From: Asticcacaulis sp. MM231
GTDB taxonomy: Bacteria > Pseudomonadota > Alphaproteobacteria > Caulobacterales > Caulobacteraceae
Direction of reading: 5' to 3'
DNA: 64,000 bases
Assembly (NCBI RefSeq): GCF_964186625.1
Contig: NZ_OZ075108.1
Location: 1,984,001 to 2,048,000, forward strand
The notes below the pieces were generated by a model. It saw only the letters and a program-made list of their open reading frames with translations. It had not been told where the DNA came from and searched no databases. Shown piece by piece: positions 1 through 64,000 of the stretch; positions within the stretch are counted from its first letter, which is position 1; every line of letters begins with the position of its first letter. The position numbers and the translations under genes are program-made.

Positions 1-1981
1 TGAAGAAGCGGTCGTTGATGCGGATAGCGTCTCCCTGCCACGGAATGATCGCGCCCGAGGTGCCGAAGACGTGCAGGATCATGTCCTTCCGGAAGCCGTG
101 ATACCAGTGGCCTTCCAGTTCGGACGAGACGTATTTCACGTCACCGCCGAGACCGGCGAAGTCCTGGCGCAGGGTGAACATCCATCCGCGCGTCGGCTGA
201 ACATAGTCGTTGCGCAGATCGAAGGACAGGGAGTAGCCGACCGACGAGGTCAAGCCGTTACCGCAGCTATAGAGCAGGCCGTTACAGGCATCGGACGAAG
301 TGTAGGTCACGTCGTCGCTGCGCAGGTTGTAACGCAGGCGCAGGACCGAGAAACCGTTGAGATTATAGCCGAGACGGACGCCGCCACCGAAGGAGTCGGT
401 CGAGTAATCGACACCGCTATAGTGATACGAACTTTGGAAAAGATCGAAACCGGCCTGGATATCGCGTCCAAGGAAGCGGGGTTCGGTGAAGGAGAAGTCG
501 ATGTTCTTCTGGATCGAACCGGTCGAGACACGGGCGCGAACCTGCTGGCCGGTGCCGCGGAAGTTCGACTGCGCGATGCTGATGTCAATAATGAATTTTT
601 GCACCGACGAGAAGCCGGCGCCGAACGACAGTTCGCCGGTCGGTTGCTCTTCAACGGCCACTTCAATATTGGTCTTGCCAGGTGTCGCCGAAGGCTTCTC
701 GGTGACGTTAACGTCCTTGAAGAAGCCGAGGCCGCGCACATACATCTTCGAGCGCTCGATCAGCGCCTTGTTGTAGGCATCGCCTTCCGACACCAGAACC
801 TGGCGGCGGATAACGCGGTCGAGCGTCTGGGTGTTGCCGACAATGTTGATCTTGTCGATATAAACGCGCGCGCCTTCGTGCACGTTGAAGGTCAGGTCGA
901 CATTGTGATCGTTAGGATCGGCGTCTTCCGACGGGCGGATATCGACGAAGGCATAACCGGCCGCACCGGCGGCAAACGTCAGGTCATCGACCGCCTTTTC
1001 GACGCGGTCGCTTTCATAAAGCTGGCCCGGACGGATCGAAATGGCGTGCTGGAGGTTTTCCGCCTTCAGCTTGTCATTGTCGGTCTTGATGGTGATGCGG
1101 CCGAAATTGTACTTCTGGCCTTCGTCCACCGTGTAGGAAATGGCGAAGTCCTTGCGGTCCGGCGTCAGTTCGGCCACCGCCGACAGGACACGGAAATCGA
1201 AGTAACCGCGGTTGGTGTAGAACTTGCGCAACTGCTCGCGGTCATAATCCATTCGGTCCGGATCGTAATTGTCGTTCGACGAGAAGAACTTCCACCACAA
1301 TGATTTCTGCGTGACGACGACCGATTTCAGGTCGTTGTCCGAGAAGGCGTGGTTACCGATGAAGTTGACCGTGGAGACGCCGGTCTTAGCGCCTTCGTTG
1401 ATTTCAAAGATCAGGTCGACGCGCTTTTGCGGCAGTTCGACGATCTTCGGCGTGACGGTGGCCGAGATACGGCCGCCCTTGCGGTAAAGCTCGATGATGC
1501 GCTGGACATCTTCCTGCACCTTGGCCTTGGTGAAGACGCCGCGCGGACGGATCTGCACTTCTTCGCGCAGCTTGTCCTTGGTCATGGCGTGGTTGCCTTC
1601 AAAGACCACCTGATTGATGATCGGGCTTTCCACGACCGTCACGACCATTTCATTGCCGTTCATGGCGATCTGGACGTCGGAGAACAGGTCGGTGCGATAG
1701 AGCGTCTTGACGCCCAGGTCGATCAGTTGCGCGTCAACCGTGACGCCCGGCTGGAACGGCAGGTAGGAGATGATGGTCTGCGAATCGATGCGCTCATTGC
1801 CCGAAACGGTGATCTTGCCGACATACGCTGTTTGTGCCGGCGCGGCCTGCTGTTGTTGCGGAGCGGCTTCCACGGGGGGCGCTGCCGGTACATCCTGCGC
1901 CTGCGCGCCCGTGGCCATCAGGCCTAAGTGTGTCAGGGCCAGTACGCTGACGCCGAGAGTGAGGGAGCGTGTAAGGGTCAT
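1..1981 (-). CDS. bamA: Outer membrane protein assembly factor BamA (3' end beyond window)
   Basis: Central subunit of the BAM complex, which folds beta-barrel proteins into the outer membrane. The frame is open from an ATG at 1981 to the left edge (about 660 residues), so the C-terminal end of the barrel is missing. A Sec signal peptide (MTLTRSLTLGVSVLALTH, cleaved near AQA-QD) and a Gln/Pro/Ala-rich linker come first. Repeated POTRA segments follow, marked by strand-turn motifs such as VSGNERI, FEGNHAM and FIGNHAF. The barrel begins near GELSFGAGFSS. It lies just downstream of rseP, the standard alphaproteobacterial order. The long open frame on the opposite strand is a shadow. Confidence 0.95.
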   Translation of the reverse strand, partial: MTLTRSLTLGVSVLALTHLGLMATGAQAQDVPAAPPVEAAPQQQQAAPAQTAYVGKITVSGNERIDSQTIISYLPFQPGVTVDAQLIDLGVKTLYRTDLFSDVQIAMNGNEMVVTVVESPIINQVVFEGNHAMTKDKLREEVQIRPRGVFTKAKVQEDVQRIIELYRKGGRISATVTPKIVELPQKRVDLIFEINEGAKTGVSTVNFIGNHAFSDNDLKSVVVTQKSLWWKFFSSNDNYDPDRMDYDREQLRKFYTNRGYFDFRVLSAVAELTPDRKDFAISYTVDEGQKYNFGRITIKTDNDKLKAENLQHAISIRPGQLYESDRVEKAVDDLTFAAGAAGYAFVDIRPSEDADPNDHNVDLTFNVHEGARVYIDKINIVGNTQTLDRVIRRQVLVSEGDAYNKALIERSKMYVRGLGFFKDVNVTEKPSATPGKTNIEVAVEEQPTGELSFGAGFSSVQKFIIDISIAQSNFRGTGQQVRARVSTGSIQKNIDFSFTEPRFLGRDIQAGFDLFQSSYHYSGVDYSTDSFGGGVRLGYNLNGFSVLRLRYNLRSDDVTYTSSDACNGLLYSCGNGLTSSVGYSLSFDLRNDYVQPTRGWMFTLRQDFAGLGGDVKYVSSELEGHWYHGFRKDMILHVFGTSGAIIPWQGDAIRINDRFF

Positions 1982-2055
1982 ATGGCCTCTTGTAACCGTG
2001 GACTTTGCGGCAGGAACTGCCGTGGAGAGATATGCGAAAGGGTTCGTCATCCGTA

Positions 2056-3258
2056 TCACGAGAATAGTCCCCCGATGAACTTGGTGAACCCGCTGTTGTT
2101 AAGGTCATTCCAGAAAGCGAATAGCATTAAGCCTAATACCATCGCTATAGCAATCCGGAAGGCGGAATTCTGGATTTCAGCCGGGATAGGCTTTTTGGTC
2201 ACACCCTGCCACAGGAAGAAGGCCAGATGCCCGCCATCCAGCGCCGGAATGGGGAGAAGGTTGAGAAAACCGACTCCGATGGAGATGTAGGCCATGAACT
2301 GCACATAGGTGAATAACAAGGAAGCGACGATCTGCCAGGCCGGTGCATTGGCCTGAGCCGCGGCGACCGTGATATCGCCGGTCGTCTTGGTCATGCCGAC
2401 GATTCCGCCGATCTGGTTGCCATTTTCTTTTCCGGTGAAAATACGGCTTATATAGGTCAGATTTGTATCAAGCGACTTCCACGTCTGGCTGTTGCCCTTG
2501 ACCAGGGCCTGCCAGGGATTAAGCGGTCTGGAAACGAGCGGCCCACTCATCTCGATTCCCAGTCTTCCGGCCTTGAGATTGGCGTTCGGGCCCTTGGGAT
2601 CAAGAGCAACACGTTCCGGCGTCGCATAGAGATCGAGCCGGGCTTCCGCGCGCTGCACGACAAAATGGGTGCGGGTGTCGGCGCGCAACATGACCAGCAT
2701 CTGCACATCCCGGTTACTCTCTACAGCCTTGCCATCGACCGACAGCACGGTATCGCCTGGCATGAAGCCAGCCGCCGCCGCCGGACTGTTCGGCATGACC
2801 TGAACCACCTTGGCCGGGACATAGCTTTCGCCGGCAATCCAGAAAATCATGGTCAGCAAAAAAATCGCCAGCACAAAATTGGCGACCGGACCGGCCAGAA
2901 CGATCAGGAACCTCTGCCACAACGGCTTGAAATGGAAATAGTCGTTCACCGCCGCGGCACCTTCGCGTTCGGTGATCGAGATGCGCGACGCTTCCAGATC
3001 TTCCAGGGAGGGCATCATCGAGGTGATGTGCTCGTCGCCGGCGAACTTGACATAGCCACCGAGCGGCAGGGCGCTCAGGCACCATTCGACGCCATGCTTG
3101 TCTTTTTTACGCAGGAGAATTTTGCCGAAGCCGACCGAAAAACGCTCGACGCGGGTCTTGAACAGACGGGCCACGCTGAAGTGACCCAGTTCGTGAAAGG
3201 TCACGATCAGGGAAATGATGATCAGGAAAGGCAGGATGCCCGCGATAAAACCTAACAA
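2056..3258 (-). CDS. rseP: RIP metalloprotease RseP (site-2 protease)
   Basis: Intramembrane zinc protease that cleaves membrane-anchored anti-sigma factors and leftover signal peptides in the inner membrane. The protein has 400 residues. The HELGH zinc motif is at residues 22-26 in the first membrane helix, one PDZ domain (GFMPGDTVLSVDGK) is in the middle, and the second metal-binding motif PALDGGH is near the C-terminus. Two further membrane helices follow. It sits between dxr (28 bp upstream) and bamA (74 bp downstream), so it is probably co-transcribed with both. The coupling of rseP with bamA is common in alphaproteobacteria and fits envelope quality control. Confidence 0.95.
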   Translation of the reverse strand: MLGFIAGILPFLIIISLIVTFHELGHFSVARLFKTRVERFSVGFGKILLRKKDKHGVEWCLSALPLGGYVKFAGDEHITSMMPSLEDLEASRISITEREGAAAVNDYFHFKPLWQRFLIVLAGPVANFVLAIFLLTMIFWIAGESYVPAKVVQVMPNSPAAAAGFMPGDTVLSVDGKAVESNRDVQMLVMLRADTRTHFVVQRAEARLDLYATPERVALDPKGPNANLKAGRLGIEMSGPLVSRPLNPWQALVKGNSQTWKSLDTNLTYISRIFTGKENGNQIGGIVGMTKTTGDITVAAAQANAPAWQIVASLLFTYVQFMAYISIGVGFLNLLPIPALDGGHLAFFLWQGVTKKPIPAEIQNSAFRIAIAMVLGLMLFAFWNDLNNSGFTKFIGGLFS

Positions 3259-3286
3259 AAGCCGTCTCCCCTACACGCGCACGACG

Positions 3287-4510
3287 TCAGGCGCTTAGCT
3301 TGGCGGAGACAAAAAGCTCGCCCACCAGTCGCCGGATCTCGGAATCGATCTCCAGCACGCGCATCACCGTAGCGTCGTTCGTATCACGACTTGCGTGATC
3401 CATGAAAGGGATAGATGGCAATTGAGCCCGCATCATGGCAGCTTCCACGAATTCGGCGATCTGCAGGAAGGCGATCCTGCGGTCGAGGAAGGCCTGAACG
3501 CACACCTCGTTGGCGGCGTTGAAGACAATCGGCATCCCCTGCCCTGTTTCCAGCGCTTCGCGCGCCAGCCGCAGCATCGGAAAGGCTGTCAGGTCAGGCT
3601 CGGCAAAGGTCAGGGTGCCGCGCGCCGCCAGATCGAGCTTGGGCGCCTGCCAGGCAAGGCGTTCGGGCCAGCCAAGGCAATAGGAGATCGGCACGCGCAT
3701 GTCCGGCGAGCCCAGTTGCGCCAGCGATGAGCCATCGTCATACTCGACCATCGAATGAATGACCGATTGCGGGTGCATCAGCACATCAATCTGGCTGGCC
3801 GGCATGTCGAAGAGATAGGCGGCCTCGATAAATTCCAGCCCCTTATTGGCCAGGGTGGCGGAATCGATGGTGATCTTGGCGCCCATGCTCCAGTTGGGGT
3901 GCTTGAGCGCCTGCTCGACCGTCACCGCCTTGAGGTCATCGCGCGAACGCCCCAGAAACGGCCCGCCGGACGCGGTCAGGACCAGTTTGCTGACGCGCGC
4001 GCGTTGCGCCGGTTCCAGCACCTGAAAGATCGCGTTGTGCTCGGAATCGACCGGCAGCAACTTGCCGCCATGGCTTTCCACGCGCTCGATCAGGGCGCGC
4101 CCACAGCCCACGAGGCTTTCCTTGTTGGCCAGGGCCAGTATGGCGCCGGTGCCGGCCGCCGCCCAGGTCGGTTTCAGTCCGGCGATTCCGACGATCGCCG
4201 CCATAACCCAGTCAGCCTTGCGCGCCGCCGCCGCACAGATCGCCGCTTCGCCACAGGCAATCTCAAGCCCGGAATTACCGATCAGCTCTTTGAAGGTGGG
4301 CCATTGCAACTCATCGGCCAGCACCGTGATTGCCGGACGGTAGGTCAGCGCCTGCTCCGCCAGCAGGGCCACATTGCGTCCGCCTACCAAAGTCTCGATC
4401 TCATAGTCTTCACCCAGCCGGCCCGTTTCATCGAGCAGGCGCAGGGTCGATACGCCGATCGAGCCGGTTGAACCCAGTATGGAGATACGTCTTGGAGACT
4501 GTGTGGTCAT
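3287..4510 (-). CDS. dxr: 1-deoxy-D-xylulose 5-phosphate reductoisomerase
   Basis: Converts DXP to 2-C-methyl-D-erythritol 4-phosphate with NADPH, the first committed step of the MEP isoprenoid pathway. The 407-residue protein has the N-terminal NADPH fold (ILGSTGSIG from residue 10), the catalytic-loop motif LTASGGPF, and the metal/substrate segment HPNWSMGAKITIDSATL. Its ATG overlaps the stop of cdsA by 4 bp (ATGA type), which indicates translational coupling. Its neighbour uppS uses the isoprenoid product, so this cluster links precursor supply with carrier-lipid synthesis. Confidence 0.97.
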   Translation of the reverse strand: MTTQSPRRISILGSTGSIGVSTLRLLDETGRLGEDYEIETLVGGRNVALLAEQALTYRPAITVLADELQWPTFKELIGNSGLEIACGEAAICAAAARKADWVMAAIVGIAGLKPTWAAAGTGAILALANKESLVGCGRALIERVESHGGKLLPVDSEHNAIFQVLEPAQRARVSKLVLTASGGPFLGRSRDDLKAVTVEQALKHPNWSMGAKITIDSATLANKGLEFIEAAYLFDMPASQIDVLMHPQSVIHSMVEYDDGSSLAQLGSPDMRVPISYCLGWPERLAWQAPKLDLAARGTLTFAEPDLTAFPMLRLAREALETGQGMPIVFNAANEVCVQAFLDRRIAFLQIAEFVEAAMMRAQLPSIPFMDHASRDTNDATVMRVLEIDSEIRRLVGELFVSAKLSA

Positions 4511-5373
4511 ATTTCGGTGCCCAGCATGACGAGCAAACGGATGCCCCCGATGGCGATAATGGCGAACATCAACCCGTCAACGCGATCCAGCAGACCGCCG
4601 TGGCCCGGTATCAACGTGCCGGCATCCTTGACACCGAAGCGTCGTTTAAGTGCCGATTCCCACAGGTCGCCTCCCATGGTGGCCAGGGCCACCAGCAGAC
4701 CGACGACCGAGGCCGAGGTATCGTGCTTGAACAGGCCGGTGATATCGGACAGCGCACCCGCCGTCAGCATGCCGGCGATCAGGCCGCCGGCAAAGCCCGC
4801 CCAGGTTTTATTGGGGGAATAGCGCGGCCACAGCTTTGGTCCGCCGATCAGCCGGCCAGCGGCAAAGGCGGCGCTATCGGCCGCCCAGGCGATCAGGAAG
4901 GCGAAGAAAACCCACTCGACCCCGCGGTTGGTCTGGTGCAGCCACATCAAAACTATAGCGGGCCAGCCGATATACAACACACCATAGGCGGCATCCAGCC
5001 AGCCGACATGCAGCCGATAGGCATAAAGCCCGGCGCACAACGACCCGAAGCACAGAACCAGAATCGATAACAGAGGATGGCCGAGAAAGCCGACGAACAG
5101 CGCGGCTATCGCCGCCACGGCCACGGCCACGGAGATCCGCGCCGAGACATTGGGCGCCATCATCAGCCCCCATTCGATGCACAAAAGCGCCACGCCGACG
5201 CTCAACAGAACCAGAAAAGGGCGATGGTCTGGCAGCACGGTGATCAGCAGCACGACCGCAATCAGCACCAGCGCCGAAACGACGCGGATTGCCAGTTCAC
5301 GCCGCTTGCTCACGGATTTTACGGCGACGGCTTCAGGCGCCGCCTCCCCCTTATCAGGTGGCGTGTTTGGCAT
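4507..5373 (-). CDS. cdsA: Phosphatidate cytidylyltransferase
   Basis: Makes CDP-diacylglycerol from phosphatidic acid and CTP at the inner membrane, the branch point of phospholipid synthesis. The protein has many hydrophobic helices after a short soluble N-terminus. The C-terminal family signature is visible around DLWESALKRRFGVKDAG followed by PGHGGLLDRVDG. I chose the ATG at 5373 (MPNTPPDKG, 288 residues), which overlaps the end of uppS by 20 bp. A longer reading from a TTG at 5424 is possible but would run deep into uppS and is less likely. The stop overlaps the dxr start. Confidence 0.93.
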   Translation of the reverse strand: MPNTPPDKGEAAPEAVAVKSVSKRRELAIRVVSALVLIAVVLLITVLPDHRPFLVLLSVGVALLCIEWGLMMAPNVSARISVAVAVAAIAALFVGFLGHPLLSILVLCFGSLCAGLYAYRLHVGWLDAAYGVLYIGWPAIVLMWLHQTNRGVEWVFFAFLIAWAADSAAFAAGRLIGGPKLWPRYSPNKTWAGFAGGLIAGMLTAGALSDITGLFKHDTSASVVGLLVALATMGGDLWESALKRRFGVKDAGTLIPGHGGLLDRVDGLMFAIIAIGGIRLLVMLGTEI

Positions 5374-6157
5374 GGGCCGCTTCCACAGCGCCGAAGCGGC
5401 GGTCACGCCCGGCAAAGACTTCAAGCGCTGCCTTCAGGGGCTCTGCGCCATAGTCCGGCCACAGGATGTCCTGGAAAACGAATTCGGCATAGGCCGCTTC
5501 CCACAACAGGAAGTTGGACAGGCGATGCTCACCGCTGGTGCGGATCAGGAGATCGAGTGGCGGCAGGCCACGCGTCGACAGGAAGCCGCCGAAGCTATCC
5601 GGGGTAATCTCGTCCTGTGACAGGGTCCCAGCTTTCACCTGGTCGGCGATGGCCTTCACCGCCTCGATGATATCGGCCTGGGCGCCGTAATTGAGCGCCA
5701 CCTGCAGGTAAAAACGCGAATTGTCCCGGGTCTTTTCATGCGCGTCATTGACCATGCCGACGATATCAGCCGGCAGCCCCGCTTCCTGACCGACGATGCG
5801 GACGCAGACGCCTTCCTTGCGCAGACGCTCCAGATCGGACTTGATGAAGGCGCGCAACAGGCCCATCAAATCGCTGACCTCGGATTCGGGCCGCCGCCAG
5901 TTCTCGGTCGAGAAGGCGAAAACGGTCAGGTGGGTAATGCCAAGATCAACCGCCGCTGTGATGGTACGCTTGAGGGCATCAACGCCGGCCTTGTGACCAA
6001 AGGTGCGGATCTGCCCCCTCGCCTTGGCCCAGCGCCCGTTGCCGTCCATAATGATGGCGACATGCAGGGCATGTTTGGCGGCCTGATCCGTCACGTCATG
6101 AGTCTTCGCGCCCGCGAGCGGGGGCACGATGAGGTCATCCGTGGGGCCTGGGGGCAT
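5354..6157 (-). CDS. uppS: Isoprenyl transferase (undecaprenyl diphosphate synthase)
   Basis: Cis-prenyltransferase that builds C55 undecaprenyl diphosphate, the lipid carrier for peptidoglycan and O-antigen, from FPP and IPP in the cytoplasm. The 267-residue protein carries the MDGNGRWAK signature with the catalytic Asp at residue 38. The C-terminal substrate motifs LDLLIRTSGEHRLSNFLLW and the DILWPD segment are also present. The last part overlaps the cdsA start. It is placed between frr and cdsA as in most alphaproteobacteria. Confidence 0.95.
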   Translation of the reverse strand: MPPGPTDDLIVPPLAGAKTHDVTDQAAKHALHVAIIMDGNGRWAKARGQIRTFGHKAGVDALKRTITAAVDLGITHLTVFAFSTENWRRPESEVSDLMGLLRAFIKSDLERLRKEGVCVRIVGQEAGLPADIVGMVNDAHEKTRDNSRFYLQVALNYGAQADIIEAVKAIADQVKAGTLSQDEITPDSFGGFLSTRGLPPLDLLIRTSGEHRLSNFLLWEAAYAEFVFQDILWPDYGAEPLKAALEVFAGRDRRFGAVEAAHAKHAT

Positions 6158-6209
6158 AAAGCAACTCTCACATAGAAACGGGCTGGCGGCGGCGCGATCA
6201 AAGCAGGTC

Positions 6210-6767
6210 CTAGACCTGCATGATCTCGACTTCCTTGCTCTTCAGCATCTCGTCGATACGCTTGATGGCGGCATCGGTAAAGCCCTGCACCTCAGTGCCG
6301 CCCTTCTTCTCTTCGTCCTCGCTGATCTCCGAGGCTTTTTCAGCCTTCTTGAGATCATCCATGGCTTCGCGGCGGACATTGCGCACGGCGATACGCTGGG
6401 TTTCGGCATACTTGCCGGCCACCTTGACCAGGTCCTTGCGGCGCTCTTCGGTCAGGGCCGGAATCGGCACGCGCAGGGTGGTGCCATCGGTGATCGGATT
6501 AAGGCCCAGGCCGGAATTGCGGATGGCCTTTTCGACCGCGATCACAAGACCCTTGTCCCACACATTGACATTGATCATGCGCGGCTCAGGCACGCTGATG
6601 GCGGCGCACGACGTGATGCCCATGGTCGAGCCATAGGCATCGACGACGATCTGATCGAGCAGCGATGCCGAGGCGCGGCCGGTGCGCAGACCACTGAAAT
6701 CGTCTTTCAGCGCCGCGACAGCCTTGTCCATGCGGTCTTTGTATTTGTTGAGTTCAGGCTTGGCCAT
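6210..6767 (-). CDS. frr: Ribosome recycling factor
   Basis: Acts with EF-G to split post-termination ribosomes. The 185-residue length is typical of the family. The sequence shows the helical-bundle pattern, with [13 protein letters not shown] near the N-terminus and the conserved segment [17 protein letters not shown] in the three-helix domain. The ATG at 6767 is preceded by an AAAGG-type ribosome binding site. It follows pyrH by 13 bp, so the two are almost certainly one transcript. Confidence 0.97.
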
Positions 6768-6780
6768 GAGGATGCCTTTC

Positions 6781-7521
6781 TTATTGTGTGATGACGGTGT
6801 AGGTGCCGCGACCGTGAATTACCTCATTCAGGGCGCCCGGCGTGCGGATCGAGAAGACCACGATGGGGATTGTATTTTCGCGCATCAGCGAGACGGCGGA
6901 GGCGTCCATCACCCGCAGATCGCGCGACAGAACCTCAAGATAGCTCAGATTATCATAACGTTCAGCCGTGGCGTCCTTTTTCGGGTCGGCGGTATAGACG
7001 CCATCGACCGAAGTGCCCTTGAACAGGGCGTCGCAGTTCATTTCAGCGGCGCGCAGGGCGGCGGCGGTATCGGTTGTAAAATAAGGCGCGCCCGTGCCGG
7101 CGGCGAAGATCACGACGCGGCCTTTTTCAAGGTGGCGGATGGCGCGGCGACGCACGAAAGGCTCGCACACGGCGTTCATCTGGATGGCGGACTGGACGCG
7201 CGTGTCGATGCCCTGACGCTCAAGAGCGTTCTGCATGGCCAGCGCATTCATGACGGTGGCGAGCATGCCCATATAGTCGGCGCTCGAACGCTCCATATCG
7301 CCAGCGGCTTTCGACAGACCACGGAAGATATTGCCACCGCCGATGACCAGGCACAATTCAACGCCCAGACGGGCCACCGCGGCCACTTCTTCGGCGACAG
7401 CCTTGACCGTATTCATATCGATGCCAAAGCCCTGATCGCCCATCAGCACTTCGCCGGACACCTTCAGCAGAATGCGCTTGTAGGCCAGAGGCTCCTGAAT
7501 TTCGGCGGTCGGGGTGGTCAT
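6781..7521 (-). CDS. pyrH: UMP kinase
   Basis: Phosphorylates UMP to UDP in pyrimidine nucleotide synthesis. It is the bacterial hexameric amino-acid-kinase type, not the eukaryotic CMP/UMP type. The 246-residue protein has the N-terminal KVSGEVLMG loop, the glycine-rich [10 protein letters not shown] motif, and the nucleotide-binding segment [20 protein letters not shown]. It forms the usual pyrH-frr pair. The tsf terminator lies upstream, so pyrH-frr probably starts a separate transcript. Confidence 0.97.
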
Positions 7522-7594
7522 GGGCAGGCTCCGGAATCAGGTGGGCATCATTACAGAAAGGCTTTAGCGCTTTCGCGCTGTCTTGAATAGTCAA

Positions 7595-7627
7595 AGGGGC
7601 GCAGGCATGTCAAATGCCTACGCCCCT
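7595..7627 (-). terminator. Intrinsic terminator of the rpsB-tsf transcript
   Basis: A 14-bp stem with a 5-nt loop lies 25 bp beyond the tsf stop. Read on the minus strand, the only imperfect pair is a G-U wobble; on the plus strand it would be a C-A mismatch, so the element is oriented for minus-strand RNA. A short T-rich stretch follows. Confidence 0.75.
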
Positions 7628-7652
7628 GAAACCATTTTATTTAGTGGGTAGC

Positions 7653-8568
7653 TTAAACGCCGCCCGTCATCGAAGCCACTTCGGCCGCGAAGTCTTCAAC
7701 CGGCTTCTCGACGCCTTCGCCGAGGGCGAGACGCGTGAAGGCCACGATCTTGACCGGGGTGCCGAGGGTCTTGGCGGTCTCTTCGATCAGTTGCTCGACG
7801 GTCTGATCCGGGTTCATGACGAAGGCTTGCTTGTGCAGCACGACTTCTTCGTAGAACTTGCGGATGCGGCCTTCGATCATCTTCTCAATGACCTGCAGCG
7901 GCTTGCCGGATTCCTTGGCCTGTTCCGTCAGGACCGACTTTTCGCGCTCGACGTGTTCCTGGTTCAGGTCTTCGACGTTCAGCGACAGCGGCTGCGTGGC
8001 GGCCACGTGCATGGCGACCTTGCGGCCCACGTCCTTCAGCACGTCCGGATCACCGGCCAATTCGATGGCGACCAGAACGGCGATGCGGCCGAGATCGGGC
8101 GCAATGGCGTTGTGGATGTAGGAAGCGACAACGCCTTCCGAAACGGTATGCTTGGCGAAGCGGCGCACAACCATGTTTTCACCGATGGTGGCGATCAGGT
8201 TGGTCAGGTCAGCCGACACGGCTTCGGCGACGCCTTCCACCGAGTTCAGCGGCCAGGCCAGCCTGGCCAGCTTGACGCACAACGTTCTGGAACAGGTCAT
8301 TGCGGGCAACGAAGTCGGTTTCAGCGTTCACTTCAACGGCGGCGGCGGTCATGCCCTTGCCTTCAACCTTGGTGGCGATGACGACGAGGCCTTCGGCGGC
8401 GACGCGGTCGGCCTTCTTGGCGGCCTTGGACAAGCCCTTGGCACGGAGCCAATCCAGGGATGCGTCGATGTCGCCGGCATTCTCGGTCAGCGCCTTCTTG
8501 CAGTCCATCATGCCTACGCCCGACTTTTCGCGCAGTTCTTTCACCAGGGCGGCTGTGATCTCAGTCAT
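7653..8568 (-). CDS. tsf: Translation elongation factor Ts, with an apparent 1-base frameshift
   Basis: EF-Ts recycles EF-Tu by exchanging GDP for GTP and is essential. As given, the frame is split. The N-terminal part (8568 to about 8248: [19 protein letters not shown], the UBA-like domain, then [11 protein letters not shown]) leaves frame near 8245. The rest ([16 protein letters not shown], then the C-terminal dimerisation part) continues in another frame to 7653. Removing one T from the GAGTTC at 8242-8247 joins them as [19 protein letters not shown], a sensible EF-Ts sequence of about 304 residues. Because the gene cannot be lost, I regard this as a sequence error rather than a pseudogene. 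The ATG at 8568 has a GGAGG site. Confidence 0.9.
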
Positions 8569-8636
8569 GAAATCCTCCAGAATCTAAAAGTTTAAAGTTT
8601 CACAGCCTGTGTAGGCCGCGATCATGTCAATTGAGC

Positions 8637-8682
8637 AACAGCTTAAAGCCGGCCAGAATTAAGTTGGCGACCTTAAGCTGTT
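8637..8682 (-). other. Inverted repeat in the rpsB-tsf spacer
   Basis: AACAGCTTAA and its exact complement TTAAGCTGTT lie 26 nt apart in the 161-bp spacer between rpsB and tsf. A second hairpin (GGCCAAC / GTTGGCC, 8697-8715) lies just after the rpsB stop. They could attenuate or stabilise the mRNA between the two genes; no T-run follows either stem. Confidence 0.4.
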
Positions 8683-8729
8683 ACAAGTCTCGTCAGGCCA
8701 ACGAGCGGTTGGCCCCTATATAGGAAGCC

Positions 8730-9512
8730 TTAGGCTTCGGTGGAAGCCTCAGCAGCGTCCTCGGCAACCAGGGCCGGCTCGATCGGATCAACCGAAGCGC
8801 CGAGATCGCGGCCGGAAGCCACTTGACCAGCGGCCAGACCGTCCAGAACCGAATCAGCGACCAGGTCGCAGTACAGTTGCAAGGCGCGGGCTGCGTCGTC
8901 GTTACCCGGAACCGGGAAGGTGATGCCGTCGGGATCGGAGTTCGAATCGAGGATAGCGATCACAGGAATGTTCAGCTTGCGGGCTTCCTGGATGGCGATG
9001 CCTTCCTTGTTGGTGTCGATCACGAACATCAGGTCGGGGATACCGCCCATATCCTTGATGCCGCCGAGCGACAGCTCAAGCTTTTCGCGTTCGCGCGTCA
9101 GGGTCAGCAGTTCTTTCTTGGAACGGCCGGCCGGATTGTTGTCGAGCACTTGCTCAAGTTCGCGCAGGCGGGCGATCGAACCGGAGATGGTGCGCCAGTT
9201 GGTCAGCGTGCCGCCGAGCCAGCGGTGGTTGACGTAATACTGCGCCGAACGCTTGGCAGCAGCGGCAACCGGACCTTGGGCCTGGCGCTTGGTGCCGACG
9301 AACAGCACGCGGCCACCGGCGGCGGCCACTTCACGCACCTTCAACAGGGCCTGATGGAACAGCGGCAGGGATTGCGACAGGTCGATGATGTGGATATTGG
9401 AGCGCGAACCGAACAGGTAGCGTTCCATCTTGGGGTTCCAGCGGTGAGTCTGGTGACCAAAGTGAGCGCCGGCTTCAAGCAGGAGGCGCATGGAGATTTC
9501 TGGCATAGCCAT
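8730..9512 (-). CDS. rpsB: 30S ribosomal protein S2
   Basis: Late-assembling protein of the 30S head and platform, needed for S1 binding. The 260-residue protein starts [21 protein letters not shown] and carries the S2 motifs [23 protein letters not shown] and [16 protein letters not shown]. The ATG at 9512 has an AAGGA site at proper spacing, while the in-frame ATG at 9506 does not. A Glu/Ala-rich tail of about 30 residues (ending [12 protein letters not shown]) extends beyond the E. coli length, as is common in alphaproteobacteria. It is followed by tsf. Confidence 0.97.
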
Positions 9513-9735
9513 AATGTAGTATCCTTCTTCCGATAATCCTCCGCAGATAGAAAAGCTTAGGCGGGCCCATGCCCGTTTCCGCCTCGGAACGCTATCGACC
9601 CGATTTAGGGAAGATGGCGCGCATCTGCGTGTGAGATGGCGTGCACCTATTCACAATTTCAAAAAAAATCAACCCGCCACGATAAGAAAAATCGAAAACT
9701 CTGCTGGATAAGACGATTGAGGCGCAAAAACGTGC

Positions 9736-12700
9736 CTAAACATCCTCATAATAAAGAACGCCGGTCATCTGCTTGAGCGCGCCACGCACATGGGCATCCA
9801 GATTATAACGTTGCGGCAGCTTGAACTCGATCTGCCCTTCGGAGCCCAGATCGCTGACCAGACTGATTTCGCCGCCCTTGTCAGAGCGCGCCACCTCAAG
9901 CTGGGCGCGCAGCTCAGCCAGATTGATCACCTGCGCCGAGACATGCACCTTGAGGCCCAGGTCGTCCGTTTTCAGCGTCGCCGACATCGGCCCCGCGTCA
10001 TCACCAAAGAAGCGCACCTCGCCGTCACGGCCCTTACTGCGCACCTTCAGCACAATGGACGCACCGACCTCAAGATGATCGCGGTTCTTGCGCAACGATT
10101 CCGGCGGGAATAGCACTTCATATTCACCACTTGGATCAGAGAGGGTTACGAAGGCAAACTTCTCCCCTGAGCCCTGCGCCGCCCGCTCCTGCTTGCGGCG
10201 GATAATGCCCGCCATACGGAAAGCCTCACGACCTTCGGAAGCCAGCGATACCGCATCGGCGTAAAGCGTCACATTGCGGCGTTTAAAAACATCGAGCATG
10301 TCCTGCAACGGGTGGCCGGACAGATAGAAGCCGATAGCCGCCAGTTCTTCATCTAGACGCGCAGGCCCTGAGACCATGGGCACCGTTGGCAAGCGCGGCC
10401 GTGAGGATTTATTGGAGCCGAACAGGCTGACCTGAGACGCGGCGCGATCGGCGGCGATGCTCTGGGCATAGGCGATCAGGATATCGGCGCCGGCCACGAT
10501 CTGGGCGCGGTTGGGATGGATGCCATCGAAAGCACCGGCCCGGGCCAGATTTTCCAGAGCGCGCTTGTTGACAGCCTTAGGATCTATACGTTCCAGGAAA
10601 TCGAACAGGTCGGTGAACTTGCCGCCCTCCTCACGCGCCTGGACAACACTGAGCATGGCTTCAAAGCCGACGTTGCGGATGGCGCCGAGCGCATACAGCA
10701 CCTCACCATCTTCAACGTCGAAATCGGCCATTGAGCGATTGATGTCAGGCGGACGGATGACGACATTGAAGCGCCGCGCATCCTGATAGAAGACGGCAAG
10801 CTTATCGGTGTTGGTGATATCGAGGCTGAGCGTGGCGGCGAAAAACTCGACCGGATAATTCGCTTTCAAATAGCCAGTTTGATAGGAAATGAAGGCATAG
10901 GCGGCGGCGTGCGATTTGTTGAAACCGTAGCCAGCGAACTTGTTGACGAGTTCGAAGATGAAATCAGACTGCTTTTCCGGCACGCCTTTTTCGGCCGCAC
11001 CGCTGATGAAACGCACCTTCTGCAGGTCCATTTCTTCTTTTTTCTTCTTACCCATGGCGCGACGCAGAAGATCGGCTTCACCGAGGCTGTAACCCGAAAG
11101 AACCTGAGCGATCTGCATCACCTGTTCCTGGTAGATGATAACGCCATAGGTTTCCTTGAGCACAGGCTCAAGGCTCGGATGCAGCATGTCGATGTCCGCA
11201 CGGCCAAACTTACGATCGACATAGGTGTCGATATTGTCCATAGGCCCAGGACGATAGAGCGAGATCAGAGCGGTGATTTCTTCCAGCGAACCACAGCGCA
11301 ACTTGCGCAGGGTATCGCGCATACCCTGACTTTCAAGCTGGAACACACCGATCGCCTGACCGGAGGCCAGAAGTTCATAGGTCGGGCCGTCGTCAAGCGG
11401 CAGGGTCGAATAGTTGATCTCGACGCCGCGCTTCTTGAGGTAGTTTTGGGCGCGCTTGAGCGTGGTCAGGGTTTTCAGACCAAGGAAGTCGAACTTGACC
11501 AGACCGGCGCTTTCCACCCATTTCATGTTAAACTGGGTGGCCGGAATGTCCGAACGCGGATCGCGGTAGAGCGGGACCAGTTCGGTCAGCGGGCGATCGC
11601 CGATCACGATACCGGCGGCGTGGGTTGAGGCGTTGCGATACAGGCCTTCCAGCTTGAGTGCCGTATCAAGCAGGCGCTTGACCGCTTCATCCTCGTTGCG
11701 CGCTTCTTTCAGACGCGGTTCGATCTCGATGGCCTGCGCCAGAGTGGTCGGGTTGGCCGGGTTGTTTGGCACCATCTTCGACAGGCGATCGACCTGTCCC
11801 AACGGCAATTGCATGACCCGCCCGACGTCGCGCAGCACGGCGCGCGCCTGGAGCGTACCAAAGGTGATGATCTGCGCCACGCGATCGCGGCCATATTTCT
11901 CCTGCACGTAGGAGATCACCTCTTCACGGCGCTCCTGGCAGAAGTCGATATCGAAGTCGGGCATGGAAACCCGCTCCGGATTGAGGAAGCGTTCAAACAG
12001 CAGACCAAAGCGCAGAGGGTCCAGATCGGTAATGGCCAGCGACCACGCCACCAGCGAGCCGGCACCCGATCCCCGCCCCGGTCCGACCGGAATATCTTGC
12101 GCCTTACCCCATTTGATGAAGTCCGAAACGATCAGGAAGTAGCCGGGAAATCCCATCTTCTGGATGATGCCGATCTCACGTTCGAGGCGCGCCCAGTAGT
12201 CTTCCTGCGGAAAGGCCAGCTTGACCTGGCTCAGGCGCAGCTTAAGGCCTTCGCGGGCCTGATAGGCCAGTTCTTCATCTTCGTTACGGCCGGCGCCGGT
12301 ATCGAAACGCGGCAGGATCGGATCGCGCTTGTTGACGAGAAACGCGCAACGGCGGGCGATTTCGAGCGTGTTATCGCAGGCCTCCGGCAGATCGGAGAAC
12401 AGTTCGCGCATCATGACCGCCGGCTTGAACCAGTGTTCCGGCGTCACCTTGCGGCGTTCTGCCTGGCCCATATAGGCGCCATCGGAAATACACAGAAGCG
12501 CTTCATGGGCTGAGTAGAGATCGCGCGAGGTAAACTGCACATCATTGGTCGCCACCAGCGGCACATCATGGGCATAGGCAAACTCCACCAGCCCTGCCTC
12601 GGTATCGCTGCCCTTGATGCCGCCTTGCGGAGAACCATCGTGGCGCTGCAGTTCGATGTAAAAACGATCCTTGAAGACGTCCTTCATGGTTTGAAGCGCA

Positions 12701-13185
12701 ATCTTCGCTTCATCACCACGATTCTGGCGATAAAGCACATCGACAGGGCCATCGAAACCGCCGGACAACAGGATCAGGCCTTCGCTGTAGGTCGCCACCT
12801 GTTCCCATGTGACATGAGGTTCGTCTATGGCATTGGCCTCGACATAGGCGATCGACGACAGCTTGGTGATGTTGAGATAGCCCTGCTCGTTCTGGGCATA
12901 GAGCGCGACGGTCGGGATCTTGCCCCAGCGCTCTGTCGGCACCCCGCCAATACCTTTGACCGGCATGGAACAGGCCACGATCGGCTGAACGCCGCTATCC
13001 TTGCACGACTGGGAAAATTCGAGGGCGCCGTAGAGATTACAGCGATCCGCCATCGCCACCGCCGGCATGTTCAGCTTGTGCGCCATCTTGCCCAGGTCAT
13101 AAGCCTTGATGGCGCCCTCCAGCAGCGAATAGGCCGATTTGACACGCAGATGAACAAACTGTCGGCTCATGTCGGCTTCGCTCAT
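9736..13185 (-). CDS. dnaE: DNA polymerase III subunit alpha
   Basis: Catalytic subunit of the replicative polymerase, 1149 residues, full length for the family. The order is an N-terminal PHP domain ([17 protein letters not shown]), a C-family palm with [18 protein letters not shown] and the catalytic PDFDIDF, a fingers and tandem helix-hairpin-helix region with [11 protein letters not shown] and [16 protein letters not shown], and a C-terminal OB fold near residue 1000. Length and domain order match the replicative DnaE rather than the mutagenic ImuC/DnaE2. The ATG at 13185 follows an AGGAG site. Its 5' region is unusually rich in repeats (see 13361-13457). Confidence 0.97.
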
Positions 13186-13360
13186 GGCCCGGCTCCTGTG
13201 GATGGCTTACTGCCCGGTATCCGCGCGACTCACGCCGCCAGCGACATCACATGGCATAGAACGAAGACAAAACCCGTTACGGCGACAAATGACAACATGT
13301 TATGCAGGGCGCTGACCATTTTTCCACAATCCTATCTTGATGTCCCTTCCGGGACCGCTT

Positions 13361-13411
13361 GTTTCTCTTATGTTCTCAATTCTTGCTTTGTTCTATATTC
13401 GCCTTTTGTTC
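13361..13411 (-). promoter_or_regulatory. Three phased GAAC-N7-GAAY repeats over the dnaE promoter
   Basis: On the minus strand three 15-bp units, each GAAC-N7-GAAT or GAAC-N7-AAAC, occupy 13411-13397, 13393-13379 and 13375-13361. They are exactly 18 bp apart. The alphaproteobacterial LexA box is GTTC-N7-GTTC, whose complement is GAAC-N7-GAAC, so each unit matches one half fully and the other nearly. They overlap the candidate promoter. Regulation by LexA or another tandem-binding repressor is inference. Confidence 0.5.
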
Positions 13412-13420
13412 CACGCGCAA
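13392..13420 (-). promoter_or_regulatory. Candidate sigma-70 promoter of dnaE
   Basis: Minus strand: a -35 box TTGCGC (13420-13415), 17-bp spacer, and a -10 box TATAGA (13397-13392). The predicted transcript has a leader of about 200 nt. A separate perfect palindrome, TGTTCTC-CTAT-GAGAACA, lies upstream at 13440-13457. Confidence 0.45.
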
Positions 13421-13476
13421 GCCAGATTCTGTTCTCCTATGAGAACAAAATGACAAGCTGTTGATAAGACAGTGAA

Positions 13477-14193
13477 TTAAACGGTAGCGTGAACGTCCAG
13501 AGGCACAAGCACGCCATCTACCAGCTTGACCACGCGGTCCATATGCCGGGCCAGTTCGAGGTTATGGGTGGCGATCAGCGCCCCTACCCCTTGCGCCTTG
13601 ACGATGGTTTTCAGCGCGCCAAACACCTGCGTCGAGGTTTCCGGATCCAGGTTGCCGGTCGGTTCATCGGCCAGCAACAGGCGCGGCTTATTGGCCAGGG
13701 CGCGCGCAATGGCGACGCGCTGCTGTTCGCCACCCGAAAGTTGCGCCGGCTGGTGATCGAGACGTTCGCCCAGTCCCAGCGCGGTCAACAATTCCCGGGC
13801 GCGCGCCTCGGCTTCTTTGCGCGGACGACCGAGAATACGCAACGGCACAGCCACATTGCCAACCGCCGTATATTCCGGCAGCAGGTGATGGAACTGATAG
13901 ACGAAGCCGATCTTTTTCAGACGCGCCGCCGTGCGCTGACGGTCATTGGCACCGGCGAAATCCTCGCCATCGATGATCAGGCGTGTGTTCGGCGCGGCTT
14001 CCAGCAGCCCGACCGCGTGGAGCAAAGACGACTTGCCGGAGCCGGATGGCCCGACCAGACCAACCAGTTCTCCCGGTTGCACCTCAAGGTCAACGCCCTT
14101 GAGCACGGCCAGTTTGCGACCATCACCGATGGTATAATCGCGGTGCAGCCCCTTGAGGCTGAGGGGCAAATTACTCATAGCGCCATTATTCAT
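13477..14193 (-). CDS. lolD: Lipoprotein-releasing ABC transporter ATPase LolD
   Basis: ATPase that powers extraction of lipoproteins from the inner membrane for transfer to LolA. It has 238 residues with Walker A GPSGSGKSS near residue 48, the Q-loop in FVYQFHHLLPEYTAVGNV, the signature LSGGEQQRVAIARAL and Walker B LLLADEPTGNL. The ATG at 14193 overlaps the end of the permease gene and has a GGAGG site. An internal ATG at 14178 is the alternative. It is paired with a single permease gene, as in many alphaproteobacteria where LolC and LolE are not separate. Confidence 0.94.
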   Translation of the reverse strand: MNNGAMSNLPLSLKGLHRDYTIGDGRKLAVLKGVDLEVQPGELVGLVGPSGSGKSSLLHAVGLLEAAPNTRLIIDGEDFAGANDRQRTAARLKKIGFVYQFHHLLPEYTAVGNVAVPLRILGRPRKEAEARARELLTALGLGERLDHQPAQLSGGEQQRVAIARALANKPRLLLADEPTGNLDPETSTQVFGALKTIVKAQGVGALIATHNLELARHMDRVVKLVDGVLVPLDVHATV

Positions 14194-15472
14194 AACGGAG
14201 CGCCTCCACGGGTTCGAGCTTGGAGGCCCACAAGGCCGGGAAGAAGGTCGAGAGACAGGCCGCCAGGAAGGAGGCGATCACCACGAAAGCGACCTCGGTC
14301 GGCTCCATCTTGGCCGGCACGGCATCGAGATAATAGACGCTCGGATCGAACAGCTTGGTGTGGAACACCCACTCCAGGAAATGCTGGATGTCCCCGATAA
14401 AGGTGCAGAACAGCACGCCGAGCAACAGGCCGCAGGCGGTGCCGGCCGCGCCGATGGTGGTGCCGGCGATGAAGAAGATGCGCAGGATGGAGGAACGATC
14501 CGCCCCCATGGTGCGCAGGATAGCGACGTCGCGCGTCTTGTTTTTCACCAGCATGACGATGCCCGAAATGATGTTGAGCATAGCGATGATGACGATGAAG
14601 AACAGAATGAAGCGCATAGCCGTGCGCTCGATCTTGAGCGCGCTCCATAGCGAGGCATTGATCTCTTTCCAGGTGTAGACAACTGCGCCCGGACCGGCGG
14701 CAGCGGCGACGCCATCGTGGTATTTTTCAATGTCGAAAGGCTTCTTCACCTTGAGTTCGATCACGTCCCATTCGTCTTCACGATCGAAGAAAAGCTGGGC
14801 CTGCGTGATCGGCATAAAGATAAAATTCTTGTCGATATCGCTGACACCGCTGCTGAAAATACCGCCGACCGTATAGGCCTTACGGCGCGGTGCGGCGCCA
14901 AAGGCGGTCGAGCCGCCCGGCGTCATCAGGGTGATTTCATCGCCGGCGTTGATGCCGAGATTTTGCGCCAGATCGTCACCGACCAGCACATTATCGCCGC
15001 CATATTCGCCGACACCAAAGCTATCCAGTGAACCGCCCTTCTGAATGTGGTCGGCGACAATCTTCGTGCCTTTGAGAACATCCGGCGCCACACCGCGCAT
15101 GATAGTGGCCTGGGTTTCACCGTGCGTACTTTGCACCAGTCCGTATTGATCGATATGCGGGCTGACCTCGGTAACGCCCGGCACCGCCCGCAGGCGCTTC
15201 AGGGTTTCGTCACGATGCGCAAAATCATTGAGCGGGGCACCGGAGACATATTCATGCCCCCCGAAAGCCAGCAGGCGCGATACCATCTCGTCGCGGAAAC
15301 CGTTCATGACCGACAGCACGCTGATCAGCGCCGTCACCGCCAGCATGATCCCGACAAACGAGATGATGGCGATGACGGCGATACCGCCATCCTTGCGCTT
15401 GGTACGCAGATACTTCATGGCGAGGTCAAACTCCCAGGCCTTGAAACGGAACAGCGACAGCACAGCCCCCAT
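14186..15472 (-). CDS. Lipoprotein-releasing ABC transporter permease (LolC/LolE type)
   Basis: Inner-membrane permease of the Lol system, 428 residues. There is one N-terminal membrane helix (IAVIAIISFVGIMLAVTALISV), a large periplasmic MacB-like domain, and three C-terminal helices with the FtsX-type core. The cytoplasmic coupling motif AILRTMGADRSSILRIF is conserved. Only one permease gene is seen, so a homodimer with LolD is likely. It starts 6 bp after the proS stop and overlaps lolD, which suggests a proS-lolC/E-lolD operon. Confidence 0.93.
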   Translation of the reverse strand: MGAVLSLFRFKAWEFDLAMKYLRTKRKDGGIAVIAIISFVGIMLAVTALISVLSVMNGFRDEMVSRLLAFGGHEYVSGAPLNDFAHRDETLKRLRAVPGVTEVSPHIDQYGLVQSTHGETQATIMRGVAPDVLKGTKIVADHIQKGGSLDSFGVGEYGGDNVLVGDDLAQNLGINAGDEITLMTPGGSTAFGAAPRRKAYTVGGIFSSGVSDIDKNFIFMPITQAQLFFDREDEWDVIELKVKKPFDIEKYHDGVAAAAGPGAVVYTWKEINASLWSALKIERTAMRFILFFIVIIAMLNIISGIVMLVKNKTRDVAILRTMGADRSSILRIFFIAGTTIGAAGTACGLLLGVLFCTFIGDIQHFLEWVFHTKLFDPSVYYLDAVPAKMEPTEVAFVVIASFLAACLSTFFPALWASKLEPVEALRYE

Positions 15473-15477
15473 GGGTT

Positions 15478-16791
15478 TTAAGCTTTCGTCAGTTGGGTCA
15501 GAACATCGTCAAAGGCGGCGGTGTGGCGTTCGCCGGTGGCGCGGTGCTTGATCTCGACATTGCCATCGGCAAGGCCCTTGGGCCCGATGATCAGTTGCAC
15601 AGGAATACCGATCAGGTCCATGGCGGCGAACTTGGCGCCGGCGCGTTCGTCGGTGTCATGATAGAGCACATCACGGCCGGCGGCTGTCAGGGCCTTGTAG
15701 GCCTTTTCGCAAGCGGCGTCGCAGGCCTCATCGCCCTGGCGCAGGTTGACGATGGCCACATCGAACGGTGCGACGCTTTCCGGCCAGATGATGCCGGCTT
15801 CGTCATGCGAGGCCTCGATGATGGCGCCCAGCAGACGCGAAACACCGACGCCGTAAGAGCCCATATGAACGGTGATCTCGCCATCGGGGCCATTGACCAC
15901 AGCCTTCATCGGCTTGGAATATTTCTCACCGAAATAGAAGATGTGCCCGACCTCGATACCGCGCGCCGAAAGCTGCTTGTCGGCCGGAACCTGAGCGAAG
16001 GCCGCCTCATCGTGCATTTCTTCGGTGGCGGCGTAGAGCGAGGTGCGCGCTTCAAACACGCCTTCGAGATTGTCCCAGTCCACATCGGGACCGGGCGCCG
16101 GCATATCCACCAGATCCTTGTGGCAGAAGACGGCGCTTTCGCCTGTATCGGCCAAAATGATGAATTCGTGGCTGAGATCGCCGCCGATCGGGCCGGTGTC
16201 GGCACGCATCGGCACGGCCTTCAGGCCCATGCGCGAAAACAGGTTGAGATAGGCCGCGAACATGCGGTTGTAGGACTTGCGCGCCGCCGCCTCATCAACG
16301 TCGAACGAATAGGCGTCCTTCATGAGGAATTCGCGGCCGCGCATCACGCCGAAACGCGGACGCTGTTCGTCGCGGAATTTCCACTGGATATGGAACAGGT
16401 TGAGCGGCAGATCCTTGTAGGAACGCACCGTGCCGCGGAAGATTTCCGTGACCATTTCCTCATTGGTCGGGCCGTAGAGCATCTCGCGCTCGTGGCGGTC
16501 CTTGATGCGCAGCATTTCCTGACCGTAGTCTTCGTAGCGGCCGGATTCACGCCACAGGTCGGCCAGTTGCAGGGTCGGCATCAACAGTTGAATCGCCCCT
16601 GCCCGCACCATTTCCTCTTCGACGATCTTTTCGATCTTCTTCAGCACCCTGAGGCCAAGCGGCAACCACGCATAGATGCCGGCAGCCTCCTGACGGATCA
16701 TGCCGGTGCGCAGCATCAGGCGGTGCGAGACGATCTGGGCCTCAGCGGGGTTTTCTTTGAGAAGGGGCAGGAAAAAGCGCGACAGGCGCAT
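15478..16791 (-). CDS. proS: Prolyl-tRNA synthetase (short, alphaproteobacterial type)
   Basis: Charges tRNA-Pro with proline. At 437 residues it lacks the roughly 180-residue editing insertion found in E. coli ProRS, as usual for alphaproteobacteria. The class II motifs are recognisable: [17 protein letters not shown] and the motif 2 region [23 protein letters not shown], with motif 3 in [16 protein letters not shown]-terminal anticodon-binding domain follows. Start is the ATG at 16791. Confidence 0.96.
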
Positions 16792-16959
16792 GAGGAGAAT
16801 CCGTTATTATTGAGCGAAGTGGCGCGAACAGTAGAACCTCATGCCTAAAAGTGGAAGGCACTTTTTGGATAGACATGAGGTGGACAGAAAAGAATGTAAC
16901 GCCTTATGCGTGAAGCGTTTTGCGCAGGCATTGCGGCGATTTTTGGATCAGGGGCAAAA

Positions 16960-17214
16960 CTAACCGGGAATTTCCGGCAGCGGGATATGAATCACGTACA
17001 TCAGCAGCAGGACGATGACCCACACGACCAGCGCCACCAGGCTGTTGATCCGCACCTTTTTCCCCAGATTGTGGGTGATCGGCGCACCGGTATCATGGCC
17101 TTTGATGGTTTCGCCGCCGTCTTCGGTGGGGGTGCGGTTCCACAACGGCAGGATGGCGAAGAAGGTCACCCACCAGATCATGATATAGATGGCGGCCCAG
17201 GTAATCGGGTTCAT
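16960..17214 (-). CDS. DUF1467 family small membrane protein
   Basis: An 84-residue protein with two membrane helices (TWAAIYIMIWWVTFFAILPL and SLVALVVWVIVLLLMYVI) joined by a polar loop containing EDGGETIKGHDTGAP. This matches DUF1467, found next to proS and lolC/E in many alphaproteobacteria. Function is unknown. Its start overlaps the stop of the upstream small membrane protein by 4 bp. Confidence 0.88.
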   Translation of the reverse strand: MNPITWAAIYIMIWWVTFFAILPLWNRTPTEDGGETIKGHDTGAPITHNLGKKVRINSLVALVVWVIVLLLMYVIHIPLPEIPG

Positions 17215-17441
17215 TGGGTATCCTTAAGCGCTGCCTTGGCGGCTTCACGGCGGCGACGGGCGATGACGGCGATAAAGACCGGCAGCAGATAGGTCGGCAG
17301 CAAGGCCATCCATGGGAAATGATGTTTGCCGGTATCAAGCGCGGCACCTTCCTGCTGGATCGACAGATAGACCATCAATCCGGTGATGATAAGCGCCAGT
17401 CCAATGGCAAGGCTCGCCAGAATCCGAAACTGCTTTTCCAT
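17211..17441 (-). CDS. Small two-helix membrane protein, unknown
   Basis: A 76-residue protein with two predicted membrane segments (ILASLAIGLALIITGLMVYL and ALLPTYLLPVFIAVIA) and a basic C-terminal tail. I do not recognise a named family. It lies 29 bp after argC and overlaps the DUF1467 gene in ATGA fashion, so it is probably translated from the argC transcript. Confidence 0.7.
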   Translation of the reverse strand: MEKQFRILASLAIGLALIITGLMVYLSIQQEGAALDTGKHHFPWMALLPTYLLPVFIAVIARRRREAAKAALKDTQ

Positions 17442-17470
17442 ATCGTCTCCGCCGCTGGCTGCCCTGCGGT

Positions 17471-18415
17471 TCAGATCAGACCAAGGCTTTCTTCCACACC
17501 TAATACCAGATTGAGGTTTTGTACAGCGGCGCCGGACGCCCCCTTGCCGAGGTTATCGAACACCGCCACCAGATTGGCCGTGTCCTGATCCGGATTACCG
17601 AACACATGGATGAGAAGCTGGTTGGTGTTGGCCAGCATGGCGCCATGCACCGCACCGGCCTCTTCGCTTTCTTCCGCGCTCGCCACGCGCACGAACTGTT
17701 CGCCGAGATAGTGCGCCGTCAACAGGTTGCGGATCGCATCGATATCCGGCTCATCCGGCAGCGCCCACAGGTGCAGCGGCACCTGAACGATCAGGCCTTG
17801 CGGGAAATTAGCGACGATCGGCGTGAAGATCGGCGGTGACTCCAGACCGGAATATAGCGTCATTTCCGGCAGGTGCTTGTGCGCCAGACCGGTGGCGTAA
17901 AGCCGCTCATGGCCTTTACCGTGATCTTGCGCGCCCTCGAATTCGGCAATCATGGATTTGCCGCCGCCGCTATAGCCGGTAAGGGATGTGGCGGTGATCG
18001 GGAAGAAGGACGGAATGATGCCGGCTTCGACCAGCGGATTCGTCAGGGCGATGAAACCCGTGGCGTGACAGCCGGGATTGCTGATGCGCTTGGAGGCAGC
18101 TATCTCGGCACGTTGGCCGTCGTTCAGTTCGGGGAAGCCATAGGTCCAGGCCGCGTCCGTGCGGAAAGCCGTCGAGGCGTCGATGACGCGCACATCCGGA
18201 TTGTCAATCATGGACACGGCTTCAATCGCGGCCTCATCGGGCAGACACAGGATCACGGCGTCGGCGCTGTTGAGCGCCTCCTTGCGGGCACCGGCGTCCT
18301 TGCGCTTATCGTCGCTGAGGCGGATCAGTTCGATGTCGGAACGCTTCTCCAGCCGCTCACGGATTTGCAGACCCGTGGTGCCGGCCTCGCCGTCGATAAA
18401 CACTTTATGAGACAT
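17471..18415 (-). CDS. argC: N-acetyl-gamma-glutamyl-phosphate reductase (type 2)
   Basis: NADPH-dependent reduction of N-acetylglutamyl phosphate to the semialdehyde, the third step of arginine synthesis. The 314-residue protein is the shorter type 2 form. It has the N-terminal dinucleotide loop FIDGEAGTTGLQI and the catalytic cysteine in SNPGCHATGFIAL. Start is the ATG at 18415 with AGGAG 8 nt upstream; the open frame extends to 18451 but without a comparable site. Confidence 0.95.
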   Translation of the reverse strand: MSHKVFIDGEAGTTGLQIRERLEKRSDIELIRLSDDKRKDAGARKEALNSADAVILCLPDEAAIEAVSMIDNPDVRVIDASTAFRTDAAWTYGFPELNDGQRAEIAASKRISNPGCHATGFIALTNPLVEAGIIPSFFPITATSLTGYSGGGKSMIAEFEGAQDHGKGHERLYATGLAHKHLPEMTLYSGLESPPIFTPIVANFPQGLIVQVPLHLWALPDEPDIDAIRNLLTAHYLGEQFVRVASAEESEEAGAVHGAMLANTNQLLIHVFGNPDQDTANLVAVFDNLGKGASGAAVQNLNLVLGVEESLGLI

Positions 18416-18454
18416 AGGACGCTCCTGAAAAGGACGAAAGAACGAAAGCAAGAT

Positions 18455-18530
18455 ACCCCACCACCACGCTTTTCAGGCGCGGTCCCCCTCCCCGGCATAG
18501 CCAGGGAGGTACAGGCAGGCGTCGTGGGGT
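18455..18530. repeat. Intergenic palindromic repeat, copy A
   Basis: Begins ACCCCACCACCACGC and contains GCGCGGTCCCCCTCCCCGGC, then GGGAGGTAC and a GCGTCGTGGGGT end complementary to the beginning. A second copy with the same two blocks lies at 53288-53341. Both are in short spacers next to housekeeping genes. Confidence 0.7.
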
Positions 18531-18555
18531 GTCTTACTTTGAAAACAGACAAAGA

Positions 18556-18585
18556 AAAAGCGCTTCGGTTGCCCGAAGCGCTTTT
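18556..18585 (-). terminator. Terminator of the rplM-rpsI transcript
   Basis: Perfect 13-bp stem (AAAAGCGCTTCGG and complement) with a 4-nt loop, located 25 bp after the rpsI stop and followed on the minus strand by a T-rich run. Confidence 0.88.
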
Positions 18586-18610
18586 CCGCATGAGTTTGTG
18601 GCTCGTGCGA

Positions 18611-19099
18611 TTAACGCTTCGAGAACTGGAAGCTCTTACGTGCCTTGGCACGGCCGTACTTCTTACGCTCGACGACGCGCGAGTCACGGGTCAGGAAGCC
18701 AGCAGCCTTCAGAGTGCCGCGCAGAGCGGGCTCATAATAGGTCAGGGCCTTCGACAGGGCGTGACGGATGGCGCCGGCCTGGCCGGAAAGGCCCGAACCG
18801 ACGACGGTCACGAAGATGTCGAACTGCGTGGCGCGGTCCGTCAGGTTGAGCGGCTGAGCGATCATCATGCGCAGAACCGGACGCGCGAAATACACTTCCT
18901 GTTCGCGGTCATTGATGATCCACTTGCCGGAACCCGGCTTGATCCAGACGCGGGCGATGGCGTTCTTGCGCTTGCCGGTGGCATAGGCGCGGCCGTACTT
19001 GTCGAGGATCTGGACGCGGGCGGCAGGCGCCTCGACCGGGTTCGACGACAGCGAAGCGAGGGCTTCAAGGCCTTGGGCGGGAGCTTGGATGTCGGACAT
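18611..19099 (-). CDS. rpsI: 30S ribosomal protein S9
   Basis: Head protein of the small subunit whose C-terminal tail contacts tRNA in the P site. The 162-residue protein ends in the typical KSFQFSKR tail. The conserved core shows [20 protein letters not shown] and [17 protein letters not shown]. An N-terminal extension of about 30 Ala/Pro-rich residues precedes the core, which is usual in alphaproteobacteria. It starts 2 bp after rplM and is translated with it. Confidence 0.97.
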
Positions 19100-19101
19100 G
19101 A

Positions 19102-19575
19102 TTAGGCTCTCCGGGCGTTCTTGGCGTTCAGCGACTTGAAGTCAACGACTTCCGGCTGCTGCGCTTCGTGAGGATGGGCGGCACCGGCGTAGATACGCAG
19201 GTTGGTCATCTGACCACGGGCCAGCGGGCTTTCCTTCGGCATCATGCGCTCGACGGCTTTCGTCAGCACGCGCTCAGGATACTTGCCGTTCAGCAGTTGG
19301 CCGAGCGTGCGTTGCTTGACGCCGCCGGGGTGACCGGTGTGCCAGTAGAAGATCTCGTTTTCTTTTTTGCCGGTCAGGTGAACCTTCTCAGCATTGATAA
19401 CGATGATGTAGTCGCCGGAATCGGTGTGCGGCGTATAGGTAGGCAGGTGCTTGCCGCGAAGACGCATGGCGATGTACGAGGCCAGACGGCCGAGTACGGC
19501 GTCCTCTGCGTCGATCACGATCCACTTCTTCTCGACATCCGCGGGCTTCAATGCCGCTGTCGTGGAGGTCAACAT
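19102..19575 (-). CDS. rplM: 50S ribosomal protein L13
   Basis: Early-assembling protein of the large subunit, 157 residues from the ATG at 19575. It carries [17 protein letters not shown], the [19 protein letters not shown] segment and [12 protein letters not shown]. The start is supported by an AAAGGA site; the open frame upstream runs into the promoter and is not coding. rplM-rpsI is a two-gene operon with its own promoter and terminator. Confidence 0.97.
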
Positions 19576-19627
19576 GATAAAATCCTTTTGTTTCCGCCCC
19601 AAGAGTTGGAACGGAGAAGAGGCGCGG

Positions 19628-19656
19628 TATTTACAGAAGGCGCCCCACCCTGTCAA
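19628..19656 (-). promoter_or_regulatory. Sigma-70 promoter of rplM-rpsI
   Basis: Minus strand: consensus -35 TTGACA (19656-19651), 17-bp spacer, -10 TAAATA (19633-19628). It lies about 50 bp upstream of the rplM start codon and is the clearest housekeeping promoter in the window. Confidence 0.72.
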
Positions 19657-19763
19657 CGCATTATTTTCACAAAAATTGCCGACAGTACATTGTTTTTATT
19701 GAGCAAATTGACAAAGGTATTAAATTACCGCATCGAAATCCGTCATAAAAGCTATATAGTCGC

Positions 19764-19781
19764 GTGTCATGGACACGCCAT
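19764..19781 (+). promoter_or_regulatory. Pho-box-like direct repeat upstream of phoX
   Basis: GTGTCAT-N4-ACGCCAT gives two half-sites 11 bp apart, close to the PhoB consensus (CTGTCAT-N4-CTGTCAT). It ends 20 bp before the ATG of a PhoX-type phosphatase, a known Pho regulon gene elsewhere. The match is imperfect in the second half-site. Confidence 0.5.
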
Positions 19782-19801
19782 AGCATATATAAGAGGTCAA
19801 C

Positions 19802-21241
19802 ATGCAGCTCTCCCGCCGGTTTTTGCTCAATGGCGCGCTCGCCAGTACCGTCGCCACCTCGGTCGCCTTCGCCGGCCTTGGCCAGCGCGCCAATGGCGCC
19901 GTACGCGTCGAGCCTTCGGCCGATCCGGGCTATCTCAGCGAGATCGAGGGCTATGGCGCGCTGCAGCCCGATCCGAAAGGCTTTATCGAACTGCCGGCCG
20001 GCTTCTCCTACACCACCTTCTCGACCGCTGGCGATGTGATGGATGACGGCTTCCACGTCCCTGCCCTGCATGACGGCATGGCCGCCTTCCCGCACCTGTC
20101 GCCGGACAAGGTCGTCCTCGTGCGCAACCACGAGATCAAGCACACGGTGCTCGGCGTTGGGCCGCTGGGTGACAAGTATCAACTGATCGACAAGATCGAC
20201 CGTTCGCGTCTGTATGACCACGCCAGCGACGGCACCCCGCTCAGCGGCGGCACAACGACGCTGATCTACGATCTGAAGAACCAGCGTCTGGAGAGCCACT
20301 ATCTGTCGCTCACCGGCACCTCGACCAACTGCGCCGGCGGCGCCACCCCTTGGGGCTCATGGCTGAGTTGCGAGGAAACGACACAAGCCGCCGGCGATGG
20401 CGTCAAAAAGGACCACGGCTACATCTTCGAGGTGCCGTCTGGTTATAAAGGCCTCGCCGCACCCGTGCCGATCAAGACCATGGGCCGCTTCAACCACGAA
20501 GCCGTTTGCATCGATCCGCGCACCGGCATCGTCTATATGACCGAGGATATGTCGGACGGCGCCTTCTACCGTTACCTGCCCAACGACCTGCGCTACCTGC
20601 ACAAGGGTGGCCGCCTGCAGGCGCTGGCCTTCCGCGATGTGCCGCGCGCCACCACCAGCAACAAGTATTCGCAACTGTGGAAGCCCGGCGATCGCTTCGC
20701 CACCGTCTGGATCGACCTCGTCGACGTTGAGAGCCCGGACAATTCTTTGCGCACCCAGGCCTATCTCAAGGGCGCGGCGCGCTTCTCACGCGGCGAAGGC
20801 ATCCATTTCGGCAATAACGAAATGTTCTTTGCCTGCACCTCGGGCGGCGCCAAGGCCTATGGCCAGCTTATGCGTTATATCCCGAGCCCCTATGAAGGCA
20901 CCGACCGCGAAAAGGACCAGCCCGGCCAGATCGAACTGTTCGTCGAATCCGGCGACCTGCGCGTGCTCGATTATGCCGACAACCTGACCACCTCGCCGTG
21001 GGGCCATCTCTATGTCTGCGAAGACCGCTATTCCGACATCCTGTTCAACCACCTGCGCATCGTCACGCCGGAAGGTAAGGTGACCACCTTCGCGCGCAAT
21101 GTTGACGGCGGTCATTCGGAATGGGCCGGCGTCACCTTCTCGCCGGACGGCTCGACCCTGTTCGCCAATATTCAGGGCAATGGCGTCACCGTCGCCATCA
21201 CAGGCCCCTGGAAGCAGTTTTCGGATCGGGCCATCGCTTAA
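19802..21241 (+). CDS. phoX: PhoX family alkaline phosphatase (DUF839)
   Basis: Monomeric periplasmic calcium- and iron-dependent phosphatase that releases phosphate from organic esters. The 479-residue protein begins with a twin-arginine signal (SRRFLLNGALAST). Family motifs are visible: VLVRNHE, CAGGATPWGSWLSCEET, MGRFNHEAVCIDPRTG, YMTEDMSDGAFYRYLP and the late SDILFNHLRI. It is shorter than the 600-residue Pseudomonas form but contains the core in order. The ATG has a GAGG site. A Pho-box-like repeat lies just upstream. Substrate range cannot be told from sequence. Confidence 0.9.
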   Translation: MQLSRRFLLNGALASTVATSVAFAGLGQRANGAVRVEPSADPGYLSEIEGYGALQPDPKGFIELPAGFSYTTFSTAGDVMDDGFHVPALHDGMAAFPHLSPDKVVLVRNHEIKHTVLGVGPLGDKYQLIDKIDRSRLYDHASDGTPLSGGTTTLIYDLKNQRLESHYLSLTGTSTNCAGGATPWGSWLSCEETTQAAGDGVKKDHGYIFEVPSGYKGLAAPVPIKTMGRFNHEAVCIDPRTGIVYMTEDMSDGAFYRYLPNDLRYLHKGGRLQALAFRDVPRATTSNKYSQLWKPGDRFATVWIDLVDVESPDNSLRTQAYLKGAARFSRGEGIHFGNNEMFFACTSGGAKAYGQLMRYIPSPYEGTDREKDQPGQIELFVESGDLRVLDYADNLTTSPWGHLYVCEDRYSDILFNHLRIVTPEGKVTTFARNVDGGHSEWAGVTFSPDGSTLFANIQGNGVTVAITGPWKQFSDRAIA

Positions 21242-21249
21242 GCCTTCAT

Positions 21250-21272
21250 CCTCCCCTGCATCGCGGGGGAGG
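21250..21272. terminator. Hairpin between convergent phoX and ctaA
   Basis: CCTCCCC and GGGGAGG pair across a 9-nt loop in the 44-bp gap between two convergent genes. It may end both transcripts, although it lacks a strong T-run. It also resembles the CTCCCC palindromes elsewhere in the window. Confidence 0.45.
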
Positions 21273-21285
21273 GTCATTTCATTAG

Positions 21286-22335
21286 CTACCGGAACGACCG
21301 GTCGGCGCGGAACACTTTCCACGTCAGCGCCACCGCCAGGATCAGCAGGATCACCGCCACCAACTGGTGCGACAGGGCAAAGCCAATCGACACCACGGTC
21401 ACCAGGGTGGTGATGCCGAGCGCCGCCTGTATCCACACGCTCGTCGCCACCACGGCCGCCAGCGTCTTGAGATCATCGGCATTGCTCTTGCGCGAGATCA
21501 CCAAAGCGAAGGCCGTGGCGAAGATCAGCAGGATATAGGCGTTTATACGGTGCGTGAACTGCACCAGTCCCTGATCGTGCAGGAAGCTGTAGCCAACACC
21601 CTTGGCCCAGTCGACCGGCGGGAAGATGTGGCCGTTCATCAGCGGCCAGTCGTTATAGATCAGGCCGGCATTATTACCCGCCACCAGGGCGCCGAGCATA
21701 CATTGCAGGAAGACCAGTCCCAGCAGGACTCCGGTGGCGACTTTCCAGCCATCGGGCGCGCCGCGGCCACGCTTCTGGCCTTCCAGCGCTTCAAACCCGG
21801 TCCACACCGTACAACTCAGCAGCAAAAGCGCCAGGCTCAGATGCGTCATCAGGCGTTCGGGCGCCACCTCGACACGGCCGGACAGCCCGCTATAGACCAT
21901 CCACCAACCGACGGCGCCCTGCACCACAATAAGCCCCAGCAAGGCCCCGCAGCGCCAGATCAGGCGCGCCGGAATTTCTCGCATCACCAGAAAAGCGACA
22001 AAACCGAGCAGATAAACCGCACCGACAAGCCGTGCCAGCAGGCGGTGCGCCCATTCCCACCAGTAGATGCCCTTGAATTCGGCCACCTGCATGTGCGGAT
22101 TGATCTGGCTGAACTGGGGTATCTTCTTGTAGTTCTCGAACTCGGCCGCCCATGCCTGATCGTTCATCGGCGGGATGACGCCTGAGATCGGCTTCCACTC
22201 GGTAATCGATAGACCCAATTCGGTCAGGCGCGTGGCCCCGCCGACAAAGACCAGCGCCACGATCAGGAAAGCCGCTACAAATAACCACGTCGCCACCAGC
22301 GGCGACCTAAGGGGAAGTCGCACCTTACGCCTCAT
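21286..22335 (-). CDS. ctaA: Heme A synthase (COX15/CtaA)
   Basis: Oxidises the C8 methyl of heme O to a formyl group, giving heme A for cytochrome c oxidase. The protein has about eight membrane helices and the COX15 signature GGATRLTELGLSITEWKPISG after the first helix. Conserved heme-ligand histidines lie in WEWAHRLLARLVG, MTHLSLALLLL, QFTHRINAYILL and LSHQLVAVILL. I use the ATG at 22335 (349 residues); the frame extends to a TTG at 22374. It is divergent from a run of small membrane genes. Confidence 0.93.
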   Translation of the reverse strand: MRRKVRLPLRSPLVATWLFVAAFLIVALVFVGGATRLTELGLSITEWKPISGVIPPMNDQAWAAEFENYKKIPQFSQINPHMQVAEFKGIYWWEWAHRLLARLVGAVYLLGFVAFLVMREIPARLIWRCGALLGLIVVQGAVGWWMVYSGLSGRVEVAPERLMTHLSLALLLLSCTVWTGFEALEGQKRGRGAPDGWKVATGVLLGLVFLQCMLGALVAGNNAGLIYNDWPLMNGHIFPPVDWAKGVGYSFLHDQGLVQFTHRINAYILLIFATAFALVISRKSNADDLKTLAAVVATSVWIQAALGITTLVTVVSIGFALSHQLVAVILLILAVALTWKVFRADRSFR

Positions 22336-22534
22336 TCTATAGTCTCGTTTTTTAGAGTTCCGGCCGTCGCGCAAATCCTTGCCGTTACCGTCGATTGACT
22401 GTAACTAGAGGATCATCGACAGCTTCGCCCTTCAGTTCAATTTGCCCATACCGGGTGTACGAATTCAAGCGCTTTGCCGGATAAAAAAGGCCAAAGAAAG
22501 ATGCTGGCCACAGAGAAGAAGGACGGGACTCGCC

Positions 22535-22792
22535 ATGACGGCAGAGAATTATATCCTGGCGACACTGGCCGGCTTTCTGGTCGGATGGATCGCCAACGCC
22601 ATGAGCAAAAGCCGTTTCAGCTTTCCGATCAATCTGTTCGTCGCCATTTTCGGCGCCATCCTGCTCAATTTTTTCGTCCAGACCTCCGAAAAACTCGACG
22701 ATCACTTTTTCTCGATCCTGATGGTGTCGCTGGTCGGGAGCTCGGTGCTGCTCGGCTTTTTCCACCTCACCCGTATGCTTGAGCGCCGCTAG
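22535..22792 (+). CDS. Small membrane protein, possibly GlsB/YeaQ-like
   Basis: An 85-residue hydrophobic protein from the ATG at 22535 (MTAENYILATLAGFLVGWIA), with three probable membrane helices and a basic end. The pattern of a Gly-containing first helix and a phenylalanine-rich middle resembles transglycosylase-associated GlsB/YeaQ proteins, but the glycine content is low, so this is a weak assignment. It ends directly before the DUF2842 gene. Confidence 0.6.
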   Translation: MTAENYILATLAGFLVGWIANAMSKSRFSFPINLFVAIFGAILLNFFVQTSEKLDDHFFSILMVSLVGSSVLLGFFHLTRMLERR

Positions 22793-23029
22793 ATGGAGCA
22801 TGAACCGGTCAAGGGCCTGAGACTGCCGCAGCGCCGCCTGATCGCCTGCATCGGCATCGTCGTCTTTCTGGCCGTCTACGTGGTGATCGTCACCGCGATC
22901 GCCGGCTTCCTGCATGGCGGCAAGATCACCGCTTTGGTCTTTTTCGCCCTGGCCGGCACCCTGTGGGGCCTGCCGATCATTCCGCTGATCTCCTGGTCAG
23001 AAAACTACAAGAAAAAGAAGAAGAAATGA
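22793..23029 (+). CDS. DUF2842 family membrane protein
   Basis: A 78-residue protein with two membrane helices (LIACIGIVVFLAVYVVIVTAI and ITALVFFALAGTLWGLPIIPLI) and a Lys-rich end. The GTLWGLPIIPLISW stretch fits DUF2842, which lies near ctaA in other alphaproteobacteria, so a link to oxidase assembly is possible but untested. It begins immediately after the previous stop and overlaps the next start by 4 bp. Confidence 0.8.
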   Translation: MEHEPVKGLRLPQRRLIACIGIVVFLAVYVVIVTAIAGFLHGGKITALVFFALAGTLWGLPIIPLISWSENYKKKKKK

Positions 23030-23631
23030 GCGATACGCCCGTCACCGCCAAAACCTTGCGCCCCCTGACCAAGACGCGCCTGGAAGCCTTCAGCGACGGC
23101 GTGCTCGCCATCATCATCACCATCATGGTGCTGGAACTGCATACACCCGAAGGCCACGACTGGGCAGCGCTGGCCGGCGTGCTCCACACCTTCCTGCTCT
23201 ATGCCCTCAGCTTCATCTATATCGGCATCTACTGGAACAACCACCACCACCTGCTGCATACGGTCAGCAAGATCAGCGGCGGCGCCCTGTGGGCCAACTT
23301 GAATCTTCTGTTCTGGCTGTCGATTATCCCCCTCACCACAAGCTGGATGGGCGAGAGCGATTTCGCCACTATCCCCACCGCGACCTACGGCCTGTCCCTG
23401 CTCATGCCAAGCATCGCCTACTATATCCTTGTGCGCGTGCTGAAGGCCGTCAATGGCCGCGACAGCCTGATCTCGCAAGCGATCGGCAATGATATCAAGG
23501 GCCTGATCTCGACCGCGCTCTATATTGTCGGCATCGGCCTGACCTTCCTCAACAGCTTTGCCGGTATCGCCTGCTATGTGATGGTAGCGCTGATCTGGCT
23601 GATCCCCGATCGCCGCATCGAGCACGATTAA
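23026..23631 (+). CDS. TMEM175/DUF1211 family potassium channel-like protein
   Basis: A 201-residue protein with six hydrophobic segments. The first helix carries the family hallmark RLEAFSDGVLAIIITIMVLEL, where FSDGV is the pore motif of bacterial TMEM175 K+ channels. The later helices include YIGIYWNNHHHLLHTV and LFWLSIIPLTTSWMG, both typical. The ATG at 23026 overlaps the DUF2842 stop. Function as a channel is inferred from the family. Confidence 0.85.
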   Translation: MSDTPVTAKTLRPLTKTRLEAFSDGVLAIIITIMVLELHTPEGHDWAALAGVLHTFLLYALSFIYIGIYWNNHHHLLHTVSKISGGALWANLNLLFWLSIIPLTTSWMGESDFATIPTATYGLSLLMPSIAYYILVRVLKAVNGRDSLISQAIGNDIKGLISTALYIVGIGLTFLNSFAGIACYVMVALIWLIPDRRIEHD

Positions 23632-23665
23632 TCCCCGCGCTCCGGACGCCATCTATGCTTTGGCC

Positions 23666-24025
23666 ATGGAACAGACAGACATCACCGCGCGCCTGCACCG
23701 CCTCGCCACCGAGCTTCTCGACGCCTATGAGCGGATCGACGCCCCCTCGACCTATCTCGAAGCCGAACGCGCCGCCAGGGCCCTGATCGCCATCGGCAAG
23801 GCGGTCAGCGCGGCGTCCGGTGAGCCGGCGCCGCCGAAAGCCTCATCCAAAGAACCTGGCAAAGAACCTGCCAAAGCCCCCGCATGTGCGGAGGTCAAGA
23901 CGGACACGCCACCCAAGGTGGTGGTTCCCTCACCGGCCCTGACGCTGGAACGTGCGGCCAAGGCGCTTATGAGGGGCGATCTGGAGACGTTCGAGGCGCT
24001 TATGCCGCAACCGCCGCCCGTTTAG
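23666..24025 (+). CDS. Hypothetical protein with Pro/Lys-rich linker
   Basis: 119 residues from the ATG at 23666 (the frame also offers a TTG 6 bp earlier). An N-terminal helical part (ITARLHRLATELLDAYERI, then EAERAARALIAIGKAV) is followed by a linker rich in Pro, Lys and Glu with repeated KEP units, and a short C-terminal helix. No family recognised. Its TAG stop overlaps the stop of the convergent membrane gene, so the two 3' ends share bases. Confidence 0.6.
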   Translation: MEQTDITARLHRLATELLDAYERIDAPSTYLEAERAARALIAIGKAVSAASGEPAPPKASSKEPGKEPAKAPACAEVKTDTPPKVVVPSPALTLERAAKALMRGDLETFEALMPQPPPV

Positions 24026-24829
24026 TCGCCTCCGCCACCGCAGCCACTTCCGCAGCCCGAACTGCTGCATCCAGAGTCGCCGCCGCCAGAGTTCGTGACC
24101 TGAGTCGTGACCAGAGTGGTGATCTGAGGAATTGCTGGTGGAGCATCCGCTACCGCCGCAGCCGCTGCTATCGTTATTGTTGCGCTTGCCTTTCTCCTGC
24201 TTTTTGGCACTCGTTACGGCAAAGATGACGATACAAACCAACAAGAAGATGTAGAAGACAAGCCCGCCATCGAGTTTGAACGGCAGGTGCATCCCTTCCA
24301 GTTTGCACCCTGCCAGCAGCAGCGGCAGCCCGGCTGTGAGGCATAAAAAAACCTGCCGCTTGGGCAGGATGATGTGGGTGGATCTATCGACAGACTTGCG
24401 AGGGGGCGGACTGAACCGTGTCGCCGCATCGGGCCATAAGGCCGGTGGTGGTGGCCCGAACACCTCTTCATAAAGGCTCAGGGTGCGGCGGTAGCAAGTC
24501 AGGTAGGTGTCGGCTTCTACAGCCCCGCCCTTGGTCGGGCCGTGGTGGATCTTGCGGCCGAGGGTTTGCCCGCAAAAGCGATCCCAGTAGTCCCGCGTGT
24601 AGAGGAGGTGGAGGTGCCAAACGGCGTCGATCTCTTCCGAGGGCGTAAGCACCGTGCCGGATGTGCAGATCAGATAGATAAAACGTTTGTAGTCGGCGAT
24701 GGCCGCAAGAGCGAAGCTATGGGACCAGTCATTATCCCGCGCCAGCCGGCGGCTAAAGGGTAACGCAGCGTCGGCTGCGTCGATCTCGTAGGCGTTTATG
24801 GCCTGCCAAAGGGCCGTGTCTGTTAGCAT
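24022..24829 (-). CDS. TIGR04222/glycine-rich-domain membrane protein, with an apparent 1-base frameshift
   Basis: Residues 1-140 hold the conserved module of glycine-rich domain proteins (EEIDAVWHLHLLYTRDYW, then DTYLTCYRRTLSLYEEVFG). One or two membrane helices (VFLCLTAGLPLLLAGC and LVFYIFLLVCIVIFAV) and a charged stretch follow. The tail is made of Gly, Ser, Cys, His and Asp. As given, the frame shifts at GAGTTC (24089-24094). Removing one T gives a tail of the form GHDSGGGDSGC ending in GCGGGGD and a TAA at 24022, about 268 residues, exactly as these proteins usually end. Without correction it reads through as Arg-rich junk to 23930. Start ATG at 24829 has a GAGGAG site. Function unknown. 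Confidence 0.8.
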
Positions 24830-24888
24830 TCAGTCTCCTCTGTTTTGTTGGTCTTGATGATATAGTATCATTTGATCATGACGGTTCG

Positions 24889-25131
24889 GTGACAGGCCGA
24901 TTAGGACTTAAAGGCGGGATGGTGTCGCTGCGCGACGAGTTTTCTGGGAGCGACAGGATAGATGCGCATCGTTTTAACGATGCTTACCCCTTCTGGGCGC
25001 CATTCGGCGTCCATCGCCCTTTCGGGTCGATTGACTTCGCTTCGCTCCGTCGCGTCTGCATGAGATGCTCCGCATCTCATTTGTCGTCGAACCTCTCACG
25101 GTTCGAAGCTTGTTGCGCAGACCTTAAATAA
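24889..25131. repeat. Hairpin-rich segment with a copy of the tRNA-Pro 3' end
   Basis: Part of a 340-bp stretch without a convincing gene. It holds short hairpins in series: CATCGTTTTAACGATG, ATGAGATGC-TCC-GCATCTCAT, and CGAACC-TCTCA-CGGTTCG. Positions 24947-24959 repeat 13 bp (GGAGCGACAGGAT) of the tRNA-Pro 3' part at 25176-25188. An 80-codon open frame here follows the hairpins and is not believed to be coding. Confidence 0.5.
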
Positions 25132-25133
25132 AA

Positions 25134-25159
25134 AAGACGCCCCCCGAAGGGGACGTCTT
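25134..25159 (-). terminator. Terminator after tRNA-Pro
   Basis: AAGACG and CGTCTT close a stem with an inner C/G stretch and TTCG loop; on the minus strand it is followed by a T-rich run. It begins 11 bp after the tRNA 3' end. Confidence 0.8.
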
Positions 25160-25170
25160 ATTTATTTAAA

Positions 25171-25247
<77 letters not shown>

Positions 25248-25292
25248 CCAAAACATAAGGAAAACAGCCAGTGTCGCCCTTAAGAGAGGCGG

Positions 25293-25321
25293 CTTATAGA
25301 GACGAAAATCGGCCCCCGCAA
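25293..25321 (-). promoter_or_regulatory. Candidate promoter of tRNA-Pro
   Basis: Minus strand -35 TTGCGG (25321-25316), 17-bp spacer, -10 TATAAG (25298-25293), about 45 bp upstream of the tRNA 5' end. Confidence 0.5.
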
Positions 25322-25353
25322 TCCCCAAACGGCAGTTTTCCCAGAATTTTATC

Positions 25354-25872
25354 CTACCGTCTCGATGTCTTGCCGATATGACGGCCAAGCGAGGCCTGCG
25401 CCGCCTCCAAAGCCTTGGCGATGTTCAGAAAGCCGTCACGCATTTCGGTCGACATGGCCGGCGCCGGCACATTCGCGGCATTGCCCCAGTCAAATACCGG
25501 CTGCGCCACCCCGGCAGCATCCTCGGCCGCGATCTCATAGCGCGACACAAGACCCTGCTCGGTTTCGATCACTTCGGAATCGCCGCCCGTATAGACGCCG
25601 CCGGAAGGATTGAGAATCGCCTTCTGGCCCTCGTCCTTGAACAGCTTCTGCACGCCGCGGATGGTGTAGCCGCGATCATAGAGCAGCGTTTTCACGCCCT
25701 GCAGTAGATCCACATCCTGCGGACGGTAAAAACGACGGCCACCGGCGCGCTTGGTCGGACGGATGAAGGTGAACTTGGTTTCCCAGAAGCGCAGCACATG
25801 CTGAGGCACGCCCAAAGAGTTGGCGGTCTCGGAAATGGTCCGTAAGGCTAAGGGCCCTTTGTTCACCTGCAC
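25354..25872 (-). CDS. MerR family transcriptional regulator
   Basis: 172 residues from a GTG start with an AAGG site. The N-terminal winged helix-turn-helix ([23 protein letters not shown], then [14 protein letters not shown]) is of the MerR type, followed by a dimerisation helix and an acidic, low-complexity C-terminal half with no metal-binding cysteines. A regulator of this kind follows ihfA in many alphaproteobacteria. It lies 9 bp after ihfA. Its ligand is unknown. Confidence 0.88.
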
Positions 25873-25881
25873 GCTACCTTG

Positions 25882-26184
25882 TTACTCGTGGGTGCCGGCG
25901 TCAACGCGCGCCTTGACGATCTGCGAGGCACGGAAGGAGATGACCTTGCGCGGATCAATGGCGGCCGGCTTGCCGGTCTTGGGGTTGCGGCCTACACGGG
26001 CGTTTTTCTCACGGACCTGGAAGACGCCGAAGCCGGACAGCTTGACCGTGTCGCCGCGCTCCAGCGCTTCGACCACCAGATCGAGCGTGCGTTCGACGAT
26101 GGCGGCGCATTCCTGACGTGGCAAGCCGAGTTCGTTATGCACATCTTCAAACAGTTCAGCCCGCGTCAAGGTTTGCGATTTCAT
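25882..26184 (-). CDS. ihfA: Integration host factor subunit alpha
   Basis: DNA-bending nucleoid protein, 100 residues from the ATG at 26184 (MKSQTLTRAELFEDV). It shows the HU/IHF core with VKLSGFGVFQVREKNARVGRNPKTG, where the beta-arm proline wedges into DNA. The frame extends upstream to 26235 but crosses the promoter. The gene has its own promoter and a palindromic operator-like site, although it follows fabH. Confidence 0.95.
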   Translation of the reverse strand: MKSQTLTRAELFEDVHNELGLPRQECAAIVERTLDLVVEALERGDTVKLSGFGVFQVREKNARVGRNPKTGKPAAIDPRKVISFRASQIVKARVDAGTHE

Positions 26185-26209
26185 GTGTCTAAGCCCCGTA
26201 GCTTGAAGG

Positions 26210-26269
26210 ATTATAACCCGTACAAGCGCATACAATGACGCAAATTCTCGTTTGCGTCAAAGGGTTATA
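26210..26269 (-). promoter_or_regulatory. ihfA promoter region with a nested palindrome
   Basis: A consensus -10 box TATAAT lies at 26215-26210 on the minus strand, about 25 bp before the ATG. Upstream, TGACGCAAA-N6-TTTGCGTCA (26236-26259) is a perfect 9-bp inverted repeat, enclosed by a second pair TATAACCC / GGGTTATA (26212-26219 with 26262-26269). The inner repeat overlaps where RNA polymerase would bind, so it could be an operator. Confidence 0.5.
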
Positions 26270-26447
26270 GATAACTTCGGACAAAAAACGTCAGACAGGG
26301 GAATTGATGGAAGAAAGATAAGGGAGACACCCTCAGATTAAACAGATTACGCAGATTTTTCAGACTGTTAAGGTCAGCAAAGCGCGACTTGTTCGATCGG
26401 GCGCAAATCGCCCCTTAATCTGTACGATCTGTGGGCAAACGATCTTC

Positions 26448-27428
<981 letters not shown>

Positions 27429-27431
27429 GTC

Positions 27432-28595
27432 CTAGTTTACCTTGTTACCCGCGACTTCCAGATGACCGGCAAGCGGCAAGTCTTTTATAGTTGTATCCGA
27501 TGATGTTGCGGCAAGAGACAAAGCCTCCTGCTCGGCCAGGCTCTGCGAGAACTGTGCCAGAGACAAGGTGATATCGCGCTCATAACCGCTGGCGGCCAGA
27601 GAGACACCCACACGGATGGCGTTCGAGAAGGCGCGCGCATCGGCACCGCCATGGCTCTTGATGACGATGCCGCGTAAACCCAGTAGCGGACCACCGTTGC
27701 CTGTGCCGGGATCGATGCGCTTGGCCATGGCCTTGAGCGCCGGCGCCGCCAGAAGCGCACCCAGCATGGCTAGCGGCGACGATTTGAAGGCATCCTTCAG
27801 CAGATCCTTGATGAAACGCGCTGCGCCCTCGGCGGTTTTCAGCGCTACATTGCCGGTGAAGCCATCGGTGACGACCACATCGACCGTGCCTTCGCACAGG
27901 TCGGTGCCCTCGACAAAGCCATGATAATTCAGGCCCAGGACATTTTCACGCAGCATCTTGTGGGCTTCTCGGACCTCTTCGTGGCCCTTGACGTCTTCCG
28001 AGCCGACATTGAGCAGGCCGATCGACGGCTTTTCAACGCCGCGCACGGCGCGATGGAAGGCCGCGCCCATCAGGGCGAATTCGATCAGCTGGTGCGCATC
28101 AGAGGTCACATTGGCGCCGACATCGAGCACCGTGCCGAAGCCCTTTTTATTGGGCCACGAACAACCGATGGCCGGACGCTCCAGATCGTCGGTCAGCATT
28201 TTGAGGATCATCTTCGACAGCGCCATCAGCGCGCCGGTATTACCGGCCGAAATGACCGCCTTCGCCTCGCCCGATTTGACGGCGTGAATGGCGTTGGCAA
28301 GGCTGGTGTTGCGACGGCGAATGGCCTGGGCCGGCTTTTCGTCCATGGCCACGGCCTGATCGGTGTGAATCACGACCGAACGCGCCTTGAGCCTGGGCAG
28401 ACGCGCCAATTCGGCATTGATTCGGGCTTCGTCGCCGTGAAGCTGGAAAAACAGGTCGGCGCGCTCATCGAGCAGGAGCGCGGCGCCGCATACGGTCACG
28501 GCCGGACCGTGGTCACCGCCCATTGCGTCAATGGCAATAACCAGTGCGTTTTCAGGCGCTCGTGGCAGGAGTTGAGGTTCTGTAGGTGTCGACAC
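27432..28595 (-). CDS. plsX: Phosphate acyltransferase PlsX
   Basis: Makes acyl-phosphate from acyl-ACP, the first step to phosphatidic acid with PlsY. Family signature IAIDAMGGDHGP is near the N-terminus, and later motifs include ISAGNTGALMALSK and VVVTDGFTGNVALKT. No ATG precedes the conserved core; I chose the GTG at 28595 (MSTPTEPQLLPRAPEN, 387 residues). An earlier GTG at 28643 and a TTG at 28694 are in frame, and no start has a strong ribosome binding site, so the start is uncertain. Confidence 0.92.
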   Translation of the reverse strand: MSTPTEPQLLPRAPENALVIAIDAMGGDHGPAVTVCGAALLLDERADLFFQLHGDEARINAELARLPRLKARSVVIHTDQAVAMDEKPAQAIRRRNTSLANAIHAVKSGEAKAVISAGNTGALMALSKMILKMLTDDLERPAIGCSWPNKKGFGTVLDVGANVTSDAHQLIEFALMGAAFHRAVRGVEKPSIGLLNVGSEDVKGHEEVREAHKMLRENVLGLNYHGFVEGTDLCEGTVDVVVTDGFTGNVALKTAEGAARFIKDLLKDAFKSSPLAMLGALLAAPALKAMAKRIDPGTGNGGPLLGLRGIVIKSHGGADARAFSNAIRVGVSLAASGYERDITLSLAQFSQSLAEQEALSLAATSSDTTIKDLPLAGHLEVAGNKVN

Positions 28596-28735
28596 GGACT
28601 TTAATCTGACCTCACTGGGCTTCGTTACGCTTGGGGTTTTCACGCCCTTGCCGGGCGCTGAAAACAAGCCGCGGACGATAGCGCGACTTCGCAACTATGC
28701 AAGATATATCATGACGCGCACGGCAAGGCACGAGC

Positions 28736-29296
28736 CTATTCATCACGTTTCAGTTTGGAGAGCACGGCAAAGGGTGACGGCTCGGCCTCGATTTCCGGCT
28801 CTTCAAATACCGCGCCCGGCTTGCGCGCAAAGGGATCATAGGCTTCCCCGAGCGCTTCGATAACGTATTGGCCCAGATCGATCTGACCGTTTTCGATCAC
28901 ATCAGGCTCGTCGAGATCATCGAGTGTAAACTCACGGGCGCCCACCTCGGCGACCTCATGCGTGACACGCTGCTTTTCCATGCAGGTGATGTCGAGCTCA
29001 CCGGAAAGAGCATGGGTGAAAGGCTCCAGCGTCACGCCGCACTCCTGCGTCACCTCTCCTTGCAGGGTGATGCGCACCTCGACCACAGGCTTGTCGCTCG
29101 GGGCGGCGCGAGTCTCGATATGGGCACTCAGCGACTCGAGCGCGATCATGCCAAAGCCTCTCGCGATCGCCTCACGCTGTGCTGCATCGGCTGTCAGGTC
29201 GACCTTTAAGCCACGCAGTGCATGATCGAAGCGCACGCGGTGCTCCCACAGGCCCTCATCCTTCTGGCGGTCGTCTTTTTGTTGCTCGTCCATCAT
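28736..29296 (-). CDS. YceD/DUF177 family protein
   Basis: 186 residues with the DUF177 pattern: a conserved GEVTQECGVTLEPFTHALSGELDI block (one of the two usual Cys positions occupied) and the acidic DLDEPDVIENGQIDLGQYVIEAL region. The family is linked to 23S rRNA accumulation and usually precedes rpmF and plsX; here no rpmF gene follows. The ATG overlaps the stop of the upstream chaperone gene. Confidence 0.88.
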   Translation of the reverse strand: MMDEQQKDDRQKDEGLWEHRVRFDHALRGLKVDLTADAAQREAIARGFGMIALESLSAHIETRAAPSDKPVVEVRITLQGEVTQECGVTLEPFTHALSGELDITCMEKQRVTHEVAEVGAREFTLDDLDEPDVIENGQIDLGQYVIEALGEAYDPFARKPGAVFEEPEIEAEPSPFAVLSKLKRDE

Positions 29297-29958
29297 ACAT
29301 CTCCGCTCAGGACAAATTCTCTTATGAACGCCTCGTTACCAAGCGGCGCCGGATTTGGCCACACTAGATCACCGCTTAAGGCCTCATCTATGCGGAAAGC
29401 GTCCTGCGCCGCCTGTGCATAGATAGCGAAGGCCTGCGCCCGTTCAAGCGTAAGGGCGGAGATAAGCCCGGCGTCGAGTTCCTCCCCCGCGTCCTCATCG
29501 TCATAGTCCGAACCGGCGAAAATCGTGCGGGCGGCGTAATCGGCTTCGGCGCCAAGACCAGAATGATCGCGCCACATATCGTCCCAGCGCTTCATACGTG
29601 TATAAATGACGAGGCCAAGTTTCTTCATCTTCTTTGGGACGCTGAGATCACCAACGCCTTGTTCGCGCAAAGTCGAATCGAGCGCCAGCAAAAAGGAATC
29701 GAACAGCTTCTGCGCCGTCTCCTTCGCCTGTTCATGGCGCGGGTCGGCCGGATCCAAAGATTTCAAACGCGTCACAACCAGCCCGACATGGAAGGTCAGA
29801 AGCTCGAAACGCGCACCGATCGCATCATCAACGCCGTAATCGGTATAGAAAACCGGCAGGCGCGATTGCGCCACGCATGCCACGTAAAGCCGATCACCGA
29901 CCAGCTTAACGCCACGTGGTTTGAAGAGGGTTTTCAGCTTGTCCAGTAAGGGTCGCAT
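29293..29958 (-). CDS. Ubiquinol-cytochrome c chaperone (Cbp3 family)
   Basis: 221-residue protein of the CBP3/UQCC1 family, which helps assembly of cytochrome b into the bc1 complex. It contains the family core (LPVFYTDYGVDDAIGARFELLTFHVG, read here in two parts) and DLSVPKKMKKLGLVIYTRMKRWDDM. The gene overlaps the YceD gene by 4 bp, an arrangement common in alphaproteobacteria. It has no signal peptide, consistent with action on the cytoplasmic face of the membrane. Confidence 0.9.
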   Translation of the reverse strand: MRPLLDKLKTLFKPRGVKLVGDRLYVACVAQSRLPVFYTDYGVDDAIGARFELLTFHVGLVVTRLKSLDPADPRHEQAKETAQKLFDSFLLALDSTLREQGVGDLSVPKKMKKLGLVIYTRMKRWDDMWRDHSGLGAEADYAARTIFAGSDYDDEDAGEELDAGLISALTLERAQAFAIYAQAAQDAFRIDEALSGDLVWPNPAPLGNEAFIREFVLSGDV

Positions 29959-30141
29959 GAGGTTTTTCCGCCCTGTGCCTGCCGGTGAAAAGCTACGGCA
30001 AAACAGGCGCCTTGTCCTGAATTTTAGCCGTCACGATCCGGTAAAAATTTTCACTGTTCATGGCCATGTTTAGGCCTTAAGCTTGCCGTAAGCCTAAATT
30101 CCCTATAGGTCAAATGCGTTCGTTTACTAAACAGGATATTC

Positions 30142-30654
30142 ATGCGCCCCCTTTTGCCGAGAAAATGGCTATCTGTTAAGACAAGCCTTGCTCTGGTTGC
30201 CGCCACGGCCCTGACCCTGATGGGTACGGCCTGCGCCCCCACCATGACGCACCATGGTTATCTGTCGCACGACGCCAAGCCTTCGGTTGATATCAAGGTC
30301 GGCGATACCCAGGCCACCGTGCTCGATAAGCTCGGCGCGCCGTCGCAAACCTCGATCTACAACCCGTCGGAATGGTACTATATCGACCAGACCTCGATGA
30401 AGATGACCTACAAGCAATCGCGCGTCACCGCGCGCTCGGTCACTGTGGTCAATTTCGATAACACCACGCAGACGGTCGCCGCTGTAAAGACCCTGGCGCT
30501 CTCCGATGGCCGCACCCTGACGCCGAACCAGAACAAGACCCCTACCCGCGGCCGTTCACTGACCGCGCTTGAACAGGTCCTCGGCACCGTCGGTCACCAG
30601 CGCATCGACAACAGCCAGGATTCGAACCCCGGCAACCGGCGCCGCCAGGAATAG
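30142..30654 (+). CDS. bamE: Outer membrane assembly lipoprotein BamE
   Basis: Small lipoprotein subunit of the BAM complex. The 170-residue protein has a lipoprotein signal (TALTLMGTAC, lipid-attachment Cys at residue 32) and the SmpA/OmlA fold with the GDTQATVLDKLGAPSQTS helix-turn and YYIDQTSMKMTYKQSRV strands. The family's usual length is shorter; the extra C-terminal 40 residues are polar and low in complexity. A strong terminator follows. Confidence 0.9.
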   Translation: MRPLLPRKWLSVKTSLALVAATALTLMGTACAPTMTHHGYLSHDAKPSVDIKVGDTQATVLDKLGAPSQTSIYNPSEWYYIDQTSMKMTYKQSRVTARSVTVVNFDNTTQTVAAVKTLALSDGRTLTPNQNKTPTRGRSLTALEQVLGTVGHQRIDNSQDSNPGNRRRQE

Positions 30655-30676
30655 TTTTCGTTTCATGCCTGGTATC

Positions 30677-30711
30677 AAAAGCCCGCCCGGTTTGTTCCTG
30701 GCGGGCTTTTT
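30677..30711 (+). terminator. Terminator of bamE
   Basis: Perfect 11-bp stem AAAAGCCCGCC / GGCGGGCTTTT with a 12-nt loop and a T-run, 22 bp after the bamE stop. Confidence 0.9.
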
Positions 30712-30728
30712 CGTATGCAAGCAAGGAT

Positions 30729-30761
30729 AGTTATCCACGGATAAGCCAGATAAGCGCAGAT
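30729..30761. repeat. Left 33-bp inverted repeat flanking the GNAT gene
   Basis: Starts AGTTATCCACGGATAAGCC and matches the complement of 31274-31306 at 31 of 33 positions. It is composed of three related GATAAG/CAGAT units. Confidence 0.8.
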
Positions 30762-30803
30762 GTCCTTTGAACTTAAAGGCACGATGAACGTAAAATTTCT
30801 GCC

Positions 30804-31256
30804 CTAAGAGGCACGTGGAGGTAGTTTTCTCATCTGGAAACCGGTCTTGTTCTGTTCAAAACCCGCATCGTGATAAAATTTCAGTACGGCCGACTGTTTT
30901 GAGCCTGTAAGCAACATGACTTTGTAACAACCAGCACGCCAAGCCGCGTCAGTCGCATCTTTTAGGACGGCTTTGCCGTACCCCTTGTTGCGATGGGCTG
31001 GGTGGGTAACGACATTTTCTATTAAAGCATAAGGTGCGCCCGCGCGCGTGAGATTCGGGATCACGACTAAGGTACAGGTCGCTACAATATCCGCATCTAA
31101 GCATCCAACGAGAATATCGCTGCCGGGGTAAAGCTTCAGCCGTTCCCAGTTTTTCAAGGCGACCTCAACTGTCGTTTCTTTATCATCAGGGTTGAGATGC
31201 CGATACAGTTTCAGCAGTTGCGGCATATCTTCGCGGTCGGCAAATCGAATATTCAT
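30804..31256 (-). CDS. GNAT family N-acetyltransferase
   Basis: A 150-residue acetyltransferase with the acetyl-CoA binding motif A region HPAHRNKGYGKAVLKDA (the R/Q-x-x-G-x-G/A loop) and a C-terminal segment GCYKVMLLTGSKQSAVLKFYHDAGF typical of the fold. The substrate cannot be told. The gene stands alone between two copies of a 33-bp inverted repeat, and is more AT-rich than its neighbours, which suggests it was acquired. Confidence 0.85.
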   Translation of the reverse strand: MNIRFADREDMPQLLKLYRHLNPDDKETTVEVALKNWERLKLYPGSDILVGCLDADIVATCTLVVIPNLTRAGAPYALIENVVTHPAHRNKGYGKAVLKDATDAAWRAGCYKVMLLTGSKQSAVLKFYHDAGFEQNKTGFQMRKLPPRAS

Positions 31257-31273
31257 GTCACTCGGCGTAAAAT

Positions 31274-31306
31274 ATCTGTGCTTATCTGGCTTATCTGTGG
31301 ATAACT
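31274..31306. repeat. Right 33-bp inverted repeat flanking the GNAT gene
   Basis: Complement of 30729-30761 with two mismatches; it lies just upstream of the GNAT start codon. Confidence 0.8.
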
Positions 31307-31325
31307 TATCTTTCTTTCGAACATA

Positions 31326-31358
31326 ATATAGCCCCGCCGTTGCCGACGGGGGCTATAT
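31326..31358 (-). terminator. Terminator of hppA
   Basis: ATATAGCCCC and GGGGCTATAT form a 10-bp stem around a GC-rich inner hairpin, directly before the hppA stop codon on the downstream side. Confidence 0.7.
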
Positions 31359-31360
31359 AT

Positions 31361-33523
31361 TCAAGCGCCTCTGGCGATGACTGCCAGCATCAGCAACGCC
31401 ACGATATTGGTGATCTTGATCATCGGGTTGACCGCCGGACCGGCCGTATCCTTATAAGGATCGCCGACCGTATCACCGGTCACCGAGGCCTTGTGCGCCT
31501 CCGAGCCCTTGAGGTGACGCACGCCGTCCTTATCAACGAAGCCGTCCTCAAACGACTTCTTGGCGTTATCCCAGGCACCGCCGCCCGACGTCATCGACAC
31601 GGCCACGAAGAAGCCAGTGACGATCACGCCCAGGAGCATGGCGCCGAGCGATTCAAACGCCGGCACCGCGCCACCGATAAAGTAGACGATGACGAACAGA
31701 ACGATCGGTGACAGCACCGGCAGCAAGGACGGCACCACCATTTCGCGGATGGCCGCCTTGGTCAGCATATCGACCGCGCGGCCATAGTTGGGCTTGGACG
31801 TACCCGCCATGATGCCCGGATCTTCGCGGAACTGCTTGCGCACTTCCTCGACCACGGCCTGCGCCGCGCGCCCCACCGCCGTCATGCCCATACCGCCGAA
31901 GAGATACGGCAAGAGCCCGCCGATCAGGAGACCGACGACGACCCAAGGGCTCGACAGCGAGAAGGTCAGGTTGCCCATGCCCTCGAAGAACGACCCCGGC
32001 AGGGCGTGTTCGGCAAAGTATTTCAGATCGGAGGTATAGGCGGCGAAAAGCACCAGGGCACCTAAGCCCGCCGAACCGATGGCATAACCCTTGGTGACGG
32101 CCTTGGTGGTGTTGCCCACCGCATCGAGCGCATCGGTGGTGTGACGCACTTCCGGCGGCAGACCGGCCATTTCAGCGATGCCACCGGCATTATCCGTCAC
32201 CGGACCGAAGGCATCGAGCGCCACGATCATACCGGCCAGCGCCAGCATGGTGGTGGTGGCGATAGCGATGCCGAACAGGCCCGCCAGCAGGTAACAGCCG
32301 ATGATGCCGGCCACGATGATCAGCGCCGGCACGGCGGTGGCTTCCATCGAAACCGCGAGCCCCTGGATGACGTTGGTGCCGTGACCGGTGACCGAGGCCT
32401 GCGCGATCGAGACGACCGGCCGTTTGCCCGTGGCGGTGTAGTATTCCGTCACCACGATAAAGCCCGCCGTCACGGCCAGACCGACGAGACCGCAATAGAA
32501 CAGCGTCATGCCGGTGAAGGTAAAGGTGGTGCCGGCCGAAACATACGAAAAGGCGGTATCGAAGCCGAGGCCCGGCAGATACTTGATCACCGCCGCGATG
32601 GCGACGATCGACAAAAGACCGGTGGCGATGAGGCCCTTGTAGAGGGCGTTCATGATGTTGTTGTCCTTGCCGAGGCGGACAAAATAGGTGCCGATGATCG
32701 AGGTGATGATGCAAACGCCGCAGATCACCAGCGGCAGCAGCATCATCATGCCGACGTAAGGGCTGTCGCCAAAGAAGATGGCTGCCAGCACCATGGTGGC
32801 GACCGTGGTCACCGCGTAGGTCTCGAACAGGTCGGCCGCCATGCCGGCGCAATCGCCAACATTGTCGCCGACATTATCGGCGATGGTGGCGGGGTTACGG
32901 GGATCATCTTCGGGGATACCGGCCTCGACCTTGCCGACCATATCGCCGCCAACATCGGCGCCCTTGGTGAAGATACCGCCACCGAGACGGGCAAAAATCG
33001 AGATTAGTGATGCGCCGAAGCCGAGGGACACAAGGGCATTGATCAGGTCGCGGTCATGGGCGCCAAGCTTCAGCACTTCGGTCAGGTAGGCATAATAACC
33101 CGACACGCCGAGCAACGCGCCGCCGGCCACGAACAGGCCGGTGATGGCGCCAGCATTGAAGGCCAGCTTCAGCCCCTTGGCCAGGCTTTCCGAAGCAGCC
33201 TGCGCGGTCCGGACGTTGGCGCGTACCGAGATCAGCATACCGGCATAACCGGCCGCGCCCGAAAGCACCGAACCGATCAGGAAGCCGACGGCCGACAGGT
33301 GACCGAGAAAGACGAAGGCCAGAACGAAGATCACGACGCCGACTATGGCGATGGTGGTGTACTGACGCTTGAGGTAGGCCGCGGCCCCTTCCTGAATCGC
33401 CGCGGCGATTTCCTGCATACGCGCACTGCCCGCATTGGCTTTCAGCAGACCGAAGGTCTGGACAATGCCATACAACAGGCCAAGTATGCCAGCCACGATG
33501 GCGAGCATCAAAGCAATATTCAT
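31361..33523 (-). CDS. hppA: K+-insensitive proton-translocating pyrophosphatase
   Basis: Membrane enzyme that couples hydrolysis of pyrophosphate to proton export. The 720-residue protein has about 16 membrane helices. The catalytic loop carries [20 protein letters not shown] followed by [13 protein letters not shown]. The cation-determining motif reads [10 protein letters not shown]; Lys at this place marks K+-independent enzymes, whereas K+-dependent ones have Ala. The last catalytic loop is [10 protein letters not shown] and later [21 protein letters not shown]. It is transcribed alone. Confidence 0.96.
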
Positions 33524-33802
33524 AATGTAACCCCTGTGTCTTTATATTTAAGGCGTGTGCAGGGAATGCCGCGCCCGTTTATGCGCCAGAAAACAGTCCA
33601 GATTTCAGGGACTTGCTTTCTGGCAGACACGGAGATTGCCAAATGTTTAACTGAGTTTCAAGACCTGATCATGATGCAACCCATTATATTTCAAGGGTTT
33701 TCGCCCTGTGAATGCTGCATCGCAAAGGGTCGAATACTTATAGTTCATAGATTCAGGATGTTAGATGGGCCGCAGCGCAGCACAACCGCAGGCCGAAAGA
33801 CG

Positions 33803-34240
33803 CTAGAGCGGATGGCGTTTGGGGTTTTGCGCCAGAACGTCGATCGACTTGATCATGCCGGGGCCGGTAATCTTGGTCCATTCGGCCATCATCACCTGTT
33901 TGAAGCGCGGCTCGTCGAGCAGGTAGTCCTTGCCCGGCTGTCCGAACGACACCTTCGACGACACCCGCACCAAAGCGTCACGGAAATAGGGTTCCTTCTC
34001 GCGCAGTTTGGCTTCATCGGCCTTGATCGTCAGGTTGATGCGGACATTGAGGAAGATGTAGTTGGAAAGCTTGCCGTTTTCGGTGATCGGAATGGCGATG
34101 GCGCCAAGCTGGACCGAGGCGGCGCCGGCTTCCTTGGCGTCCTTCTTGCCCTCGCTGGCCATGACCGGCGCGGCACACAAGGCGACGGCACCGGCAAGAG
34201 CGGAGACAAGGAGATGGCGGCGGTCTGGCGATGTTGTCAT
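33803..34240 (-). CDS. FliL-like exported protein
   Basis: About 145 residues from the ATG at 34240, with a twin-arginine-like signal (SPDRRHLLVSALAGAVAL). The mature part (YIFLNVRINLTIKADEAKLREKEPYFRDALVRV) resembles the periplasmic domain of FliL and similar stator-associated proteins, but there is no membrane anchor other than the signal. No flagellar gene is adjacent. Assignment to a role in motility is weak. Confidence 0.6.
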   Translation of the reverse strand: MTTSPDRRHLLVSALAGAVALCAAPVMASEGKKDAKEAGAASVQLGAIAIPITENGKLSNYIFLNVRINLTIKADEAKLREKEPYFRDALVRVSSKVSFGQPGKDYLLDEPRFKQVMMAEWTKITGPGMIKSIDVLAQNPKRHPL

Positions 34241-34280
34241 GCCGCGATCATGCCGCACAATGGTTGATAACGGCTAAACG

Positions 34281-34312
34281 AAAAAAAGCTCCCCGGTGTG
34301 AACCGGAGAGCC
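34281..34312 (-). terminator. Terminator of the glycine-zipper protein gene
   Basis: Minus-strand stem GGCTCTCCGGT / ACCGGGGAGC with a 4-nt loop and a seven-T run, beginning 25 bp after the stop. Confidence 0.88.
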
Positions 34313-34336
34313 TTGAACCGGCGTAGATCGCTGCGC

Positions 34337-34894
34337 TTAGCGATTGTTGTGCCTGTTGCGATGACGGTTGTCGTTATTGCGCCCGTCGTGCCAGTGACCG
34401 TCCTTGTCACGCCAGCCATAGGGGTTGTCATTGTCATTGCGCCAGGCGTCGCCATAGGCATAGGGCGGTGGGCTGGTATGGCGGTAGCGGTCATAGTAGA
34501 CGCGCTCATAGCGATCGTTGGACGGGCGGTCCTTGTAATAAACCACCGAATAGCCGGAAGGCGGCGGCGCGGGATCGTAATAGGCGCCCTGGTAGGAATA
34601 GTATTCGCCGTTATAGCACTTGACGCTTGTCTTGCCGACATTGTTGCCGATCACGCCGCCGACCACCGCACCGCCGACCGTGCCAAGGCCGCGTTCGTTC
34701 TTGGAAATCTGGCTGCCGACCAGCCCCCCCAGCACAGCGCCGATAACCGTGCCGTTGGTCTGGGCCTCCTTTTTCTTTGCGTAACAATAGCCGTCATAGC
34801 CGCGCAGGTCACGATCCTGTGCCGAGGCCATCGCGGGGATAGCCATGGAAGCGGCCAGGCTTAAAAGCAGGCCGGTTTTCAATAAAGATGTCAT
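34337..34894 (-). CDS. Glycine zipper 2TM domain exported protein
   Basis: 185 residues with a Sec signal (cleaved near ASA-QD) and a glycine zipper (GTVIGAVLGGLVGSQISKNERGLG, then GGAVVGGVIGNNVG). The C-terminal half is rich in Tyr, Asp, Asn, Arg and His (YYKDRPSNDRYERVYYDRYRH and a RNRHNNR tail). Proteins of this type sit in the envelope; the function is not known. It has its own terminator. Confidence 0.85.
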   Translation of the reverse strand: MTSLLKTGLLLSLAASMAIPAMASAQDRDLRGYDGYCYAKKKEAQTNGTVIGAVLGGLVGSQISKNERGLGTVGGAVVGGVIGNNVGKTSVKCYNGEYYSYQGAYYDPAPPPSGYSVVYYKDRPSNDRYERVYYDRYRHTSPPPYAYGDAWRNDNDNPYGWRDKDGHWHDGRNNDNRHRNRHNNR

Positions 34895-35041
34895 CTCAGA
34901 TTACCTTCCGTTGTCGCCGCTTTTGCGGTTCGGCCTAAAGGCCGACACAGTGCGACGATGAAGGAGTTAACGCTGTATCATCACAGGCACAATCCGGTTG
35001 ACCGCTGTATTTGGGCTTGCCTTTATAAGGAAGTGGTAAGC

Positions 35042-36016
35042 CTAAAGCGGATGGGTGTAGCCCTTGGCCACGACATCCAGCCGGCGATCATCGGCCCAGA
35101 GTTCCGCACCGGCCGGGGTATCTTCGGAAACGCCAAGGCACATGCCGATCTCGTAGAAACCGGCCATGATCAGGGCCTTTGCGCCGGCCTCATCGGCGGT
35201 GCAGAGGATCTGGTAGTCATCGCCGCCGGTCACCAGATCGACCGGACTAAGGCCCGAAGCGATGGCGGCACGGGCGGACAGTGAGGTCGGCACCGTGTTG
35301 AGATCAAGCCGGATCATCAGGTTGTTGGCGCGTGCCAGATGATCGGCATCCGCCAGCAGGCCGTCCGACACATCCATCGAACTGCGCGCGTGTTCCAGAA
35401 TGACCGGTGCCAGATCGGTACGGATTTCCGGCAGGTGATAGGCGCTGATGACCTCGTTGACGTCGGCGTGCGACAGGCCCATGAGTTGGCCCTGCAAAGC
35501 TTTCAGCCCGAGATAGCCCTGACCGATATAGCCGCTGATCAGCACCTTGTCGCCGGCTCTTGCGCCGAGGCGCGACAGCGCCCTGCCCGCCGGTACGCGC
35601 CCAAACATCGTCATGGAAACGACCAGCGGCCCGTAGGTCGAGACGGTATCGCCACCAAACAGATCGAGACCGAAGCGGTCCTGCTCGGTCTTGAGGCCGC
35701 GGACGAAATCAGCTTTTTCAGCGTAAGACGTGCCGCGCGGCCAGGCCGTCATAAGCTGATAGCCATAGGGCTTGGCGCCCTTGGCGATGATATCGGAGAG
35801 ATTGACGCGCATCAGCTTGCGCGCCACCAGATCGAGCGGATCGTGCTCGAAAAAGTGGACGCCGGCCACCAGGGCATCGGTATTGATCACCAGATCCTGC
35901 GTGGAATCGCCAGCGATGACGGCGACATCATCGATCAGCCCCCTCGCCTCGCGGCTCAGGCCCGCCAGCGGTTTGAAAAGCTGATCAATGATGGAAAATT
36001 CGTCGTGTTCGCTCAT
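35042..36016 (-). CDS. thiL: Thiamine-monophosphate kinase
   Basis: Phosphorylates thiamine monophosphate to the active diphosphate. The protein has the AIR-synthase-like fold, with DDVAVIAGD near residue 33, DGLLADADHLA, and TGGDDYQILCTA at the C-terminal nucleotide site. I chose the ATG at 36016 (324 residues), which has GAGG at suitable spacing; ATG 36025 and TTG 36031 are in frame. thiL follows nusB in the alphaproteobacterial rib-nusB-thiL arrangement, but here a 349-bp repeat-rich gap separates them. Confidence 0.94.
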   Translation of the reverse strand: MSEHDEFSIIDQLFKPLAGLSREARGLIDDVAVIAGDSTQDLVINTDALVAGVHFFEHDPLDLVARKLMRVNLSDIIAKGAKPYGYQLMTAWPRGTSYAEKADFVRGLKTEQDRFGLDLFGGDTVSTYGPLVVSMTMFGRVPAGRALSRLGARAGDKVLISGYIGQGYLGLKALQGQLMGLSHADVNEVISAYHLPEIRTDLAPVILEHARSSMDVSDGLLADADHLARANNLMIRLDLNTVPTSLSARAAIASGLSPVDLVTGGDDYQILCTADEAGAKALIMAGFYEIGMCLGVSEDTPAGAELWADDRRLDVVAKGYTHPL

Positions 36017-36173
36017 CCGGCTCATCCTCAAGACTGACCGTTTTGCAACGAATCGGGGAAAAAGACGACAAAATTAAATGTGAATGCCCCAGAAAAGGCA
36101 GGTAAATCCATAGATTGCACAGATTTCACAGATTAAGAATGCGCTTGGTTTAGGTAGAACATACCGCCTTTAA

Positions 36174-36327
36174 TTCCCCTCTCCCCATTTTCATGGGGAG
36201 AGGATGACAAGCAAGGCGAAGCCGCAGATTGTCGGGTGAGGGGCTAATTTGGATTGCCCCTCACCCGGTCGCCTTCGCTTTGCTCGGCTCCCGTCCTCTC
36301 CCCGCTAAGCAGCGAGAGGGGAAAAAA
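36174..36327. repeat. Composite intergenic palindrome in the nusB-thiL gap
   Basis: Most of the 349-bp gap is repetitive. CCTCTCCCC pairs with GGGGAGAGG, a perfect 10-bp pair GGGTGAGGGG / CCCCTCACCC lies in the centre, and a third CCTCTCCCCGCT / AGCGAGAGG pair ends the element. Before it, 36113-36135 has the CAGATT repeats also seen near 26335. Confidence 0.7.
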
Positions 36328-36365
36328 CTGTGGATCACCTTAAGCCTATTTGGCCACTCAGAGCG

Positions 36366-36908
36366 CTACTTGCGCACGTCCGCAGCGATACCATCGAGCG
36401 CACCATTGACAAAGCGCGCCTCGGTTTCGCCGAAGAAGGCGCGGGCGATCTCGACATACTCGTTGATGATCACCTCAAGGCCGATATCCTTGCGGTATTT
36501 AAGCTCCCAGGTGCCAGCGCGCAGGATGGCGCGCACCGTCGTATCCAGTCGCTCGATGCGCCAGCCGGACGCCAGACGATTGATGATCAAGGGATCGATG
36601 ATGCCCTGTTCCTTGACGATGGCGCGGGCGCCCTCGGCGAAGAAGGCTTCGTCGGCGGCGGCCATCGGCTCGCCTTCGAGATCGCCATCAAAACGGAAAT
36701 CCGTAAATTCCTTGACCACGGTCTCGACGCCGGTGCCGGTGATTTCCATCTGATACAGCGCCTGAACCAGAACCAGACGCGCCACGGTGCGGGCGCGCTT
36801 GTCCTTGTTCGACAAGGACCGTGTCTCGGTTTCCTTGGCGTTCAGGTGCTCGATGACGGCCTTGAGGCTGGTCGGCTGAGGGGCCGCGCCCGAATCGTGC
36901 TCGCTCAT
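36366..36908 (-). CDS. nusB: Transcription antitermination factor NusB
   Basis: RNA-binding factor of the ribosomal antitermination complex, 180 residues from the ATG at 36908. The all-helical core is visible ([19 protein letters not shown], then [16 protein letters not shown] and [30 protein letters not shown]). The start overlaps the ribH stop in ATGA style, so translation is coupled. The open frame extends to 36956 without support. An N-terminal extension of about 30 residues precedes the family core. Confidence 0.94.
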
Positions 36909-37372
36909 TGGCTGCCATCCATCAGGGTCTTGCGCAGGCCGATCATGGTCAGGCACACCTTGGCGACCGTGCCGCCCTTGTCGCCTTCCGAACGGCGGGC
37001 ACGCACCCAGGCCTGATCCTCGTCCTCTACGGTGAGGATGCCGTAACCAATGGCCAGACGCTGCTTGTAGGAGAGCTCCATCAGGCCGCGCGCCAATTCG
37101 TTGCAGACATAGTCGTAATGGGTGGTGTCACCACGGATCACGCAGCCAAGCGCGACATAGCCATCATAGGCACGACCCATTGGACGATGCGCGGCCTCTT
37201 CGGCCATGGCGATGGCGGCGGGGATCTCGAAAGCGCCGGGAACGGTCACCACATCGTATTCGGCGCCCATCGCGCTCAGGGCGCCTTTAGCGCCCGCCAG
37301 AAGCTCGTCGGCGATGTCGTCGTAGAAGCGGCTTTCGACGATCAGGATGCGAAGCGGTGTTTCAAGGGTCAA
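36905..37372 (-). CDS. ribH: 6,7-dimethyl-8-ribityllumazine synthase
   Basis: Condenses the pyrimidine intermediate with 3,4-dihydroxy-2-butanone 4-phosphate to make lumazine, the penultimate step to riboflavin. The 155-residue protein shows [14 protein letters not shown], the [19 protein letters not shown] segment with the catalytic His, and [15 protein letters not shown] motif [13 protein letters not shown]. It sits between ribBA and nusB with 12 bp and overlapping spacing. Confidence 0.96.
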
Positions 37373-37384
37373 AGGGGGTTCTCT

Positions 37385-38539
37385 TTAATCTAGATTTTGC
37401 CAGTCCGTGATTGAGAGGCCGTAGCCTTCCAAAGCGGCTGGTTTCGGACGTGTTCCGCTGAGCGCTATCATATCTCGCACACCAAGGTCTAACAGGATTT
37501 GCGCACCAACGCCATAATCACGCAAACCGCGCGGACTTTGATCGGTCTCTTCAGTGGCGCCAAAGCGGCTGGAGAGCACCTTCGGGTCGGGATCACGCAG
37601 CATGACCATGACCGCCGGACCGTTGTGATCGGCCAGGATCTGCATGGCTTTCTGCACATGACCGGCACGCATGGAGGCACCGGCGCCGCCCAGGACATCG
37701 GAAGCGACATCGAGCTGGTGCATGCGCACGAGCGTCGGCTTGTTGGGCTGCGGCAGGTGCTTGACCAGCGCCAGATGTTCGGCACCATCGAGCTTGTTGC
37801 GATAGACATAGAGGCGGAACTGGCCGCCCCACTCCGAATCGAACGGACGCTCCAGCACGCGCTCGACAAAGCGCTCGGTGCGGCGACGATAGGCGATCAG
37901 GTCGGCGATGGTGCCAATCTTCATGCCGTGGGTCTGGGCGAAAACGATCAGGTCCGGCAGGCGCGCCATGGTGCCGTCATCATTGATGATTTCGCAGATC
38001 ACGCCGGCCGGATAGAGGCCCGCCATGCGCGAGATATCGACGGCCGCTTCGGTATGGCCGGCGCGCACCAGCACGCCGCCTTCGCGCGCCACCAGCGGGA
38101 AGACGTGACCGGGGCTGACGATATCGCCAGAATCCTTACTCGGATCGATGGCGACGGCGATGGTATGGGCGCGATCCTTCGGCGAAATGCCGGTCGAGAT
38201 GCCATCCTTGGCCTCGATCGAGACGGTGAAGGCCGTGCCGTTGCGCGCGCCGTTGTCGTGCACCATCGGCGGCAGACGCAGGGTTTTGGCCCGGTCGCCG
38301 GTGATCGACAGACACACCAGCCCACGGGCGAAACGCGCCATGAAATTGATGATATCGGGCGTCGCCATCTGGGCGGGGATGACGACATCGCCTTCGTTTT
38401 CACGATCTTCGGCATCGACCAGGATATAGGGGCGGCCGTTGCGGGCATCCTCAAGGATATCCTCAATGGAGGAGATCGGGCTGTCGTAGCCGTTGTCCGG
38501 GTTCATACCCAGGTCATTGGTGATCTTGTTCAGGCTCAT
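37385..38539 (-). CDS. ribB: 3,4-dihydroxy-2-butanone 4-phosphate synthase with a degenerate GTP cyclohydrolase II domain
   Basis: 384 residues. The N-terminal half is the RibB domain, which converts ribulose 5-phosphate to the four-carbon riboflavin precursor; VDAEDRENEGDVVIPA, RAGHTEAAVD and YPAGVICEI are intact. The C-terminal half aligns with GTP cyclohydrolase II but lacks the three zinc cysteines. Where active enzymes have a CLTGDVFGSLRCDCG-type stretch, this one has MHQLDVASDVLGGAGASMRA. So cyclohydrolase activity is not expected from this gene. It starts 5 bp after ribE. Confidence 0.93.
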   Translation of the reverse strand: MSLNKITNDLGMNPDNGYDSPISSIEDILEDARNGRPYILVDAEDRENEGDVVIPAQMATPDIINFMARFARGLVCLSITGDRAKTLRLPPMVHDNGARNGTAFTVSIEAKDGISTGISPKDRAHTIAVAIDPSKDSGDIVSPGHVFPLVAREGGVLVRAGHTEAAVDISRMAGLYPAGVICEIINDDGTMARLPDLIVFAQTHGMKIGTIADLIAYRRRTERFVERVLERPFDSEWGGQFRLYVYRNKLDGAEHLALVKHLPQPNKPTLVRMHQLDVASDVLGGAGASMRAGHVQKAMQILADHNGPAVMVMLRDPDPKVLSSRFGATEETDQSPRGLRDYGVGAQILLDLGVRDMIALSGTRPKPAALEGYGLSITDWQNLD

Positions 38540-38544
38540 TTTGA

Positions 38545-39135
38545 TTACTCTGTCTCAAACCAACGGGCGGCATAGCGCGCTAAGCGATCAACCTCAAGGT
38601 TGATACTGTCACCCACGCTTGTTTTCGATAAGGTCGTGTGCAGCCAGGTGTGGGGGATGATGTTGACGCCGAAGATGTTACCCTCAACCTCATTGACGGT
38701 CAGCGAAATGCCATCGAGCGCGACCGAGCCCTTGGGCGCGATAAAGCGATGCAGCGGCGCGGGCGCTCCGATCTTCAGGCGGTAGCTGTCGCCATCCTGC
38801 GTCACGCTGACCAGCGTCGCCAGACCATCGACATGGCCGGAAACGATATGGCCGCCCAGTTCGTCGCCGATCTTGAGAGCCCGCTCAATATTGACTTTCG
38901 AGCCCTCTTTCCAGGCACCGAGATTGGTCAGGTTCAGGGTTTCATTCGAGACATCGAGATCATAGCTGCGGCCCTGCTTCGACACCACGGTCAGGCAGCA
39001 GCCGGCATGGCTGATCGAGGCGCCGATATCGACGTCATCGAGATCGAAATCGACCGCCATGGTCAGGCGCACGCCGGCGTCCGATTTAATCAGAGCGCTG
39101 ACTGTGCCCATGCTTGAAATAATGCCCGTAAACAC
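38545..39135 (-). CDS. ribE: Riboflavin synthase (alpha subunit)
   Basis: Dismutates two lumazine molecules to riboflavin. The 196-residue protein starts with the invariant MFTGII and is built of two similar barrels: HAGCCLTVV in the N-terminal copy and SVALDGISLTVNEV in the C-terminal one. It precedes ribBA by 5 bp, consistent with one riboflavin operon. Confidence 0.96.
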   Translation of the reverse strand: MFTGIISSMGTVSALIKSDAGVRLTMAVDFDLDDVDIGASISHAGCCLTVVSKQGRSYDLDVSNETLNLTNLGAWKEGSKVNIERALKIGDELGGHIVSGHVDGLATLVSVTQDGDSYRLKIGAPAPLHRFIAPKGSVALDGISLTVNEVEGNIFGVNIIPHTWLHTTLSKTSVGDSINLEVDRLARYAARWFETE

Positions 39136-39207
39136 TTGTTTTATATCCCTTACCGCCGTTTCAGGCTGATATTTCTTAAGAAGGCTTATCCACAGACACC
39201 CCTTCTC

Positions 39208-39855
39208 TTAACTTAACTCATAGGTTTCCCACAGATCGTCACCGACCGATTGAACGCCTAAACGCGTGAAACGCACCATCTGGTTCAGATCATCAATATT
39301 GAGGTGACCAATCACGGGACGGGCGTCTCCGCCCAAGATGGTGGCCGAACGGAACCATTCAAGGCGATCCACGAAACCCGCGCGCAGAAAAGCCGTCGCC
39401 ACCACGCCACCGCCTTCGACGAACAGGCGCTCGATACCGGCCGCAGCGATCGCTTCCAGCGCCAGTTCCAGATCGACGCGCTGATGTTTGGACGGCACCT
39501 TGATGGCGCGCACACCGAGCGACTGCATCTCGCCGCTGATAGCCTGCGTCGTCACGACATAGGTGGGGATGACGCGCGCAGTCTGGACCAGTTTCGACGT
39601 CATAGGCAGCCGCGAACGCGAATCGAGGATGATGCGCGCCGGCTGATAGCCTTCGTAGCCCGCCAGCCGCACCGTCAGTTCGGGATCGTCCTTCAGCGCG
39701 GTTTCGATGCCCACCAGCACACCATCATGGCCGGCGCGCAGTTCATGGACGACGCGGCGCGCCTCCTCACCCGTGATCCACTTGCTTTGACCGTTCGCCG
39801 TAGCAATGCGTCCGTCGAGCGTGGTGGCCAGCTTGAGGGTGATTTGCGGGCGCAT
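39208..39855 (-). CDS. ribD: RibD reductase domain protein (5-amino-6-ribosylaminouracil reductase), no deaminase domain
   Basis: 215 residues from the ATG at 39855 (GGAG site upstream). It matches only the C-terminal reductase half of RibD: PQITLKLATTLDGRIAT, SKWITGEEARRVVHELRA, and LFVEGGGVVATAFL. The N-terminal deaminase half, with its HAE and PCxxxxxxPPC zinc motifs, is absent. A stop codon sits in frame three codons upstream and only 130 bp separate it from nrdR, so a truncated fusion is ruled out. The deaminase must be encoded elsewhere. Confidence 0.88.
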   Translation of the reverse strand: MRPQITLKLATTLDGRIATANGQSKWITGEEARRVVHELRAGHDGVLVGIETALKDDPELTVRLAGYEGYQPARIILDSRSRLPMTSKLVQTARVIPTYVVTTQAISGEMQSLGVRAIKVPSKHQRVDLELALEAIAAAGIERLFVEGGGVVATAFLRAGFVDRLEWFRSATILGGDARPVIGHLNIDDLNQMVRFTRLGVQSVGDDLWETYELS

Positions 39856-39985
39856 CAACGATCACTCCGAATTTCGATATGGAAATTCGGCAAGGCCGAC
39901 TGGCCGCCGCGTACTTTTACGCGTAAGCCCGCGTGGCGCTTGAACGCAAAAGAAAAGCTTGATTGTCTATGGTTTGCCATAGCGA

Positions 39986-40513
39986 TCAAGCATCATCAGA
40001 CGGCGAAATATCCTGCTCGCCCAGCCCTTGCTTGATGTCGCGCGGATCGTCGATCACCTCATTGCTCAGGCCTTCGTCGCCGAGGAACTTGGCGAAATCG
40101 GAGGTCTCGCGGAAGTCACGATAGACCGAGGCGTAACGGACATAGGCCACGACATCGAGCGATTTCAGCGCTTCCATGACCAGGCCTCCGACCGTATCAG
40201 AGGTGATGTCGGTCTCACCCATGCTCTCAAGCTGACGGACGATGCCCGACACCATGCGGTCGGTGCGTTCCTGATCGACCGGCCGCTTGCGCATGGCGAT
40301 GGCGACCGAACGCTCCAGCTTGGTGCGATCGAAGGGCGTGCGCCGTCCCGAGCGTTTGACCACCATCAGATCGCGCAGTTGCACGCGCTCAAAGGTGGTG
40401 AAGCGCCCGCCGCATTCCGAACAGGACCGGCGGCGGCGGATGGCCGCGCCGTCTTCGGAAGGACGGGAATCCTTCACCTGGGTCTCAAGGTTTCCGCAAA
40501 AGGGACAGCGCAT
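39986..40513 (-). CDS. nrdR: Transcriptional repressor NrdR
   Basis: Regulates ribonucleotide reductase genes in response to ATP/dATP. The 175-residue protein has the N-terminal zinc ribbon (CPFCGN with [12 protein letters not shown]) and an ATP-cone ([19 protein letters not shown]). An acidic tail of about 25 residues extends past the family core. It sits 13 bp after glyA, as in many bacteria where nrdR joins the ribD cluster. Confidence 0.96.
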
Positions 40514-40526
40514 TATGTGTTACCGA

Positions 40527-41831
40527 TCAGCTATATATCGGGAACTGTTGCGTGAGAGCCTTAACCGAAGCGCGCACCTTTTCCTGAACAGCGAGATCGG
40601 GCTTGCCCTCATTGGCGGCCATGCCGTCCACCACATCGGCGATCAGGTTGCCGATGATGATGAATTCCGCTTCCTTGAAGCCGCGGGTGGTGCCGGCGGG
40701 GGTGCCGAGACGAACGCCCGAGGTGATGGTGAAGGGCTTGTCGTCGAACGGGATGCCGTTCTTGTTGCAGGTGATGAAGGCGGCTTCGAGGGCGGCCTCG
40801 GTGTCCTTGCCGTTCTGGCCCTTGGGGCGCAGATCGACCGACATGACGTGGCTGTCGGTGCCGCCGGTGACGATGGCCAGACCGCGCTCAACGAGCGTGG
40901 CGGCCAGGGCGCGCGCATTGGCGACGACCTGCTGGGCGTAGAGCTTGAACTCAGGCTGCAGGGCTTCACCGAAGGCCACGGCCTTGCCGGCGATGACGTG
41001 CATCAGGGGGCCGCCTTGCAGGCCGGGGAAGACCGACGAGTTAATCTTCTTGCCGAGCGCTTCGTCGTTCGACAGGATCAGGCCGCCGCGCGGGCCGCGC
41101 AGGGTCTTGTGCGTGGTGGTGGTGACGACGTGGGCGTGCGGCAGCGGATCGGGATACATGCCGCCAGCAACCAGACCGGCATAGTGGGCCATGTCGACGA
41201 ACAGATAGGCGCCGACCGAATCGGCGATTTCACGGAAGCGCTTGAAATCGATGTGGCGCGGATAGTTGGAGGCGCCGGCGATGATCAGCTTCGGCTTGTG
41301 CTGCTGGGCCAGGTCATTGACCTGATCCATGTCGATCAGGTTGGTGTCGCGCGTCACGCCGTAAGGCACAACGTTGAACCACTTGCCCGACTGATTGGCG
41401 GGCGAACCGTGCGTCAGGTGACCGCCGCAGGCCAGATCCATGCCCATATAGGTGTCGCCCGGCTGGAGCAGCGAGAAGAAGACGGCCTGATTGGCCTGGG
41501 CGCCGGAGTGCGGCTGGACGTTGGCGAAGGCACAGTTGAACAGCTTCTTGGCGCGTTCGATGGCGAGACGCTCGACGTCATCGGCGTATTCGCAGCCACC
41601 GTAGTAGCGACGGCCTGGATAGCCCTCGGCGTACTTGTTGGTGAGCACCGACCCTTGCGCTTCCAGAACGGCCTTGGAGACGATGTTTTCCGAGGCGATC
41701 AGTTCGATCTGGTCCTGCTGGCGATGCAGTTCGCCGGTGATGGCGGCCATGACTTCGGAATTGGCGGTCGCCAGATTGTCGTGGAAATAGCCTTGCGGGA
41801 TGAAGGAGCCGGGGTTCGCGGGTGCGTTCAA
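40527..41831 (-). CDS. glyA: Serine hydroxymethyltransferase
   Basis: PLP enzyme that interconverts serine and glycine and feeds one-carbon units to tetrahydrofolate. The 434-residue protein has [28 protein letters not shown], and the PLP-lysine motif [18 protein letters not shown]. The start is a TTG at 41831 with an AGGA site; no ATG is available before the conserved N-terminus. It leads the minus-strand nrdR-rib cluster. Confidence 0.95.
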
Positions 41832-41952
41832 GGGAGCGATTCCTGTGCTGGAGAAAGGGATGGAGGGAATATGGGGAGCGTTTACGCTTATCGACAGGGT
41901 GAGGCAAGGTTTTTAAGCTTTTCGCCCGCCAAAAGCCCCTCATCAGACACGG

Positions 41953-42153
41953 TCACACCAGCTTGCCACGCCCGTCAGGCGCAGGCGTATTGCCTTTGAG
42001 TTTGTTCTGCAGCTTGAGGATGGCCAGGCGCTTGACGCTGCCCGGATCATTGGCCGGCCCCATGGCGGAGGCTTCTGTGCCGGTCTGCGGGTCAATGGCG
42101 GTGACCTTCAGATAGGCGCCATTGCGCTGCATTTCGATGAAGACTTCGGACAT
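41953..42153 (-). CDS. DUF6898 family small protein
   Basis: A 66-residue soluble protein: a short strand-rich start (FIEMQRNGAYLKVTAIDPQTGTEAS) and a helical end (VKRLAILKLQNKL). It resembles the small alphaproteobacterial family DUF6898 found beside hemA or glyA. Function unknown. Confidence 0.7.
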   Translation of the reverse strand: MSEVFIEMQRNGAYLKVTAIDPQTGTEASAMGPANDPGSVKRLAILKLQNKLKGNTPAPDGRGKLV

Positions 42154-42262
42154 GACGCGGATTGTGTCTCAAGCGCTATAAGAATGCAAGAAACCCACCC
42201 CACATCTAACCACTGCGCGGTTTGTGCGCCCCCTCCCCAACACGTGGGTAGGTGTAAGAACG

Positions 42263-43486
42263 TCAGGCCACCGCCGGCAGGCGCGCGACGTTGCACATCG
42301 TCCAGAGCTTATCCATCGAGGCCACCAGATGATCGATCATCTCGTCGGTGTGGTCCGGTGATGGCGTGAAGCGCAGGCGCTCGGTGCCCTTGGGCACGGT
42401 CGGGTAGTTGATCGGCTGGACATAGATGCCGAAGTCGTTGAGCAGCATATCCGACACCATCTTGCAGTGCTTGGCGTTACCGACCAGCACCGGCACGATG
42501 TGTGATTCCGTCGGGAAGGTAGCGATGCCGACAGCGCGCAGCTTTTTCAGCAGGCTTTGTGCGCGCTCCTGATGGGCAATGCGCTTTTCATTGTGCTCTT
42601 TCAGATACTTCACCGAAGCAGCGGCGCCGGCCATCACGGCGGGCGGCAAAGAGGTGGTGAAGATAAAGCCCGATGCCCACAGGCGGATGGCATCGACCAT
42701 GGCCGAGGTGCCGGCGATATAGCCGCCCATCATGCCGAACGCCTTGCCAAGCGTGCCTTCGATGATGTCGATCTCGCCCATGATGCCGTCACGCTCGGCG
42801 ACACCGGCGCCGCGTTCGCCATAAAGGCCGACCGCATGCACTTCGTCGATATAGGTCAGCGCACCATACTGTTTGGCCAGGGCCACGGTGCCGCGCACGT
42901 TCGAGATATCGCCATCCATCGAATAGACCGACTCAAACGCGATCAGCTTCGGGGCGTCAGCCGGCGCAGCCTTCAAAAGTTCTTCAAGATGGTCGAGGTC
43001 GTTGTGACGGAAGACGTGGCGCTCGCCGCGGCCATTGCGTATGCCCTGGATCATCGAGGCGTGGTTCAGTTCATCGGAGAAGATGATCAGGCCCGGCAGG
43101 ATCTTGTAGAGCGTGGTCAGGGTCGCTTCGTTGGCGACATAGCCGGAGGTGAAAACGAGTGCGGCCTGCTTGTGGTGCAGGTCGGCCAGTTCGGCTTCGA
43201 GCTGGTTGTGATAGAAGGTGGTGCCGGAAATATTGCGCGTGCCGCCCGAACCGGAACCGACCGCGTCAATGGCCTCGTGCATGGCCTGCATCACGACCGG
43301 ATTTTGCCCCTGTCCGAGATAATCGTTCGAGCACCAGACCGTGACGTCCCGCTCCTTGCCGTCTTCGCGGATCCAGGTGGCGCGCGGAAACTGACCGGCA
43401 TGACGCTTCAGATTGGCAAACACGCGATAGCGCCCTTCGGCGCGAACGGCGTTGACGGCGGCCTCGAAAGCGGCATTGTAATCCAT
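42263..43486 (-). CDS. hemA: 5-aminolevulinate synthase
   Basis: Condenses glycine and succinyl-CoA to 5-aminolevulinate, the C4 (Shemin) route to heme that marks alphaproteobacteria. The ATG at 43486 ([11 protein letters not shown], 407 residues) has a GGAG site; the frame runs on to 43555 without support. PLP-binding Lys248 lies in [18 protein letters not shown], and the substrate loop [14 protein letters not shown] is intact. hemB is about 1.4 kb away on the other strand. Confidence 0.97.
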
Positions 43487-43681
43487 ATCACACTCCGGCG
43501 GCCTCACTCGGAACCGCAAATCTGACCGGCGAAATAGCGCTTTGCCAGCCCCCATTCAAGTCCACAGGGATTAAAATAACCCTGACGACAGCATTGATAC
43601 TCACCTTGTGACATATTCGTTCAAATTTCCAGAGTTTTTGCTATGACAGGTTTGCGCAGATTGTCGCATGTAAGGTGACCG

Positions 43682-44224
43682 ATGTCGAAAGTGTGGATTG
43701 GCCTGTTTCGCGGCATCAATGTCGGCGGCAACAATAAGCTGCCGATGAAGGACCTGACGCGGTTGATGCTGGCGGCGGGCTTAAGCGATGTGAAGACCTA
43801 TATCGCCAGCGGCAATGTGCTGTTTCGCTCTGACTTAGATGACGCGGCGCTGGAAGCCCTGATCGGCGATCTGGTCGAAACCAACTTCGGCTTTCGACCG
43901 TCGGTTTTCCTGATCACCTTGTCGCATCTGGAAAAGGTGCTGGCGGAAAATCCTTTCCGCGACCATGCGCACAAGGGCAAGGCGCAGCACGTCTTCTTCT
44001 TCAAAGCGCCGCCGTCGAAGATTGATCGTGACCTGCTCGACAGCCTGAAAGACGACAGCGAAGCCTATGAGATTAGCGATGAGCTGATGTATCTCTATGC
44101 GCCGGAAGGCATCGGCCGCTCTAAGATGGCCGAGAAGATCGGTCGCGCCATCAAGGCCGATATGACCGCCCGCAATCTCAACACGGTCGAGACTTTACAG
44201 GATATGGCGATGGAGCTTTCCTGA
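43682..44224 (+). CDS. DUF1697 family protein
   Basis: A 180-residue protein with the family start WIGLFRGINVGGNNKLPMKDL and the FKAPPSKIDRDLLDSL / MYLYAPEGIGRSKMAEKIG motifs. The structure is known to be ferredoxin-like in the family but no function is established. Divergent from hemA. Confidence 0.9.
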   Translation: MSKVWIGLFRGINVGGNNKLPMKDLTRLMLAAGLSDVKTYIASGNVLFRSDLDDAALEALIGDLVETNFGFRPSVFLITLSHLEKVLAENPFRDHAHKGKAQHVFFFKAPPSKIDRDLLDSLKDDSEAYEISDELMYLYAPEGIGRSKMAEKIGRAIKADMTARNLNTVETLQDMAMELS

Positions 44225-44677
44225 TTACAGGCACCCGGCCTCGTCTTCAGTTCCCCAGGCTTCGAGCAAGCGGTGCTGATCGTCAAATCTCACCACAACT
44301 TCAAAATGTAGGGAACAGGGCAGCCCTCCTACGGACTTCTCATAAAATTGGCTATCAGCCGGAAATGATTTGGGCTTACTCCACGAAAAGGCTTTATCCG
44401 TGTCAGTCGTGTATTTTGCCTTCGATAAGTGACGAAGAACGTCGCTTTCAGGATCGCCGATCTTGAAGGGTTTAGGTGTCAGTGCAATCGCCTTTCCCCA
44501 TTCATGACTACCGTTCCGGATCGTCCGCGTGATAGCATCATTCGGTTTGGTTACTTCAGAATAAACGATCAAACCCAATAGGATTGTCGACTGCCTGAAC
44601 TGCGCATTTAATGTGAACAGCACTGTAAATCCGATGAGCACGGATATCATCAACAGGAATATTGGACGCTTTTTCAC
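44225..44677 (-). CDS. Hypothetical membrane-anchored protein
   Basis: About 150 residues with one N-terminal membrane helix (PIFLLMISVLIGFTVLFTLNA) and a soluble C-terminal domain that ends CSLHFEVVVRFDDQHRLLEAWGTEDEAG. No family is recognised. The start is uncertain. I used the GTG at 44677, whose ribosome binding site would be a run of nine G on the minus strand (44682-44690). A TTG at 44704 lies in frame. Its base composition is lower in G+C than the neighbours. Confidence 0.55.
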   Translation of the reverse strand: MKKRPIFLLMISVLIGFTVLFTLNAQFRQSTILLGLIVYSEVTKPNDAITRTIRNGSHEWGKAIALTPKPFKIGDPESDVLRHLSKAKYTTDTDKAFSWSKPKSFPADSQFYEKSVGGLPCSLHFEVVVRFDDQHRLLEAWGTEDEAGCL

Positions 44678-44760
44678 GGTTCCCCCCCCCACGGACGTCG
44701 TCAAGATGCCATTCTTTTATAGATTGGCGCGCAATTTGTCGATCTTGAGCGCTGGTCCAC

Positions 44761-44871
44761 TCTCCTCCCTACGCAGTGGGGAGGTGGCATTTGCGCAGCA
44801 AATGACGGAGGGGCGCCCCTCCAGCGCTATGCGCCACTTCCCCATCACGATGGGGAGGAGATTTCTGTTCC
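44761..44871. repeat. 111-bp palindromic intergenic element upstream of hemB
   Basis: A long imperfect palindrome: CTCCTCCC...GTGGGGAGGTGGC on the left and GCCACTTCCCCATC...GGGGAGGAG on the right, meeting at a perfect 16-bp centre GGAGGGGCGCCCCTCC (44807-44822). It resembles the other CTCCCC-rich elements of the window. Confidence 0.75.
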
Positions 44872-44931
44872 CAAGCTTGAAGCCGCACTACAAACGGCCT
44901 AAAGGTCGGCAATCATTTGAGAGTACGCCAT

Positions 44932-45933
44932 ATGACCTTCAATCCGATCCTTGCCCCCTATCCTGCCGGTCGCCCACGGCGTTTGCGCCAGGCGCCATGG
45001 ATACGCGATCTGGTGGCGGAAAACCGCCTGCACGTCTCCGATCTGATCTGGCCGATCTTTGTCCACGATCAGGACAAGGCGCGCGACGCCATCGGTTCCT
45101 TACAGGGCGTCGACCGCCTGAGCATCGCTGAAGCGGTGAAGGAATTGCGCGAAGCAAGAGCCTTGGGAATCAATGTCATAGCGCTGTTTCCTCACCTCAA
45201 TGCGAAGATCCGCAGCGCGGACGCCAAGGCCGCCATCGACCCCGAAGGCCTGATCGTGCAGGCCTGCCGCGCCATCAAGGCCGCCGTGCCGGATATCGGT
45301 CTGCTGGTCGATATTGCGCTCGATCCCTATACCGATCACGGCCATGACGGCCTCTTGATCGACGGGCGGATTCACAACGACGCCACCATCGACATGCTGG
45401 TGCAGCAATCGCTGGCGCTCACTGCCGGCGGCGCCGATATCCTGGCGCCATCCGATATGATGGACGGCCGCATCGGCGCCATCCGCACCGCGCTGGAAGC
45501 CGCCGGCCATCAGGACACGATGATCATGTCCTACGCCGCCAAGTACGCCTCGGCCTTCTACGGCCCCTACCGTGACGCGATCGGCGTGAAAGCCCTGAAA
45601 GGCGACAAGAAGACCTACCAGATGGATTCGGCCAATACCGAGGAAGCCCTGCGCGAGGTCGCCATCGATATTTCCGAGGGCGCCGACATGGTGATGGTCA
45701 AGCCCGGTCTGCCCTATCTCGATATCGTCCAGCGGGTCTCACACACCTTCAGGGTGCCGACCTTCGTCTATCAAGTCAGCGGCGAATACGCGATGATCAA
45801 AGCGGCGGTCGAAAAAGGCTATATGGACCACGACCGCGGCGTCATGGAAACCCTGCTGGCCTTCAAACGCGCCGGCGCGTCCGGCATCCTCACCTATTTC
45901 GCCAAGCATGTGGCCGAACTTCTGAAAGCATGA
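44932..45933 (+). CDS. hemB: Delta-aminolevulinic acid dehydratase (porphobilinogen synthase)
   Basis: Joins two 5-aminolevulinate molecules into porphobilinogen. The ATG at 44932 (MTFNPILAPYPAG) gives 333 residues. The metal site reads DIALDPYTDHGHDG, the aspartate-rich form that replaces the zinc cysteines of the animal enzyme. The Schiff-base region is MVMVKPGLPYLDIV. It overlaps the next gene by 4 bp. Confidence 0.96.
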   Translation: MTFNPILAPYPAGRPRRLRQAPWIRDLVAENRLHVSDLIWPIFVHDQDKARDAIGSLQGVDRLSIAEAVKELREARALGINVIALFPHLNAKIRSADAKAAIDPEGLIVQACRAIKAAVPDIGLLVDIALDPYTDHGHDGLLIDGRIHNDATIDMLVQQSLALTAGGADILAPSDMMDGRIGAIRTALEAAGHQDTMIMSYAAKYASAFYGPYRDAIGVKALKGDKKTYQMDSANTEEALREVAIDISEGADMVMVKPGLPYLDIVQRVSHTFRVPTFVYQVSGEYAMIKAAVEKGYMDHDRGVMETLLAFKRAGASGILTYFAKHVAELLKA

Positions 45934-46481
45934 CCATGACCCTACCTTCAGACATCCGCACCGAACTGTATGAAGCCATGACGGCGAACACCTATGTGCG
46001 CCTGTCGCTGCCGGAAGGCGAACATGAGGGCTTTATCGTCGGCTTGAGCAAGCAACTGGTACTGCTGCAGGCCATCCACGAGTGGCAGGACGTCGGCGCC
46101 CTGATCGCGCCGGTGGAGAGCATCGAGGCTTGCGAGGTGTCGGAATTTCACGACGCCCAGATCCGAATTCTCGACTTCAACAGCGTCAAGCGCACCAAGC
46201 GCTATAGCTGGGTCAAGCTAGGCAGTTACGAAGAGTTGTTCAAGTCGCTGAAATTCAAGAACAAGTTCGTGGTCGTGTCGCTGGAAGACGACGCCGATGT
46301 CGGTCAAATCGATTCGATCGAAAAGGACAGCGTCGATCTCAAGGCGGTCGATCCCGGCGGCAACTGGATCGAGGAAGCGCTCGATTGTCCCTATGAGGAA
46401 ATTACGCTGGTCCAGTTCGATGACAGCTATAGCCGCACCCTGCAACGTTATGTCGAACGCACCTCGGCAACGCTGAACTAG
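45930..46481 (+). CDS. Hypothetical protein, coupled to hemB
   Basis: 183-residue soluble protein, mixed alpha/beta with many acidic residues (VVSLEDDADVGQIDSIEKDSV). No family recognised. It overlaps hemB by 4 bp and is probably co-translated. Its TAG stop lies at 46479-46481, inside the CTAG target duplication of the neighbouring IS701-type element, so two insertion sequences landed at this gene's stop codon without changing the protein. Confidence 0.75.
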   Translation: MTMTLPSDIRTELYEAMTANTYVRLSLPEGEHEGFIVGLSKQLVLLQAIHEWQDVGALIAPVESIEACEVSEFHDAQIRILDFNSVKRTKRYSWVKLGSYEELFKSLKFKNKFVVVSLEDDADVGQIDSIEKDSVDLKAVDPGGNWIEEALDCPYEEITLVQFDDSYSRTLQRYVERTSATLN

Positions 46482-47912
46482 CACTACTTTGGCAGAAAAT
46501 GAATTTTGAGGATTCCCCCGGCTGACATTGCGTGATTCATAGAGAGCCAGCTTTAAGGAGACTGGCGATGTCGGAACATTGGCGCGTAGATTTGGAAGAT
46601 TGGTTGACGCCCTTCCTGGTGGCCTTGCGGCATAAGACCCGGATGCGGCTGTGCCCTGCCTATATTGCAGGCCTGATTGGCCCGGGTGACCGCAAGAGTG
46701 TCCAGCCGATGGCCGCCCGCGATGGCGAGTTTGGCTATGACCAACTCCATCATTTTGTCTCTGACGGCGTTTGGGAAAGTGGACCGCTTGAAGCCGTTCT
46801 CCTGAAGGAGGCCGACCGTCTGGTGGGGGATGATGCCGGTTATCTTGTCATCGATGACACGGCGCTGCCGAAAAAGGGCAGCCATTCGGTTGGCGTGGCG
46901 GCGCAATATGCTTCCTCGCTTGGCAAGACGTCCAACTGCCAGTCGCTTGTTTCGGTGACGCTGGCATCGCGCGAAGTGCCTGTGATGGTGGGCCTGCGCC
47001 TGTTCTTGCCCGAGAGTTGGACGAATGATGTCGCGCGGATGAACCGGGCTCGGGTCCCGCAAGAATGCCAGGTTGCCCTGACAAAGCCGGAGATCGCCAT
47101 TGAGGAAATTGATCGTGTTATAGCCTCTGGGGCCCGGTTCGGGTGCGTGCTGGCCGATGCTGGCTATGGGTCAAGCGGGCCGTTCCGCGAGGCCCTGAGC
47201 AAGCGCGACCTGTTGTGGGCCGTCGGCATATCACGGCGTCAGAATGTGTATCAGGCAGACGTCGGCCTAATCTTCCCGGAAGCGGCAACCGGAAGGCGGC
47301 GCAAATACCATGTCCCTGACGATGTTGCTGTCTCTGCCGAAAAGATGTTGGCTGATGGGAAATGGAAGAAAGTAAGTTGGCGGCGCGGAACCAAAGGCAA
47401 GCTGAACTGCCAGTTTGCCGCTTGCCGCGTTCGGGTCGCAGATGGCCACAGGCATCGTATGAGCGACGGTCGTGTCCAAGCCATGCCTGGCGAGGAGGAG
47501 GTCTGGCTGGTCGGGGAAAGGCGTTCAACCGGAGAACAGAAATACTACCTGTCAAACCTGCCTGCCGACGCCCCCCTCAAGATGCTAGCCGCGGCTATCA
47601 AGGCAAGGTGGATCTGCGAACAGGCACATCAGCAACTCAAGGAAGAGCTTGGGCTTGATCACTTCGAAGGCAGGTCATGGACCGGTTTGCACCGACATTG
47701 TCTAATGGCGATGATCGCTTTTGCATTTCTCCAATCCCGCCGCCTCAAAGCAGCGGGACGAAAAAAAAAGTTGGGGGGCCACCGCCTCAGCCGACAATGC
47801 CCGCCATCCGCCAGGCCATTCTCGACCTCTTCATGCGACCGCCACCAAGGCGCTGTCCCCACTGTGACAAACGCCTCGCCGAGCCCGCCAAGAATAATAT
47901 GCCAAAGTAGTG
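46482..47912 (+). mobile_element. IS701-family insertion sequence (1431 bp)
   Basis: Bounded by perfect 13-bp inverted repeats CACTACTTTGGCA / TGCCAAAGTAGTG and by direct CTAG duplications at 46478-46481 and 47913-47916. A YTAR target of 4 bp is typical of IS701. It contains one transposase gene. Confidence 0.9.
46568..47910 (+). CDS. IS701 family transposase, needs a -1 shift near its end
   Basis: DDE transposase from the ATG at 46568 (MSEHWRVDLEDWLTPFLVAL) with an AAGGAG site. Catalytic acids lie in YLVIDDTALPKKGSHSVG, CVLADAGYGSSG and the late EELGLDHFEG. The zero frame runs out of the element to 47971 as unrelated sequence. From the A9 run at 47761-47769, the -1 frame gives the expected tail (GGPPPQPTMPAIRQAIL, then RRCPHCDKRLAEP) and stops at 47908-47910 inside the terminal repeat. 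A AAA AAG in the correct phase would allow programmed -1 shifting, but a one-base homopolymer error explains it equally well. Confidence 0.85.
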
Positions 47913-48993
47913 CTAGTGTTGTGACTTTAACGCCTGTCGCCCCCTGGCGACCTTTTCAAGAATGTCTGTAGCGGATTTGGTCCAAACGAAGGGCTTTGGA
48001 TCGGCGTTGTGATGATCGAGATAGTCTTGAATTGCGCCTTCGAGTTCGGCGACACTCTTGAACACGCCGCAGCGGATGCGATCGCCTGTTATCAAGCCGA
48101 AAAAGCGTTCGACCTGATTGAGCCAGGACGCCGAAGTGGGGGTGAAATGCATGTGGAAGCGAGGATGTTTGGCCAGCCATGCTTTGACCGCCGGATGCTT
48201 ATGGGTGGCATAGTTGTCGGCGATCAGGTGCAGGTCGAAGCCCTTGGGCGTGCTGCGGTCGATGAGTTCGAAGGAATTTGAGCCATTCCTGGTGCCGATG
48301 ACGTTTCATGCATTCGCCGATCACCCTGCCGGTGGCGACATCGAGGGCGGCGAACAGTGTCGTCGTGCCATGCCGCTTATAGTCGTGGGTCATCGTTCCC
48401 GCCCGCCCCTTCTTCATTGGCAGGCCCGGTTGGGTGCGGTCCAGCGCCTGGATCTGTGACTTCTCATCGACCGAGAACACCAGTGCCCGGTCCGGCGGAT
48501 CAAGATAGAGACCGACGACGTCCGTCACCTTCTCGACGAACTGCTTGTCGTTCGACAGTTTGAACGTCTTGGTCAAATGGGGCTTGAGCCCATGCGCGCT
48601 CCAAATGCGCTGTACGCTGGTGTGGCTCAGACCCACCGCCTTGGCAAGCGTGCGCGCGCTCCATTGCGTGGCAGCCGGTGGCTTCTGTCGCAGCGTCATC
48701 TCGACCACACGCGCAATGACTTCGGCGCTCAACGGCGTCTTACGGCCAGGCCGGGTCGCGTCGCGCCCAAGCCCATCGACACCCTGCTCAAGATAACGAT
48801 CGCGCCAGCGGTAGGCCGTCTTCTTGGTCTTGCCCAGCGTCCGCACAATCGACGCCAAACTCGCCGCGTCCGCCCACATCAGCACGATCCGCGCACGCCA
48901 AACAAGCTTCTGCGGCGTGTTCCGGTCCGCCACCCAACCTTCCAACCGCACCCGAGCCTCAGGCGACAGCAACAGCCTTTTGTCCATGTCCAT
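47913..48993 (-). CDS. IS630 family transposase, with an apparent 1-base frameshift
   Basis: Mariner-like DDE transposase from the ATG at 48993. The N-terminal half shows a helix-turn-helix ([22 protein letters not shown]) and [15 protein letters not shown]. At 48264-48269 the frame slips; removing one T from GAGTTC restores [12 protein letters not shown] and then [35 protein letters not shown] and the end RQALKSQH. The TAG stop is formed from the duplicated TA target and one flanking base. With the correction it would be about 359 residues, normal for the family. Confidence 0.88.
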
Positions 48994-49051
48994 CGACACA
49001 AACTCGCATATTTGCAAGATCAAGGGAATCCATCCGTTGATTCCGCAACAC
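47916..49051 (-). mobile_element. IS630-family insertion sequence (1136 bp)
   Basis: Flanked by TA on both sides (47914-47915 and 49052-49053), the duplication used by IS630. The ends start GTGTTG and CAACAC; over 17 bp the inverted repeats agree at 12 positions. It abuts the IS701-type element. Confidence 0.85.
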
Positions 49052-49079
49052 TAGCCTTTTGATCCCAGAGGAACCGGTG

Positions 49080-50015
49080 ATGCTGCCTTATGTTAACAGA
49101 CGGACCGTTCTTGGCGCTCTGGGCGGCGGTCTTGCCATGGCCAGTTCGCCGACAAACGCCAAGGCAAAAGCCCCAGGCATCGCGATCACCATTGACGACT
49201 TCAATCTCGCAGACACAGCGCGATTGAGTGGTCTGCAAAGGGATGAAGCCATCCGGCAGGCCCTGCGACGGCAGAAACTCAAGGCCGCCGGCTTTGTGGC
49301 CGGCAAATACATAGATGCCGATAAGAGCCCCCAGGTGCTCTCCGCCTGGTCGGCGGAAGGCCACTGCCTTGGCAATCACAGTTTTTCGCACAGCTATTTC
49401 AGCGGCAGCGATCCGGATGGCGAAATGGCCGATATCCTGAAATGCGAATCTCTGCTTGCACCTTATGCGGGCTTTCAAAAGCTTTTCCGTTTTCCCTTTC
49501 TCGCCGAAGGCAAGACAGCCGAGGGACGGGACAGGATGCGCGTCCTGTTGCGTGCACATGGCTATCAGAACGCGCCGGTCACCATCGATACGTCCGACTG
49601 GTATATTGACCAGCGTATGGCGGGGCGGTTGAAACTGGCGCCAGATAGCGACATAGCGCCGTATCGGGCTTACTGGCTCGATCATATCTGGGAACGGGCG
49701 ACCTATTATGACGGGCTGGCGCAGAAGATGCTCGGCAGGTCGATCGACCACACCCTTCTTCTCCATCATCGGCTGACAACCGCTCTGTTTCTGGACGACG
49801 GTCTCAGGATGTTCCGCGAAAAAGGATGGCGGCTCGTTGACGCCTCCACGGCCTTGGCACGCGCCGACTTGCAGATCGAGTACGATACCTTGCCAGCCGG
49901 ACAAAGCTTGCTGTGGGCCGCCGCAAAGGCAAGCGGCCGCTTTGAGAGCGAACTGAGATATCCTGGAGAAGACTCGATTTACGAGACCGCCCGTATGGAC
50001 GCTCTGGGATTATAG
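49080..50015 (+). CDS. Polysaccharide deacetylase family protein
   Basis: 311 residues from the ATG at 49080 with an AGAGGA site. A twin-arginine-type signal (VNRRTVLGALGGGLAMASS) suggests export. The NodB-like catalytic fold shows ITIDDFNL (metal Asp pair), GNHSFSHSYF (His motif) and LFRFPFLAEG (R-x-P motif). Such enzymes remove acetyl groups from surface polysaccharide or peptidoglycan. The real substrate is not known. Two insertion sequences now separate it from hemB. Confidence 0.85.
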   Translation: MLPYVNRRTVLGALGGGLAMASSPTNAKAKAPGIAITIDDFNLADTARLSGLQRDEAIRQALRRQKLKAAGFVAGKYIDADKSPQVLSAWSAEGHCLGNHSFSHSYFSGSDPDGEMADILKCESLLAPYAGFQKLFRFPFLAEGKTAEGRDRMRVLLRAHGYQNAPVTIDTSDWYIDQRMAGRLKLAPDSDIAPYRAYWLDHIWERATYYDGLAQKMLGRSIDHTLLLHHRLTTALFLDDGLRMFREKGWRLVDASTALARADLQIEYDTLPAGQSLLWAAAKASGRFESELRYPGEDSIYETARMDALGL

Positions 50016-50023
50016 CCGCGCGA

Positions 50024-50890
50024 TCAGGGCTTGCGGCGCGCCTCAAGGCGGGCGTGCAGCGAGGACGTATCCCAGCGCGCGCCGCCCATGGCCTGCACTT
50101 CCGAATAGAACTGATCGACCAGCGCCGCCACGGCCAGGTGCGCGCCATTGGCCCGCGCTTCATCAAGCGCGATGCCTAAATCCTTGCGCATCCAGTCAAC
50201 CGCGAAGCCGAAGTCGTATTCGTCCTTCGCCATGGTGGCCCAGCGGTTCGACATCTGCCACGAACCGGCAGCCCCAGCCGAAATGGCGTTGAACACCAGG
50301 TCCGGATCGAGACCGGCAGATTTGGTGAAATGCAGCGCCTCGGCCACGCCCTGAACCGCACCGGCAATGGCGATCTGGTTGGCCATCTTGGCCATCTGGC
50401 CGGCGCCAGCTTCGCCCAGACGCGTGATCGACTTGGTGTAGGGCTTCGTCAGTTCGACCACTTCGGCGAAGCGCAACTCGTCGCCGCCGACCATAATCGA
50501 TAACTGGCCATTGACCGCACCCGCCTGCCCGCCCGAAACCGGCGCATCATAAAAACTTATGCCTTTTTCGGCACATATAGCCGCCATCTCACGCGCCACC
50601 TTAGCCGAAGTGGTGGTGTGATCGATGATCAGCGAACCGGCCTTCATGTTCGGCAAGGCAGTGAGGACGGTATCCCGCACGTCTTCATCGCGGCCGACGC
50701 ACAGGATCAGGGCCTCCGCGCCGATCAGGGCTGAGCCCAGCGCCGCCTCGGCGTGCATACCGTAGGCTTTGGCCCAGTCGAGCGCCTTCTGGTGGGTGCG
50801 GTTAAAGCCTGTGACCTTGTGACCCGCCTTGACCAGATGGCCCGCCATTGGCCCGCCCATAATGCCCAGACCGGCAAAACACAGCTTCAT
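50024..50890 (-). CDS. NAD(P)-dependent oxidoreductase of the 3-hydroxyisobutyrate dehydrogenase family
   Basis: 288-residue beta-hydroxyacid dehydrogenase. It has the Rossmann start FAGLGIMGGPMAGHLVKAG, the catalytic-region sequence DAPVSGGQAGAVNG and the conserved Lys in GQMAKMANQIAI. Members include 3-hydroxyisobutyrate, tartronate semialdehyde and succinate semialdehyde reductases; I cannot say which this is. Its start overlaps the stop of the flavin reductase gene. Confidence 0.88.
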   Translation of the reverse strand: MKLCFAGLGIMGGPMAGHLVKAGHKVTGFNRTHQKALDWAKAYGMHAEAALGSALIGAEALILCVGRDEDVRDTVLTALPNMKAGSLIIDHTTTSAKVAREMAAICAEKGISFYDAPVSGGQAGAVNGQLSIMVGGDELRFAEVVELTKPYTKSITRLGEAGAGQMAKMANQIAIAGAVQGVAEALHFTKSAGLDPDLVFNAISAGAAGSWQMSNRWATMAKDEYDFGFAVDWMRKDLGIALDEARANGAHLAVAALVDQFYSEVQAMGGARWDTSSLHARLEARRKP

Positions 50891-51372
50891 GATGCAACTC
50901 CAATCTGTCCATACGTGCCGCGGAAAAAGGTAAGCCCGGCCTGTGATGGATCACTTTCAAAACGCTTGACCTCACCGACGATCACGAGGTGATCGCCCAC
51001 CAGGCGCGCCTCGTAGAGTTCGCATGAGAAAAAGCCCAGAGCACCGTTGAGCTTCAGCGGATCGGCGGCGTCGGTCAGCCCCTCTTCCGGTAAGATATGG
51101 GCATTTTCACGGGCAAACCGGCGCGAAAGGGCCTCGTGTTCGGCATTCAGGATATTGATGCCGAAGGCCTGCGCCGCGGAATAGAGCGCATAGCGATGGG
51201 CCTTGAGATCCAGGCACCATTGCACCAGCGGCGGATCGAGCGACACCGAACTGAACGAATTGGCCGTCATGCCGACGACATGACCCGCCTCATGATCTGG
51301 GTCGGCCACGGTGATGACGCAGACGCCGGTGGCGAATCCGCCCATGGCTTGCCGCAGGGCCTTGGTATCCAT
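50887..51372 (-). CDS. Flavin reductase family protein
   Basis: About 161 residues with the flavin-binding split-barrel pattern: MGGFATGVCVITV, GMTANSFSSVSLDPPLVQWCLD, and GINILNAEHEALSRRFA. Such proteins reduce FMN or FAD with NAD(P)H, often for a partner monooxygenase, but none is adjacent. I chose the ATG at 51372 with GGAACC upstream; ATG 51405 is in frame and adds 11 residues. It is probably co-transcribed with the dehydrogenase that follows. Confidence 0.86.
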   Translation of the reverse strand: MDTKALRQAMGGFATGVCVITVADPDHEAGHVVGMTANSFSSVSLDPPLVQWCLDLKAHRYALYSAAQAFGINILNAEHEALSRRFARENAHILPEEGLTDAADPLKLNGALGFFSCELYEARLVGDHLVIVGEVKRFESDPSQAGLTFFRGTYGQIGVAS

Positions 51373-51541
51373 AACTGGTTCCGACTGTGAGTTGGCTTTC
51401 CTCATGGCCTAAAGGAGCCCGCCCGGCAAAGCAATGACGGATCACATTTTTGTCCGGAAATTCGCCGCCTGTCGCCAATCCTCAACATGCTATTAACGTT
51501 AATGAACCTACAGTAAAGACAATTCAAAAGAGAGCAGCATC

Positions 51542-52447
51542 ATGGCCAGAAGCGACGCCCCCGTCGTCATCAAGAAAGTCAAGAAGGTCGTCGGCGGCGG
51601 ACACCACGGCGGCGCCTGGAAGGTGGCCTATGCCGACTTCGTGACCGCGATGATGGCCTTCTTCCTTCTGATGTGGCTGATCAACACGACCAGCCCCGAA
51701 CAAAAGCGTGGCGTGGCCGATTATTTCGCCCCGGCCAACGTGTCACAATCGACCTCGGGTTCCGGTGGTATCCTCGGCGGGCAGGCGCTCGGCAAGGATG
51801 GCGACAAGAACGAGGGCACCATGTCCTTCATCGAGCAGATGGCGCCCAAGCCGCCGGAAACCCAGGACAGCGATGGCCAGGCGGCCGAAAACACCGGTAA
51901 GGGTGCCGCCGGCACGACGGCTGACACCGATCAGGAAACCGATTCGCAAAAGCGCGAGCAGATGGCCTTCCAGAGCGCGGCGGAAAGCCTGCGACAAGCC
52001 TTGCAGGACATGCCGGAACTGGCGGAGCTATCAAAGAATATCCTTGTCGACCAGACGCCGGAGGGCTTGCGCATCCAGTTGATCGATCAGGAAGGCCGCT
52101 CTATGTTCAACGAGAACTCGATCCAGCCCAATGACCGCGCCAAGCTGTTGCTGCGCGCCGTCGCCAAGGTCATCAACCAGCTTCCCAACCGCGTCTCGAT
52201 CACCGGGCATACCAGCGGCTCGGTCGGGCAGTCCGGGCAAAATCCGCGTGACTGGTCGCTGTCCAGCGGCCGCGCCGATGCTTCGCGCGCCATCCTGCAA
52301 GGCGCAGGCGTCGATCAGGACCGCATCGCGCAGGTCTCCGGCAAGGCCGCCAAGGAGCCGCTCTATCCTGACGATCCGTCGCTGGCCGGTAATCGCCGCA
52401 TCGCCATCGTGCTGGTGCGCGAGGCGCCGGTACTCCCGCAGAACTAA
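51542..52447 (+). CDS. motB: Flagellar motor protein MotB
   Basis: Stator subunit that anchors the proton channel to peptidoglycan. The 301-residue protein has one membrane helix with the essential Asp in AYADFVTAMMAFFLLMWLIN, a periplasmic linker rich in Gly, Asp and Lys, and an OmpA-like domain (SITGHTSGSVGQ, then WSLSSGRADASRAIL). No motA is adjacent, as also in Caulobacter where the two are unlinked. A 12-bp palindrome ATTAACGTTAAT lies upstream (51492-51503). Confidence 0.94.
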   Translation: MARSDAPVVIKKVKKVVGGGHHGGAWKVAYADFVTAMMAFFLLMWLINTTSPEQKRGVADYFAPANVSQSTSGSGGILGGQALGKDGDKNEGTMSFIEQMAPKPPETQDSDGQAAENTGKGAAGTTADTDQETDSQKREQMAFQSAAESLRQALQDMPELAELSKNILVDQTPEGLRIQLIDQEGRSMFNENSIQPNDRAKLLLRAVAKVINQLPNRVSITGHTSGSVGQSGQNPRDWSLSSGRADASRAILQGAGVDQDRIAQVSGKAAKEPLYPDDPSLAGNRRIAIVLVREAPVLPQN

Positions 52448-52556
52448 GGCTTTCGTCTTTTGCCTTGATTACCCCTGCCAATTAGGGTCAACTGATACTG
52501 ACGGTATATTCCGAAGCGGCCCAGAGCGGCTATGTCGTGAGATTAAGTGAGCCCAG

Positions 52557-53285
52557 ATGAGCGAACACTTTCCAGGAAGAAAGCTCAGATATTATCTGAC
52601 CATTCCCGGCCCCTGCCCCTATCTGGCGGGTCAGGAAGAGCGCAAGGTGTTCGTGCACCTGCCGCCGTTAGAGGCCATCAGCGTCAACGACCAGCTTTCC
52701 GCCATCGGTTTCCGGCGCTCACAGAATATCGCCTATCGCCCCGCCTGCCAGAACTGCCGCGCCTGTCAGAGCGTGCGCATCCCGGTCAAACGTTACGAGA
52801 TGTCGAAGTCCGACAAGCGCGTGATCAAGGCCAATGCCGATCTCAGCAAGGCCTTCGTGGAGGCCGAGGCCAGCCGCGAACAGTTCGACCTGCTGCAACG
52901 CTATCTGAAGGCACGCCATCCCGATGGCGGCATGATGGATATGAGCTGGCCCGATCTGGTCGCCATGGTCGAGGATACCCTGGTCCGTACCCACATGATC
53001 GAATACCGGCTGGGCGAACAGCTTGTCGCCTGCGTGCTGGTCGATGCGCTCAATGACGGCCTGTCTCTGGTCTACAGCTTCTACGATACGGATATGATGG
53101 CGCGTAGCTTAGGCCGCTACATAATCCTCGATCATATCGATCAGTCCAACCGCGCCGGTTATGATTATGTCTATCTCGGCTACTGGGTAAAGGATTCCCC
53201 CAAGATGGACTACAAGGCGCGCTATCAGCCGCTGGAAGGCCTGACCGATCAGGGCTGGCAACCGATCTTCCCGGATGTGAAGTAG
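52557..53285 (+). CDS. bpt: Aspartate/glutamate leucyltransferase (arginyltransferase family)
   Basis: Adds leucine from Leu-tRNA to N-terminal Asp or Glu, marking proteins for ClpAP by the N-degron pathway. The 242-residue protein has the family N-terminal CPYLAGQEERKVFVHL, the Cys-rich PACQNCRACQSVRIPV, and GYDYVYLGYWVKDSPKMDYKARYQP. The Bpt type is assigned by length and motifs; Ate-type activity cannot be excluded from sequence alone. Confidence 0.93.
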   Translation: MSEHFPGRKLRYYLTIPGPCPYLAGQEERKVFVHLPPLEAISVNDQLSAIGFRRSQNIAYRPACQNCRACQSVRIPVKRYEMSKSDKRVIKANADLSKAFVEAEASREQFDLLQRYLKARHPDGGMMDMSWPDLVAMVEDTLVRTHMIEYRLGEQLVACVLVDALNDGLSLVYSFYDTDMMARSLGRYIILDHIDQSNRAGYDYVYLGYWVKDSPKMDYKARYQPLEGLTDQGWQPIFPDVK

Positions 53286-53287
53286 AA

Positions 53288-53341
53288 ACCCCACCACCAC
53301 GCCCTGCGGGCGCGGTCCCCCTCCCCGGCAAGCGGGGAGGT
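53288..53341. repeat. Intergenic palindromic repeat, copy B
   Basis: Shares ACCCCACCACCACGC and GCGCGGTCCCCCTCCCCGGC with copy A at 18455-18530. Here it fills the spacer between convergent bpt and parC and could act as a bidirectional transcription stop. Confidence 0.7.
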
Positions 53342-53347
53342 ATAAGG

Positions 53348-55564
53348 TTAGAGACGCAGCTTTCTCAGACCACGCGGGGCGATACGGCCCACGCTGGCGC
53401 GCTTGCCGATATAGTCCTTCACGTCCTTGAAGTCGCGCGCCTTGCCAGAACCGTCATACCACTGAGCGCCTGACGCCATGTCGAACACGGCGATATCCTT
53501 GACGCCGCCATCCTTGTAGCCCTGCAGCTTGACGCCCTTGCCGCGCGCCATTTCCGGCAGTTCGCTGACCGGATAGACCAGCAGCTTGTTGTTCTCGCCC
53601 AGCACCATAACGTGATCACCGGTAACCGCCAGGGCCGCGAAGGCCTCGGTGCCATCGGCGTTAAGCACCTGCTTGCCGGCGCGCTTGTTGGCGAAAGCGT
53701 CTTCCTCGTTCATCACGAAGCCGTAGCCGTTCTTCGATACCATCAGGCGCTTCTGGCCGGTCTTCATCATGAACAGGGTGACGATTTTTGCCGTTTCCTC
53801 GATATCGAGCATCAGGCGCAGCGGTTCGCCATTGCCACGGCCCGACGGCAGCTTGTCGCAGCCGAGCGCCAGGAAACGGCCGTCGGAGGTCAGGATCAGC
53901 AGCTTGTCGGTGGTGAAGCCCGGCACCAGATAGGCCAGGTCATCGCCTTCCTTGAACTTCAGCTCGGACGGATCCTCGACCTTGCCCTTGGTAGCCCTGA
54001 TCCAGCCGCGCTGCGACAGGATGACCGTGATCGGCTCCTTCGGCAGATAGGATTCGATGGCGGATATCTCGATCCCAACCGGCGCATCCATAAAGGTGGT
54101 GCGGCGCGGCGACGGCATTTTCTTGCGCACCTCGGCCAGTTGCTGGTCGATGCGCTTCCATTGCAGCTTTTCCGACCCCAGCAGGGTGCGAATGCCATCG
54201 CGTTCTTCCGAGAGCTTCTTGTGCTCGTCGCTGATGGTCATTTCTTCGAGCCGCGCCAACTGACGCAGGCGGGTATCGAGGATGTAATCGGCCTGCAGTT
54301 CCGTCAGGTTGAAACGCGCCATCAGGACATCGCGCGGCTTCTCTTCCTCGCGGATAATGCGGATCACCTCATCGAGATTGAGGAAAGCGATCATCAAACC
54401 ATCGAGCAGATGGAGGCGCTTTTCGATACGATCGAGACGCCAGTTCGACATGCGCACCAGAACGACGCGGCGGTGGTCGAGGAAGGCAGTCAGGCAGTCT
54501 TTGAGCCCCATGACGCGCGGTGTGCCGGTGGCGTCGAGCACGTTCATGTTGACGCTGAAGCGCGTTTCAAGATCGGAGATCTTGAACAGGCTCTCCATCA
54601 GCACTTCGGGTTCGATATTGCGCGACTTGGGCTCAAGGATCAGGCGGATTTCTTCGTCCAACTCATCGCGCACATCGCCGAGCAGCGGCGCTTTCTTGTT
54701 TTCGATCAGGTCGGCCAGTTGTTCGATCAGGCGCGATTTCTGCACATAGTAAGGGATTTCGCGCACGATGATGCGCCAGCCGCCGCGGCCAAGATCCTCG
54801 ATCTCGTAGCGCGCGCGGGTACGGATGGAGCCACGACCCGTCTTGTAGGATTCGAGGATCGACGCCTTGGATTCGACGCAGATGCCGCCGGTCGGGAAAT
54901 CCGGACCGGGGATAAACTCCACCAGCTCATCGGTGGTGGTGTCGGGCTTGGTCAGCAGCTTGCGGCAGGCATCGATCAGTTCGCCGACATTGTGCGGCGG
55001 GATCGAAGTGGCCATGCCGACGGCGATGCCGGTCGCGCCGTTGGCAAGCAGGTTGGGGAAGCCCGCCGGCAGCACGACCGGCTCTTCGTCCTGATCGTCA
55101 TAGGTCGCGCGGAAATCGACGGCGTCTTCGTTGATGCCTTCGATCAGAAGCATGGCGGCCGCGGTCAGCCGGCATTCGGTGTAACGCATGGCGGCGGCGT
55201 TATCGCCGTCGATATTGCCGAAATTGCCCTGGCCATCGACCAGTTGGTAGCGCTGGGCGAAATCCTGCGCCAGACGCACCAAGGCATCATAGATCGACGC
55301 GTCGCCGTGGGGGTGGAAGTTACCCATGACCTCGCCGACCACCTTGGCGCATTTGCGCGCCGCCGCTTCCGGCGACAGGCGCATGGTGCTCATGGCGTAC
55401 ATGATGCGACGGTGGACAGGTTTCATGCCATCGCGCACATCGGGCAGTGCCCGGTGCATAATGGTGGACAGGGCATAGGCCAGGTAGCGCTTCGACAGGG
55501 CGTCGCCCATCGGCTCGTCAAGGATACGCCCGCCGGCGTCGTCAGGAATCACTAGGTCACTCAT
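53348..55564 (-). CDS. parC: DNA topoisomerase IV subunit A
   Basis: Cuts and rejoins DNA to unlink replicated chromosomes. The 738-residue protein has the catalytic Tyr at residue 128 ([12 protein letters not shown]) and the winged-helix region [16 protein letters not shown]. The resistance-determining segment reads HGDASIYDA, with Ala where E. coli ParC has Ser80, a known variant in alphaproteobacteria. The C-terminal DNA-wrapping domain is relatively short. It is transcribed opposite to bpt. Confidence 0.95.
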
Positions 55565-55624
55565 AGTCGCAACCTAGGACGGACAAGGGGTTTAGACAAG
55601 TCCCCCCGCCGATCAAGCCTGTGC

Positions 55625-56566
55625 CTAACCGGCCAGTTTCACCTGGTTGCGACCGGCATGCTTGGCGGCATAGAGCGCCTGATCCGCCGCATGATAGAGA
55701 CCATCGAGCGTTTTCGACCGCTTCCATTCGGCGATGCCGGCGGAAAAGGTATAGCGCAGGGTCACACCACCCAGGACGAGGCGCTGGTCGCGCACATGCG
55801 CCTGAAGACGTTCTATGACCGTATGAGCCTGTTCGCGCGTGGCGCCTGGCATAATGATCAGGAACTCCTCACCGCCAACTCGGCCGAGAATATCGCGTTC
55901 GCGCAAGGCCTGCGTCGCGCAGGCGGCGAAATGCACCAGAACCTGATCACCGCCATCATGGCCGTGCTGGTCATTGATCGCCTTGAACATGTCGAGATCG
56001 ATCAGGACCGCGCTGAACACTTCGCCCGTTTTTGTGGCGCGTTCGACCAGACGACCGAAACGCGACATGGTGGCGCCACGATTATAAATACCGGTCAGGT
56101 GATCGGTTTCGGCAGCGATGAGCGCGGCGTCACGATCACTTTCAAGACGAAATTCCCGCCGTTTGACCGAGGTGAAATCGGTAATGACCAGCACAATCCA
56201 GCCATCACTGAGCTGGGTTTTCGTCCCCATTACCCAGCGTCCATCACGCATAGCCACTTCAAAATGAAGGCTTGTGCCGTAGCGAAGTTCTTCGCAATTC
56301 TTGGCCAGCCAGGTTTCGATCTCGTCCGCCTCAATAACCGGACCGATGCCGGTTTCAGCGCAATGACGCAGGATGCTGGCAAGGCTCTGCTGTCCCTCCT
56401 GGATATCATAAAGTTCTATGAAGCCGGGCGTGGCGAAGTAGAGGTTTTCGCTGGGCGTAAAAAGCGCCAGCGCGGTGCCTGCCGCCAGCATCCCCTCACC
56501 GATACGAGCGATGGTCTCTGGCTGTGCGCCTATGGAATGATCCGAAAAGGAAGTCGCGGTGGGCAT
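55625..56566 (-). CDS. Diguanylate cyclase with N-terminal PAS-like domain
   Basis: 313 residues. The C-terminal GGDEF domain makes cyclic di-GMP; its active site reads GRVGGEEFLIIMPG, and DLDMFKAINDQHGHDGGDQVL provides the metal/nucleotide half. The first 150 residues resemble a PAS sensor (LYFATPGFIELYDI, then VAMRDGRWVMGTKTQLSDGWIVLVITDFT). No membrane helix is seen, so it is cytoplasmic. No inhibitory RxxD site was found just before GGEEF. Confidence 0.92.
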   Translation of the reverse strand: MPTATSFSDHSIGAQPETIARIGEGMLAAGTALALFTPSENLYFATPGFIELYDIQEGQQSLASILRHCAETGIGPVIEADEIETWLAKNCEELRYGTSLHFEVAMRDGRWVMGTKTQLSDGWIVLVITDFTSVKRREFRLESDRDAALIAAETDHLTGIYNRGATMSRFGRLVERATKTGEVFSAVLIDLDMFKAINDQHGHDGGDQVLVHFAACATQALRERDILGRVGGEEFLIIMPGATREQAHTVIERLQAHVRDQRLVLGGVTLRYTFSAGIAEWKRSKTLDGLYHAADQALYAAKHAGRNQVKLAG

Positions 56567-56667
56567 GGCTACTCAAAAACTCAATAAAAACGCCGTTACG
56601 CCAATGTTTGCCACAACCGCGTTATTTTATAATTAAGGGAGGTGAAAAGGGCTGAAGATGAAGTCCG

Positions 56668-57132
56668 CTAGAACAGGGCGTCGACTTCGCTTTGCAGGCT
56701 CTTGGTCATGTCGGCGCGGCCATGGATATGGGAATCCATCTCGATCACCAGGGCCTTCATATCGCGCAGGCGTTCGGTCAGATCGACGCGGGCCGCGTCG
56801 TCTTCGAGATTTGAGCTCATCAAAATATCAATCGAGGAATCGAAGACCGAAAGCGCACGTTCGCAAACATCGTCAAAATCGCAGCGCAATTCAGCCGGCG
56901 CATGGTGATAGGCCGATATGACGATGTCCTTCATTTCGAATCCCGATTTCTCGAAGTGTTCGACGTAGCTATGTTTTTTCCAGTCGGCCAGCTCCTCGGC
57001 CATGTCCGGCATGTCGAGGCCCATTTCGAACAGCATGATCGCTTCATTGAACAGATTCAGATAGTCGGTGGCCAAACCCGTGGAGGGATTGACGTTGGCG
57101 GCTAACACTTCCTGTTCGCTGTAGGGCAGCAT
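56668..57132 (-). CDS. Conserved hypothetical protein, acidic and helical
   Basis: 154 residues, almost all predicted helix, strongly acidic (NLEDDAARVDLTERLRDMKALVIEMD). No family recognised. It could be a small regulatory bundle, but no histidine phosphotransfer motif is evident. It lies between recO and the diguanylate cyclase on the same strand with its own spacer. Confidence 0.7.
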   Translation of the reverse strand: MLPYSEQEVLAANVNPSTGLATDYLNLFNEAIMLFEMGLDMPDMAEELADWKKHSYVEHFEKSGFEMKDIVISAYHHAPAELRCDFDDVCERALSVFDSSIDILMSSNLEDDAARVDLTERLRDMKALVIEMDSHIHGRADMTKSLQSEVDALF

Positions 57133-57216
57133 ATGAAATTCACGACCTCTCTATGTAACGGAGTTATGACACATATCGGTTACCAAACGGTTTTTGATGT
57201 GAGTCGGCGCCGAGAG

Positions 57217-57942
57217 CTATAGGCCGTTGTTTATCAGAGACTCTTTCAGCCGCATCCGTATATCGGGCAAGGGCTGGTTATGCGGATGGAAGACGTGGCG
57301 CTCCAGAAAGAAGCCGGTCAAGGCCAGCCCGCGAGCAATATCGCCCACCTCCAGCCCGCCTTGCGACGACAACATGAAACCCGGCAGGCCGAGCAGCTTG
57401 TCCTTGTAGGGCTCCCCGGCCTTGCGGCTGACCGCCCTGCCCGACTTCGGACTGACGTAGACAAGCTGGTCATGCTCCCCCGTGACGGCGCAGGCACTGA
57501 GGTCGAGACCATAGCCGAGAGATTCCAGCAGACCAGCCTCATAGCGCACATAGACCGCCGGCCAGATATCCTCGAAGGCAAAGAGCGTGATCAGGCCCGA
57601 AAGAGCGTGATAGGCGCCGGTTTGGGCTTCGCGCTCCGGCAGCACCTTCTGCGTCATGATGCAGGCGCATTGCAGACCGAGCAGGCCCAGCGGTTCATCG
57701 AGCAGATCGGGCGATGTGCCGGAGGCTTCCAGCGTGGCGGCGCCAAGCTGATCGGCGTGGCGGGCACGGTAGGCGAAGGCGACGCTCGATCCGGCCTGCA
57801 GCAGCGGCTTGATGCGGCGCGACGCTCCGCCAGCGACATGTGCGGCATAGATGCCGTGGTTTTCGGTCAGGACATGGACAATAGCACCGGTCTCGCCATG
57901 AGACCGCGCCGTAAGAACAATGGCTTCGTCTTCAAATTCCAT
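57217..57942 (-). CDS. recO: DNA repair protein RecO
   Basis: Loads RecA onto single-stranded DNA with RecR during gap repair. The 241-residue protein has the N-terminal OB fold (EDEAIVLTARSHGETGAIVHVLTENHG) and a helical C-terminal domain with LLGLPGF. The usual zinc cysteines of the family are largely missing. It is downstream of era, as normal in alphaproteobacteria. Confidence 0.92.
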   Translation of the reverse strand: MEFEDEAIVLTARSHGETGAIVHVLTENHGIYAAHVAGGASRRIKPLLQAGSSVAFAYRARHADQLGAATLEASGTSPDLLDEPLGLLGLQCACIMTQKVLPEREAQTGAYHALSGLITLFAFEDIWPAVYVRYEAGLLESLGYGLDLSACAVTGEHDQLVYVSPKSGRAVSRKAGEPYKDKLLGLPGFMLSSQGGLEVGDIARGLALTGFFLERHVFHPHNQPLPDIRMRLKESLINNGL

Positions 57943-57988
57943 GCGTCATCTGCGGGTAAACCTTACAACTCTGTCCGACGCAAAGACG

Positions 57989-58966
57989 TCAGGATTCGTA
58001 TTCCAGACCAAACTGGGCATAGAGCGCACGATCCTCGCTCCAGCGTTCCTCGACCTTGACATGCAGGAACAGGTGGACCTGGCGATCGAGCAGCTTGCCC
58101 AGTTCCTCGCGCGACTTCATGCCGATCCATTTCAGGGTCTGACCGTTCTTGCCCAGCACAATCGAACGCTGGCTGTCACGTTCGACAAAGATGGTCTGTT
58201 CGATACGCGCCGAACCATCGGCCTTGTCGGTGAAATCGGTGGTGACGACCGCCGCAGCATAGGGCAGCTCTTCGTGGACGCGCAGGAACAGCTTTTCGCG
58301 CGTGATTTCGGCGGCGAGGATACGCACCGGCGCATCGGCGGCCTGATCGGCCGGATAGAGCCAGGGACTCGCCGGCATCTTGGCCGCCAGCAGGGCGCGC
58401 AGGTCCTTGACGCCGTGGCCCTTCTCGGCCGAGATCATTAGGACGTCCTCGAAGACGCCTTCCTTGTAGAGATCGTCAGCGATGGCCAGCAGGTTCTCGC
58501 TCTTCATCAGGTCGATCTTGTTGAGCGCCAGAATGGCCTTGGCGCCATTGTCTTTCAGGCCCTTGATGATCATGTCGACGTCTTCGACCGCCTTGTGATC
58601 CGCGCCGGTCGCCTTGGTATCGCCATTAGGGTGCTTCACCGCCAGTTGCGCGGCGGCATCGACCAGCAGCACAATGCAGTCGGAATCTTCGGCGCCGCTC
58701 CAGGCCGACTTGACCATGGCGCGATCGAGGCGGCGGCGCGGCTTGAAGATACCCGGTGTATCGACCAGAATCATCTGGCAATCCCCCACCAGCGCGATCC
58801 CACGCACGGGGAAGCGCGTCGTCTGCACCTTCTGGGTCACGATGGACACCTTGGTGCCGACCAGTTGGTTGACGAGCGTCGACTTGCCGGCATTGGGCGC
58901 GCCAATAATGGCGACGAAGCCGCAGGTCGTGTTTTCAGTCGGGGTCGCTTGAGGTATTTCGGTCAA
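57989..58966 (-). CDS. era: GTPase Era
   Basis: GTPase that binds 16S rRNA during 30S maturation. The 325-residue protein has G1 GAPNAGKST (residues 22-30), G3 VDTPGIFKP and G4 NKIDLM, followed by a KH domain (LGKNGQTLKWIGMKSREELGKLL). Its ATG overlaps the rnc stop by 4 bp, giving translation coupling of two RNA-processing factors. Confidence 0.97.
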   Translation of the reverse strand: MTEIPQATPTENTTCGFVAIIGAPNAGKSTLVNQLVGTKVSIVTQKVQTTRFPVRGIALVGDCQMILVDTPGIFKPRRRLDRAMVKSAWSGAEDSDCIVLLVDAAAQLAVKHPNGDTKATGADHKAVEDVDMIIKGLKDNGAKAILALNKIDLMKSENLLAIADDLYKEGVFEDVLMISAEKGHGVKDLRALLAAKMPASPWLYPADQAADAPVRILAAEITREKLFLRVHEELPYAAAVVTTDFTDKADGSARIEQTIFVERDSQRSIVLGKNGQTLKWIGMKSREELGKLLDRQVHLFLHVKVEERWSEDRALYAQFGLEYES

Positions 58967-59697
58967 TTGAGTTTTTCTCGTTCGATAAGGCCAAGCGCGG
59001 CGGCCTTTTCGGCCTCCTGACGGGATTTGCCGGTGGCCGATTGCGGGGGAAGGTGGTCGATTCGGACCTCGATGGTGAAGACCGGGGCGTGATCAGGCCC
59101 TTTGCGGCTGACCACGCTGTAGACAGGAGCGCCCATGCCCTGAGCGACCGCCCATTCCTGCAGGAAGGACTTGGGGTTGGAGCGGGAAACATTGCCGCTT
59201 TCGGTCAGGGCCTTGAGCCACAGGGGTTTGAAGGTTTTGAGCACGGCCTCATAGCCGCCATCGATATAGACGGCGGCCATCAGGGCTTCGCAGGCATCGC
59301 CGAGGATGGTCGGGTTGGTGCGACCGCCGCTCTTGGTTTCGCCGGCGGCCAGACGGATGGCGGCGCCCAGTTCGAGCGTGCGGGCGATATCGGCGCAGGT
59401 TTCGCGGCTGACGAGCGTATGAAAGCGGCGCGACAGTTCGCCTTCGGTGGCGTCCGGCAGGGCTTCCATCAGGGCTTCGGCGATCATCAGGCCGAGCACA
59501 CGATCACCCAGAAATTCGAGGCGTTCGTTATCGGCCATCTTGCGCGCGCCTTCGGCGACCGAAGCGTGCGTCAACGCCAGTTCGAGCAGGGCGGCGTCAC
59601 GAAAGGTGTAGCCGAGATTGCTTTGCAGGACGTCGATGGCTTTCAGACGCAGATTGGTCTCTTTGGAAGGGGGCACGCGGGCATTCATCGCTTGCAT
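58963..59697 (-). CDS. rnc: Ribonuclease III
   Basis: Cuts double-stranded RNA in rRNA and mRNA processing. 244 residues from the ATG at 59697; the catalytic signature NERLEFLGDRVLGLMIAE and a C-terminal double-stranded RNA-binding domain are intact. The AAAGGG ribosome binding site fits the ATG at 59697 better than the ATG at 59688 or the TTG at 59706. That site lies inside a 15-bp hairpin (59701-59733), a candidate autoregulatory element. Confidence 0.95.
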   Translation of the reverse strand: MQAMNARVPPSKETNLRLKAIDVLQSNLGYTFRDAALLELALTHASVAEGARKMADNERLEFLGDRVLGLMIAEALMEALPDATEGELSRRFHTLVSRETCADIARTLELGAAIRLAAGETKSGGRTNPTILGDACEALMAAVYIDGGYEAVLKTFKPLWLKALTESGNVSRSNPKSFLQEWAVAQGMGAPVYSVVSRKGPDHAPVFTIEVRIDHLPPQSATGKSRQEAEKAAALGLIEREKLN

Positions 59698-59700
59698 GTA

Positions 59701-59733
59701 CAACAACCCTTTGCCAAAGGCAAAAGGTTGTTG
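59701..59733 (-). promoter_or_regulatory. Hairpin covering the rnc ribosome binding site
   Basis: On the minus strand CAACAACCTTTTGCC and GGCAAAGGGTTGTTG pair across a 3-nt loop; the only irregular pair is a G-U wobble. The second arm holds the rnc Shine-Dalgarno AAAGGG and ends 3 nt before the start codon. A second palindrome CCAAACGCTAAAGCGTTTGG lies upstream at 59748-59767. Confidence 0.65.
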
Positions 59734-59830
59734 AGCCTATGAAATCTCCAAACGCTTTAGCGTTTGGCAAGGGCGACGGCCCGCCCGAGCTGATGCGAGG
59801 TAAGCCATGCGGCGCTTCAGCTACACTTAA

Positions 59831-60709
59831 TCAGTGCAAAGGCTTGAAGAAGCGGTTCCAGTGGAAGTTAAGCCAGGTCCAGGGCTTCCACAGCGACGAG
59901 CCCTCTTTCCACGACATCAGGACCAGCACGGCGCGGCCTTCGAGATTGGCTTCCGGCACGAAACCGACGCCGGGCTCATAAGGATCTTCCGGCGAGAAGC
60001 GGCTGTCCAGCGAGTTGTCGCGGTTGTCGCCCATCACGAAGTAGTTGCCGGCGGGCACGACGAACTCACCGGTATCATCGGCGCGGCCATCCTTGACCAT
60101 GTCCTGCATCTTGTGGGTGCGGCCATCCGGCAGGGCTTCGCTGTAGGCGGTGGCGTAGCGGCCGGGGAAATCCTTGGCCTCGACCGGACCGAGATCGGTG
60201 GCCGGCACAGGCTTGCCGTTGATATAAAGCTGGTCCTGCCTCATCTGTACGGTATCGCCCGGCAGGCCAATGACGCGCTTGATATAGTCGGTCTTGTTGT
60301 CACGCGGCAGCTTGAAGACCACCACATCGCCACGCGTCGGCGCGTGGTTCATGATGCGGCCCTCGATAAATGGCAGTGTGATCGGGAAGGAATACTTGGA
60401 AATGCCATAATCCCACTTGGAGACGATGATGTAATCGCCTTCGTACAGATTGGGCTCCATCGACGCCGACGGGATGGTGAAGGGCTGGAACAGGAAGGTG
60501 CGCAGGATCAGCACCAGCAGCAGGGCAACGCCGACGACGCTGAAAATTTCCTTGGCTTCGTCGATAGCAACCTGCTTGGCGTTGCGCGTATCAACCACCT
60601 CTTCAGGTTCGGCGTGGGCTTCAGCCTCGATATGCGCGTCCACTCTGGCAGCCGTATTGGCCGCGGCGGCAATCGCCTCGTTCGCGCTGTCGTTTTCCGG
60701 TTTCGTCAT
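59831..60709 (-). CDS. lepB: Signal peptidase I
   Basis: Removes Sec and Tat signal peptides at the inner membrane. After an acidic N-terminal region there is one hydrophobic segment (IFSVVGVALLLVLILRTFLFQP). The serine nucleophile is in IPSASMEPNLYEGDY and the general-base Lys in TDYIKRVIGLPGD; MGDNRDNSLDSR marks the final box. I use the ATG at 60709 (292 residues); a GTG at 60769 with a GAGG site is also possible. It belongs to the acpS-lepB-rnc-era-recO series. Confidence 0.95.
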   Translation of the reverse strand: MTKPENDSANEAIAAAANTAARVDAHIEAEAHAEPEEVVDTRNAKQVAIDEAKEIFSVVGVALLLVLILRTFLFQPFTIPSASMEPNLYEGDYIIVSKWDYGISKYSFPITLPFIEGRIMNHAPTRGDVVVFKLPRDNKTDYIKRVIGLPGDTVQMRQDQLYINGKPVPATDLGPVEAKDFPGRYATAYSEALPDGRTHKMQDMVKDGRADDTGEFVVPAGNYFVMGDNRDNSLDSRFSPEDPYEPGVGFVPEANLEGRAVLVLMSWKEGSSLWKPWTWLNFHWNRFFKPLH

Positions 60710-60799
60710 AAGGATGGCCCCAAAGTCCCTGATAGAATGCGGGACTGCTCCCGTAATGTCAGGATTCACCTAACCTCAGATTATGGCAAGCACAAGGCT

Positions 60800-61198
60800 T
60801 TATTCCGTAGAGACCGCTTCGATAACCGCATAGGCTGTGGCGTAAGGGTCTTCGTCGCTCAGGGAGAGATGGATATGCGCCGTCTTGCCTTCCGGCAGCA
60901 GGCCGCGCAGCACCTCCTCCGCCGCGCCGTGCAGGATAACGTGCGGTTTGCCAAGATGACCGGAAACGACCTCGATATCGGTGAAGAAAAAGCCGCGCAC
61001 GCCGGTGCCCATCGCCTTGGCGACCGCTTCCTTGGCGGCGAAGCGCTTGGCGAAACTTAAGGCCGGACGCGCCGCCGCCTGAGCGTGGCTTTGTTCGCCA
61101 GGGGTATAGATGCGATCAAGAAAACGCGCCGTGAAGCGCTCCATCGACGATTCGATGCGGCGGGCGTCACACAGATCGACACCGATGCCAACGATCAT
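60800..61198 (-). CDS. acpS: Holo-[acyl-carrier-protein] synthase
   Basis: Transfers phosphopantetheine from CoA to acyl carrier protein. The 132-residue length is typical. The N-terminal metal motif GIGVDLCDARRIE and the FAAKEAVAKAMGTG segment are intact. The start overlaps the pdxJ stop by 4 bp, as in many proteobacteria. Confidence 0.96.
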   Translation of the reverse strand: MIVGIGVDLCDARRIESSMERFTARFLDRIYTPGEQSHAQAAARPALSFAKRFAAKEAVAKAMGTGVRGFFFTDIEVVSGHLGKPHVILHGAAEEVLRGLLPEGKTAHIHLSLSDEDPYATAYAVIEAVSTE

Positions 61199-61959
61199 TC
61201 CTTCACGCCTTTATGCGCGGCGTCGATCAGGTCTCGCATCCGGTGCAGCGAAGCTTCGAGACCGATAAAGATGGCCTCGCCGATCAGGAAGTGCCCGATG
61301 TTCAGTTCGCGGATATGCGGTATCCTGGCGATAAAACCGACCGTGTCGAAATCGATGCCGTGGCCGGCGTGTACCTCGATGCCGAGATCATGCGCCTGTT
61401 GAACCGCCGCCTGTAAGCGGTTCAGTTCATTGTTAAAAATGACGTCTTCCTGTTCGCGGAAAGCATCGCAAAGCGCGCCGGTGTGGAACTCGATCACCGG
61501 CGCCTTGACCAGGGCCGCCGCCCTCACCTGCGCCGGATCGGTGGCGATGAAAAGCGACGACCGAATACCCAGAGCATTGAATTTTGCAACCGCCGCGCCA
61601 ACCGCCTCCAGTTGCCCGACAACATCAAGGCCGCCCTCGGTGGTGCGTTCCTCGCGGCGTTCCGGCACCAGACAGGCGGCGTGCGGCTTCATCTCGACCG
61701 CCATGGCCACCATTTCCTCGGTCACCGCCATCTCGAAATTGAGCGGCCGGCCGAAGGTGTCGCATACCTCTTTGATGGCGAACACGTCCTTATCAAGGAT
61801 ATGGCGGCGATCTTCGCGCAGGTGCGCCGTGATGCCATCGACGCCGGCCTTGAGCGCCATTTGCACCGCACGCACCGGATCAGGCGCATGACCGCCGCGG
61901 GCGTTACGCACGGTGGCGACGTGATCAACATTGAGCCCTAAGCGGATACGGTCGTGCAT
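61195..61959 (-). CDS. pdxJ: Pyridoxine 5'-phosphate synthase
   Basis: Final ring closure of the DXP-dependent vitamin B6 pathway. The 254-residue TIM-barrel protein begins with the conserved RLGLNVDHVATVRNARGG and has DGITAHLREDRRHI and VHAGHGIDF. It is overlapped by acpS and lies 5 bp after pyrE. Confidence 0.96.
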   Translation of the reverse strand: MHDRIRLGLNVDHVATVRNARGGHAPDPVRAVQMALKAGVDGITAHLREDRRHILDKDVFAIKEVCDTFGRPLNFEMAVTEEMVAMAVEMKPHAACLVPERREERTTEGGLDVVGQLEAVGAAVAKFNALGIRSSLFIATDPAQVRAAALVKAPVIEFHTGALCDAFREQEDVIFNNELNRLQAAVQQAHDLGIEVHAGHGIDFDTVGFIARIPHIRELNIGHFLIGEAIFIGLEASLHRMRDLIDAAHKGVKE

Positions 61960-61964
61960 GGCCC

Positions 61965-62552
61965 CTAAGCCTTGGCCAGCCGGCGCGAACCGGGGTCTTC
62001 GACCGGGATAGCGGCCAGTTCGGGCGGCAGGTTATCGGCAGGGTAAGCCGGGACTTCGAGCGAGGCCAGAGCGATCAAAGGCACGCCGACATCGACCTTG
62101 CCGCCGGAGCGATCAACGATGCACGCCGCCGCCACAACATCGCCGCCGGCCGCCTTGATGGCTGCTATACATTCGCGCGACGACAGGCCCGTGGTGACGA
62201 TATCCTCAACCATCACGACCTTCTGGCCGGGCTCGATATGGAAGCCACGGCGCAACTTGAACTCACCGCCTTCGCGTTCGACATACATCGACGGCACCTT
62301 GAGGTGACGGGCGGTTTCGTAACCGGGGATGATGCCGCCGACGGCCGGCGAAATGGCGAGATCGACGGGGCCAACCGCGGCAGTGATCTTGTCGGCTAAG
62401 GCCTTGCAAAGGCGTTCGCAACGGTCGGCGTTCATGAAGACCAGGTTTTTCTGCAGGAACATCGGGCTGTGCAGGCCGGATGACAGCACAAAATGGCCTT
62501 CGCGCAGAGCGTTGGCGGCGCGGAACTCGTTGATTACGTCTTCACTGGTCAT
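61965..62552 (-). CDS. pyrE: Orotate phosphoribosyltransferase
   Basis: Joins orotate to PRPP in pyrimidine synthesis. The 195-residue protein has the catalytic lid Lys/His region [15 protein letters not shown] and the PRPP motif [17 protein letters not shown]. It heads the pyrE-pdxJ-acpS-lepB run and is divergent from an alpha/beta hydrolase. Confidence 0.96.
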
Positions 62553-62752
62553 GGGGAATCCTTGTCTGATGCCAGCGGTTTAGCGCGTTCGGTCGGCTAT
62601 TGGAAGATGAAGAATTGCGCTGAGCTTTGTTCAAACCGTCGAAATCCTAAACCTTATCTGAAAGGGCAAGCAAATAGGTTTGACAAGCGTTACGTATAGA
62701 TTGAGCATCTAGGAGACGGGCCGGAAGCGCGGCCGACGACTGAGGGGGGCTT

Positions 62753-63772
62753 ATGTTTCGAATTGTATGCGCATGTCTGCAAATTGTATTATTGTTCGGT
62801 TTACCGACGGTCTCTCATGCAGCCGAGCCCCTGCCTCTGGAAGCCTATTTTCGGCCTCAGAACGCCGTTAAATTACCGGATGGCCGGCGTTTCAATATCT
62901 TCTGTATTGGGTCTGGCGGTCCCACGGCACTGATAGACTCCAGCCTTAGTCAATGGAGTCTGGAATGGCGGGACATCCAGCGCGATCTGGCTCAAGTCAC
63001 CAGGGTCTGTACTTTCGACAGGGCCGGATACGGCTTTAGCGATCCAGGCCCCTTACCGCGTGATGCCTCTGCGGAAGTCGGCAATCTCGAAAACGCACTG
63101 AAGGCAGCGGCTATTAAACCACCCTATATATTGGTAGGGCACTCGTTGGGCGGGATAAACATGCGCCTGTTTGCCTACAAACATACCGAGGACGTTGCAG
63201 GTATTCTGTTGGTCGACCCAGCCATAGAGCATGGCGACAAACGCCTGCCCTATCCTAAAAGCTATCATGATGAAAATCTCAGCTTCTACCGTGGCTGCCT
63301 GAAACAACTCGAGGCCGGCCCGCTCACTCCCGGATTTATTCTGCCGGGGGCCGAGGATCCTTGCCTTCCTAAGCGCCCACATGATCTGTCCAAAGCCGTA
63401 TGGTCAAAGCTTACGGAAATATATTTCAGCAAGAGCCGTTTTGAAGTCATGTTATCCGAAACTGAAAGTAAGGATGAAACCTCGTCGAATGATCTTGACG
63501 CCAACCGACATAGTCTTGGCTCGATCCCCCTTGTTATCCTCTCTTCTGACAAAGCGCACTTTACTGAAGACAGGCCGAACGGTGTGGACGCGGATACACT
63601 TTATAATGCCTGGATCAGCGCCCACGAAGACCAGGCTCGCAACTCCACACAAGGAAAGAATGTCATTGTAGAGGGCGCCAGCCATTTCATATTTGAAGAA
63701 CGCCCCGACGCATTGCTTGACGCGTTCAATGAAGTTGTTCAGCAAGCGCGTGCCTCGAAGATGAAGCCGTGA
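62753..63772 (+). CDS. Exported alpha/beta hydrolase
   Basis: 339 residues with a Sec signal peptide (IVCACLQIVLLFGLPTVSHA). The hydrolase fold is recognisable: the nucleophile elbow GHSLGG, the strand VCTFDRAGYGFSDPG, and the C-terminal His in VIVEGASHFIFEE. Four cysteines occur in the mature part. The substrate is unknown. It lies between pyrE and the RelA/SpoT gene, which are usually adjacent, and its composition is more AT-rich than its neighbours, so it may be an insertion. Confidence 0.82.
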   Translation: MFRIVCACLQIVLLFGLPTVSHAAEPLPLEAYFRPQNAVKLPDGRRFNIFCIGSGGPTALIDSSLSQWSLEWRDIQRDLAQVTRVCTFDRAGYGFSDPGPLPRDASAEVGNLENALKAAAIKPPYILVGHSLGGINMRLFAYKHTEDVAGILLVDPAIEHGDKRLPYPKSYHDENLSFYRGCLKQLEAGPLTPGFILPGAEDPCLPKRPHDLSKAVWSKLTEIYFSKSRFEVMLSETESKDETSSNDLDANRHSLGSIPLVILSSDKAHFTEDRPNGVDADTLYNAWISAHEDQARNSTQGKNVIVEGASHFIFEERPDALLDAFNEVVQQARASKMKP

Positions 63773-63795
63773 TCGAAGGTATTATGAAATACCGT

Positions 63796-64000
63796 CTACC
63801 CCCTCACGCGGTCGACGCTTTCGATCATCGGTGAGGTACGCAGCGCTGCCGAAATATTGGTGATGTGGCGGGCATCCAGCACCTCGATATCGAAATCGAC
63901 ATCAAGGAAGTCCATCGGTTTGTTCGCTATCCTGATATTGACGATATTGCCCTTGGCCTCGCCGATCAACGTACACGCCTGACCGAGCACGCCCGGCTTG
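63796..64000 (-). CDS. RelA/SpoT homologue, C-terminal ACT domain (5' part beyond window)
   Basis: The visible 67 residues (KPGVLGQACTLIGEAKGNIVN..., ending PMIESVDRVRG) are a C-terminal ACT domain as found at the end of bifunctional (p)ppGpp synthetase/hydrolases. The open frame reaches the right edge. The rsh-pyrE-pdxJ-acpS order in alphaproteobacteria supports this. Only the last domain is visible, so the identity rests on the ACT domain and neighbours. Confidence 0.75.
   Translation of the reverse strand, partial: KPGVLGQACTLIGEAKGNIVNIRIANKPMDFLDVDFDIEVLDARHITNISAALRTSPMIESVDRVRG

What the first reader, a model, noticed from the sequence alone, without database searches (positions are those of the whole stretch)
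8242..48269. All three one-base breaks are the same event: GAGTC read as GAGTTC, a CcrM (GANTC) site
Seen: three unrelated reading frames (tsf, TIGR04222-like, IS630 transposase) are each repaired by deleting one T from GAGTTC on the plus strand. Known: Caulobacterales methylate the adenine in GANTC with CcrM, and nanopore base callers make systematic errors at methylated motifs. Inference: these are methylation-linked sequencing errors, so the genes should be treated as intact, and other GAGTTC or GAACTC sites in this genome should be suspected. Not every site is affected, since intact GAGTC occurs at 24074, 24102 and 18681.
Basis: partly seen in the sequence, partly recalled or inferred. Interest (0 to 1): 0.75.

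Follow-up and report, generated by a model that had tools for sequence, protein, structure and literature searches.

The report
Nanopore misreads at methylated GANTC sites
Three apparently broken genes in this freshwater bacterium are very probably intact: a nanopore-only assembly seems to have misread a short DNA word that the cell chemically marks, and the same misreading has left many more errors in the published genome, most of them hidden because they do not break a reading frame.

Summary
In 386 kb aligned to a 95%-identical relative (G017), 109 of 696 GANTC sites of G017 carry the error signature in this genome; in reverse 14 of 560 do. One-base indels at GANTC: 21 of 696 against 0 of 560; at 12 control motifs together 16 of 17,624 against 15 of 17,708. 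The excess substitutions ignore codon position (24/38/23 against 637/319/4334), as miscalls would. Eighteen IS630 copies repeat the test: six of seven variable columns lie in GAGTC/GACTC sites. A CcrM-type methylase gene is present. Corrections: the insertion is the minority outcome; the main error is GAYTC read as AAYTC, which breaks no frame. Most GAGTTC/GAACTC words look genuine (107 of 145 identical in G017). The TIGR04222 label was not confirmed. Errors at GANTC are already in print for Agrobacterium. No reads were examined, so methylation as the cause is inferred.

The parts
8242..8247 (.). GAGTTC inside tsf; GAGTC in G017; the EF-Ts frame is broken in this assembly
7653..8568 (-). tsf (EF-Ts), split into 8209-8568 (N-terminal piece, 119 aa) and 7653-8309 (C-terminal piece, 218 aa)
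   Evidence: one whole frame in the 11 relatives aligned
24089..24094 (.). GAGTTC in the Gly/Ser/Cys-rich tail of an uncharacterised protein; intact GAGTC at 24074 and 24102
   Evidence: whole frame in G017 (L154); position of the shift inferred, not aligned
   Evidence: larger piece without Pfam or NCBIfam match at 1e-3
48264..48269 (.). GAGTTC inside the IS630-family transposase; of 18 copies 15 read GAGTC, one GAGTT, two have the extra T
47913..49060 (-). IS630-family element, one of 18 near-identical copies in this genome; transposase split into 48199-49023 and 47913-48152

Best explanation
The three breaks are consensus errors of a nanopore-only assembly at GANTC sites methylated by the cell's CcrM-type adenine methylase. 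Shown: the assembly departs from its relative at GANTC far more than the relative departs from it, which 12 control motifs do not show; the excess changes ignore coding constraint; the platform is published. Inferred: N6-methyladenine disturbs the pore signal so that G-mA is read as AA or GAA, mostly on the strand carrying GAYTC after C or A; where those reads outweigh the other strand's, the error enters the consensus and polishing keeps it. Seen from the other strand GAACTC is GAGTTC. By extrapolation from a 386-kb sample about 13% of GANTC sites are wrong beyond background, roughly 1,100 in 4.65 Mb; about one in five is an indel that breaks a frame if coding.
For: 696 GANTC sites of G017 give 216 substitutions, 19 insertions (17 of one base) and 4 deletions in G000; 560 sites of G000 give 102 substitutions and no indel in G017 (Fisher for indels 1.3e-6). 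First G to A 56 v 9, last C to T 44 v 13. One-base indels at 12 control motifs: 16 of 17,624 v 15 of 17,708, 7 of the 16 touching a GANTC. Codon positions 24/38/23 v 637/319/4334 for background changes of the same type; synonymous share 28 of 85 (33%), against 27% (GAYTC half) or 20% (both halves) expected without selection and 86% in real background. Word scan without a prior: the two most depleted 5-mers are GACTC (165 v 224) and GAATC (412 v 498). 18 IS copies: 6 of 7 variable columns in GAGTC/GACTC sites. tsf, which I recall as essential, is hit. CcrM-type gene, 372 aa, whole, CcrMI structure 6pbd at 4e-189. Contig lengths and total length equal MM231: R10.4.1, super-accurate calls, Medaka model sup_v4.2.0, no short reads. 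G013, equal in length to nanopore-only ZE23SCel15, shows the same signature against G014: 22 of 187 v 4 of 161, p 0.0009. Agrobacterium: GANTC among the error motifs, and fewer errors with later models than with v4.2.0, mostly at predicted methylated motifs.
Against: No reads and no amplified control were examined, so methylation is inferred. Not all one-base insertions in genes fit: of 25, 15 lie in a G017 GANTC site, 3 or 4 more only by my reading of G000, three are homopolymer runs, two are in poorly matching stretches and one is none of these. Strand clustering of errors was weak (49 of 81 pairs within 3 kb of one class, shuffle p 0.0475, one of eight ranges tried). In 12 control-motif tests on three pairs two reached p below 0.05: GTNAC in the main pair, 48 of 1048 v 30 of 1047, and GTNTC in G019/G022. 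The CcrM-type protein scores below NCBIfam's CcrM cut-off (628 v 830). A second methylase of unknown target is present. G017's platform is only guessed from its ~100 contigs. G000's CGATTC density is not extreme in the genus, only low beside G017.
Confidence: 0.95

Rival explanations
1. Real mutation: GANTC sites are hypermutable or counter-selected in this lineage, and the broken genes are pseudogenes or phase-variable.
For: G000 has fewer GANTC words than G017 over the same DNA (560 v 696 counted), which real site loss would also give; tied differences at two IS sites (Fisher p 0.004) could be two true IS lineages.
Against: The substitutions show no third-position bias, tsf is whole in the 11 relatives aligned, insertions recur at the same sites in several IS copies, and a second nanopore-only genome shows the same asymmetry.
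Confidence: 0.02
2. Ordinary nanopore homopolymer or random indel errors that happen to fall in GAGTTC.
For: Three of 25 one-base insertions in G017 genes are at T or A runs.
Against: GAGTC holds no homopolymer, and one-base indels hit 21 of 696 GANTC sites against 16 of 17,624 sites of 12 control motifs.
Confidence: 0.01
3. GANTC is misread for a reason other than CcrM: another modification of the same word, or a base-caller bias present even in unmethylated DNA.
For: Methylation was not measured; a second methylase of unknown target is present, and methylase families other than PF01555 were not searched.
Against: All four N are affected, matching the specificity given for CcrM, and later models reduced errors mostly at predicted methylated motifs in Agrobacterium.
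Confidence: 0.05

Closest known systems
GANTC-linked errors in nanopore-only Agrobacterium assemblies (PMC12710330; passages and section 6 seen)
   Same: Alphaproteobacteria, GANTC as an error motif, errors higher with the v4.2.0 model than with later ones
   Different: Those authors had short reads; the counts I saw, 23 to 43 errors per genome on average, are for the later v5.0.0 model. Here about 1,100 are extrapolated, and outcome words and the worse half-site are described
Methylation-linked errors in nanopore assemblies of Brucella and other genera (PMC12392509; passages seen)
   Same: GANTC and a CcrM gene named beside assembly errors
   Different: Only two potential GANTC-related errors reported there
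Strand-specific base ambiguities at methylated sites, largely resolved by PCR (PMC11389150; passages seen)
   Same: Proposed mechanism: one strand misread, the consensus decided by read frequencies
   Different: Other species; shown at read level there, not here
Modification-mediated errors corrected with relatives, Modpolish (PMC10687267; passages seen)
   Same: Close relatives used to reveal error sites and their motif
   Different: Listeria, motifs GCAGC and GCTGG

Membership tests
Methylation-linked nanopore consensus error | Errors concentrated at one short motif, in one genome and not in its relative | tested here: met
   109 of 696 v 14 of 560 GANTC sites; control motifs 16 of 17,624 v 15 of 17,708 one-base indels; control pair G018/G012 1 of 94 v 4 of 106
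Methylation-linked nanopore consensus error | Errors blind to coding constraint | tested here: met
   neutral expectation
Methylation-linked nanopore consensus error | Native-DNA nanopore data without short-read polishing | tested here: met
   Lengths match MM231; R10.4.1, Canu, racon and Medaka only. That the base-caller was v4.2.0 is inferred from the Medaka model
Methylation-linked nanopore consensus error | A methylase for that motif in the genome | tested here: met
   CcrM-type gene in L031; its activity was not tested
Methylation-linked nanopore consensus error | Opposite strands of reads disagree at the error | tested here: inconclusive
   No reads available; indirect clustering test weak
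Methylation-linked nanopore consensus error | Error vanishes after amplification or with short reads | not testable with these tools
   needs new or raw data
CcrM adenine methyltransferase | N6_N4 methylase domain followed by RAMA domain | tested here: met
   PF01555 and PF18755 over their cut-offs
CcrM adenine methyltransferase | Near full-length similarity to CcrMI of known structure | tested here: met
   6pbd, residues 20-372 of 372, E 4e-189
CcrM adenine methyltransferase | NCBIfam NF050803 curated cut-off | tested here: not met
   628 bits against 830; the model's name suggests tuning to Caulobacter, so I say CcrM-type
CcrM adenine methyltransferase | Methylates adenine in GANTC | not testable with these tools
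   needs methylome data

The most novel reading that the evidence does not exclude
Finished nanopore-only genomes carry a readable imprint of their own methylome: comparing an assembly with a short-read relative recovers the methylase's target word without any reads, and the outcome word (AAYTC/GAAYTC here; GAGATC-type insertions in G019) points to the chemistry and base-caller. Public species representatives could be screened for methylase motifs and for false pseudogenes in one pass.
Probability: 0.45. Interest if true: 0.5.

Novelty: new member of a known kind. Interest (0 to 1): 0.35.

Why it matters
A published genome described as complete carries a systematic error that mimics gene loss, even in tsf, and by extrapolation about a thousand further wrong bases, most of them silent to frame checks though two thirds of the coding ones tested would change a residue (57 of 85). 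A second genome of the genus (G013) shows the same signature. Pseudogene counts, studies of GANTC frequency, dN/dS and strain typing in CcrM-bearing Alphaproteobacteria are at risk where assemblies are nanopore-only with older models.

Tried and rejected
One search aligned the IS copies without turning minus-strand hits; its output is void and was replaced. That only GAGTC/GACTC is hit was suggested by the IS copies and rejected. Programmed frameshifting of the IS630 transposase was rejected, since 16 of 18 copies have one long frame. That the T-run at window 28637 is a fourth broken gene was rejected on my reading of the frame's upstream part. Strand clustering of errors stayed inconclusive. 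G019/G022 was meant as a clean control, but it gave 10 of 219 v 3 of 200 (p 0.09) with GANTC insertions of another kind in G019; G018/G012 was then used and is small (55,408 bases aligned). CGATTC counts in 25 genomes gave G000 1405 and G017 1990, reversed-word controls 907 and 905; per megabase G000 is not the lowest of the genus.
Full report
What was checked. The protein at 24022-24829 is one frame in G017; its tail does not align base by base at the site, so the place of the shift is inferred. Its larger piece matched no Pfam or NCBIfam family at 1e-3. The IS630 element has 18 near-identical copies in the genome; two have the extra T, one has GAGTT, fifteen have GAGTC.

The internal experiment. 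In the alignment of the 18 copies (1,150 columns, the first 9 and last 12 left out) seven columns vary. Six lie in, or flush with, three GAGTC/GACTC sites and the seventh is the base next to a GAATC. Two further sites, GAATC and GATTC, are intact in all 18 copies. Outcomes are insertion, deletion, and change of the first G or last C. At the two end sites only 8 and 7 of 18 copies read GACTC, and no copy reads both so (Fisher p 0.004 on a table I drew up). That fits one strand being misread at each site and the majority strand differing between copies, but two true IS lineages could also tie the two substitutions together.

The genome sample. 464 kb of G000 (20 stretches and the window) was aligned with 400 kb of G017, giving 385,874 aligned bases at 94.9% mean identity. 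With flanks required to match at 16 of 20 bases, 696 GANTC sites of G017 gave 457 unchanged, 216 substituted, 17 one-base insertions, 4 one-base deletions, one +10 and one +2; 560 sites of G000 gave 458 unchanged, 102 substituted and no indel. Counting only the signature (first G to A, last C to T, both, or a one-base indel) it is 109 of 696 against 14 of 560; with a looser flank rule and without the double change it is 109 of 707 against 13 of 570. Twelve control motifs had one-base indels at 16 of 17,624 sites one way and 15 of 17,708 the other, and 7 of the 16 touch a GANTC. For the substitution signature four control motifs were tested on each of three pairs; two of those twelve tests reached p below 0.05 (0.049 and 0.043), against 2.3e-17 for GANTC in the main pair.

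Word scan without a prior. The most depleted 5-mers in G000 are GACTC and GAATC and the most enriched is AATTC (z about 3 each). Among spaced words CGANTCG was the most depleted; others without GANTC reached z of 2.2 to 2.5 among many thousands tried, so a weaker second motif is not excluded.

Why errors and not mutations. First-G and last-C changes at G017 sites fall 24, 38 and 23 at codon positions 1, 2 and 3, with 57 nonsynonymous and 28 synonymous; 18 more are outside the frames used. Ordinary changes of the same type fall 637, 319 and 4334. The synonymous share, 33%, is near the 27% expected with no selection on the GAYTC half (20% for both halves) and far from 86% in real divergence. Genes for this test were mechanical frames in G017 kept by length and third-position bias (305 frames).

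What the error looks like. On the strand where N is A or C, GAATC becomes GAATT 44 times against 5 in reverse, GACTC becomes AACTC 25 against 2, and GACTC becomes GAACTC 10 against 0. So the half-site GAYTC is the one mostly misread, as AAYTC or GAAYTC, most often after C or A. GAGTTC is GAACTC seen from the other strand. Most GAGTTC/GAACTC words look genuine: of 145 in the sample 107 are identical in G017, 10 correspond to GAGTC/GACTC, 24 are substituted and 4 have other indels.

Frames. Of 38 frame-changing indels inside mechanical G017 genes, 25 are +1 and 8 are -1; 15 and 2 of these lie in a G017 GANTC site. Three or four further +1 cases become GANTC in G000 alone by my reading. The remaining +1 cases are three homopolymer runs, two in poorly aligned stretches and one other. 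Some mechanical genes reach beyond the real start, as at window 28637.

Source of the data. Contigs of 3,458,694 and 570,284 bp and the total of 4,647,610 bp equal those of Asticcacaulis sp. MM231 (whole text of PMC11556081 read): R10.4.1, super-accurate calls by MinKNOW v23.07.5, Canu, racon and Medaka with model r1041_e82_400bps_sup_v4.2.0, 43.65x, no short reads mentioned. G013 equals in length ZE23SCel15, 3,774,217 bp (whole text of PMC10586169 read), also nanopore-only; against G014, whose platform I do not know, its signature is 22 of 187 versus 4 of 161. Control pair G018/G012 shows 1 of 94 versus 4 of 106.

Methylase. A 372-aa protein at L031 has the N6_N4 methylase and RAMA domains and matches CcrMI (6pbd) over residues 20-372; it falls short of NCBIfam's CcrM cut-off, so I call it CcrM-type. 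One other hit to PF01555 was found; other methylase families were not searched.

Literature. GANTC as an error motif in nanopore-only assemblies is in print for Agrobacterium and, for two errors, Brucella; strand-specific miscalls largely resolved by PCR are in print for other species. In the listings I saw no paper reporting the effect in Asticcacaulis; most of those papers I did not open. CcrM's target GANTC is stated in PMC12456177 (passages seen).

Size of the effect. The excess signature, 15.7% against 2.5% of sites, is roughly 92 sites in 386 kb; scaled to 4.65 Mb that is about 1,100. This is an extrapolation from one region of one contig.

Verdict. The finding is confirmed and ordinary in kind.

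Noticed in passing
L193-L202 (G019) compared with L183-L192 (G022): Four of 219 GANTC sites of G022 have a different inserted letter in G019 (GAGATC three times, GATCTC once), suggesting another chemistry or base-caller with its own miscall at the same motif.
   Followed up: partly
L032:1399-2346 and 2369-3721 (G000:C1 about 2,475,000): A second beta-class DNA methylase (RsrI/MboII-like by sequence) followed by a gene with a weak DndB match below its cut-off, possibly a modification or defence island; target unknown.
   Followed up: partly
window 7653-8568 and the whole window: tsf carries a further GANTC difference from G017 that does not shift the frame; 18 signature sites fall in the aligned part of the window, some of which will be true divergence.
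   Followed up: partly
G013:C1 (L163-L172): Whole-genome CGATTC count is low (802 against 1,130-1,221 in G002, G004, G009 and G014), which flagged this genome before its signature was tested.
   Followed up: yes
window 47913-49060 and 17 other places: Eighteen near-identical IS630-family copies, one of them on contig C3, point to recent expansion of this element in the strain.
   Followed up: no
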